From contig JAFRZX010000072.1 of the NCBI GenBank assembly GCA_017442315.1, positions 1-39,029 of the forward strand: DNA of 39,029 nucleotides, written 5' to 3'. The notes beneath the pieces were generated by a model, which saw only the letters and a list, made by a program, of their open reading frames with translations, was not told the origin of the DNA and made no database searches. Positions 1 to 39,029 of this stretch are shown here, piece by piece. Both the position numbers and the translations under genes were made by a program. Each line of letters starts with the position of its first letter. Position 1 is the first letter of the stretch. Source of the DNA: Bacteroidales bacterium (GTDB lineage Bacteria; Bacteroidota; Bacteroidia; Bacteroidales; UBA932).

Positions 1-547
1 ACATAGTCTTGATTCTCTCCATCACGAGCATGGCCGACTGCTTGCGGGCCTCGACTCCGCGATGATCCATATGCAGGTTGAACATCCAGAACTTCTTTCC
101 GGTCCTGCGGTCCTTGAACTGGCCCCATGTGCAGATGCGGGGATATTTGGCATCCCAGCCTTTTGAACCGACTATTTCCGGAGTTTCGGAGAGCCAGAAA
201 TGACCGCTTGACAGACACTTGATCCGGTCCATCTTATAGAATATCGCAGCATATTCTCCTTCAGTCTTTCCATCGTTGCGACCTACACCGACATAGCCAT
301 ATTCAGGCAAAGCCGCCAAAATATCCTCCAACTGATTATGCAATACCTCCTGAGACCCGAAGATATCAAAAGACTCAACCTTCAGGATATCACACACTAC
401 CGGACAGCGCACCTCCCAGCCGTCGCCTTGTTCTGTATCTTTCTCATTGTCATAGCGGATATTGAATTCGCCCACATAGAGGGATTCAGCAGATAAAGGC
501 AAAACTGCAAAAAGTAGAAATATTGTCAAAAATTTAAAATGCTTCAT
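1..547 (-). CDS. Endonuclease/exonuclease/phosphatase family protein (partial, C-terminus off the window)
   Basis: My own translation from the ATG at 547 gives about 182 residues before the left edge. It has a hydrophobic signal peptide (MKHFKFLTIFLLFAVLPLSA) and then the EEP-fold opening: EFNIRYDNEKD near residue 25, the GSQEVLHNQL motif (the Q-E pair carries the metal-binding Glu of DNase I-like enzymes), and further on FNLHMDHRG, the family's conserved N-x-H-x-D-x-x-G segment. EEP enzymes hydrolyse phosphodiester or phosphomonoester bonds using a divalent metal. The protein is probably periplasmic or surface exposed. It starts 14 bases after the stop of the GLUG-phosphoesterase gene, so it looks like the next gene of the same operon. 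Its substrate cannot be read from sequence; in this context dephosphorylation or phosphodiester cleavage of a glycan fragment is plausible (inference). The catalytic Asp/His C-terminal half lies outside the window. Confidence 0.85.
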   Translation of the reverse strand, partial: MKHFKFLTIFLLFAVLPLSAESLYVGEFNIRYDNEKDTEQGDGWEVRCPVVCDILKVESFDIFGSQEVLHNQLEDILAALPEYGYVGVGRNDGKTEGEYAAIFYKMDRIKCLSSGHFWLSETPEIVGSKGWDAKYPRICTWGQFKDRRTGKKFWMFNLHMDHRGVEARKQSAMLVMERIKTM

Positions 548-561
548 TTCTCTGCCATTAA

Positions 562-3396
562 TTACCAGGAAACTGTTTCAGTAAAGACATTGCCGAACAT
601 ATCGTTAACCCTGATCTCTCCTTTCTTTACTCCAGGAGTCGGTGTCACCGTAAAGATGTTGGCGTTGTCAGCAGGTGTACAATATTTCCTTGTTGTCTTG
701 TTAGTGACTGAATTAAATATTTCAAGATATGCAGGATCCACTCCTGGAGTAAAAGACATATCCGCCACCTTCACCCCATTCTCATACCATTCAGGAGTGC
801 TCCAACCCTCGGACCAGTTCCAGATATTGACCTTGACAGTTGCATCTGAGGTCTTTTCAGGAGTATAGGCACGCATCTGGGTCTCCTTACCGGTGCCGAC
901 GCCTTTGTAGTACCAGCTCAAAGAATCCCCGCGGACTTCCATGACCATATAACCCTGAGGCTCTCCCTGAGCTGCAATCTCTCGATTCAGACGAAGAGCA
1001 CCTGTACAGCGCGCCACACTGATACACTGGATGTTAGGAGCACCATGAGGTGTTTTCTTACCCTCGTAATTATAATAGAAGTTCACGTGATTGTGTCCAT
1101 TCCATGCATACACAGCCTTATACTGCGCGAACAATGACAAATACTCCTTATAGTTCAGGCTATAAGCATTATGAGACCCGTGTGGAGAAGTATTCGGAGT
1201 CTTGAACGGATTGTGATGCGAACAAGTGAGGATGACCTTATCCTTAGGGACATTCGCAAGATCTGCCTTCACCCATGCGAGTGTTCTTTCATCAAGACCA
1301 TAGTAGTATCTTCCCGTAGGACTCTGACGGTCATACAATATGTCATTGAAGACCATATAATGGAAATTACCCAAGTCAAACGAATAGTGTGTCGGACCCA
1401 CATATGATTCATAATAGACATTTCCCTGTTCCGTCTCGAACATGGTTCCCTGGTCGTAGTCATGATTACCGATGACATTGAAGGTCGGACAGTTGATCTT
1501 TGCCGCTCCATCCATATAGTCATCCCAAGCAGGCATCTGATTATAAACAAGGTCACCGAGATTGATGCAATAGACCGGCTCTGAGCAAGATGCACGGAAA
1601 GCCTCTGCATCTGGGGCCACAGTCTCATGCCAGGTCTCCATAGACCCATCCACACCAAATGTCCTCACCTGCGGATCGGCAATCATCATGACAGTATAAT
1701 TCTCTGCAACATTCTGACGGTCAAGAATAAAATGAGCCTCTGCTGCAACTGCATGACGAGGAATCCTCTTATATGTCTGAGGGATACCGTTTCTCATAGG
1801 GAATGAAGCATCAGATGGCACACTGAGATATACGAAATTGGAAGCGTCAAGATCAGAATTCATAGCAAAACGTCCGTTCGCATCAGTCTTGACATACTGA
1901 AGGCCATCTGTCACCATAACACCCTCCCATGGTTTTCCGGACGAGTCGAGCACAGTTCCGACAAGGTTTCCATCAGCAACTGGAGCATCGAGAGCCTTTG
2001 CCCAATCTGAAGGCGCAGCACCTCCGGTAGTTGTTGACACAGCTGATCCGCAAATGCTGCCTGTGCGCCCTCCTTTGGAGTTTATGGTACCGTAGTTTGC
2101 ACAGTCAATCACGCATGAGCGCAGATCCTCGCGTCCTTCCATATAAGCAACGATACCTGCCGCATGAATGGCGTTTCTGTTATTTGAATCATACTTGTTT
2201 CCGCCAGCTCCGGCTGAAATGTTTCCATAATTTATACAAGAGCGAACATATGCTCCTGAAGTGGCTGCCTTCGGCACATATACATTACCGACAATACCAC
2301 CTGCAGTACTACGATTACGCGAACTCACGCCCTCGAAGATGACATCACCATAGTTGATACATCCGTGTACATGCACAGGACGGCCCATATTTCCGACGAT
2401 ACCGCCAGTCTGAGACGGAAGGTCTCCTGTAGACTTCACCGTACCATAATTCAAGCAATCAGCAACCACAAGCAGCTCGTGAGGCATACCGACAATACCA
2501 CCTATATTGGCACTGCACGCACCCATTGAAGTGATTGCACCGAAGTTTTCACATCTTGCCATATCACCTTTTGTCTGGCCGGCAATGCCACCCACGCGCG
2601 CAACACCTTTTGTCTGGCCGTCTTCTGACTCGCGTATATCAGCTACGACCTCACCCTTGTTGGTGCAGAACTTCATTGTTGCACGTCCCGGATAACCTGC
2701 TACTCCTCCGATATACAGTGACATCAGACTTGAGACAGCAGAAACCTTACCCTCGTTGACACACCTTGAGACTGTAGCCACGACAGGAACCTTACCAGGT
2801 GTACCACCGCAGATTCCTCCTACGGCAATCAAGACAGTCTCCTTCAATTCACCGGAAGTGTCAGATGTGACTTCGCCATAGTTCGCACAGTTATAGATGA
2901 TCATTTTATTATATCCTACCAGACCTCCTACCCATGACTGAGCAAGAGCATAGCTGCATGAATGGGTTACATTGCCATAGTTAACACAGTCACGGATGAC
3001 TCCGTTATTGTTATCGGCAATAAAACCCGCATGATGTTCATCTCCCTTTCCCACAGACTTCAGGCTGCAGGACGAGTCAATTACAAGATTCTGCACAAGG
3101 CCTGTTGCCGCAATGTCCAGAAAGAGGCCTCTGGTGGCCTTCCAATTACGCAGACGAAAGCCCTTACCATCAAATTTACCCTTGAATGAGCTGATCTGAG
3201 GCAGGTTCTTGACCTTTGACATATCTATATCTGCGCTCAGGCAGACAGTCGAGTCTGCATCGCACCACTGCATCACGCTTTCCCCATTGTTATAGGCCTG
3301 AATGAACGCCTGAAGGTCTTTAGCAGTGCCGATACCTTGTGCGTATGCAGCCGCATACGCACAAAGAACGGCTAATATTAAAATGATTCTTTTCAT
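562..3396 (-). CDS. Secreted GLUG-repeat / calcineurin-like phosphoesterase fusion
   Basis: A protein of about 944 residues. It has a signal peptide (MKRIILILAVLCAYAAAYAQ), then an N-terminal half of degenerate GLUG-type repeats (units like GGLVGYNKMIIYNCANYGEV, about 60-460), a carboxypeptidase-regulatory-like beta-sandwich (GTVLDSSGKPWEGVMVTDG, about 485-550), a metallophosphoesterase domain (about 567-790) and a C-terminal beta domain ending ...GNVFTETVSW. Metal-site motifs are visible: ADPQ, NLGDLVY, GNHD, CSHHNP and GHNH. The first motif is D-x-Q rather than the usual D-x-H. I start at ATG 3396 rather than at an upstream TTG (3402) because this ATG shares a base with the stop of the upstream gene (TAATG), a typical coupled junction. 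Probably a surface or periplasmic phosphatase or phosphodiesterase with a repeat domain for ligand binding or anchoring (inference). There is no lipobox cysteine, unlike its paralogs. Confidence 0.9.
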   Translation of the reverse strand: MKRIILILAVLCAYAAAYAQGIGTAKDLQAFIQAYNNGESVMQWCDADSTVCLSADIDMSKVKNLPQISSFKGKFDGKGFRLRNWKATRGLFLDIAATGLVQNLVIDSSCSLKSVGKGDEHHAGFIADNNNGVIRDCVNYGNVTHSCSYALAQSWVGGLVGYNKMIIYNCANYGEVTSDTSGELKETVLIAVGGICGGTPGKVPVVATVSRCVNEGKVSAVSSLMSLYIGGVAGYPGRATMKFCTNKGEVVADIRESEDGQTKGVARVGGIAGQTKGDMARCENFGAITSMGACSANIGGIVGMPHELLVVADCLNYGTVKSTGDLPSQTGGIVGNMGRPVHVHGCINYGDVIFEGVSSRNRSTAGGIVGNVYVPKAATSGAYVRSCINYGNISAGAGGNKYDSNNRNAIHAAGIVAYMEGREDLRSCVIDCANYGTINSKGGRTGSICGSAVSTTTGGAAPSDWAKALDAPVADGNLVGTVLDSSGKPWEGVMVTDGLQYVKTDANGRFAMNSDLDASNFVYLSVPSDASFPMRNGIPQTYKRIPRHAVAAEAHFILDRQNVAENYTVMMIADPQVRTFGVDGSMETWHETVAPDAEAFRASCSEPVYCINLGDLVYNQMPAWDDYMDGAAKINCPTFNVIGNHDYDQGTMFETEQGNVYYESYVGPTHYSFDLGNFHYMVFNDILYDRQSPTGRYYYGLDERTLAWVKADLANVPKDKVILTCSHHNPFKTPNTSPHGSHNAYSLNYKEYLSLFAQYKAVYAWNGHNHVNFYYNYEGKKTPHGAPNIQCISVARCTGALRLNREIAAQGEPQGYMVMEVRGDSLSWYYKGVGTGKETQMRAYTPEKTSDATVKVNIWNWSEGWSTPEWYENGVKVADMSFTPGVDPAYLEIFNSVTNKTTRKYCTPADNANIFTVTPTPGVKKGEIRVNDMFGNVFTETVSW

Positions 3397-5075
3397 TACC
3401 AAGTTATTGAAGCTGTATGAGTATTGCCGAAACGGTCCTTCACGCTGACTGTTCCGCTGCCATGTTCGCTGTCGACGTATGCACGGAACATCGAACTGTT
3501 GTTATTCTTATCCGGTACAAAATTTTCATTTACCCATGTCCACTCACCCTGAGTATGGTAGAAATTGGTTATATCCCAGTCACTGTATGAATACCGGTAA
3601 TCCTTTTCCGTTACTCTCTTCATCACAGAAGGAAGACCATCGACAATAAGACGGGGAGTCTGCCATAGTTCATCCCATAGGAAGACATTGACATAGATAT
3701 TCATATCTGTGGGACCATATGTTTTCGGAGGAAACACCTGCATCTGATAGGTCTCATCCAGAGGCTTGCCGGTGGACTTCATCATAGCCCTTCCGCTTTC
3801 ATCATAATCCCAGTCACGCCAGGTGTATTCAGGAAAGTCACCTCCCATATTCGCACCGCCATAAGCACCTCTCTGATAATACATCGGCTTGAACTTCCAG
3901 GAAATCTCTCCATTATTATAATCGACAACCACATATCCGCGAGGTGTCCCATTGGCTCCCAGATACTCATTATTCCACAAGGTTCCTGTAACACGCGATA
4001 CTGTATGGGTCTCAATAACAGGATCGGCAGTATCCACATAATTGAATGTGGTGTGGGTATGGCCCGCCCAGACATATGCCTTCTTGTATTTAGAGAGAAG
4101 ATACCTCAGGTCATTAAGATGGCTTCCCGTACGGTTGCTACCGCTCTCCGTCATCATCATCGGAGAATGTGCACAGACCATCAGCTGTGTATCAAAAGAC
4201 ACATGAGCCAAATCGTTCTTGACCCACTCCCATATCTCATCAGTAAGACCGGTAGCACAGTTATCATCAGCAGGACCATTACCGGGAGAAATCATGTTGT
4301 CAAGCATCAGATAATGAACCTTACCCAGATTGAACGAATAGTTCACAGGTCCCATCTGCTCGGCAAACGGTTTCCACGACTCAGAATCAGGCAAAGTCTT
4401 GTTGGTCTGGTCATGGTTTCCGATTACGTTATAGGTGGTGACACCTGTAATGGACATACCGTTCTTATACTGAGCCAGAAGTGTCAGATCCTGATGCACG
4501 ATGTCACCAAGACCGATGCCATAAACAGGATATGATTTGTTGGCCGCCACATACTCCTTCATATCGAGATACATATCCTCACACATATCAAGCGAACTGT
4601 AAGCGAACTTATCCAGACTGGCCGATCTCTTACGTGGCTGAGGATCACCGAACATCAGGACCTTGTAACGATTAGGATTGGATATCTTCTCCAAAGTGAA
4701 ATCGGCAACATACTTGCCGTTCGTATCCTTGCTGCAGTCCTTCAGCCATTTCCAGAAGGTCGCATGACCGTCCTGAACAGGAGCCGAGTATCCAGAAGGT
4801 GTAGAAACCATCACATACTCATGCTCTCCTCTGGAAAGATTTGAAGGAAGATAATAGCGTCCCTGCTTGTCTGTCTTCACGCAATACTGTCCGTCCGAAA
4901 CCACGACTCCCTCAAGGAGAGCGCCATCGTTTCCTTTAACAATACCGCTGATTGTCCAATCCTTAGGTGTGTCAGAATCTCCACCACCTCCTGCTGGGTC
5001 GGGCTCCTTGCCGCAAGAAACAAGGGCAAGAAGTGCGACCAGCATCAGAAAATATTTACAAAACTTCATAATCAT
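3396..5075 (-). CDS. Calcineurin-like phosphoesterase lipoprotein
   Basis: About 559 residues. The lipoprotein signal ends in ALVSC|GKEPD with the Cys near residue 21, followed by an acidic/glycine-rich spacer (PAGGGGDSD) of the kind found on exported Bacteroidetes lipoproteins. Next come a carboxypeptidase-regulatory-like N domain (SGIVKGNDGALLEGVVVSDG, about 40-100) and a metallophosphoesterase with GDPQPR (D about 144), GLGDIVH, GNHD (about 219-222), CAHSP and GHTH. A C-terminal beta domain ends in GNTHTASITW. The start is ambiguous: ATGs lie at 5093, 5075 and 5069. I prefer 5075 because it overlaps the upstream TAA as TAATG. It is paralogous to three other phosphoesterases in this operon and shares their D-x-Q first metal motif and their C-terminal INVFLWDELWQTP-like block. 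Role: hydrolysis of phosphate esters on a glycan at the cell surface (inference from family and locus). Confidence 0.9.
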   Translation of the reverse strand: MIMKFCKYFLMLVALLALVSCGKEPDPAGGGGDSDTPKDWTISGIVKGNDGALLEGVVVSDGQYCVKTDKQGRYYLPSNLSRGEHEYVMVSTPSGYSAPVQDGHATFWKWLKDCSKDTNGKYVADFTLEKISNPNRYKVLMFGDPQPRKRSASLDKFAYSSLDMCEDMYLDMKEYVAANKSYPVYGIGLGDIVHQDLTLLAQYKNGMSITGVTTYNVIGNHDQTNKTLPDSESWKPFAEQMGPVNYSFNLGKVHYLMLDNMISPGNGPADDNCATGLTDEIWEWVKNDLAHVSFDTQLMVCAHSPMMMTESGSNRTGSHLNDLRYLLSKYKKAYVWAGHTHTTFNYVDTADPVIETHTVSRVTGTLWNNEYLGANGTPRGYVVVDYNNGEISWKFKPMYYQRGAYGGANMGGDFPEYTWRDWDYDESGRAMMKSTGKPLDETYQMQVFPPKTYGPTDMNIYVNVFLWDELWQTPRLIVDGLPSVMKRVTEKDYRYSYSDWDITNFYHTQGEWTWVNENFVPDKNNNSSMFRAYVDSEHGSGTVSVKDRFGNTHTASITW

Positions 5076-7969
5076 TAAAGTGTTCCGTTCCATAGAGTTA
5101 TACCTGAAACCTTACCATGTCCGTTACCCACGGCAAGAGATTCCACATTGTTCGTGCTTACCTCAATACCGTTCACCTTGCCACCGAATCTGCATTCTTC
5201 CACAACAGTATCATCTTCAGAAACAGCAACAATACCTCCGCAAGCAAGAGGTTGATCTCCCTTATTGACGGTAAGATTACCATAATATGCACAATTCTTT
5301 ATATTTACACCTCCTCCTATAGCAAGTCCTAGTATACCTCCCGGACTCTGGATTTCAGAAGCCGGGTTAGAACAGAACACATCACATTTGGCAGTACAAT
5401 TCTCTACCTTTGAATCAGTGAGAGCACATGCAATTCCTCCCTTATATGCAGAATTGTTGCTGTTAGTGCTGTTCTGGCCTAAAGATCCCCAGTTGCTACA
5501 TGAAGATATTGAAGCATTTCTTGCATATCCTACAACACCTCCTACAGCTCCACGATAAGCTACTATCATTGAATTATTTACACAAGAGGTCATCGTAAGT
5601 TTTCCAGTGTCAAAGGAAGTTCTGTTTTCATATGCACCCAGAACACCGGCAGCGATGCAGGAGTTGTACCACCCGTTTGTAGCAGTCTGTTTAGGATGAC
5701 AGTTTGAATAGTGTTTGTTTGTAACCTCAGCCTTGTTCTCGCAGGAAATGAATTCAGCATCACCACCGACAACTACGCCAGCAATACCACCTAAGACAAT
5801 GATATAGTTCTTTGTGTTTGCACAGTTAGCACCTGATGTAAGTTTACCTATCTCAGCATTGTTGATACACGACTTGAATGATGCTGCTCCATTGATGAAT
5901 CCTGCGATACCTCCTATGAATCCACGTGAGATCTGTGAATTAGCACTTGTATTGTATGATGTAGAATATATACCGTTGTTTGACACATTCTCAAAGCTGA
6001 CTGAGACGGCAGCCTCTTCCAGATCGCAACCTCCGAATACTCCGCCCAGGAAAATATTTGACGCTGCACGGGTGACAGACTGATCAAGTGCAATATTGGT
6101 CTGGCACTCATAGCCCTTGAATGAGAGTGTAACACCTGCTTCCGCCTTTCCGACAAATCCACCTGCATATATCTCAGTAGTATTGGCACTTGCGTACGAA
6201 TCAATGTTGATACTACCTAGAGTAGCCGACTTATCTGAAACGATATCAAAACTGCGATCACTTTTAACACTTCCATAAAGTCCTCCTATAATAACATTGG
6301 ATGAACTTCCGCCAAGTGTCACTTTCCCCATGAACGAGTTGTTGCCTGCAACAGTCTCCTCTGGAAGAACACTTGTAATACCACCCACTACAAGATCAGT
6401 GATTCCTGAAGAAGACTTCAGTTCACCGGTCATCTCATTACCGGTAACCGTTCCCTCAGTCAGTCCGACAAGACCTCCGACATAGCCGCGCATCTGGGAA
6501 GAAGCTGAAGACAGAGAGATAGTTCCAGACATCTTTGATTTTGTCACGGTAGTTTTATCATCAGCATATCCGACTAAGCCACCTATATATGCAGGTTCAT
6601 CATTGTCATTTGTTGCTGCAAACTCCATATTTGCAGCAACCGTACAATCTGTCACTTTTGTTTCTTTTGCAACGGAAACAATTCCACCGAAAGCACCTTC
6701 AAGCCCAGTGTATTCCTTCTTATAATAGAGAGAACATCCTTTGCCAAGAACCACATTCTGGACAGTAGCTCCTTCGCAGTATGCAAAGAGGCCGGCAGCT
6801 TTGCTCCTGAGGTTATCGATTTCATGTCCGCCACCGTTGAACTGTCCTTTGAATGGAGACTCTTCAGTACCGATACCTGTCCAGCCTTCAACTTCAGACA
6901 TATCGATTTCACCTTTAACAGTCACCACACCGTTATCTTCCCAATCGGTAGTAGGTTTTCCTTCAGCAACAGCCTGAGCAAAAGTAAGCAGACCCTTACC
7001 TGTAACAAGACCATTGGCAGGAATATAATTCTGGACTATACCTGGTAGTTCAACAACAGATGAAGATGCATTGGAAAGCAGCAGAGACAACTCTACATAA
7101 CGATTCTCAGAACAATCACTGAGATTCTCTTTGAAAATAAAGTTCACTGTCGACGTACCATCCTCATTCTCGATCAATGTCGAACTCACATAATTTGGAT
7201 TCCTGACAGAATCGATAGTATATGCTGGGGCGGTAAGAGTCAGAGATGATCCCTCCGTCCCCTCAAGAAGGATGTTGTTTTCTGCATCATAAGTCAATTC
7301 TGTACCGAACTGGTAAACATTGATGTATCCTTTGTCTTCACCGGCAGAAAGTACTATGGATCCGTAACGTGATACACCATCGTTAGCCGATGACCTGATT
7401 GTCATGGCAGTAGTTGTAAGATCCGAATCAGAAAACGGTGTGTCTACGGTCACATCCATCCAATCTTCGGCTGTAAAGTCCCAGTCTGTTCCAGCTGGAG
7501 TAGTCACATTCACCATATAGGTATTGCCATCTATTCCTGACACGAAATAAGACTGTCCGATGATGAATGATGCAGCATTCTGGCTCACCGTAATCTCGAA
7601 TCCACGGTAGTCACCTGCTACGAATGTCAAGGTAGCAGGCTCACGGGACTCGAAATCTTCATTTGCCGCTATGTTCAGTGTCACAGTTCCGGATCCGCGA
7701 TGATCTTCAGGAACTACCTCGCACCAGTCTCTGTCACTCTCAAGATTCCACTTGAGGTTATCATTGTTCACTGTCACCTCAAGAACTTTCTTGACAGAAG
7801 CACTGGCTACTGTCAAAGACTTCACTTCAGTCCCCGCCAATGCATAAGATACTTCTATTGTGGTCTTCCCACGTCCGGCAAGAATCTCTTCGTCAGAGAT
7901 TTTCTCAACACAAGATGCAACCAGCATCAAAGTTGAAAGAATAAGGATATAACGATATATAAATTTCAT
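5075..7969 (-). CDS. BACON- and GLUG-domain surface lipoprotein, probable glycan-binding protein
   Basis: About 964 residues. The lipobox is MLVASC|VEK, with the Cys at residue 20 from the ATG at 7969 (a TTG three codons upstream is possible but would only lengthen the n-region). Residues about 35-135 look like a BACON domain (RDWCEVVPE...GSGTVTLNIAANED... ending EITVSQNA). A second, looser BACON-like unit follows (about 136-320). From about 340 on there is a GLUG array that begins with a cap, SPFKGQFNGGGHEIDNL, and repeats units such as GGLVGYADDKTTVTKSKM and GGIAGVVVGGDAEFISCEN. It lies directly after susC/susD, the usual slot of a surface glycan-binding protein. BACON domains often act as spacers or mucin/glycan-associated modules. 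The binding function is inferred from position and architecture. No catalytic motif is visible. Confidence 0.85.
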   Translation of the reverse strand: MKFIYRYILILSTLMLVASCVEKISDEEILAGRGKTTIEVSYALAGTEVKSLTVASASVKKVLEVTVNNDNLKWNLESDRDWCEVVPEDHRGSGTVTLNIAANEDFESREPATLTFVAGDYRGFEITVSQNAASFIIGQSYFVSGIDGNTYMVNVTTPAGTDWDFTAEDWMDVTVDTPFSDSDLTTTAMTIRSSANDGVSRYGSIVLSAGEDKGYINVYQFGTELTYDAENNILLEGTEGSSLTLTAPAYTIDSVRNPNYVSSTLIENEDGTSTVNFIFKENLSDCSENRYVELSLLLSNASSSVVELPGIVQNYIPANGLVTGKGLLTFAQAVAEGKPTTDWEDNGVVTVKGEIDMSEVEGWTGIGTEESPFKGQFNGGGHEIDNLRSKAAGLFAYCEGATVQNVVLGKGCSLYYKKEYTGLEGAFGGIVSVAKETKVTDCTVAANMEFAATNDNDEPAYIGGLVGYADDKTTVTKSKMSGTISLSSASSQMRGYVGGLVGLTEGTVTGNEMTGELKSSSGITDLVVGGITSVLPEETVAGNNSFMGKVTLGGSSSNVIIGGLYGSVKSDRSFDIVSDKSATLGSINIDSYASANTTEIYAGGFVGKAEAGVTLSFKGYECQTNIALDQSVTRAASNIFLGGVFGGCDLEEAAVSVSFENVSNNGIYSTSYNTSANSQISRGFIGGIAGFINGAASFKSCINNAEIGKLTSGANCANTKNYIIVLGGIAGVVVGGDAEFISCENKAEVTNKHYSNCHPKQTATNGWYNSCIAAGVLGAYENRTSFDTGKLTMTSCVNNSMIVAYRGAVGGVVGYARNASISSCSNWGSLGQNSTNSNNSAYKGGIACALTDSKVENCTAKCDVFCSNPASEIQSPGGILGLAIGGGVNIKNCAYYGNLTVNKGDQPLACGGIVAVSEDDTVVEECRFGGKVNGIEVSTNNVESLAVGNGHGKVSGITLWNGTL

Positions 7970-7980
7970 AATCTTCAATA

Positions 7981-9759
7981 TTATTGTCTTCCTTTAAGTC
8001 TGTTCTGATAGCTTTCTGAAGTGGCAGCCCACCATACGTCAGATTTATTGTTATTGGTTCCACCGAGCCATCTGTCAAGTGCCTCCGGATATGCCTGAGG
8101 ATTACGGTAGAGCTCGTCAGAAGGATAACGCATACGTGTAGGGAGAATCTGATCGTTTGCCGCAGCAGGACCATTGGTCTTAAGAAGAGGGTATCCGGTA
8201 CGACGATAATCACACCATGATTCTATACCAATGAAGAACTGAGCGAGCCACTTATGGGTAAGAATAGCTTCCAGAGCATTGTCCGAATTGAAGGTCTGTC
8301 CGCTATATAGAGCGCCATTGACACAGTAGTTAAGATACTCTACAACCATCGGATCCTCTGCTGTCACATAAGGATTCCACTCAAGAATACTTTCTATGAT
8401 ACCCTGCTTGAGAAGACTCATATAACCTCCGATACCGGAAAGGCTGCCGATCCATCCTCTTGCCCCAGCCTCTGCATAAATAAAAGCAAGTTCAGAATAC
8501 TGCATAAGAGGATAAGCACTTGCATTCTGGAGATCATAGATCTTACCCCAGATTGCACTAGGTTCCTCTATTCCGGTAGAAGGATTCTTTCCTCTTACCA
8601 TTCGGCCTACCCTAGAGTTACCAGCCTGGGACTTATGTTCATCGCTATCAAGGAAACGGACTCTTGCATCATTGAGAAGATGCACCGGCAGACCATTAGC
8701 TTTACGCCACCAACTGTCGTAACGCGGATCCTCCACGCGACCTGTACCAGGCGAAAGTACGTTATATGGTGACGGCTTGTATCTGTGATATGTAATACCG
8801 TCACTGTCAACAAGTTCATCTGTATCGAGCATTCTTTCCACCAGAACATCACTTACGGCAAGAGTATTCCAGTTACCGCTGGTCATTGTAAAGAACGGAG
8901 TATGCTCGGTCTCATTCAAAGCGCTGAACGGAACCATAGGACGGTCTGCCCTTGAACGCATCTGAGGGTAGTCTCCGCTACCGTTCTGATAGCTGTTGTA
9001 AAGCTCACCGAGTTTCTGAGCGACAGCTACCGCCTCCCATTTCTCATCAAGTTCAAGAACACCGCCATCTTCCTCTATAACCTTCATACCTATACGCATC
9101 AGAACGCGGGCATAAAGAGAGTTTCCAAAACGACGCCACTTCTCAAACTCGCCGTTATAAACCTTGTCACACACAGCAGAGAAGTGCAGTCTTTCATTTG
9201 CAGCAAGCATTTCATTTGCATCCTCCAGCATACAGATGACCTCACGATAGATATCCTTCTGTGTATCGTAGGAAGTAGAATAAACGCCTTGCTCATCAGT
9301 AAGAACCAGCTGTCCAGCCTCATAGAAAGGAACATCACCATAAGTATCAGTGATATGAGTAATCAGGAATGACTTGATGATAAGAGCTACAGCCTGCATA
9401 GCTTGATCACCTTCCTCGATTGCCTTCTGATGCATCCGTGTCGCATTACCCCACTGAAGATAGAGAGCAGACCATATATCATCTGTTGTTGCCTCTGGAA
9501 TATTATAGTTATCAATTACACGTGATGATACCTCGGAGTTGGTAGATACTCCATACTGCATCAGCAGTGCAGTCGTAGTCCTGAACACACTGATAAGATT
9601 GTACTGCGTCTTGAACATTATCGGATGAACAAATGATTCTGACGGAGCATCATACAGCGCATAAGGGTTCTTACCCATATCTTCAAACTTTGAGCACGCT
9701 GTGCCGAAAGAAAGAAGTGTCATCAAAATGACCGACGATATAATGATAAATTTCTTCAT
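7981..9759 (-). CDS. susD-like: SusD/RagB family outer-membrane lipoprotein (SusD-like_2 type)
   Basis: 592 residues with a lipoprotein signal ending SFGTAC|SKFEDMGKNPY. The early KFEDMGKNPYAL segment, the helical TPR-like stretches (DDIWSALYLQWGNATRM, ITDTYGDVPFYEAG, FGNSLYARVLMRIG) and the late YSELAFIYAEAGARG plus WCDYRRTGYPLL are typical of the SusD-like_2 subgroup. These proteins sit as a lid on the SusC porin and capture oligosaccharides. The start at 9759 is supported by a purine-rich AGAGGA about 8 bases upstream. The susC stop lies 15 bases upstream, so susC and susD form the expected pair. The length is normal for the family and I see no damage. Confidence 0.95.
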   Translation of the reverse strand: MKKFIIISSVILMTLLSFGTACSKFEDMGKNPYALYDAPSESFVHPIMFKTQYNLISVFRTTTALLMQYGVSTNSEVSSRVIDNYNIPEATTDDIWSALYLQWGNATRMHQKAIEEGDQAMQAVALIIKSFLITHITDTYGDVPFYEAGQLVLTDEQGVYSTSYDTQKDIYREVICMLEDANEMLAANERLHFSAVCDKVYNGEFEKWRRFGNSLYARVLMRIGMKVIEEDGGVLELDEKWEAVAVAQKLGELYNSYQNGSGDYPQMRSRADRPMVPFSALNETEHTPFFTMTSGNWNTLAVSDVLVERMLDTDELVDSDGITYHRYKPSPYNVLSPGTGRVEDPRYDSWWRKANGLPVHLLNDARVRFLDSDEHKSQAGNSRVGRMVRGKNPSTGIEEPSAIWGKIYDLQNASAYPLMQYSELAFIYAEAGARGWIGSLSGIGGYMSLLKQGIIESILEWNPYVTAEDPMVVEYLNYCVNGALYSGQTFNSDNALEAILTHKWLAQFFIGIESWCDYRRTGYPLLKTNGPAAANDQILPTRMRYPSDELYRNPQAYPEALDRWLGGTNNNKSDVWWAATSESYQNRLKGRQ

Positions 9760-9774
9760 GATGTTTCCTCTTTG

Positions 9775-12700
9775 TTAGAATACAAGATTAAGTGTTGCAC
9801 CGAACTGAGCTGTAGACGGCATCTGCAGAATTTCAAATCCTGGGATTACTGCACTACCTCTCATTGTAACGCCTTCCGGATCCCATGCAGGGAAATCAGA
9901 CCAGCAATACAGATTGTTTCCATATACGGAAATGCGCGCCTCGCTAAGAATTTTGGTCTTTGCCATCCATTTCTTAGGAAAAGCATATTCTATGCGTACC
10001 TCACGTAACTTAAGGAACTGTGTGCTGACAAAATTAGCTTCACCGTTCGTCTGATCATATTTATTGTGGTAATATGTAGCGATATTTGCCGGATCTATTG
10101 CCGTGGTATTGATGACATAATTACCATCTGCTGTCTGGCGTACACCTGTAGGAACCAATCCTCCCTCACGTCCTTCAATGGTATTTATACCTTTACCACG
10201 ATAATTCAGAACCCAGTTGGTGTATGAGAAAACGTTACCGCCAAGCTGACCATCGAAAGCGATATAAAAACTTAATCCTTTCCACTTGAATGATGTATTG
10301 AATCCACCTTTACAGATCGGTGCACAATCACCCAGATACTGAAGGTCCGTTGTCGTCTGAGGATTACCCTGCTTATCAAGAACAAGCATGCCGGAAACAT
10401 CGACCATATTACCGTCTGCATCAATGGCAACCGATCCCTCCGGAGCCCTTACATAACCCTTACCATACATTGCAGTCAAGCTGCCGCCCTCATATGCCGT
10501 CATGTATGCATGTGAACTATACTGAGCGACAATCCAAGAGTCGATACCCTCGCCCAACGAAACAACAGTATTACGGTTCATTGTGAAGTTAGCGCCTAAT
10601 TTCCACTGCAGGTCACGAGTCTTTAACAAGGTTCCGTTTATCGAAGCCTCCACTCCGCGGTTTCTGATTGAACCTGCATTGACATAAACGTAATTTACAC
10701 CATTTGCATATGAAACCGGCATCTGTGAGATCAGATCATCCGTAACCGAGTCATAGAATGCCGCATCCAGAGAAAGCCTGTTCTTGAACATGCGTAATTC
10801 AAGACCAACCTCCCATGAAGACACGATCTCAGGACGAAGATTCTTGTTGGACTTGCTGGACTGAATGGCAACAGTACCAGGGAAACCAGTACCTTGATAG
10901 TAGTTGCTGACACGATATGGAGCAGTATCATTACCCACCTGTGCCCACGATGCACGGATCTTCATAAGGTTGATCAGGCCACCTCTGCGTCCGAAATCAA
11001 AAAGATCGTTCAAAACTACACTACCTGATACCGAAGGATAGAAGAACGAGCAGTTCTCCTTCGGCAGTGTACTGGACCAGTCATTACGTCCGGTTACATC
11101 AAGGAAGAGGGCATTCCTCCAAGCAAGAGAAACCATACCGTAAAGCGAGTTTGTCTGTCTCTCATAACCATTGTTGCCTGTAAGCGGCTCGTATGCCGTA
11201 TTAACAAGTGAATATACTCCCGGTATCTTCAGTGCGCTGGCCGTCTGGGAATGATTGCTGTAGCTGCGCCATATAATGGATCCTCCGACATTTGCCGTAA
11301 TATCGAAATCTCTGGCAAACTGAGTGTTGTACTTAAGAAGGAAATCTCCTGAGTACTGCTTTGAATCTATATCCTGTTCACGATACCAGCCGTTAGGCTT
11401 TGCTTGCGTAGAAGTCGCCTGGCGCTGTGTACGGAAGTCACTGGTAACATCCAGACCTCCGCGTATAGTAAGATCCAGTCCCTTTATGATATCAGCCTTC
11501 ATCAAGACATTACCGTAAATACGATCACGCTTTTGATTGTTGATACACTGATTTGCAAGGAAATAGGCATTGTTCTTTCCACCAGACAGAGTAGCATCCT
11601 GCTTGAATGCAGCTTCATCAGCCCAGTAATGTGAAGGCCAGTCCATATCTATATTAGGAGCATAACACCACAGACCATACATGATGGAAGTGGAACCATA
11701 CCCTGAAGAAGTAGGGATATTGTCCTTTTTTGTGTTTCTGTAGTTGATGGAACTCTCTACCTTGAGCCATTTAGCAAGCTGGTTGACAGTGCGCACTGAA
11801 AGGAAGTGCGAATGGCTTGGAGAGCTTGGAACAATGCTTGTCACATTGTTATTGGTATAACCAACACGGACACTGTTATCTTTATTAAGCTTTCCTGAAA
11901 GCACAATGGAATTTGAGAAGGTAAGACCTGTCTCAAAATAATTCTTGAACCAGTCACCATGACTGATGAAAGGAGTAGGCACGCGCTCGAAGTCACCGAA
12001 CTCATTATACTGTCCTCCTATACCAAGTTGTTCATTATAATATTGATAATAAAGAGTTCCATCCAACTTAGGTCCCCAAGACTCCATTCCTGCTGTAGTA
12101 GAGTAGTTTGGCATAGGATTCAAGCCTGCAACATCCTCACCCTCTGCTGACTTCAGATAATAATAGTAATTCAAGCCTGCAGAGCCCTGACCATAGGTAT
12201 ACTGAATATCAGGTGAAGAAAGGACCATATCAGCAGCAAAACTTGATTTGAAGCTTACACGGAAGGTGACATCCTGGCTATGAGCCGACTTGGTGGTAAT
12301 GATGATTGCGCCGTTGGCAGCCTGCGAACCATACAGAGCAGTAGCGGCAGCACCCTTGAGGACAGTCACACTCTCAATATTTTCAGGGTCCACGTCAGCA
12401 GTACCGTTACCATAGTCGATTGCAAAGGAACTACCCTCTCCACCGGCATCTGTTGCAGTTGCTGTGTTGTACATAGGGACACCGTCCACCACGAACAATG
12501 CAGTGTTGTTTTCAAGGTTTGCAGAAGACTCTCCACGCACTGTCACACGCATCGACCCGTCAGGACCACTGCTTCTGTCAATATTAAGACCTGCAACCTG
12601 ACCAGAAAGACCGTTCAGCCAGTTACCGGTAGTACCGGAATTCGCGAACTTCTCACTCTCTATCTTCTGAGCAGAATATCCGATGGATTTTTCATCCCTT

Positions 12701-13068
12701 TTGATACCGAGTGCCGTCACGACAGCAGATTCCATCACTTCTGCATCACTCTTCATTACCAGATCAATAACATTTCGATTACCGATCTTGACGGTTTCTG
12801 TCTTATATCCCAGGAAAGAAAACTGAAGTTCCTGATCAGAAGTTGCAGAAATCGCATAATTTCCTTCCTCATCGGAAATTACACCATTTAGTGTCCCGAC
12901 AACAAGGACACCGACTCCGGGCATCGGTACATTTTCTTCATCAATGATCTTACCCCTGATAGTACGGGTATTCTCCTGCGAAGCGGCAGTCCAGCCATGT
13001 ACCAACATGAAAATCATAACGAAAGACATTAAAATCCTTCTGATAAAATTGATTTTTAGATTCATCAT
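9775..13068 (-). CDS. susC-like: SusC/RagA family TonB-linked outer-membrane transporter
   Basis: 1097 residues. It has a signal peptide followed by a carboxypeptidase-regulatory-like domain (RTIRGKIIDEENVPMPGVGV, about 35-110), a TonB-dependent plug (ESAVVTALGIKRDEKSIGY; VDGVPMYN; ESVTVLKGAAATALYGSQAA, about 115-270) and a long beta-barrel ending in a terminal aromatic residue (ATLNLVF). There is no STN signalling domain, so it is not an anti-sigma-coupled receptor, which fits control by the HTCS-like regulator at the other end of the operon. It transports captured oligosaccharides across the outer membrane together with the adjacent SusD. There are two adjacent ATGs (13068 and 13065) and either could be used. 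The 38 bases upstream separate it from the phosphoesterase gene and contain no clear promoter. Confidence 0.97.
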   Translation of the reverse strand: MMNLKINFIRRILMSFVMIFMLVHGWTAASQENTRTIRGKIIDEENVPMPGVGVLVVGTLNGVISDEEGNYAISATSDQELQFSFLGYKTETVKIGNRNVIDLVMKSDAEVMESAVVTALGIKRDEKSIGYSAQKIESEKFANSGTTGNWLNGLSGQVAGLNIDRSSGPDGSMRVTVRGESSANLENNTALFVVDGVPMYNTATATDAGGEGSSFAIDYGNGTADVDPENIESVTVLKGAAATALYGSQAANGAIIITTKSAHSQDVTFRVSFKSSFAADMVLSSPDIQYTYGQGSAGLNYYYYLKSAEGEDVAGLNPMPNYSTTAGMESWGPKLDGTLYYQYYNEQLGIGGQYNEFGDFERVPTPFISHGDWFKNYFETGLTFSNSIVLSGKLNKDNSVRVGYTNNNVTSIVPSSPSHSHFLSVRTVNQLAKWLKVESSINYRNTKKDNIPTSSGYGSTSIMYGLWCYAPNIDMDWPSHYWADEAAFKQDATLSGGKNNAYFLANQCINNQKRDRIYGNVLMKADIIKGLDLTIRGGLDVTSDFRTQRQATSTQAKPNGWYREQDIDSKQYSGDFLLKYNTQFARDFDITANVGGSIIWRSYSNHSQTASALKIPGVYSLVNTAYEPLTGNNGYERQTNSLYGMVSLAWRNALFLDVTGRNDWSSTLPKENCSFFYPSVSGSVVLNDLFDFGRRGGLINLMKIRASWAQVGNDTAPYRVSNYYQGTGFPGTVAIQSSKSNKNLRPEIVSSWEVGLELRMFKNRLSLDAAFYDSVTDDLISQMPVSYANGVNYVYVNAGSIRNRGVEASINGTLLKTRDLQWKLGANFTMNRNTVVSLGEGIDSWIVAQYSSHAYMTAYEGGSLTAMYGKGYVRAPEGSVAIDADGNMVDVSGMLVLDKQGNPQTTTDLQYLGDCAPICKGGFNTSFKWKGLSFYIAFDGQLGGNVFSYTNWVLNYRGKGINTIEGREGGLVPTGVRQTADGNYVINTTAIDPANIATYYHNKYDQTNGEANFVSTQFLKLREVRIEYAFPKKWMAKTKILSEARISVYGNNLYCWSDFPAWDPEGVTMRGSAVIPGFEILQMPSTAQFGATLNLVF

Positions 13069-13106
13069 ATAGGTTAGTTTTTATTGTGTATTTTTTCATA
13101 CGAGTA

Positions 13107-15491
13107 CTACCATGAAACTGAAGTCGAATAGACATTACCGAATCTGTCGGTCACCTCTACCCTACCTTCATCACTGCTTTTTGCCGAAACAATCCTGAAC
13201 AGACGTCTTGCAGCCTCATAATCCCACGTATAGTCTTCATCTGCAGACAATGATGCATTATTTGCCTTATAAAAATCATAGATTTCCTTCTGAGCAGCGT
13301 CATATCTGCAAGATCCTTCCGTCACCAATGTCATCATGCTTTCTGTGCCGTCCGAAGATATGTACTTCGGGGTATCCCAGTTCTCATCCCACATGAAAAT
13401 ATTAGCATAGACATAATTGTCGCCATATTGATGACGAGGATATACATTCATCTGATAAGATTCATCCAGACAGCCGCCATTCTTCATAACTGCGACACCA
13501 TTACCATCGTAGTTCCACGCACGAAGACTGTAAGAAGGTGTATTTCCAACAGGACGACCTGTCTGATATGGCAACGGACGGAACTTCCATGAGACATCCT
13601 TTCCATCAACATCAACTACAAGATAACCACGCGGGGTACCTCCTGCAAGGTATTCGTTTGTCCATAACTCACCTGTCGCGCGTGATATCGTATGTACCTC
13701 TATATTCCTTAGAGCAGAACTTTGATCATAAATAAAGTTGAACATATTATGTATATGCCCGGCCCATGCATATACCTTATCATAAGAAGAAAGCAAAGCG
13801 GCATAATCAGATCCATGTTCTGCATACCTTGACCTCTCACTTCCGTTCTCCTGCATGAACATAGGAGAATGTGCACAGACCATTAAAGGAGTATCCTTGT
13901 CAATATAGGAAAGGTCTGCCTGAAGCCACTGCCATATGTCATCTCGAAGTCCTTGGGTATATTCTCCCGTCAATACAGTTCCATCATCTGACATAATCAG
14001 ATTATCAAGTACCACATAATGGATTTTTCCTATATTGAACGAATAATTCACCGGACCGAATTTTTCTTCAAACACGCGCGCTCCTTCCACGTCATCAGGT
14101 GCAGAGAGATCATTATCATGATTACCTAACACATTGAAAGTCGGGAATCCCATCCTGCTCATACCACTTGTGACATAAGTATCGTACAAGGTCATATCAT
14201 TATGCACAATGTCACCCAAGACAATACCATAACATGGGCGGTCAATGAGAATCCTCTCTCCTTGTTCCCTCATATCACGATAAAGATCCTCACAGCAATC
14301 TAGAGAATGATATCCTATCCTGTCATATCCAGCTGTTCTTGCACGAGGTTGAGGATCAGCAGCAATCAGCAGAGAATATCTGTCCGAACCGGCTGCATTC
14401 TTATTCAAGACAAATTCAAAATTATATTTACCCTCTGCCACATATCCTTCCGAAAGTCTCTTATAGAATACAGGAGAACCGTTCATGACAGGTGCAGAAT
14501 ATCCTGACGGAACACTCACAAAAACAAATCTTGTCGAAGACTCGTCACTCTCCATAGCAAATCTTCCATCCTTTCCTGTCCTTACACAGTTCACTCCATC
14601 AGATACCACGACTCCTGGCAAAGGATTTCCTGAGTCATCCCGAACAGTTCCTCTTATATTTGAAAAGGGATTTATCGAAACATCGAGCAAAGTACCGGTA
14701 GGTACAAAATCAAATGACGGCATATCATAGACTTTTCCCGGTTCCAGCTCAGAGGAACTTTTCTTGCTGATATCCATATAATGTCCCTTGATATCAACCA
14801 GTCTGAAAGAATACCCGTTACTATACATGGCCGCAGGAACTACAATATACATCGGTGTTGTACCATGGGCCAATTGAGCCGACACTTCATAACGGACCAC
14901 ATTATCATTCTCCGCTTCAGAAATTCCTGACAGTGACGCATTTTCATAGTCTATGGCAAAGTCTCCGCAAACCTGCTCGTTATTTCTTCCTGAGAATTCA
15001 ACATATGCGATCCGGGAATGATCAGAACCGTCCGGTATATTCACATTCAGTTTGATCACAGAGCAGAGATGACGGAATACAAGATTATTTCCCTCTGTCT
15101 GATACGCAGCCATAGGAGAAGCTGTCTCGGCAAAGGTCGCCTCTTTGTATGTCTGTTTGAACGGCAAGGTAACAGTCTGGGCATCCTTGTATATGGATGC
15201 CGGAAAGAGAGCCTTATAAGGCAACTTCAGCAATCCTTTGAAAGAAAAGTGCACTGCTTCTGCCGGTTCATCAAGTTCCAGAGCCAACGAGGAGACACCA
15301 TTGACATTTACCATATCTCCGTCAGTCCACAGCACCTTGGTGTCATCAGTCAAAACCGTCCGGGTCTGAATACCGGCAGAAAGCAGAGTAAAATCACCGG
15401 ACAGTTCTTCCTGAATCAACTCATCCTTCATACAACCTGTAAAAAGAACAGATGATATTATGAACAATATAAAAAGTGACTGATTTTTCAT
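13107..15491 (-). CDS. Fimbrillin-like / calcineurin-like phosphoesterase fusion lipoprotein
   Basis: 794 residues. The lipobox is VLFTGC|MKDEL with Cys20. Residues about 25-268 form a fimbrillin-like beta module (TRTVLTDDTKVLWTDGDMVN; FRHLCSVIKLNVNI; MYIVVPAAMYSNGY; KVYDMPSFDFVPTGT). They closely match the N-terminus of the GLUG lipoprotein encoded at 18168-21416. A carboxypeptidase-regulatory-like domain follows (RGTVRDDSGNPLPGVVVSDG, about 280-340), then a metallophosphoesterase with ADPQPR (D379), VLGDIVH, GNHD (456-459), CAHSP and GHIHN, and a C-terminal beta domain ending in VYSTSVSW. The fimbrillin-like half probably anchors or binds at the surface (inference) and the other half hydrolyses phosphate esters. 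The gene sits between the GH127-like hydrolase and susC with short gaps. Confidence 0.9.
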   Translation of the reverse strand: MKNQSLFILFIISSVLFTGCMKDELIQEELSGDFTLLSAGIQTRTVLTDDTKVLWTDGDMVNVNGVSSLALELDEPAEAVHFSFKGLLKLPYKALFPASIYKDAQTVTLPFKQTYKEATFAETASPMAAYQTEGNNLVFRHLCSVIKLNVNIPDGSDHSRIAYVEFSGRNNEQVCGDFAIDYENASLSGISEAENDNVVRYEVSAQLAHGTTPMYIVVPAAMYSNGYSFRLVDIKGHYMDISKKSSSELEPGKVYDMPSFDFVPTGTLLDVSINPFSNIRGTVRDDSGNPLPGVVVSDGVNCVRTGKDGRFAMESDESSTRFVFVSVPSGYSAPVMNGSPVFYKRLSEGYVAEGKYNFEFVLNKNAAGSDRYSLLIAADPQPRARTAGYDRIGYHSLDCCEDLYRDMREQGERILIDRPCYGIVLGDIVHNDMTLYDTYVTSGMSRMGFPTFNVLGNHDNDLSAPDDVEGARVFEEKFGPVNYSFNIGKIHYVVLDNLIMSDDGTVLTGEYTQGLRDDIWQWLQADLSYIDKDTPLMVCAHSPMFMQENGSERSRYAEHGSDYAALLSSYDKVYAWAGHIHNMFNFIYDQSSALRNIEVHTISRATGELWTNEYLAGGTPRGYLVVDVDGKDVSWKFRPLPYQTGRPVGNTPSYSLRAWNYDGNGVAVMKNGGCLDESYQMNVYPRHQYGDNYVYANIFMWDENWDTPKYISSDGTESMMTLVTEGSCRYDAAQKEIYDFYKANNASLSADEDYTWDYEAARRLFRIVSAKSSDEGRVEVTDRFGNVYSTSVSW

Positions 15492-15516
15492 AGTTTAAAT
15501 ATTTATCAGCATCAAA

Positions 15517-17427
15517 CTACATTACATCTTGGTCATATAGCACAGGAAATACAGTCAGACGCAGATGAGTCAGACCATATGGCACCAATTCTATATTCTC
15601 TGACGGACCTTGCGCTGATGGCGCAACCGGAAGTCCAGGTGTAAGAATTTCGCCTTCAGGTCCCTTGTCGAATTCCCATTCAACCGGATAAGCCTGCACC
15701 TTAAGTCTAGGACCGTCAGCAGTATTTACAAACTCTGGACAAGCATCAGCCTTTAACGCATAGTTCCATGGGCCATCCGGGGTAATGCTCCAGCATGGGA
15801 AAGCCTCATCGTCCTCCGGATATTTTCCATTCATATTTGCGTAACGTACCGTATCCTTTTCCCATTTTGATGGAATATCGTATGCATACACAAGCGGGCC
15901 TCGTTCAAACCAGAGACCTCCCCCATGAGCAATCCTAGGCACAATCTGCATAGGCAGGTATAGTACGATTCTATCCCCATTCCTGAATGTTCTTTCAAGA
16001 TTGAAAAATGTACCAGCCTTGAGTTCCTCCTTCACACGCTTGCCGTTTACTGTCAGCACAGCATTATCGCACCAGAGAGGAATACGCAGACAAAGGCTGA
16101 TCTTCTTTGCCAGCTTCGCCTCTACACGGAAAGTAACAGTTTCATCATACGGATATGACGTATCTTCGATGAAAGTCAGATTGTCGTCATAACGGAAAAC
16201 AGAAGGTCCATAAAGGGCAGCGACCACCCTATCACCACTTCGAAGCCACATTCTGGCCGCATAGTTAGGCATCAGGCGATGGATCTGACCTGCGCAGCAC
16301 TCTGTCTGATGGGTTGGGCGGTAAGCCATCCATGTAGAACAGTAATTATCCTTATTGTGGTTTGATGTACCTGTACATATGAACTGATTGACAGACGAAT
16401 AGTACTGCAAAGACTTGAAATCGTTCGCAATCGATCCCATACCGGCATTGAAGACAATCTTCTCCATCATATCCGCATAGCGCGCTTCCTGCAGGATCTC
16501 AAGAAAGTATCCGAGTGTCCAGCACATGTCTATCGCATCACAGGTCTCGTGACTATGCATTATTCCACGTCCTTTGAGCCACTCGGCAGAAGTGAAAAGC
16601 CCGTCCGGAAGTCCGCACTCATGATAGAGACGGTCCAGTGAACTGACAGCAAGGTGCTTATAATAAGGATTGCCTGTCGCTTCATAAAGCATGACCGGAA
16701 GCTTCAGCATCTCACACATTGTCACGCCATGCATTTCATAAGGCTTGTCATCTGAAAGGAACTCTATCGTCACACGGCTGTCACGATGCTGTTTACCATC
16801 ACCAAGAATCTGCTTCCTATAACGATAGACAGAATCAGCCTTTGCAACAAGGCTTCTATCTCCGGTCTTCTTTGCAGTCCATAGCATGCCTTCAATGTTC
16901 ACAATATTACGTCTGCCGGCAAGGTCTCTTGTAGACAGTGCCTTGAAGTTCTTATGCAGCGCATCCAGAATCTCCTTGGATGGTTCAACATCATAGGCAG
17001 CCTTCATTGCACGGAAGAACACAGCCATCGGCCAATGATTCTTAATGTCGGGATTACCAAGAATGCCACTCGGCTGAGGGTGGTCAATCGTATACTTTAT
17101 CCCTCTCTCCGCCTTCTCTATCATATCCTTGTCATCAAGTAGATAACCAAGGCGAATCAATCCGTCAGTGTAATAAGCAGTCTGCTCATAACGCCACCAG
17201 ATACGGCCATGAGTTCCCATGCGCGGGATCTCGCCGTCCCATAGACACGTATTATAAGGATAAGAAAGAGCCTCCGGATGGCCTGTGAGACCATCTTTCT
17301 GCGACTGAAGATACTCCTTCAGCCAGCCCTCCGGCTGGATATCACGAAGTCCTACCTCCTCCCATGCCTGTGCCGACATAAGAGAAGATACACAAAGTAA
17401 AACTATTGTCAGGACTCTCGACTTCAT
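15517..17427 (-). CDS. GH127-like (DUF1680, beta-L-arabinofuranosidase fold) glycoside hydrolase
   Basis: 636 residues: signal peptide (cleavage near SAQA|WEEV), an (alpha/alpha)6-barrel region (about 25-420) and C-terminal beta domains. The Zn-cysteine catalytic cluster known from GH127 is recognisable as E294-x-C296 in HSHETCDAIDMCW and the pair C377-C378 in HQTECCAGQIHRLMPNYA. In characterised GH127 enzymes one cysteine of the pair is the nucleophile and the Glu also binds Zn. Other family landmarks include the AEWLKGRG stretch and the loops around GRIWWRYEQTAYYTDGL. Known members release L-arabinofuranose, but related DUF1680 families have other sugars as substrates, so the exact activity is uncertain. 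The gene follows the SGNH esterase with a gap of only 5 bases, suggesting that deacylation and glycosidic cleavage work together. Confidence 0.85.
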   Translation of the reverse strand: MKSRVLTIVLLCVSSLMSAQAWEEVGLRDIQPEGWLKEYLQSQKDGLTGHPEALSYPYNTCLWDGEIPRMGTHGRIWWRYEQTAYYTDGLIRLGYLLDDKDMIEKAERGIKYTIDHPQPSGILGNPDIKNHWPMAVFFRAMKAAYDVEPSKEILDALHKNFKALSTRDLAGRRNIVNIEGMLWTAKKTGDRSLVAKADSVYRYRKQILGDGKQHRDSRVTIEFLSDDKPYEMHGVTMCEMLKLPVMLYEATGNPYYKHLAVSSLDRLYHECGLPDGLFTSAEWLKGRGIMHSHETCDAIDMCWTLGYFLEILQEARYADMMEKIVFNAGMGSIANDFKSLQYYSSVNQFICTGTSNHNKDNYCSTWMAYRPTHQTECCAGQIHRLMPNYAARMWLRSGDRVVAALYGPSVFRYDDNLTFIEDTSYPYDETVTFRVEAKLAKKISLCLRIPLWCDNAVLTVNGKRVKEELKAGTFFNLERTFRNGDRIVLYLPMQIVPRIAHGGGLWFERGPLVYAYDIPSKWEKDTVRYANMNGKYPEDDEAFPCWSITPDGPWNYALKADACPEFVNTADGPRLKVQAYPVEWEFDKGPEGEILTPGLPVAPSAQGPSENIELVPYGLTHLRLTVFPVLYDQDVM

Positions 17428-17432
17428 ACGAA

Positions 17433-18149
17433 TTATCTGTTAAATGGATATTTCTTCTTGGACAGCAGTTTAGAAAACACATCATCCAGAGCTTTCTCCA
17501 TAGCCTTATAGCCTTCGAGGTTCGGATGGACAGCATCCTTCCTATACTCCTGTATCATTCCGCCGTCAGCACCCTTTGTTACTGCATGATAGTCCACAAG
17601 GGGAATTTTGTTAGCCGTAGCATATTCTACAATCATTGTATTGAGGGAATCGATCTGAGGACGAGGGTCGCCCACTCTCTTGCGCCAGCCGATCTCATCA
17701 GCCGCCACAAGCGTGCACATGACAGGCTTGATGCCGTTGCACTTTGCGAGTTCTACCATTGAAACAAGGTTACCGAATGTGTTTTCAACTGTAATGTAAC
17801 CGTTGTTGCGGGCTATATCGTTGATACCTGCAAGAATCACCACATACTCAGGTGCAAGCTCGATCACATCCTGACGGAAACGTACCAGAAGATGCATTGT
17901 TGTCTGTCCACCGATACCTCGCCCGACGAAGTTGCGTTCGTCAAGCCACGAAGCATCCTGACGCACCCAGTTGCGGGTGATGGAATCGCCGAAAAGGACT
18001 GCAAGCGGCTTTGTCTTTACCTCAGCGTTCTTTTCCTGATAGTAAGAAAAACGCGCCCAATCCTTGTCCTCCTTGGTAATCTCCTGAGCCACTGCCACTG
18101 AAGGGATCAGGGCAATGGCCAGGATTATAAAAAGTCTGAAGGTTTTCAT
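17433..18149 (-). CDS. SGNH/GDSL-type secreted esterase
   Basis: 238 residues with a signal peptide ending near VAVA|QEIT. All four SGNH blocks are visible: block I VLFGDSITRNW (catalytic Ser), block II GRGIGGQTTMHLL (Gly), block III ILAGINDI (Asn) and block V DAVHPNLEGYKAM (Asp and His). The size matches single-domain GDSL hydrolases related to acetylhydrolases, which remove acetyl or other acyl groups. It probably acts in the periplasm on esterified oligosaccharides (inference from the neighbouring GH127-like and GH3 enzymes). It lies 18 bases after the GLUG lipoprotein gene and 5 bases before the GH127-like gene. Confidence 0.93.
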   Translation of the reverse strand: MKTFRLFIILAIALIPSVAVAQEITKEDKDWARFSYYQEKNAEVKTKPLAVLFGDSITRNWVRQDASWLDERNFVGRGIGGQTTMHLLVRFRQDVIELAPEYVVILAGINDIARNNGYITVENTFGNLVSMVELAKCNGIKPVMCTLVAADEIGWRKRVGDPRPQIDSLNTMIVEYATANKIPLVDYHAVTKGADGGMIQEYRKDAVHPNLEGYKAMEKALDDVFSKLLSKKKYPFNR

Positions 18150-18167
18150 TTTTAGAGGTCTGCGGCA

Positions 18168-21100
18168 TTAGTCCAGAAGATATGTACCGGTAACGGTTGG
18201 AGTACCTGTACCAATCATCTTTGTATCAAGAGTGATTGCAGTGTCGAGAACAGAACCGCTTACAGCATTGTCTGTAAATACTGTAGCTTCATTACAATCA
18301 CCGGCAAGCACACCTGTATTAGTTGCAGCTATTCCAGTAATCTGGAGGTTATTCAAAGTATTTTCTTTAACTGTCGAAGAGTATGCGTAACCTGCAATAC
18401 CACCGCAAGCAAGACCACCACCGTTAGGACGAACAATCGAGTTGGTAAGAGTACAGCGCTCCAAATTGGAGAGATTCAGGGCAGCTACAAGACCTGCAGC
18501 TGTTGTAGAGTTGGTATTATAAATTTTAGTAGTACACTGACTGTTCTTGATGTCAGCATACTTTGCACCACCTACCAAACCTGCCGATGAGCCACGGAGT
18601 GTATAGATTGCATTAGTACCGTTACCTACACCGTCCTCAGTACCATCAATTCGGTTGTTTACGCAGCCAGTGAACTCAAGCAAGTCTCCCTCAGCACCCT
18701 CAAGGTAACCTGCAATACCTCCAAGATAGTTGCATCCTCCTGCTGTACGGATTAACCAAGCACCGTTTGTATTGTTTGACGAAGTGTTCGATAAACAACC
18801 TGTGTTCGAGCAGCTAGAAATGCTTGAAGCTCCATTTGTGAGAGCGCCTACGACGCCACCTACTGCAAGCGAACGACCATTCGTCTTAGTGCCACCGCCC
18901 TGAATAGCGACCGAACCGCTATTTTCGCACTCTACGAGAGCTACAGCCTGAGCATCAGCGTTTGTACCCAATACACCACCGACGCAGAGGTCGAAGTGCT
19001 GTGCACCAACCGATTTATAGATATTGATAACAGCTGTACCTTTATTCTCAAGCGATGTAAGAGTGAGAGCGCCGTTAGCGTAACCTACAACACCACCTAC
19101 CCAGATGTGCTTGTAGACATGAGTCGTACCGGATTCTGAATTGATAGTATAAAGTGCCGAACCCTCGTTTACTACACCCTTTACAGAACACTTAGCCTCA
19201 CCGACAACACCGCCAATAGCTGTGTACTTGTTGTTGTACTGCCCGTGATTAGACGAGATTGTAGCATAGTTCACAATATTGCCTTTACCATCAATTTCAC
19301 CTGCAGTAGCCTCAATCTTACCGATAACACCACCCATTGAGAGAGTCGCATTGGCATTGCTGTTCATACGTGAACAAAGAAGTTCAGCTTTATTTGTGAG
19401 GTTAGAAAGATCAGTAGAGAATGTAGCACCTATTACACCACCAATGTTGTTGTTACGAGCCTGGTAGTAACTATTACTTGCTGTTCCAGCCGAAACCTCT
19501 GCACCCTCGTTGGCACAGTTGTGAACAGAAGCCTGTGCCTGAACATTACCTACAACACCGCCAATATACTGCTGCAAGCAAGAGCTACGGTTCTCAAGAG
19601 AACCATACATTGTGCAGTACGAAAGGTCACCATAAATCTGACCAGCGATACCACCAGCATATAAGTAACGAGAAACATCGCCGTCACCACTATACTGGTT
19701 AAATTTAACCTGAGCGTAGTTATTACAGTTCGACACAGCGCCGCCCTCGGCAATCTCACCGGCAATACCTCCTACCCGTTGAGTACGGTAGTGGTTTTCA
19801 ACAGGATCTACTCCGCTTCCATAAACAAAGTTACCGTAGAAGAAAGTCTTGTCTGCCTCTGTGAGATGACACTCAGTACAAGTTCCTGCCAAAGAGCCAA
19901 CAATACCGCCATACTTCACAACAGCATCGCTCTTGTTAGAAGATCCATCTGCAATAAAGGTTGAACCTGCGCTGAGCGATACGTTACCCTTGATAGATAT
20001 ACCATTAAGCTCGCCATTCGCGTTCGATACACGACCTACAGCACCACCAAAGTAAGACGTCTGACCACTGGTTACGAGTGTATTATCAAAAGTCACATCA
20101 CCGTTTACAGTACAATTCTCTATTTTACCTACCACTACACGACCTGCGAGAGCACCGATATGAGGCTCCGCTTCGCCCCAGTTGCCAGAAGCTACAAGGT
20201 TTGCATTGACGTGACAGTTAGTGAGCAGACCACGGTGATATCCGACTAACGCACCGTAGTACTGGTTATTGCCTGCATAGTTTGCTGTCAAAGTACACGA
20301 AGCATCGATAGTCATGTTCTCAACGACACTACCGGCAGATGTATAAGCGAACAACGGACAAGTCGAGTTCCAATTCTTGATAGAAAAGCCCTTACCGTCA
20401 AAAACACCGTTGAAGTAGTTCGTATTACCCTCTGCATCATCAGCAGTTCCGATTCCCCCTGTAGCAGCATAAGCAGCCGAAGTCTCTGCATCAAAGGTGA
20501 TATCCTGAACCAATGCTACTGTAAGAAGGTCTTCATCAGCATACTTTCCTGTATTATAATCAGTTGCAAAGTCAATAAGATCCTCTGCTGTAGCGATCTC
20601 GACATCAAGGTCTGTGCCTGTAGGCACAAAATCGAATTCAGGCATATCATAAATCTTTCCTGCCACAAGGGTCTGTCCGCTTGCTTTGCTCTTTTCCATG
20701 AAATGTCCCTTGTCATCAAGCACCTTGATTGTATATCCGGACGCATATTCCTGAGCAGGAACAACGATGTACATCACGAAAGACTCTTCACCAAGAGTCT
20801 TGGACACCTTATAGCGAATTTTCCTGTCAGCATCAGCAGTTGATGTTCCGCTAAGAGAAAGTGTTTCGAAGTTGATAGAGAAATCACCGCTCACCTGCTC
20901 ATTGTTCTTTCCATAAAAATCAACGTACTCAATATTGTCATGTTCTGAACCATCAGACATATTCACAGTCAGTTTGATTACAGAGCAGAGGTGATTGAAC
21001 TGAAGGGAAGATGTTGCAGATACAGCAGCCATAGGTGAGGCTGTTGCTGCAAAGGAACCTTCCTTGTAAGTCTGATAAGCGGGAAGAGTTACTGTTGTCT

Positions 21101-21416
21101 CATTCTTGTAGATTGAAGAAGGGAACACAGCCTTATAAGGAGACTCAAGCAGTCCCTCAAAAGTGAATTGAGCAGAAGCCACAGCTTCATCAAGTTCAAG
21201 AGCAGCAGACTCGACTCCGTTCACATTGATCTTGTCTCCGTTTGTCCAGAGGACCCTCTGGTCATCCTGGAGTACAGTCCTGGTTGCTGCGTCTACATTT
21301 GCTGTAAGTACAGTCACACCACTCTGTGGCACATTTGGCTCTACTAAATTCTCCTTGACGCAACCAGCAACCAACAGAGAAGCCATCATAACGATAGGGA
21401 AAAATATTTTTTTCAT
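18168..21416 (-). CDS. Fimbrillin-like / GLUG-repeat surface lipoprotein
   Basis: 1082 residues with lipobox SLLVAGC|VKEN (Cys19). The N-terminal module (about 25-267) has TRTVLQDDQRVLWTNGDKIN, FNHLCSVIKLTVNMSDGS, MYIVVPAQEYASGY and KIYDMPEFDFVPTGT. It is a clear paralog of the N-terminus of the fimbrillin-like phosphoesterase in this operon. From about 275 the protein switches to a long GLUG array: cap GVFDGKGFSIKNWN, then units such as GALVGYHRGLLTNCHVN, GGIAGEIAEGGAVSNCNNYA and GGVVGYANGALTLTSLENKG, to a short tail. No catalytic motif is visible. It is likely an elongated adhesin-like or glycan-binding lipoprotein (inference). The start at 21416 is the only ATG ahead of the signal peptide. 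Confidence 0.85.
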   Translation of the reverse strand: MKKIFFPIVMMASLLVAGCVKENLVEPNVPQSGVTVLTANVDAATRTVLQDDQRVLWTNGDKINVNGVESAALELDEAVASAQFTFEGLLESPYKAVFPSSIYKNETTVTLPAYQTYKEGSFAATASPMAAVSATSSLQFNHLCSVIKLTVNMSDGSEHDNIEYVDFYGKNNEQVSGDFSINFETLSLSGTSTADADRKIRYKVSKTLGEESFVMYIVVPAQEYASGYTIKVLDDKGHFMEKSKASGQTLVAGKIYDMPEFDFVPTGTDLDVEIATAEDLIDFATDYNTGKYADEDLLTVALVQDITFDAETSAAYAATGGIGTADDAEGNTNYFNGVFDGKGFSIKNWNSTCPLFAYTSAGSVVENMTIDASCTLTANYAGNNQYYGALVGYHRGLLTNCHVNANLVASGNWGEAEPHIGALAGRVVVGKIENCTVNGDVTFDNTLVTSGQTSYFGGAVGRVSNANGELNGISIKGNVSLSAGSTFIADGSSNKSDAVVKYGGIVGSLAGTCTECHLTEADKTFFYGNFVYGSGVDPVENHYRTQRVGGIAGEIAEGGAVSNCNNYAQVKFNQYSGDGDVSRYLYAGGIAGQIYGDLSYCTMYGSLENRSSCLQQYIGGVVGNVQAQASVHNCANEGAEVSAGTASNSYYQARNNNIGGVIGATFSTDLSNLTNKAELLCSRMNSNANATLSMGGVIGKIEATAGEIDGKGNIVNYATISSNHGQYNNKYTAIGGVVGEAKCSVKGVVNEGSALYTINSESGTTHVYKHIWVGGVVGYANGALTLTSLENKGTAVINIYKSVGAQHFDLCVGGVLGTNADAQAVALVECENSGSVAIQGGGTKTNGRSLAVGGVVGALTNGASSISSCSNTGCLSNTSSNNTNGAWLIRTAGGCNYLGGIAGYLEGAEGDLLEFTGCVNNRIDGTEDGVGNGTNAIYTLRGSSAGLVGGAKYADIKNSQCTTKIYNTNSTTAAGLVAALNLSNLERCTLTNSIVRPNGGGLACGGIAGYAYSSTVKENTLNNLQITGIAATNTGVLAGDCNEATVFTDNAVSGSVLDTAITLDTKMIGTGTPTVTGTYLLD

Positions 21417-21441
21417 GATCCGTTTTTTTAAAAAGTTAATA

Positions 21442-21579
21442 TTAGTCCCAATCTCCGGGTATTATATCAAAATCTAAAATCGAGCTCTCGTCATTAGAGC
21501 TTGTGCATAGTACACCTTCCTGAATCATGTCCATCTGGACACACGTAGGAGGGCAATAAGAAAGTTCTTTCTTTTTCAT
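21442..21579 (-). CDS. Small 45-residue peptide, Cys-containing with acidic PGDWD tail
   Basis: Found by reading the minus strand between two large genes. The ATG at 21579 opens a 45-codon frame ending in TAA at 21442. It begins MKKKELSYCPPTCVQMDM, continues with a GVLCTSSNDESS segment and ends DFDIIPGDWD. It has three cysteines, a basic N-terminus and an acidic, Trp-containing C-terminus, and no hydrophobic signal sequence or membrane segment. It sits 11 bases after the upstream phosphoesterase stop and 25 bases before the start of the fimbrillin-like/GLUG lipoprotein, so it fits the operon exactly. I recall short ORFs with similar C-S/T-S...PGDWD-like tails next to surface-lipoprotein genes in Bacteroidetes, but I do not know a function. 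It could be a secreted or modified peptide, a regulatory leader peptide, or chance. Confidence 0.6.
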   Translation of the reverse strand: MKKKELSYCPPTCVQMDMIQEGVLCTSSNDESSILDFDIIPGDWD

Positions 21580-21590
21580 AATTGTTTGGA

Positions 21591-23000
21591 TTAGTTTATA
21601 TTGTTTAACTTGAGTTCTTCATTCCATTCTTTTCCAAATCGGTTTTTAATGACAATCCGAACCATCTTGGTACCGGGAGCCGGCTTGGCAGCGAAGTAGT
21701 GGTTTGCCTTACGTGTAAGCCTATAATCAGCCGGTTCTTTTCCCAACGCCTCATATCTGGCTCTTATGGACTCTGCATGCAGCGGCGAGTATTCCTCCAC
21801 CTGCGTCATTGCCCCCATAGGCTTTCCATCCTGATACCATTCCAGACTCCACTTCGGGTCATAATCCCATACATTAACAACCACGGATTCCGGATTGAGA
21901 GTCGTCTGTCCCGGCATATAGACCTCATACTGGAAATCCCGGTCACGGCTGATGGACTTGTAATACCAAGTAAGAGAGTCCCCATTCTTGGTGAAGACCT
22001 TGTATCCACGAGGAGTTCCGTCTGTGCAATGATATACATCCCACCATGTGCCGCAGATGGCAGCCACATTATGTTCCATCACACCCGGAGCATACTCAAA
22101 TACCGCATTGGTGTGGTTATGGCCGGAAATGAATGTGACCTCATGTCCCTTGAACACATCCAGCAATGCATCATGATTCGTTATCATCCCGGCATAATGT
22201 CTTCCGTTCAATGGAGAATGCTGGGCGACATAAATATCTGCATGCCCGGGCACATATTTCATCAGCCCACGGATCCAATCGATCAGACTGTCAGTGTATC
22301 CCAGTTCATAGCCGCTGCGCGAGTGATATATTATATTGTCAAGGACAATGACCACGTCATCACCAATGAAAAAAGCATAGTCTGCCGGACCGAAAGCCTC
22401 GTTGTATAAGCCGGATGCGAGGTCATCATCATTGAACTTCCTGTTGTGGTCATGGTTTCCGATGACAGGGTAGAACGGTATGGACTCAGACCGCATAGTC
22501 TCCTTCCAGTCTTTCATCAGGTAATATTGATCATGGGTGATGTCGCCAACGACAATGGCTACAGTCGGAGTTTTCAGGCCTGAGACACACTGACGGATGT
22601 CATCAAGAGGGACTCCTGCAAATTCGTTGAAATGATCCTTACTGCGCGGCTGAGGATCCCCCACTGCAATGATATTATACTCAGATGACGGAACCGGCGT
22701 TTCCTTAAGGTCGAATTCGAAATACGACTTTCCTTCTGCCTTTCTGTAGAATGCCGGAGAGCCTTCAGACCAATCTGCAGTATATCCTGACGGTGTTACA
22801 ATGTATACAAAGTCAGCGCTGTCGCAGATATCTAGCGTAAAAGTCCCCCTCCTGCCTGTCTGCGTGAAATTGCGACCGTCAGTCACAACAACGGATGAGA
22901 GTTTCTTTCTGCCAGAAGTAACTCGCCCCTTCACAATCCTGGCTTCTGACACCAGACATGTCAGAAATAAAACAAAAACAAGTATAGATGCTTTTTTCAT
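21591..23000 (-). CDS. Secreted calcineurin-like phosphoesterase
   Basis: 469 residues, the shortest of the four phosphoesterases in the operon. It has a signal peptide (MKKASILVFVLFLTCLVSEA), a carboxypeptidase-regulatory-like N domain (VKGRVTSGRKKLSSVVVTDG, about 22-90) and a metallophosphoesterase with VGDPQPRSKD, IVVGDITHDQ, VIGNHDHN, QHSPLNGRH and SGHNHTN. A C-terminal beta domain includes VVNVWDYDPKWSLEWYQDG and ends near NRFGKEWNEELKLN. As in its paralogs, the first metal motif is D-x-Q. It has no GLUG or fimbrillin-like module and no clear lipobox, so it is probably the periplasmic member (inference). The gene upstream is the phosphodiester glycosidase, so a two-step removal of sugar cap and phosphate is conceivable. 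Confidence 0.92.
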   Translation of the reverse strand: MKKASILVFVLFLTCLVSEARIVKGRVTSGRKKLSSVVVTDGRNFTQTGRRGTFTLDICDSADFVYIVTPSGYTADWSEGSPAFYRKAEGKSYFEFDLKETPVPSSEYNIIAVGDPQPRSKDHFNEFAGVPLDDIRQCVSGLKTPTVAIVVGDITHDQYYLMKDWKETMRSESIPFYPVIGNHDHNRKFNDDDLASGLYNEAFGPADYAFFIGDDVVIVLDNIIYHSRSGYELGYTDSLIDWIRGLMKYVPGHADIYVAQHSPLNGRHYAGMITNHDALLDVFKGHEVTFISGHNHTNAVFEYAPGVMEHNVAAICGTWWDVYHCTDGTPRGYKVFTKNGDSLTWYYKSISRDRDFQYEVYMPGQTTLNPESVVVNVWDYDPKWSLEWYQDGKPMGAMTQVEEYSPLHAESIRARYEALGKEPADYRLTRKANHYFAAKPAPGTKMVRIVIKNRFGKEWNEELKLNNIN

Positions 23001-23017
23001 AGTAATTATCGCTAATG

Positions 23018-23084
23018 AGCAACTCGATATCCCAATCGAGGCTGAAGTGCATCGGTCAATGCCGTTGCCGGACAGGCATCCGAT
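23018..23084 (-). other. Two tandem hairpins in an unusual intergenic gap
   Basis: The 101-base gap between the phosphodiester glycosidase and phosphoesterase genes is long for this operon and holds two inverted repeats. The first pairs ATCGG (23051-23055) plus ATGCC (23059-23063) with GGCAT plus CCGAT (23075-23084), with a 3-base bulge and an 11-base loop. The second pairs CTCGAT (23023-23028) with ATCGAG (23035-23040), extended by AGC/GCT across a 2-base bulge. Neither is followed by a T-run on the minus strand, so a simple terminator is unlikely. They could mark RNA processing, stability or attenuation. Confidence 0.5.
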
Positions 23085-23101
23085 TCCTCTGAGGCTTTGA
23101 T

Positions 23102-24055
23102 TTAATATACGACTATAAGGTTGGGAACAGAACGTTCGCCTTCATGGTCGAACTTTCTGTTGTCACGAGGATGGTTGATGACTCCTGTCTCTTCTGACCA
23201 TAATGCAGATGATCCGCCGCCATCAAGATTAATCGCATCTGTCATTCCCAGAAGATGACAAATATAGGCGGTCTCAAAGATGCTGGCACCATCTGCCTTG
23301 CCTTTGAATCGGCCATCTATCACCACAAGATAGATATTTCCCGAATCATCCTTACCGATGGCGGTACGGGGATGACGTCTGTCGTAGAACTGCGCAGAAG
23401 TGTAATGTGTCCTTATCTTGCTGCCCGCAGCCTGCTCAGCCTTCATCGCAGCGACATTTTCTCCATCAGCCACGTCACCCATCAGTTCGGGCACCACAAT
23501 CTCATCGTCCAGAACAAGGAGCGGACCGGTTGCCATTGCAGACTTCATTTTCTTCGTAACAGAAGCATAATCCACGGAATCCGGACACTGAGCAATTGAC
23601 ATGTTCCTTCCTTTTGCATCCTTAAATCCGAAAACGCCATTTACTCTATAAAGTTCGGTAGGGTGAGTATATCCCAAAATCTGCTTATCCTTCTTGAAAA
23701 AGACACTTGGAATCCTTTCCTTTACGTGGAAATAGCCGCCATTCATCACAAAAGCAGCTCCGATTTCCTTTCCGATTGCACTTGGTGTCCCGGCGCTTTC
23801 CCCCGGTCTATGAAGAATCTCAGACTTGAATTTCTTAGCCGGATATTTCACAACGCTGATGCTCTGGACAGAGTTGAACATATTCACTTGAGCATACATC
23901 GCACTTGCCCCCTTTTCCAGTTGAGTAACCTTCCATGTGGCATTGACAAAGGCCAATGAATCTGAAACAAGATTATAGTTTTGCGCTGGTGCAACAAGCG
24001 TTGACACCGACAAGGATAACAGGCTGAAAAAGAGAAGCCTAAGCAAGTTTTTCAT
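23102..24055 (-). CDS. Phosphodiester glycosidase family protein (NAGPA-like)
   Basis: 317 residues with a signal peptide ending near VAPAQ. Family landmarks in order: AAFVMNGGYFHVKERIP (about 105-121), ATGPLLVLDDEIV, RRHPRTAIGKDDSGNIYLVVIDGR and the C-terminal DAINLDGGGSSALW with a final SVPNLIVVY. This is the domain of the mammalian uncovering enzyme, which removes GlcNAc from GlcNAc-1-phospho-6-mannose. Bacterial members are thought to cleave sugar-phosphodiester links in exopolysaccharides or teichoic-acid-like polymers. The catalytic region looks complete. Its presence next to a phosphoesterase is one of the strongest hints that the locus handles a phosphate-containing glycan (inference). 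Confidence 0.93.
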   Translation of the reverse strand: MKNLLRLLFFSLLSLSVSTLVAPAQNYNLVSDSLAFVNATWKVTQLEKGASAMYAQVNMFNSVQSISVVKYPAKKFKSEILHRPGESAGTPSAIGKEIGAAFVMNGGYFHVKERIPSVFFKKDKQILGYTHPTELYRVNGVFGFKDAKGRNMSIAQCPDSVDYASVTKKMKSAMATGPLLVLDDEIVVPELMGDVADGENVAAMKAEQAAGSKIRTHYTSAQFYDRRHPRTAIGKDDSGNIYLVVIDGRFKGKADGASIFETAYICHLLGMTDAINLDGGGSSALWSEETGVINHPRDNRKFDHEGERSVPNLIVVY

Positions 24056-24066
24056 ACTAAAATCAT

Positions 24067-25188
24067 TTAAGGATTGAGTCTTCTGATTCCGTACTTCTTA
24101 AGAATCTTCAAGAGCGGTTTCTCAATGGATCTGGCCCAGAGGGTGTATCCATAATCATTCGGATGGGTTCCATCCACCGATGTCTCATGATCTGGAGAGG
24201 TCGCATTCGTCTGAATGAAATATACATGGTCGTATTTCTTCATGACCTCCTTCATCACCCTGGCTCCGGCCTCCTGCTTCGCCCCCCAATCGGCATCCTT
24301 GGACCTTGAGAAATTACGACTTTCAATGTATATGGTCTGCTGGAATATAAGCGGAATACCTGGGTGAGCCGCCTGGACCTGCTCTATGAACGGAACGATA
24401 CGTTCCTCGATCATCTGAGCATCCGGATTCGAGAAGGCATCGAAAATGAAAGCATCGACATCCGCATCGCAAAGCACATCTCCAAAGTAAGGCTGCATCT
24501 TGCAGTTTCCGCTGCAGCCCAGATTGAGAATCTGCAGGCCTGTATTACGCATAAGCTGCGACGGGTAACTCATGCCGGGACGGCTTGTGCTGATTCCGTG
24601 AGTGAAGCTGGATCCGAAGATACCGATACGGTGACGGAACGGAGACTCCAGACTCTCTATCACGGCTCCCTCCTCGACTCCGATCTTGACAGAGTTAAGT
24701 TCGCTGTAGATCGGGAGGTAGAGCATGCACTCCTTCATGCTATCGTCCATATCCTTCAGCATGATGAGTTCCTTGCCCTTCCTGGCATTATCAATGGAGT
24801 TGCATCGCGAGTAAGCATAAAGCCATTTTCCATCTTTCTTTATATAGAGGTCGAAACCTCGGGTAGCCACTCCCATTGTCGAATTGTGGTCATTCATATA
24901 TGCATAATCAGCCTTGACCGATATTGTAGATGAGTTGGTCTTGAACAGCACAGCAAGCCCTGCAGAACATCTGACCTGCTGATTTTCTCTTTTTGTAAAC
25001 CCCTTGTACCTGATGGTATCCACCCTATGATAAGGATTTGGAGTATCTTCAAGGATTTTACCGATAAGATTAAGGTCCGATGCCTCAGTATAAACATACC
25101 TGACATCCTTTGGGGTCTGAGCCAAGGCAGAAATGGTCGCAGACAGGGCTACGAAAATTGTGGTGAATAGTTTTAGTATAGTTGTCAT
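24067..25188 (-). CDS. SGNH hydrolase with N-terminal GxDLY-type beta domain
   Basis: 373 residues with a signal peptide ending near SALAQ. The N-terminal beta domain (about 25-185) contains the signature RGFDLYIKKDGKW, the G-x-D-L-Y motif of the SGNH-associated N domain. The catalytic domain follows: block I GIFGSSFTHGIS (the GxSxT variant of GDSL), block II NLGCSGNCKM, and block V DGTHPNDYGYTLWA with the Asp/His pair. Likely a secreted carbohydrate esterase (deacylation of glycan), distinct from the single-domain SGNH enzyme later in the operon. It sits 57 bases downstream of the GH3 gene, a gap without a clear promoter. Confidence 0.92.
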   Translation of the reverse strand: MTTILKLFTTIFVALSATISALAQTPKDVRYVYTEASDLNLIGKILEDTPNPYHRVDTIRYKGFTKRENQQVRCSAGLAVLFKTNSSTISVKADYAYMNDHNSTMGVATRGFDLYIKKDGKWLYAYSRCNSIDNARKGKELIMLKDMDDSMKECMLYLPIYSELNSVKIGVEEGAVIESLESPFRHRIGIFGSSFTHGISTSRPGMSYPSQLMRNTGLQILNLGCSGNCKMQPYFGDVLCDADVDAFIFDAFSNPDAQMIEERIVPFIEQVQAAHPGIPLIFQQTIYIESRNFSRSKDADWGAKQEAGARVMKEVMKKYDHVYFIQTNATSPDHETSVDGTHPNDYGYTLWARSIEKPLLKILKKYGIRRLNP

Positions 25189-25245
25189 TATCAGTAATCT
25201 ACTTAATTGCTTTTGGACATAAATATTTCTGAAATCTTCAGATTT

Positions 25246-27360
25246 TTACTGAGCCTCAATCGTGAGAGTCTGCGAAATGTTCGCCGAAGAGTTTCCGATG
25301 TGCAATGTGTATGCTCCTGGATTAACCTTCCAAGCGTGAGTCTCTACATCCCAGAATGCCAGATCCGAGTATTTCAGTTCAAGTTCCACTACTGCACTCT
25401 TCCCTGCCTCGAGGTGTACCTTCTTGAACGCCTTCAACTCCTTGTTTGGACGAAGTACGGTTGGGTTATTCTCCGAAACGTAGAGCTGTACCACCTCAGC
25501 GCCAGCCATAGCACCTGTATTCTTCAAGGTTACAGAGACCTTCAACGGTTTATCTCCCGAAATCTGCTTTGCAGCCTTTGCCTTGCTCAATTCGAATGTT
25601 GTGTACGACAAACCGAAGCCGAATGGGAACAATGGCTCAATGCCCTTAGTCTCGTACCAACGATATCCGACGAGCACAGACTCCTTGTACTCTACGTCGT
25701 AGTGACGAGGCGCAATCCACAACTCGTTGGCATTCTTGGTAGTATGGCTGATGCTTAAACCAGCCGGTATCATACCGTAAGCAGGCGAATCCTTAAACGA
25801 TTTCTCGATGGTTGCAGGTAACTTACCCGACGGGTTAATCTTACCAACCATAATGTCGGCGATAGCCTGCATACCTGCCTGACCCGGATACCAGCCATAG
25901 ATGATAGCCGATACCTTGTCGTGCCAAGCGCTCATGTCGACACCAGAACCGGAGAGAACGAGGACAATAACCTTCTTATTTGCAGCGCAAGCCATACGCA
26001 CCAAGGCCTCATCCTCCTCTTCCATAGCAAATGGGCGCTCGATGTTCTCGCTATCGTAAGTACCGGTTGCAACTACTACAATGTCAGCTTTCTGCAACTG
26101 GATAAAGTTTGGTTTCTCAACAGCTTTGACATTTGCACGAAGTGCGCTCAACAAAGCCTGCTCCGGAGTCACCAGATTGAAGCCCCTCACGCATGACGCA
26201 CCGCCACCCTGCGGAACAGTCTTTGCCCAACGACCTGCCAGCAACACCTGCTGTCCCTCCTTCAATGGGAGGATACCGTCATTCTTCAACAAGATCGAGC
26301 CCTCTGCAGCGGTCTGATACGACACCTGTTCGTGGTGCGGGAACCTGGACTCGAGTGCATCCTCGTTTGGCTGGCCATTCTTGAATCGTTCATATAAACC
26401 GTAGCGGATACATGTAGCAATCATAGGACGAATCATATCGTCTATATTCTGCTCGGTAATCTCACCAGCAGCCAGCAATTCAGGGATGGAGTTGATGTAA
26501 TGAGGCTGATTCGGATCGCCCGGCATCTCGACATTCTGTCCCGAAAGAACAATCTTCTTCCAATCGAACACCGAACGCCAATCGGTCATTACCAAGCCCT
26601 TGAAACCGAGTGTGCCACGGAGAAGGTCGGTAATGACATACTTGCTCTGACTTGCCCATTCTCCATTTACGAGGTTGTAAGCAGTCATCACTGAACCCGC
26701 ACCGGCATCGATACCCGCCTTGAATGCAGGAGTATATATCTCCATCATCGCGCGCTCGTCAACAATCGAGTTCGATAGTCTACGCAAGAACTCTGTATTA
26801 TTACATACGAAGTGCTTCAAGCAAGCCATTGTGCCTGTGCCCTGCATACCGATTACATAATTTGCCACCATCTGACCTGCCAGACATGGATCCTCGCCCA
26901 TATACTCGAAGTTACGACCACACTGCGACGAGCGATAGATGTTCAAGCCCGGGCCGAGCAACACGCCTGCACCTGCCATACGAGTCTCGTAACCTACGGC
27001 CTCACCATAAGCCTTTGCCAACTCAGTGTTGAAAGTCGATGCAAGGGAGATGGTTGCTGGGAACTGTGTGGTTTTCTGAGGGTGACGTACCTCGCTCAGA
27101 TCAGACAACCTGTTGTTGATACGTACACCGGCCGAAGCATCCACAGTATATACGTGCGGCAAACCCTTGGCCGGTGCTCCCGGAAGGAAGAACCTATTGT
27201 GACCGCGTGTCATCTCTATCTTCTCGTCGAGCGAGAGAGTCTTTAACACCTCTGAAGCCTGGGTGTATGCATCGTCCCACGACATCATCTCTGGCTTATT
27301 CTCAGCAATTGCTGTTGCTGCCAATGCCACGGCGACAAACGAAAGAACCAGTTTCATCAT
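25246..27360 (-). CDS. Glycoside hydrolase family 3 (beta-glucosidase-like)
   Basis: 704 residues from ATG 27360; ATGs at 27357, 27381 and 27396 are alternatives. I prefer 27360/27357 because it places a compact signal peptide (MMKLVLSFVAVALAATAIAE) at the start. The GH3 N-terminal barrel has GRNFEYMGEDPCLAG, ACLKHFVCNN, VDERAMMEIYTPAF and the nucleophile motif GFKGLVMTDWRSV (Asp about residue 260). The alpha/beta sandwich (PQGGGASCVRG; VLVLSGSGVDMSAW) and a C-terminal fibronectin-III-like domain (EVVQLYVSENNPTVLRPNKELKAFKKV) are complete. It is an exo-acting glycosidase, probably periplasmic, that trims oligosaccharides. Specificity (glucose, xylose, GlcNAc) cannot be decided here. As first gene of the operon, next to the divergent regulator, it is likely the most directly induced. 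Confidence 0.95.
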   Translation of the reverse strand: MMKLVLSFVAVALAATAIAENKPEMMSWDDAYTQASEVLKTLSLDEKIEMTRGHNRFFLPGAPAKGLPHVYTVDASAGVRINNRLSDLSEVRHPQKTTQFPATISLASTFNTELAKAYGEAVGYETRMAGAGVLLGPGLNIYRSSQCGRNFEYMGEDPCLAGQMVANYVIGMQGTGTMACLKHFVCNNTEFLRRLSNSIVDERAMMEIYTPAFKAGIDAGAGSVMTAYNLVNGEWASQSKYVITDLLRGTLGFKGLVMTDWRSVFDWKKIVLSGQNVEMPGDPNQPHYINSIPELLAAGEITEQNIDDMIRPMIATCIRYGLYERFKNGQPNEDALESRFPHHEQVSYQTAAEGSILLKNDGILPLKEGQQVLLAGRWAKTVPQGGGASCVRGFNLVTPEQALLSALRANVKAVEKPNFIQLQKADIVVVATGTYDSENIERPFAMEEEDEALVRMACAANKKVIVLVLSGSGVDMSAWHDKVSAIIYGWYPGQAGMQAIADIMVGKINPSGKLPATIEKSFKDSPAYGMIPAGLSISHTTKNANELWIAPRHYDVEYKESVLVGYRWYETKGIEPLFPFGFGLSYTTFELSKAKAAKQISGDKPLKVSVTLKNTGAMAGAEVVQLYVSENNPTVLRPNKELKAFKKVHLEAGKSAVVELELKYSDLAFWDVETHAWKVNPGAYTLHIGNSSANISQTLTIEAQ

Positions 27361-27423
27361 ATTTGATTTTAGTGTTGTCATTATGAAGTTTGGCAAAAGT
27401 GCATATTAATTCAGCCCCCCCCA

Positions 27424-27454
27424 TTCGATTTTATGACTTTTTTATCTAATTTTG
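27424..27454 (+). promoter_or_regulatory. Bacteroides-type promoter for the HTCS-like regulator
   Basis: TAATTTTG at 27447-27454 fits the Bacteroides -7 consensus TAnnTTTG exactly. TTCG at 27424-27427 lies 19 bases upstream and matches three of four bases of the -33 TTTG. Transcription would begin near 27461, after the first in-frame ATG (27433) and just before the ATG at 27478, which decides the start of the regulator. Confidence 0.6.
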
Positions 27455-27477
27455 CGTCATGTGCAAATTTTGGCGAT

Positions 27478-30400
27478 ATGGAAGACAATAAAGTACTCAT
27501 CAATTCAGTTGTTCGGAAATTCCGAACAACTCTTCAGGCGGGAAGGTGCTGCGCAGTAGTACTTGCTGCGCTTATTATTTTCAGTATCGCTGCTAACGCC
27601 AACACCCGCATCCTATCCACTGACGACGGGCTTTCAAACAATACGGTATACAATATCGTACAGGACAATCATGGAGTTCTATATATCGGCACCCTTGACG
27701 GACTTAATATATGGGACGGGCACAAGATGGAGCGTTTTCAGGCGGCTGACGGAAGATCATATTTCGAAGGCAACAAGATCAGGCATCTGTATCAGACCGC
27801 ACCCAACAGGATTTTCGCTATGACAAGGAATGGTCTTGCCAAGATTGACACTCAGACGAAGGATGTCGTTTTCATGGACGAACTTGACCCTGAATCGGTA
27901 ATAGACATCGACAGTAACGAGAACATATTTGCCATTACGGGAGACAACAGCCTGCAACACTACGACACAGATTCGGACAAATGGACAGTCATTGACGGGT
28001 TCAAGCTCGATAAATCGGACAAATGCAAAAGGATAATCATTGCAGACCCCGATATTCTGCATATTTTCTCGACACAGGGCACCTGGCGGATTACCCTTGA
28101 CCGTACATCGGCTGCACCAGATATCCTTAATATAGAAAATCTTGGCCGCAAACACCTGTACATAAGCGAGCCTCATTGCGGCAACCCTATCTATACCATT
28201 ACGGATGATTTCAAAATCTCCACATTCGATCCTCACGGAGGAACTTTTACAGAAATATGCAGTTTCATTCCACCCGAGGGCTACGACTACAGCAAAGTCA
28301 AGGGAGTGGCAAAGGCGCCCCAAGGTTATTGGATAAATTTCTGGGAGCAGTTGTTCTTCCTGCCGGAAGGAAGCACCCGTCTCGAACCCACAGACATAAA
28401 ATATCACTCCTTTACAATCATACATGACAAATTTCAGCCTACCTTATGGATAGGAACCGACAGCAAAGGTCTTATCGGATGGAATTATCAGGAGCCTAGA
28501 ATGATGAGTCTTACATACAGGGACTTACCACGTAAAATCAGTATGCCTGTGCGCTGTATTCATGCAGACAGTGGCACAAGGACTCTTTATTTCGGTACTA
28601 AAGGGGACGGATTTGTCAGAATCAAGGACTTCTCCAAGAAGAACGAAATAAGTGAAAGCAACATGGATATCCTGCACACCGGAAACAGTATCATAGGGGA
28701 CAATTCCGTGTACTGCATTAGCGAGAACAGATATGGATGCCTGCTTATCGGCACGGAAGGACAAAGTATAAACTATATCCGGAATGGCAGACTCGGCAGG
28801 ATAAAAGGCAGCGACGGTCTCTCCCATATTCACACGATAGTCCCTCAGAACGACTCGACCTTATGGGTGGTAACCGCTCATGATTTTGCATACAGATGCC
28901 GTACAACCATATCTGACGGTATCCCTTCGATAACATCCGTAGACTCCATCGATTTCCGAAGCACATTCAAGACAAGGACACAGATTTATGATATGGAAAT
29001 TCAAGATGACTCTACAATATGGTTCGGAAGCAAGGGACACGGATGTCTGGTATATCACACAAACACAGGAAAGTCAGAACTGATCCAATTACCGAAGGAA
29101 TACGGAGTCGCCATCAATGAAATCACTCATATCGCCAATCATGGCAACATGGCCATCAGCACCAGGAACAGCATTGCCATATATAATACTGAACGAGCCT
29201 CGACATCAATAGTCGAATCACCGGCTCATATATCGGCAAAAGCCACTATACAGGATTCAAAAGGCAATTTATGGGTAAGTACAAGTTCTGGAATTACAGT
29301 CCTTGACAGCAACCACAGGTTCCTCAAATCCTATGGAAAACTTACCGGTATGCCGGTATACGAATACTCGGACAGGGCGTACTACAGGGATGACAAGACC
29401 GGAACGATGTTCTTTGGAGGCACAAACGGTCTGACTGTCATAGATGATAATTTCGATGTGCGTCCCAATGAGTATCTTCCTCCGATTCACATAACAAAGA
29501 TCACGAGCAATAATAAGGAGAGATCTCTGGAGCAATCCTTAGATGGCGGAATGCTGAAACTGCCCCATTCAAAATCAGCCTTTTCCGTAAGTTTCACAGC
29601 TATCGACCATATTAACCAGCAGGACTACACGTTTCAATATTGTCTCGAAGGGCATGACGGTAATTGGCATAAGATAGAGGGGCGTACCATACACTTCTCC
29701 GTACTTTCATCAGGGAATTATACACTTAAAATCAAATACATCAATAACAGCGCACAAACATCCGGACCGGTGTGTTCGCTACCGATCAGGATTGTTCCGC
29801 CTATATATAGAAGTCTGGTTGCCTATATCATATACGCATTAACCCTTGCTGCATTAATCTGGTGGCAGATAGTCCGGAGCAGACGCAAGCAGGAAGCTGC
29901 AAAAGAAGAAATACGCAGGAAATACAGGGAAAGAATCAGGAATATAAAGGCGGATACCAGCGCTGCCATTTCTGAGGACATCTCTGTCACAACGACATTC
30001 ATATTGGGTCTGTGCCAGCAGATTCATTCAAGGACTGCAAACATACCAAACATCTCGGAAAAAGTCAGTCTGGTGGAGTACAATGTAGGCAAGATCGGCA
30101 GGACCCTGAATATGTGGAATGAACTGCGCAATGTTTCGGAAGACCCGTCAAATGCTGAAAATCCGACATTGGTTTCAATCAGCCGTTCTTCTAAGAAGAT
30201 CATCGACATTGCCACAACTACTGCCAGATCCGCAGGGATCAAGGTCAATCAGGTAATCCCGGAAAACATAGTCCTTGCTACCGACAAAGAGCAATTCCTC
30301 ACTTTCTTCAATGCGCTGACAAAGATCATATTCGACAGGACAACCTCAAACGGAAATATCCTTTATGAATTATCACAATTGGAGCATGGCAGAGTAATGC

Positions 30401-31389
30401 TGAAGTTCTCGTTTTCTACTGATGCAGGCACATACAGACTCCTGGCCGAAGAACAGGGAGACCTGTCTGTCTGCCTACAGTCAGCAGAAAGGATGAGAGT
30501 CAGGGCAGACCACTCATACAGTCTCAGCAAGCAGGAGGCAAGCGTTGAAGTGATTCTGCAATCAACATACACCGCAGACACCCTGGAAGCCTCGCAAATC
30601 CAGATTAAGGAGAATCCTCATCACGACAGCATCTTCATAATAAGCAAGAACAGCGAAATCATCTCGTTCCTGAACTACTTCATGTCCGAAAGATACAACC
30701 TGACTGTTTTCGCAAACAATGAAGACGCCATTGACGGACTACACAAGAGCCATCCTATCATCATTATATACGACGCCTCCTCGCTCCAAGGTCAGATCAC
30801 AGATTTCATGGCAAGGCTCAACACAGGTAAAAAGGAAAGGCTAATTCCTGTGATCACACTGCTGTCATCGCTGGCATCCCAGGAAAAGGAAATCTGCCTG
30901 AAAGCCGGATGCGATATCTGCCTGGCATTCCCGTTCAATGTGGACACATTCCTCTCTTCGATAGACCGCCTTATCGGCAAGAAAGGACTCATTACGGAGT
31001 ATTACAGTTCCCCTGACAGTTCATTCGTTCTCGAGGAAGGTAAGACCATGCACAAGGAAGACCAGGTTTTCCTGAGAAAGATTGTCGAGATCATTGACGC
31101 AAATATGGCCGACCCTAACCTTACTGCCCCGGTCATAGCCGAGAAAATGGGAATCGGTATCCGTGTACTATATAGAAGGATTGAGAGTCTGACGGACAAG
31201 AGTCTGCGCACCATCATCATCGAGTCGCGAATGCGCCATGCTGCAAAGCTGATCACATCAACCAATCTGAACATCGATGAAATCATGCTGCGCACCGGTC
31301 ACCAGAACCCAGGAACATTCTACCGCAACTTCAAGAACTATCACGGAATGACCACTAAAGAGTATAGGGAGAAATTACGAACAGTTTAG
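27478..31389 (+). CDS. HTCS-type regulator with degenerate kinase and receiver (pseudo-HTCS)
   Basis: About 1303 residues. N-terminal membrane/signal segment (AVVLAALIIFSIAANA), a two-component-type beta-propeller (ILSTDDGLSNNTVYNIVQD through LWVSTSSGITVLDSN), a Y_Y_Y domain (FSVSFTAIDHINQQDYTFQY), a second TM (AYIIYALTLAALIWWQIV, about 780-797), a kinase-like region (about 815-1025), a receiver-like domain (about 1049-1165) and an AraC-type HTH (about 1195-1303, LTAPVIAEKMGIGIRVLYRR, FYRNFKNYHGMTTKEYREKL). The kinase region lacks a recognisable phospho-acceptor His motif and D-x-G-x-G box. The receiver keeps Asp1099 (IIIYDASS) but the usual acidic pair is ISKN and the KPF Lys is FPF. Divergent from the glycan operon, it is the likely local activator, sensing a periplasmic oligosaccharide. 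Start 27478 is chosen from the promoter position. Confidence 0.9.
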   Translation: MEDNKVLINSVVRKFRTTLQAGRCCAVVLAALIIFSIAANANTRILSTDDGLSNNTVYNIVQDNHGVLYIGTLDGLNIWDGHKMERFQAADGRSYFEGNKIRHLYQTAPNRIFAMTRNGLAKIDTQTKDVVFMDELDPESVIDIDSNENIFAITGDNSLQHYDTDSDKWTVIDGFKLDKSDKCKRIIIADPDILHIFSTQGTWRITLDRTSAAPDILNIENLGRKHLYISEPHCGNPIYTITDDFKISTFDPHGGTFTEICSFIPPEGYDYSKVKGVAKAPQGYWINFWEQLFFLPEGSTRLEPTDIKYHSFTIIHDKFQPTLWIGTDSKGLIGWNYQEPRMMSLTYRDLPRKISMPVRCIHADSGTRTLYFGTKGDGFVRIKDFSKKNEISESNMDILHTGNSIIGDNSVYCISENRYGCLLIGTEGQSINYIRNGRLGRIKGSDGLSHIHTIVPQNDSTLWVVTAHDFAYRCRTTISDGIPSITSVDSIDFRSTFKTRTQIYDMEIQDDSTIWFGSKGHGCLVYHTNTGKSELIQLPKEYGVAINEITHIANHGNMAISTRNSIAIYNTERASTSIVESPAHISAKATIQDSKGNLWVSTSSGITVLDSNHRFLKSYGKLTGMPVYEYSDRAYYRDDKTGTMFFGGTNGLTVIDDNFDVRPNEYLPPIHITKITSNNKERSLEQSLDGGMLKLPHSKSAFSVSFTAIDHINQQDYTFQYCLEGHDGNWHKIEGRTIHFSVLSSGNYTLKIKYINNSAQTSGPVCSLPIRIVPPIYRSLVAYIIYALTLAALIWWQIVRSRRKQEAAKEEIRRKYRERIRNIKADTSAAISEDISVTTTFILGLCQQIHSRTANIPNISEKVSLVEYNVGKIGRTLNMWNELRNVSEDPSNAENPTLVSISRSSKKIIDIATTTARSAGIKVNQVIPENIVLATDKEQFLTFFNALTKIIFDRTTSNGNILYELSQLEHGRVMLKFSFSTDAGTYRLLAEEQGDLSVCLQSAERMRVRADHSYSLSKQEASVEVILQSTYTADTLEASQIQIKENPHHDSIFIISKNSEIISFLNYFMSERYNLTVFANNEDAIDGLHKSHPIIIIYDASSLQGQITDFMARLNTGKKERLIPVITLLSSLASQEKEICLKAGCDICLAFPFNVDTFLSSIDRLIGKKGLITEYYSSPDSSFVLEEGKTMHKEDQVFLRKIVEIIDANMADPNLTAPVIAEKMGIGIRVLYRRIESLTDKSLRTIIIESRMRHAAKLITSTNLNIDEIMLRTGHQNPGTFYRNFKNYHGMTTKEYREKLRTV

Positions 31390-31400
31390 TGACTTTATGG

Positions 31401-31450
31401 AGAATCCGATGAAAGTAGCCCCCTCAATCCGGCGTGAAATTGACCCCCAT
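31401..31450. repeat. IS21-type left terminal repeats
   Basis: Read on the minus strand, this segment carries about 25-base units with a GGGGGTCA-x-TTTC...CCGGATT pattern. One unit is TGGGGGTCAATTTCACGCCG and a second runs AGGGGGCTACTTTCAT with a CGGATT after it. They match, in inverted orientation, the repeats at 32411-32493. IS21-family elements carry such multiple short repeats at both ends. It begins only about a dozen bases after the regulator's stop codon, so the element abuts that gene without cutting it. Confidence 0.7.
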
Positions 31451-31489
31451 TTCGACTTGGGAAAAATTATATTTCAGTCATCATTCAGG

Positions 31490-31511
31490 GCATTGCGTTC
31501 AGAGGCAATGC
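31490..31511 (+). terminator. Hairpin downstream of the regulator, possible terminator
   Basis: GCATTGC (31490-31496) and GCAATGC (31505-31511) form a perfect 7-base stem around an 8-base loop, followed by GGGTTTAAC. It lies inside the IS remnant about 100 bases past the regulator stop. The T-run is short, so terminator function is tentative. Confidence 0.3.
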
Positions 31512-31550
31512 GGGTTTAACATTAAGGATTGAGTTTCAAAGATAGTGTTT

Positions 31551-32374
31551 TTATTTCATACTGAGCAGTTTTCTCAATGATTCGCCGTGCAGTTCTATTC
31601 GTAAGGCATTGTCGTAGATGATGTTCATCTTGCTCCCTATGTACTTGGTCGGAACACTGTAGAAGCTTTTGTCCAGCCGGACATAGCCGTTGTTCTGAAC
31701 AGTTGAGGTATGACGCCTTTTCAACTCAAAACGTATCGGATTGAGTTTGCCCATGCATTCCCTTTCGAAGTCCTCATACTGCTGGCGACGGCTCTGGCGG
31801 CCACCGGTCATCGGAGCGTTGTTATGGACTTTAAGAGCAACATGGAGCGCCTGATTCAAGGACTCCAGGTCATAGAACACCTGACCTTCAAACTGGGTAT
31901 ATATGTTCTGATAAATGAGTTTCACGGCATCTTCAACAAGCGCTTTGTCCTTCGGCTTGCGTACGCGGGCAGGGCCATGAACTGGCTGCGAGCAAAAGGA
32001 TCCTTGGAGATCATGACATATTCACGGTAAAGGCGTTCCTTGGTCCACCCACGCCTCTTCAAACGCTTTGAGTAAGATGGTAGCAAAGAGTCCAGTTCTG
32101 CCTGACGGGGTGCGATCTCAACCGGCTTCTTCTCGGCACGCGGCTGCTCCTGGAACAGGACGTAGAGTTCCATGTCATCCATGGACATGATTTCTGAGAA
32201 TGACTTGCCGCAGGTCTGATAGATGTGGATATACTTCTTTACGGTCGTGCGCGATATACCAAGATGCGCAGCGATTGTCTTGCTGCCGAGGCCTGTTGCA
32301 TGGCAGCGGAGTACTTGAAGGATTTTCACCATACTGATTGGTTTGTTGGCATTGCTCTGAACTTTTGATGCCAA
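31551..32374 (-). pseudogene. istA: IS21-family transposase istA remnant with internal deletion
   Basis: Two minus-strand frames are halves of one transposase. The N-terminal part (to 31922) has the HTH (GLGSKTIAAHLGISRTTVKK) and continues to REYVMISKDPFARSQF. The C-terminal part reads RVRKPKDKALVEDAVKLIYQ and then the Mu-type C domain (YDLESLNQALHVALKVHNNA; VRLDKSFYSVPTKYIGSKMN). In intact IstA a catalytic DDE core of roughly 200 residues lies between these blocks. Here the first block runs directly into the second with a frame change around 31970-31980, so the core is gone. No istB ATPase gene follows. The N-terminal frame opens at a TTG (32374), with an ATG at 32332. The element cannot move on its own. 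Confidence 0.85.
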
Positions 32375-32410
32375 ATTTCCGACTTTTTACCAATCAATTC
32401 CCAGACATTC

Positions 32411-32493
32411 AGGGGGTCACTTTCGCACCGGATTTAGGGGACCACTTTCAGACCGGACGAAGGGGTCAGTTTAATTTCGGATTTAGGGGGTCA
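32411..32493. repeat. IS21-type right terminal repeats (three to four 25-base units)
   Basis: Consecutive units begin AGGGGGTCACTTTCGCACCG, AGGGGACCACTTTCAGACCG, AGGGGTCAGTTTAATTTCGG and a final AGGGGGTCA. The first three are spaced about 25 bases apart and carry C/TCGGA after a TTTC/TTTA segment. They mirror the repeats at 31401-31450 in inverted orientation and are the transposase-binding end of the IS remnant upstream of istA. The outer edge is near 32493, where the sequence character changes. Confidence 0.75.
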
Positions 32494-32682
32494 GGCGACG
32501 TCGGATTTTCCAAGACAAGACCATGACATTTTGCGACTCGGGCAGACTGGCCGAAGTTCAATTTTTGAACTGGACAGGTAGCAAGATGGGCGTTCGTATG
32601 ACAACTATAACACATTTACCTCCACTTACGCGTCCGGGTCAATCTGCTCCGAAGTCGCATTATCAAAAAAAATACCTTAAAA
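32494..32682. other. Gene-free stretch upstream of the mobilization gene, possible oriT region
   Basis: I find no credible gene here. It contains a perfect palindrome, AGTTCAA (32555-32561), TTT, TTGAACT (32565-32571), followed by GGACAGGTAGCAAGATGG, and lies directly before a relaxosome accessory gene. In mobilizable elements the transfer origin usually sits upstream of the mob genes and carries such a hairpin, so this is a candidate oriT remnant. I cannot assign a nick site. Confidence 0.35.
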
Positions 32683-33087
32683 ATGGAAACATATTATGGT
32701 CAAGACCGCAAAAATTATCACACCTTCAGACTTTCAGATGAAGAGGAAGTTATCTTTAGAAAACTCATGGATAAGTACGGTTACACCAGCATTTCATCAT
32801 TCATCAGAGATGCGATTCTGGACAGGAAACTCAAGGTTGTAGTCTATCAGCACCCTGTAAAGTATGACCACACACATAGTATCCGGCAGCTCATGACCAA
32901 CATCATGACTCTGGACAAGAGATGGATCAGGGCCGAGGCCAAATTCGAAGCCGCTTGCCGTATCTCTGGCGTAGACCCAGACACCATCCACCGCCACGCC
33001 AACAGGATAAGGCTCATCATCGTTGAACTTGTCGGTAAGATGGACTATTTAAGGCGATTACTTGGGGAGTCGCATGAGAAGAAATAG
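32683..33087 (+). CDS. Relaxosome accessory / mobilization protein (MobC-like, ribbon-helix-helix)
   Basis: 134 residues. The N-terminus (about 12-50) has a ribbon-helix-helix pattern: a beta strand YHTFRLSDEEE and helices VIFRKLMDKYG and SISSFIRDAILDR. The rest is helical (SIRQLMTNIMTLDKRWIRAE; ANRIRLIIVELVGKMDYLRR). The size and layout match the accessory proteins encoded before the relaxase gene in Bacteroides mobilizable transposons and plasmids; they bind oriT and help the relaxase. Here no relaxase follows; instead a short gap leads to a gene of opposite orientation. It is therefore an orphan, probably left from a decayed or truncated mobilizable element. A free-standing RHH transcription regulator is the alternative. 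Confidence 0.65.
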   Translation: METYYGQDRKNYHTFRLSDEEEVIFRKLMDKYGYTSISSFIRDAILDRKLKVVVYQHPVKYDHTHSIRQLMTNIMTLDKRWIRAEAKFEAACRISGVDPDTIHRHANRIRLIIVELVGKMDYLRRLLGESHEKK

Positions 33088-33167
33088 AACCAAACAAGTA
33101 ATAACTGAGATGGGACAACGAAGCGTTCAACTTGTCTTATAAAAATCACATAATTATCAGGTTTTTA

Positions 33168-34067
33168 TCATTTTCCCATATGTAATCGAGATAAATCAAA
33201 CTTTAATATCTCAAATACGATAGTGCTAATCCAATTTAAACCTTGTTCTATCATTACTTTAAATATAAACTCAGGATATTCTGTGTTAACGCAGCTTATA
33301 TTTTCATTCCATGAACTTTGGAGCAGATGAAAATAACGATTTCTTAGATATATTATAAGATCGTAGAAGTCAATAAATGAATATTTAAGTTCGTCATTTT
33401 CACTACTGTCCACTGGCTTTGGAGAGCTCTCTCCTGTAAATATTTTATAGATATTTGATTTCTCCTGTTCAATATCAATCTCGGCAAAATCAATATCAAT
33501 CGTAACAGACAAAAAATCTTCTCCCTTAAAGACTTCAGAAATAAATTTCTTGAAAAATTTCAATTCTCCAGAATCCTTATCATTTCCTATAAATTTCTTT
33601 AAGATTCCATAAGTCTTAAGATATTCTTTTGATCTAGAAGCATACAACAATGGAAATGAATAGCTCATGCACTCTATGCTGCGATACAAATGCAAAAACG
33701 CATCAATATACTGACCATTGCTTTTAGACACCATACAACGAGCAACCTCGCCCTCAAGTTTTCTGTAAAAATCTTTATTTTTATGATTATTCCTAAAATA
33801 ATTGTTGAGATCGCTTAATGTAACATCCTCTTCAAACAAATCTATGAGCACCTTCAATGACTTATCTGTAGTATGGACTGAATATGGCAATGTGAAATAA
33901 TTGCACCGCTGCCTATATGTCCTACCAGTAAAAGTGTCACGAAGGTTTATCGTTCCCGAAAGCATTCGGAATAGACTCAGCTTATAGCTTTTGTTATTGG
34001 ACAAAGATATGTCTGGCTGTCCTGAGTTTTTAAAACAAGCCAATTCTAGATATTCGTATCTACTCAT
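33168..34067 (-). CDS. Uncharacterised protein with C-terminal HEPN-like R-x4-H motif
   Basis: 299 residues, A/T-rich, no signal peptide or membrane segment. I do not recognise a family over the full length. The N-terminal half is basic (SYKLSLFRMLSGTINLRD; TYRQRCNYFTLPYSVHTTD). The middle has helical segments (AFLHLYRSIECMSYSFPLLY). Near the C-terminus IIYLRNRYFHLLQ places Arg242 and His247 in the R-N-x3-H pattern of HEPN ribonucleases, inside an alpha-helical context with the preceding ECMSYSF helix. HEPN domains often act as RNA-cleaving toxins in defence systems. The gene overlaps the stop of the DGIQRL gene by 8 bases, so the two are one operon. Function is inferred only from the motif and the neighbourhood. 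Confidence 0.6.
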   Translation of the reverse strand: MSRYEYLELACFKNSGQPDISLSNNKSYKLSLFRMLSGTINLRDTFTGRTYRQRCNYFTLPYSVHTTDKSLKVLIDLFEEDVTLSDLNNYFRNNHKNKDFYRKLEGEVARCMVSKSNGQYIDAFLHLYRSIECMSYSFPLLYASRSKEYLKTYGILKKFIGNDKDSGELKFFKKFISEVFKGEDFLSVTIDIDFAEIDIEQEKSNIYKIFTGESSPKPVDSSENDELKYSFIDFYDLIIYLRNRYFHLLQSSWNENISCVNTEYPEFIFKVMIEQGLNWISTIVFEILKFDLSRLHMGK

Positions 34068-35094
34068 CTGTTATTGATGCAAAATGTTCGAGAACCTCAT
34101 CTACAGTACAATGAATAAATTTCTCGATCTGCCTGAAAAATTCACATGATAGTTCTCTACGATACTTTCCTAGTTTAATTTTTGAAAAATCAAACTGTGA
34201 AAAAGCATCATCAAAAACATTTATTTGTCTGACAAACTCATCTTCGTTTAACGAAAGGACAAACGTTCCCGATTTTCGAAGTCCTACTGCAAATCCCACT
34301 AAATTGTTTGTTAAACTTAACCACTTATATGCATTGTCATTCCCCTTAAACTTTGCAAGGCACTGAAGAACCACATCAAATTGCAAAGCATCCGCTTCTG
34401 ATCCTGAAGAGATAATCTTGTTTACGATCAATTCATCCATTTTCTCCTGGATAATTTTCTTGTTGTCAACAAGAGGACTGTTTGCCATAAAAGCCAAATA
34501 AGCTTGTACCAAATCTGCTTTATCAAATGGTCGATCACCATACCTCTGTATAGCATCTTCCTTTTCCGACTTACAAACTATTCCGTACTTATCAAAAATA
34601 GATAAATTAGCAGCCATCGCTTCAACTTGATGCCTAGGGGTCATTGGTCGCTGTCCATTATTGAGCGTTATCATTCTATACAGCAACTTATCTACAGAAT
34701 CACAAATTATAAAGTTAACATAGAGACTCTTATTCTTATTTAGGATCAAAGAATCGCTTAATCTCTCCAATGTACTAAGCCTTTGTATACCATCCAGCAC
34801 AAAAGCCTCGCTTATGTTATTTTTAATATAAGCTGTAAACGCTTCCACGTCTTTTGGAAACAAGTCTTTTGCTGACACGAAGGCAACTGTGATAGGTGGC
34901 ATAACACATCCTGACTCTATGTCACGCTCAAGCTTTTGATAAAACTTTTTATCTTGAAGACGACGTTGAAACTCCGTCTTATTGATAAGTGGAACGAGAG
35001 ACTTTAATGCCATTTCATAAGTAAGGCATCCTGTTGCAACAAGGCCATCAATAACATTATCTTCTTCAATATCAAAGATTTTCATAAGCCGCAT
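34060..35094 (-). CDS. DGQHR/DUF262-like protein (DGIQRL motif), defence-associated
   Basis: 344 residues (an ATG at 35085 would give 341). AFVLDGIQRLSTLERL at about residues 98-112 corresponds to the DGQHR of DndB-like proteins and the DGQQRL of DUF262/ParB-fold proteins. A second block, LNNGQRPMTPRHQVEAM (about 144-160), also fits this superfamily. Such proteins bind or process nucleotides or DNA: DndB regulates phosphorothioation and DUF262 occurs in modification-dependent restriction enzymes of the GmrSD type. There is no attached HNH nuclease domain here; the partner is the downstream HEPN-like protein. It is transcribed divergently from the methyltransferase operon, with a TATATTTG -7-like element at 35111-35118 about 17 bases before the first ATG. 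Whether it is an NTPase, a DNA binder or a regulator is open. Confidence 0.65.
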   Translation of the reverse strand: MRLMKIFDIEEDNVIDGLVATGCLTYEMALKSLVPLINKTEFQRRLQDKKFYQKLERDIESGCVMPPITVAFVSAKDLFPKDVEAFTAYIKNNISEAFVLDGIQRLSTLERLSDSLILNKNKSLYVNFIICDSVDKLLYRMITLNNGQRPMTPRHQVEAMAANLSIFDKYGIVCKSEKEDAIQRYGDRPFDKADLVQAYLAFMANSPLVDNKKIIQEKMDELIVNKIISSGSEADALQFDVVLQCLAKFKGNDNAYKWLSLTNNLVGFAVGLRKSGTFVLSLNEDEFVRQINVFDDAFSQFDFSKIKLGKYRRELSCEFFRQIEKFIHCTVDEVLEHFASITDE

Positions 35095-35110
35095 AAATTT
35101 ATGTTCATTG

Positions 35111-35118
35111 CAAATATA
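35111..35118 (-). promoter_or_regulatory. Candidate -7 element for the DGIQRL/HEPN operon
   Basis: On the minus strand TATATTTG fits TAnnTTTG exactly and sits 16 bases ahead of the ATG at 35094. No TTTG is found at the expected -33 distance, so this is a half-site match only. Confidence 0.4.
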
Positions 35119-35163
35119 GCGATTCTAATGAATTATTTCCGCAGTTGATTAATTATATATAAC

Positions 35164-35195
35164 TTTGGTTCAGAATAAATTTTAAAGTATTTTTG
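35164..35195 (+). promoter_or_regulatory. Bacteroides-type promoter for the restriction-modification operon
   Basis: TTTG at 35164-35167 and TATTTTTG at 35188-35195 are separated by 20 bases, an almost ideal -33/-7 pair. Transcription would begin near 35202, about 10 bases before the methyltransferase ATG, so the 5' leader is very short. Confidence 0.7.
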
Positions 35196-35211
35196 TGTAA
35201 AATTACACTAA

Positions 35212-36510
35212 ATGGCCACAGTAGAAAGACATATCAAAGAAGAAAGTGACAAAATAAAAGCGGTAAAGAAGATTGTCAAAAGAAAAGCATCTGAGTTAGA
35301 CGACTCCATCTTAACTCCTGCTCCGCTATCTACTGGGACATCTTGGCGAGAACTATCATTCTCTCATCCAGAGAGGACTGTTCGAATCGGCACTATGTTC
35401 AGTGGAATTGGAGCCATAGAACATGCTTTCCAACGCTTAAAATTAAATCATAAAATCGTATTTGCTGGCGATATCGACTCAAAATGTAAAGAGAGTTATT
35501 TTGCCAACTATGAGATCCAGGACAAAGATTGGTTTACTGACGTTAGAGAGTTCAATGCCTCTCAATATAAAGGCAAAGTTGATTTTATTGTTGGAGGCGC
35601 TCCCTGTCAAGCTTTTTCCATGGTCGGAAAGAGACTTGGATTTGAAGATGCTCGCGGAACATTATTTTATGAATTTGCAAGAATAATAAAGGAGTGTGAG
35701 CCTAAGCTCTTTTTGTTTGAGAATGTCAAGGGTCTATTGAATCATGACAAAGGTAGAACTTGGAGAGTGATGCATGATATCTTTGAGGAACTTGGATACG
35801 ATGTTCACTTCAGGGTACTTAACAGCAAAGACTATGGTATTCCACAACATAGAGAACGTGTATTTTGCCTTGGCTTCAAAAAGAAAACAAAATTCAATTT
35901 CCCAGCTCCAATAGACTTGGAATATATTATGTACGACTTTTTGGAAGATTATGTGCAGACCAAGTATTTCTTAAAAGAGAAGGGAATTAAGTTTGTAACC
36001 AGTCATAAAAACAGAGAAAAGTGTTATACCCAAATCAATGGAGATGTCGCACTATGTCAAAAACGCAATCAACAGTTTAATTGGCATGGAGACTTCGTGT
36101 ATCACCCAGTAAATGCCGATGTTCCATATGAGGAGGATTTTGATGAATTCATTTTTGATGTCCGCGATGTTGAGGAAAAATACTATCTCTCTGAAAAAGT
36201 TGCCAAGTATGTATTAGCTGGCGGTACAAAGAATTTTAAGACATCAACAGAAACAGATCTGCCTGTAGCAAGGCCTTTGCTCCATTCTATGCATAAAATG
36301 CATCGTGCAGGGGTTGATAATTATGTCACACACAAAGGGCGTATTCGCAAACTGACTCCTAGAGAATGTATGCGACTAATGGGCTTTAAAGATTCTTTCA
36401 AAATTGTTGTCAGTGACACTTCAGCATATCAACAGGCCGGAAACAGTATTGTCGTTGATGTGTTGATTGCAATCCTAAAGCAACTGGATATAACTAAATA
36501 CGGTGTGTAA
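35212..36510 (+). CDS. DNA (cytosine-5)-methyltransferase
   Basis: 432 residues. Motif order is that of a C5-MTase: motif I TMFSGIGAIEHAF (61-73, SAM binding), motif IV GGAPCQAFSMVGKR (catalytic Cys132), motif VI LFENVKGLL (Glu170), motif VIII YGIPQHRERVFCLG (208-221), a variable target-recognition region (about 230-375), then motif IX LTPRECMRLMGF and motif X QQAGNSIVVDVL. About 55 mostly charged residues precede motif I, a longer N-terminus than in minimal enzymes. It methylates cytosine at C5 in a target that cannot be read from sequence and protects the host from the HNH nuclease encoded next (ATG overlaps this stop as TAATG). A vsr gene in the same operon fits a C5-methylating system. 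Confidence 0.96.
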   Translation: MATVERHIKEESDKIKAVKKIVKRKASELDDSILTPAPLSTGTSWRELSFSHPERTVRIGTMFSGIGAIEHAFQRLKLNHKIVFAGDIDSKCKESYFANYEIQDKDWFTDVREFNASQYKGKVDFIVGGAPCQAFSMVGKRLGFEDARGTLFYEFARIIKECEPKLFLFENVKGLLNHDKGRTWRVMHDIFEELGYDVHFRVLNSKDYGIPQHRERVFCLGFKKKTKFNFPAPIDLEYIMYDFLEDYVQTKYFLKEKGIKFVTSHKNREKCYTQINGDVALCQKRNQQFNWHGDFVYHPVNADVPYEEDFDEFIFDVRDVEEKYYLSEKVAKYVLAGGTKNFKTSTETDLPVARPLLHSMHKMHRAGVDNYVTHKGRIRKLTPRECMRLMGFKDSFKIVVSDTSAYQQAGNSIVVDVLIAILKQLDITKYGV

Positions 36511-37514
36511 TGGATATTTTAGGTGAGAAATACATTGTCAAGGAACCATTTGATAGGGACATGTTCGTTCCCGATTGCTGGGTAAAGGGGCCCAACAAGA
36601 TTGGAGGCGGCCATGGCGAAGGTAAATTTTATATCGGTTCTAAAGATCAAATGAGAGGCTTCTATGGGAGTGAAGGATTTGAAGCAAAGTGTTTTATTTT
36701 AAAATCCGATCTGCTCACTTATATGCAGGCCATTAAATCGGAGTATCTCTCACCAACACAAGCATATCGAGGCGGAAGTTCTCTTAGGGACGTTTGGGAT
36801 GAGCGTTTGAGCGAAATCAAACAGTTAGATGATAAGATACCTTTTATCATATATGATCAAACCCAAATTGAAGGCCCGCGAGGATATGTTAACTCTACAG
36901 ATAGTGCTTTTAATTTACTGCGAGAAATCTCTTTGCCGAATGTTAGTTATATAAGAGCGCTACGAGTCGCGGATAAATTTGGCAATGATGCTTTTTACTG
37001 GAAACTCTTTGTCGATTATGAGGCTATTGAAGATAAGACACAAGCTTTGGTAAATACCTATGGAAAGAAGAAAAGTCTTTTGGCAGAGCCCGCTGCGCCA
37101 TACGGTAATAAGCAAAAGCAAAAAGTGGTATCAAAAGAACTCTCATACGCAAGAATCGGTCAAGGCAAGTATCGCGAAGCATTATTAGAAGAATGCCCAT
37201 ATTGTCCTATAACACTAATCAATGACGAGCGCCTTTTAATCGCCAGTCATATCAAACCATGGGCAGTATCCACAAATAAAGAAAGGCTTGACCCTAAAAA
37301 TGGATACATGCTTTCCCCTTTGTATGACCGCTTATTTGACCGTGGATTGATTACATTCACAAACGATAGAAAGCTGCATGTATCTAATTGGATTTCCCCC
37401 AAAAATGTTGAAAGGATGAACTTGCAAGAGGGTAAATTCTATCAACAGCTTCCAATGGATGAAAAAAGAGCTTATTATTTGGATTACCATAGAGAATTTG
37501 TATTCAAGGGATAA
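36510..37514 (+). CDS. HNH restriction endonuclease (type II-like)
   Basis: 334 residues. The C-terminal third is an HNH_2-type nuclease: CPYCPITLIN, LLIASHIKPWAVS (His247), ERLDPKNGYMLSP (Asn264), LYDRLFDRGLITF (Asp273). RIGQGKYREALLEECPYC is the conserved lead-in seen in this restriction-enzyme group. The N-terminal 200 residues are not a family I recognise and probably carry target recognition (YIGSKDQMRGFYG; GGSSLRDVWDERL). Start and stop are clear; translation is coupled to the methyltransferase through the TAATG overlap, which suits a toxic enzyme that should follow its methylase. The cognate site is unknown. A modification-dependent nuclease is less likely given the linked methyltransferase. 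Confidence 0.88.
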   Translation: MDILGEKYIVKEPFDRDMFVPDCWVKGPNKIGGGHGEGKFYIGSKDQMRGFYGSEGFEAKCFILKSDLLTYMQAIKSEYLSPTQAYRGGSSLRDVWDERLSEIKQLDDKIPFIIYDQTQIEGPRGYVNSTDSAFNLLREISLPNVSYIRALRVADKFGNDAFYWKLFVDYEAIEDKTQALVNTYGKKKSLLAEPAAPYGNKQKQKVVSKELSYARIGQGKYREALLEECPYCPITLINDERLLIASHIKPWAVSTNKERLDPKNGYMLSPLYDRLFDRGLITFTNDRKLHVSNWISPKNVERMNLQEGKFYQQLPMDEKRAYYLDYHREFVFKG

Positions 37515-37523
37515 AATTACTCA

Positions 37524-38810
37524 ATGAATAGAATCGTACTAGTGGGCAATGGCTTCGACTTAGCTCATGGCCTTCCTACCAGTTATAAAAACTTCAACGA
37601 CTGGTACTGGGAGCGTGTCATGAGGGAGCTAATGTGGTGCCATAGCAAAACATTAGATACGCCTTTGTGTAAAATCAAGTTGGATAAAGTCACATCACAT
37701 ACTTGGCATAGCTGGTCTTATGATATAGGTCTGATACATGGCATGAGGACATTGCTGGAGGCAAAAGAGTATCTGTTTCAACATAAAGGCAATTATATAT
37801 GGGAAATGCATCCCCTGTTTGAGCAAATACAATCGTCGTTAGATGACTGCAACTGGGTTGATATAGAAAATGAATACTATAAACTGTTAGTCTCTTATAC
37901 GAATGACGAAAGCGGGCACTCTTTTCCAGAAATACTTAATGCAGAGTTGAGTATTATTAGGGCGTTACTGATAGAGTATCTCGAACTTGTTCAGAATCAG
38001 GGGCAAAGTAGCGCTTTAACAAACGATTCATTAAGGGAACTAATTTTAGGCCCTATCCGAGGCAGAGACATTTCAATATCTGCAAAACAAAGTTGGATAG
38101 ACTTCGTTCATTATAAATACCGGACCTATATTGAAGATTATCCATCATTTGTTGAGAGTTTAGATAGGTTCAAATCAAATATAGGAGATGTCAGACTGTT
38201 CAATGACAAATATGCTGAACAGATCGAGCACATGGGCATTGATAGCATAAGCGACTGCGATATCCCTGATGATTTGGCTCGTCCGGAGAAAATACTTTTC
38301 CTGAACTTCAACTATACCGATTGGTCGGACAAATATATCCCTGATGATGATTCTCGGTTTTTTATTAATCATATACATGGATCACTTTCCAATCCGGAAA
38401 GTATAATATTCGGTTATGGTGACGAACTGGATAAGAACTATGAAGGGCTAAAGAATCTAAACAATAATGAGTATCTGTGTAACATGAAATCCACAAAGTA
38501 TCTTGAAGCAGATAACTACCGCAAATTATTGTCTTTCATAGATTCAGCACCGTTTCAAATATACATAATGGGACATTCCTGTGGAAATTCTGACAGGACT
38601 CTGCTAAATACTCTTTTTGAGCATGATAACTGTGTGTCTATAAAGCCTTTCTTCCATAGAAAAGATAATGGTTCAGACAATTACCTCGACATTGTTCAAA
38701 ACATCTCTCGAAACTTTACCGATATGAAGAAAATGAGAGACCGAGTTGTCAACAAAACCTATTGTGAATCATTGCCACAACTAAAGAAAGCTGTCGAGGA
38801 TAACAAGTAG
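37524..38810 (+). CDS. abiH: AbiH family abortive-infection protein
   Basis: 428 residues. The N-terminus IVLVGNGFDLAHGLPTSYKNFNDWYW (4-29) is the hallmark of AbiH, a nucleotide-binding-like loop. Further conserved points are FLNFNYTDWSDKY (259-271), FINHIHGSL (280-288), IIFGYGDELDK (294-304) and IYIMGHSCGNSDRTLL (346-361). AbiH was found as a lactococcal phage abortive-infection gene with unknown mechanism. The GNGFD, NYT and HIHG series resembles that of SIR2-like NADases in layout, so nucleotide or NAD handling is a reasonable guess (inference). It starts 9 bases after the HNH gene and is followed two bases later by vsr, so it is embedded in the restriction-modification operon. Confidence 0.88.
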   Translation: MNRIVLVGNGFDLAHGLPTSYKNFNDWYWERVMRELMWCHSKTLDTPLCKIKLDKVTSHTWHSWSYDIGLIHGMRTLLEAKEYLFQHKGNYIWEMHPLFEQIQSSLDDCNWVDIENEYYKLLVSYTNDESGHSFPEILNAELSIIRALLIEYLELVQNQGQSSALTNDSLRELILGPIRGRDISISAKQSWIDFVHYKYRTYIEDYPSFVESLDRFKSNIGDVRLFNDKYAEQIEHMGIDSISDCDIPDDLARPEKILFLNFNYTDWSDKYIPDDDSRFFINHIHGSLSNPESIIFGYGDELDKNYEGLKNLNNNEYLCNMKSTKYLEADNYRKLLSFIDSAPFQIYIMGHSCGNSDRTLLNTLFEHDNCVSIKPFFHRKDNGSDNYLDIVQNISRNFTDMKKMRDRVVNKTYCESLPQLKKAVEDNK

Positions 38811-38812
38811 CC

Positions 38813-39029
38813 ATGGCTGACAAACTAAATACCCAACAGCGACATCACTGCATGTCCCGTATCCGAGGTAAGGACACAAAACCGGAAATTTTGGTTCGGA
38901 AAGGGCTGCATGCACGTGGATTCAGGTTCAGACTGCAAGATAGGAAGCTGCCAGGAAGGCCGGATATAGTGCTGCCAAAATATGGTGTTGCCATAATGGT
39001 AAACGGATGCTTCTGGCACGGGCATAAAG
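38813..39029 (+). CDS. vsr: Very short patch repair endonuclease Vsr (partial)
   Basis: Translated from ATG 38813, two bases after the abiH stop; 72 residues are present before the right edge. MSRIRGKDTKPEILVRKGLH, GFRFRLQDRKLPGRPDIVLP and MVNGCFWHGHK are classic Vsr sequence. Asp51 in GRPDIV is at the position of the catalytic Asp51 of the E. coli enzyme, and Cys66 lies in the zinc-binding region. Vsr nicks next to T:G mismatches that arise when 5-methylcytosine deaminates, so it guards the target sites of the linked C5-methyltransferase. The rest of the gene lies outside the window. Confidence 0.95.
   Translation, partial: MADKLNTQQRHHCMSRIRGKDTKPEILVRKGLHARGFRFRLQDRKLPGRPDIVLPKYGVAIMVNGCFWHGHK

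Follow-up and report, generated by a model that had tools for sequence, protein, structure and literature searches.

The DNA analysed here (the window, 39,029 nucleotides) probably carries a PUL of a genus-wide kind, in which a spacer is combined with an exchangeable working part. One of its fused proteins, the fimbrillin-like phosphoesterase at 13107-15491, appears to be an independent join of a fimbrillin-like half of the type otherwise followed by GLUG repeats and a phosphoesterase half resembling the stand-alone enzyme of a sister PUL on contig C148 of the same genome. The spacer would be a lipoprotein module, fimbrillin-like (fim) or BACON, and the working part a GLUG-repeat binder or a calcineurin-like phosphodiesterase, roles proposed from sequence comparison.

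Layout of the locus and identity of its modules

Profile searches identified the locus as a PUL through an adjoining SusC/SusD pair accompanied by degradative enzymes and a regulator. Six modular proteins, five fused or lipoprotein and one a bare calcineurin-like phosphoesterase (MPE), are encoded by long open reading frames, all on the minus strand. C148 denotes the sister-PUL contig, and L-numbers (L076, L123 and so on) denote loci fetched for comparison. The features are as follows.

562..3402, minus: GLUG-MPE; GLUG part about 1975-3339, MPE 562-1974; signal peptide judged by eye to be type I; identically arranged orthologs elsewhere in the genus
3396..5093, minus: lipoprotein MPE (lipo-MPE; Pfam), nested in a lipo-MPE clade
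5075..7978, minus: BACON-GLUG lipoprotein; BACON 55.4 bits, GLUG 41.3 bits
7981..9759, minus: SusD-like lipoprotein; PF12771, 192.7 bits
9775..13068, minus: SusC-like TonB-dependent transporter (profile match); 76% to L123
13107..14660, minus: calcineurin-like phosphoesterase half of fim-MPE; MetallophosN/Metallophos/MetallophosC; 59% to the C148 stand-alone MPE
14661..15491, minus: fim module of fim-MPE (lipoprotein signal and fimbrillin-like domain); 55% to the fim of 18168-21416
15517..17427, minus: GH127-like enzyme (Pfam); 62-69% to relatives
17433..18149, minus: SGNH esterase (Pfam), fused to a GH97 or GH27-like domain in relatives
18168..20582, minus: GLUG half of fim-GLUG; GLUG 57.2 bits
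20583..21416, minus: fim module of fim-GLUG; Mfa_like_1 24.9 bits, under the cut-off; 63% to the C148 fim
21591..23000, minus: bare MPE (Pfam), a distant branch of the MPE family in the MPE tree
23102..24055, minus: NAGPA-type phosphodiester glycosidase; PF09992, 110.5 bits
24067..25188, minus: GxDLY/SGNH esterase (Pfam)
25246..27396, minus: GH3 (profile match)
27433..31389, plus: divergent hybrid two-component-type regulator (Reg_prop, Y_Y_Y, HTH_18; profile match)

Pfam and BLAST found the modules where the preliminary description had placed them, and three of the end points it gave correspond to other possible ATG starts (3396 versus TTG 3402, 5075 versus ATG 5093, and 7969 versus TTG 7978). 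MetallophosN, Metallophos and MetallophosC exceeded their gathering scores in all four MPE proteins of the window (562-3402, 3396-5093, 13107-15491 and 21591-23000). By BLAST, the MPE half of the fim-MPE protein is 45% identical to lipo-MPE, 32% to GLUG-MPE and 28% to the bare MPE. The metal-site motifs GD, GNHD and GHxH are present in the four aligned proteins; among 61 MPE rows, GNHD was found in all and, counting the eight commonest forms, GHxH in at least 57 and GDxH in three. The usual form of the first metallophosphoesterase motif is DxH, and DxQ was found in its place in every one of the 61. The nearest solved relatives by sequence were the purple acid phosphatase 6git, the phosphohydrolase 2zo9/2dxl and acid sphingomyelinase-like phosphodiesterase 3b; we take 2zo9 to be GpdQ. 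The window proteins thus share three domains and the metal-site motifs with the MetallophosN-Metallophos-MetallophosC enzymes, but they differ in the DxQ motif and in their fusion to fim or GLUG.

GLUG (PF07581) exceeded its gathering score in 18168-21416 and 5075-7978. The GLUG part of 562-3402 had no Pfam match at E<=0.01 and was recognised by BLAST to 18168-21416 (25% over 517 amino acids, E 3e-21). The name fimbrillin-like reflects a weak resemblance to Mfa_like_1 (PF13149), and all window scores lie below the gathering score of 27. The match in 18168-21416 is under the membership threshold, the whole of 13107-15491 had no Mfa_like_1 match at E<=0.01, and its N-terminal half scanned alone reached 23.6 bits. 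Seven of the 32 fim modules scanned matched at E<=0.01 (best E 9.3e-9). The fim modules of the window thus resemble Mfa_like_1 but fall below the threshold for family membership. A PDB sequence search with the module returned nothing for query A2 and a single non-significant match for query A5 (E 0.088), and DUF1735 had no Pfam match at E<=0.01 in the window proteins. The five fused or lipoprotein proteins had been called surface proteins; by eye, lipoboxes are present in 13107-15491, 18168-21416, 3396-5093 and 5075-7978, whereas 562-3402 and 21591-23000 have what look like ordinary signal peptides.

The two fim halves of the window had been read as paralogs that part company directly after DFVPTGT, and this was confirmed. 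They are 54-55% identical (54% in a global alignment; BLASTP E 5e-92; 68% at the DNA level over 393 bases), and in the alignment the likeness ends right after DFVPTGTxLDVxI. A single PUL thus encodes the same type of N-terminal lipoprotein module ahead of C-terminal parts that are unrelated to each other.

Relatives in the genus and the origin of the fused genes

In a family-wide draw the best-scoring fim matches from other genomes were 28-31% identical, which made the module look almost unique to its own genome; a genus-wide draw of 400 genomes overturned this view. Many relatives of the genus have the same modules, fused in the same ways. The gene order in L098-L099 is two fim-GLUG, GH127, SGNH (fused to GH97), fim-MPE, SusC, SusD, BACON-GLUG, lipo-MPE, GLUG-MPE, fim-GLUG, fim-MPE and EEP. 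Among 48 genomes with annotated loci, our own included, fim-GLUG was found in 38, fim-MPE in 26, both in 22 and the two side by side in 17, the type being assigned by the best BLAST match behind fim.

The loci fetched were for the most part those with the strongest matches and do not form a random sample. Gene-by-gene annotation was carried out without L001-L066, L077-L091, L137 and L139-L154, and the MPE domains of L038-L066 entered one MPE tree. The first fim tree was built without L117, which shares a contig with L076, and without fim matches no longer than 200 residues; the main fim tree omitted 17 loci, two short proteins and every match shorter than 215 residues, which is why it holds 29 fim-MPE proteins against 33 in the 48-genome count. 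The MPE tree was built without L069, L072, L074, L075, L094, L117, L169, MPE matches shorter than 330 residues and, apart from seven, the rows labelled GLUG-MPE. Analyses of GLUG halves drew on 47 of the main fim tree's 52 fim-GLUG rows (more than 500 residues after fim; L127, L128 and L173 out), with the half taken as the first 420 residues in trees and conflict counts and the first 250 for reciprocal-pair identities.

The preliminary description had proposed duplication and module swapping within this operon. Swapping is real, but it was mostly not done here, since relatives carry the same fused genes; together with the MPE trees, they rule out the birth of all the fusions in this operon. 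The GLUG-MPE, BACON-GLUG and lipo-MPE of the window match orthologs in the genus better than anything within the locus. GLUG-MPE is sister to L112 inside a group made up entirely of GLUG-MPE (support 99, starred; 100/92 in a second tree), and lipo-MPE is nested in a 16-row lipo-MPE clade (97/97, the latter starred). For BACON-GLUG, judged by BLAST identity only, identically organised genes are 39-52% identical in BACON and 36-44% in GLUG. Grouping with identically organised orthologs, named in advance as the result that would speak against the within-operon claim, was thus found for these three and not for the two fim proteins.

It could be argued that every fused protein simply descends vertically, as a whole, alongside orthologs with the same organisation, and that the likeness inside the locus is ancient and unimportant. 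On this evidence, that does hold for GLUG-MPE, lipo-MPE, BACON-GLUG and SusC. As a general account it is decidedly unlikely, being rejected by AU tests for both halves of the window fim-MPE and contradicted by tree conflict counts for the fim-GLUG proteins as a class.

Ancestry of the fim-MPE protein of the window

In the trees, neither half of the window fim-MPE clusters with other fim-MPE proteins. Its fim half lies in a four-row clade with the fim-GLUG fims of the window, C148 and L076 (100/100), being 51-52% identical to C148 and 54-55% to L076, but no more than 38% to any of 28 other fim-MPE fims. Among the 29 fim-MPE proteins compared, this is the only fim whose nearest counterpart belongs to a fim-GLUG and not to another fim-MPE. 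In the MPE tree the other half pairs with the C148 stand-alone MPE (100/100), to which it is 58-59% identical, against 45-53% to 30 other fim-MPE proteins and 45% at best to the other phosphoesterases of the window. Grouping of the fim half with the main fim-MPE fims was rejected (AU p 0.0018), and alternatives to the placement of the MPE half with C148 were likewise rejected (AU p 1.7e-51 and 8e-7), values that are weakened because quick trees were already in view when the groups were defined. The junction reads FDFVPTGTLLDVSI, which is of the fim-GLUG type, unlike the EEVLxPDG-like linker of many other fim-MPE proteins. Since the fim half goes with fim-GLUG and the MPE half with the C148 MPE, a fusion or swap did take place, drawing its parts from a sister-PUL-like locus, and by sequence the protein looks like a separate fusion or swap, independent of the fim-MPE common in the genus.

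Two other histories were weighed. The protein may be an old fim-MPE of the C148-type lineage in which gene conversion replaced the original fim half with that of a fim-GLUG, C148 having later lost its fim half. The sister relationship of the MPE half to C148, that of the fim half to fim-GLUG and the type of junction all fit this order of events, and recent conversion is seen in L073. However, the C148 MPE occupies the lipo-MPE slot and has its own lipobox, with no fim remnant visible by eye. We regard this history, which departs from the independent join only in the order of events, as rather unlikely. A slightly better, still doubtful case can be made for a block mosaic, in which an upstream part (fim-GLUG, SGNH and fim-MPE) came from a sister-PUL-like locus that already had the fim-MPE and was joined to a main-type block running from SusC to GLUG-MPE. 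SusC, lipo-MPE and GLUG-MPE are of the main type, both fims are C148-like and SGNH is weakly so (93, unstarred), but GH127, which lies between SGNH and fim-MPE, matches main-type loci at 62-69% and has no match in the C148 stretch examined.

No long repeat was found at the window exchange site, where the fims have only the 68% DNA identity given above. A blastn self-comparison of the window with C148 (E<=1e-10, 80% identity, at least 80 bases) gave a single 95-base match, which links the end of the window's regulator gene to sequence immediately preceding the regulator gene of C148. A search of relatives for C148-like loci returned only genomes already matched in the genus-wide draw, and no C148-type fim beyond L076/G474. 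The window fim-GLUG was also considered as a chimera. This was dropped: the tree placement of its GLUG half is weak and a grouping with the C148 and L076 GLUG is allowed (AU p 0.41), so the protein need not be one.

Exchange of halves, known spacers and significance

In the 47 fim-GLUG proteins, strong branches of the fim and GLUG trees conflicted in 14 of 19 and 15 of 24 cases, against within-module controls of 0/15 twice (fim N- versus C-terminal part) and 1/14 and 3/23 (GLUG N- versus C-terminal part). Reciprocal pairs were found: L107 and L122 are 83% identical in fim and 40% in GLUG, and L123 and L130 are 38% in fim and 78% in GLUG. Several of the breaks map to the PTGT junction or its vicinity. 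Neighbouring genes of L073 share a 1.7 kb C-terminal half (87% DNA identity, with blocks of 100%) behind N-terminal halves of 10-50% amino acid identity, the break being about 50 residues inside the GLUG part; in L107/L122 the GLUG identity declines gradually across about 100 residues. L134 has a GLUG of the fim-GLUG type behind BACON. These sequences show that GLUG halves have been exchanged repeatedly between fim anchors in the genus. Homologous recombination or gene conversion among neighbouring and sister-locus paralogs may be the route.

Swapping is not general for the fim-MPE architecture, because the fim and MPE halves of the 29 fim-MPE proteins showed no strong conflict (0/6 and 0/11; controls 0/5 each for fim N versus C, and 1/7 and 1/10 for MPE N versus C). 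The oddity of the window fim-MPE is visible only once fim-GLUG and stand-alone rows are added. A second fim swap hinted at by the trees in L135/L168 received no support in the AU test (p 0.49).

The genomes are multi-contig drafts, and the chimeras might be suspected of being metagenome assembly artefacts. This is hardly credible. Three pairs have similar GLUG halves behind differing fims, and over the 40 residues that precede the break their DNA is just 48-66% identical, which is not enough for an assembler to have joined them; moreover, two genomes (L103 and L104) share one combination of GLUG type and fim type, and the chimeric genes remain in frame.

The spacer principle is already known from DUF1735 and BACON. 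The available text of PMC11216935 describes, in one PUL, BT3986 as a DUF1735+LamG3 binder and BT3987 as a DUF1735+GH18 enzyme, lists 32 UniProt cases of DUF1735+GLUG, and infers the spacer role of DUF1735 from architecture and structure; it also gives BACON as an N-terminal spacer, for example in BoGH5A. Like the fim proteins, those of DUF1735 have an N-terminal lipoprotein module, there a beta-sandwich, with differing C-termini, and place a binder and an enzyme in one PUL (PMC11216935). DUF1735 is another domain family, however, and half exchange is no part of the available text of that study. By analogy, the fim arrangement would work like the DUF1735 spacer proteins without being a member of DUF1735. 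BACON itself occurs in one protein of the locus (5075-7978), with the difference that here GLUG halves sit behind both BACON and fim (the window protein and L134). The general idea of one spacer with an enzyme and a binder in one PUL is in print for DUF1735. No description of an exchange of fim and GLUG halves was found among the best-ranked literature matches, judged by title and abstract start. In the B. thetaiotaomicron fructan PUL, the available text of PMC5967196 likewise describes surface parts that vary among close relatives, there as strain variation in SusC/SusD; here SusC is fairly conserved (71-76% among main-type loci) and it is the accessory lipoprotein halves that are exchanged.

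The fim module would position the working part at the outer-membrane surface next to SusC/SusD, the GLUG halves would bind, and the phosphoesterases, with the NAGPA, EEP and SGNH enzymes, may strip a decorated glycan of its phospho(di)ester and acyl groups. A tentative extension, less likely than not, is continuing cassette exchange: in this genus, gene conversion close to a constant PTGT boundary inside PUL lipoproteins would move deeply diverged GLUG types from one anchor to another and reshuffle surface binding specificity (or phage/antibody recognition) while the channel stays comparatively conserved, and MPE halves would join the same anchors rarely, as in the window.

Few parts of gut glycan foraging are as poorly understood as the accessory lipoproteins of PULs. 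For such proteins, annotation by whole-protein orthology or by counting domains is misleading. As binder halves move between anchors and fim-phosphoesterase halves mostly stay together, which half sets specificity and which sets location becomes testable, and natural chimeras are at hand for the purpose.

Gene content and modules of the locus

The source genome comprises 2.8 Mb in 173 contigs, the window being contig C43. The polysaccharide utilization locus (PUL) is listed downwards from its regulator; fim stands for a lipoprotein signal with a fimbrillin-like module, MPE for a calcineurin-like phosphoesterase and GLUG for a repeat half.

27433-31389, divergent from the minus-strand PUL genes: hybrid two-component type regulator
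minus strand: GH3
minus strand: GxDLY/SGNH esterase
minus strand: NAGPA-type phosphodiester glycosidase
21591-23000, minus strand: bare MPE
18168-21416, minus strand: fim-GLUG
minus strand: SGNH esterase
minus strand: GH127-like enzyme
13107-15491, minus strand: fim-MPE
minus strand: SusC
minus strand: SusD
5075-7978, minus strand: BACON-GLUG
3396-5093, minus strand: lipo-MPE
562-3402, minus strand: GLUG-MPE
minus strand, last of the series: EEP-type (endonuclease/exonuclease/phosphatase) protein, only its start present, cut at the window end

The intergenic gaps are short, and a single operon of the minus-strand PUL genes is therefore plausible. The truncated EEP-type protein gave no Pfam match; a relative of it (18466-19299 in locus L099 of another genome) matches Exo_endo_phos. 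All module assignments of the preliminary description were confirmed, with the cautions that the GLUG part of 562-3402 was detected by BLAST only and that the label fimbrillin-like denotes a resemblance below the Pfam threshold. The description had also called the two fim halves clear paralogs that switch partners after DFVPTGT, and this held as well: they are 54% identical over the entire module (E 5e-92), far above chance, and part after DFVPTGTxLDVxI. Their DNA identity is 68% over 393 bases: they go back to an old event and not to a recent copy.

Beside the PUL, positions 33168-38810 are low in GC (35-39%) and encode an HNH endonuclease, AbiH-like and DzbA-like proteins and a DNA methyltransferase to which models of type II MTases match, a predicted restriction/defence cluster adjoining the PUL.

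Distribution and exchange of the modules in relatives

A fim profile built from three rows matched, at E ≤ 1e-15, 188 of 400 genomes sampled from the genus, which may be Cryptobacteroides, and 4 of 393 sampled from the order, the own genome counted in both. One locus, L076, from a water-buffalo colon MAG, was confirmed in a pattern scan of public genome contigs, a method limited to close relatives. The loci annotated came from 48 genomes including the own, picked mainly from the best matches, and held 62 fim-GLUG, 33 fim-MPE and 13 other fim proteins. Fim-GLUG was present in 38 of the 48 genomes, fim-MPE in 26 and both in 22; in 17 the two were adjacent on the same strand, at most 400 bases apart. 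In L098-L099 the gene order and fusions of the window recur, with extra fim-GLUG and fim-MPE genes (identities: SusC 74%, SusD 65%, lipo-MPE 66%, GLUG-MPE 58/66%, GH127 62%, SGNH 69%). Since layouts and order are repeated in such relatives, the fused layouts predate the window operon.

Swapping is best demonstrated in the fim-GLUG proteins of relatives. For 47 of them, the tree of the fim part was compared with that of the 420 residues immediately following it, contradictory branches with ultrafast bootstrap of at least 95 being counted as conflict. Conflict was found in 14/19 and 15/24 strong branches, compared with 0/15 and 0/15 between first and second halves of fim and 1/14 and 3/23 between those of GLUG; the second half of fim against the first half of GLUG gave 8/15 and 8/14. 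The rank correlation of pairwise distances was 0.31 across the junction versus 0.57 and 0.79 within the modules. Individual pairs diverge in either direction: L107/L122 share 83% in fim and 40% in GLUG, L123/L130 38% and 78%, and L160/L114 38% and 77%. In 20-residue windows, identity shifts at the end of fim or soon behind it. L123 and L100 are 30-50% identical along fim; the value rises to 65% over the final 20 residues of fim and to 100% over the 20 that follow. For L107 and L122 it starts at 90%, is about 50-75% once the junction is reached and does not sink under 40% until some 100 residues later. Among 29 fim-MPE, the fim and MPE trees showed strong conflict in 0/6 and 0/11 branches (controls: 0/5 twice, 1/7 and 1/10), with a distance correlation between halves of 0.40 (0.27 without the window) versus 0.57 and 0.75 in controls.

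In L073 (8735-14418), the C halves of neighbouring genes share 87% DNA identity over 1.7 kb, with blocks of 100%, and the N halves are 10-50% identical as protein. The break lies about 50 residues into the GLUG part, and the N half of the second gene had no match to the fim model; the pair appears to be a recent conversion within one operon. In L134, a GLUG half of the fim-GLUG type is placed behind BACON. The SGNH esterase stands alone in the window (17433-18149), is fused behind GH97 in L098 (14983-17604) and ahead of a GH27-like domain in L104 (1084-3261), and thus seems to be a second module with changing partners. Two ORFs, L106:5020-5844 and L110:10954-11871, are fim only and stop a few residues past the PTGT junction; visual inspection of the following 400 bases in three frames showed no GLUG motif. 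L129:5063-9293 holds two tandem stretches of 1.4 kb, 82% identical, one of them at the start of a fim protein; the C half of this protein has no counterpart among the window parts. Among the literature matches listed, none described exchange between fim and GLUG halves.

Origin of the fim-MPE protein

In the MPE trees, GLUG-MPE form one group (15 rows, support 99; the window protein sister to L112) and lipo-MPE, that of the window included, one 16-row clade (97/97). Thirty other fim-MPE fall in a 34-row clade with four rows lacking a fim match (100/99). The window fim-MPE lies outside it and pairs with C148, another contig of the same genome, carrying a sister PUL (100/100). The careful tree flags two long branches, the bare MPE and the C148 GLUG-MPE; the window row is not among them. 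In the fim tree, one clade (100/98) takes in 26 of the 29 fim-MPE fims, those of L135 and L168 are placed among fim-GLUG fims, and that of the window fim-MPE groups with three fims from fim-GLUG proteins, namely those of the window itself, L076 and C148 (100/100). In AU tests, whose p-values are somewhat flattering because the groups were chosen once the quick trees had been inspected, placing the window MPE half with the other fim-MPE cost 138.6 log units (p 1.7e-51), or 64.5 (p 8e-7) when three fim-less sisters were admitted; placing its fim half with the 26 was rejected (p 0.0018), and placing L135/L168 there was not (p 0.49). In 28 of 29 fim-MPE, the closest fim belongs to another fim-MPE and not to a fim-GLUG; the exception is the window protein, at 55% to the fim-GLUG of its own locus versus 38% to the best fim-MPE. 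Its junction, PTGT-LLDVSI, is like that of fim-GLUG, in agreement with a fim half of that type; many other fim-MPE carry an acidic EEVLxPDG-like linker there.

C148 keeps the window order for SGNH (71% identity), fim-GLUG (37%), SusC (56%), SusD (38%), BACON-GLUG (28%) and GLUG-MPE (38%), and includes a stand-alone lipoprotein MPE. The latter shares 58% identity with the MPE half of 13107-15491 and 42% with the window lipo-MPE, in whose slot it sits. The ORF between SGNH and fim-GLUG is GH20; others encode GH97 and an FAD oxidoreductase. The 40 kb examined held no match to GH127 or to fim-MPE as a fusion, and DNA self-comparison found no long repeat between the module genes of window and C148. 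Separately, 95 bases at 31288-31381, the end of the regulator gene, are 86% identical to L067 5264-5358, the DNA directly before the sister-PUL regulator gene.

It is credible, from these relationships, that the window fim-MPE arose by swapping, using parts of the sister-PUL type. The preliminary description, which had proposed duplication and swapping within this operon, was thus correct in its observation and only partly supported in its interpretation: the kit is real and swapping credible for fim-MPE, but the kit belongs to the genus and its layouts are older than the operon. GLUG-MPE and lipo-MPE do group with orthologs of the same layout; the window fim-MPE does so in neither half.

Proposed working of the surface proteins

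Architecture, kinship and exchange were demonstrated at the level of sequence. The MPE halves retain metal ligands; among proteins of known structure, they come closest to purple acid phosphatases, a phosphohydrolase and sphingomyelinase-like phosphodiesterases. The usual first metal motif in MPE is DxH; in 13107-14660 and its relatives it is DxQ (DPQ, once DAQ) in 61 of 61 rows. The lipobox with a fim or BACON domain would tether the working part to the outer surface and act as its spacer. Such a role has been argued for DUF1735 and BACON (PMC11216935), and the principle of a spacer is thus already published. The GLUG halves would hold the glycan, and the MPE halves, with the NAGPA, EEP and SGNH enzymes, would act on phosphate and acyl groups. 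Enzyme content differs among loci (GH3, GH127, GH20, GH97, GH27-like), and therefore no substrate is claimed beyond a phosphate- and ester-decorated glycan, a target proposed with low confidence. The swapping that supplies these proteins with their parts would proceed by recombination between paralogs.
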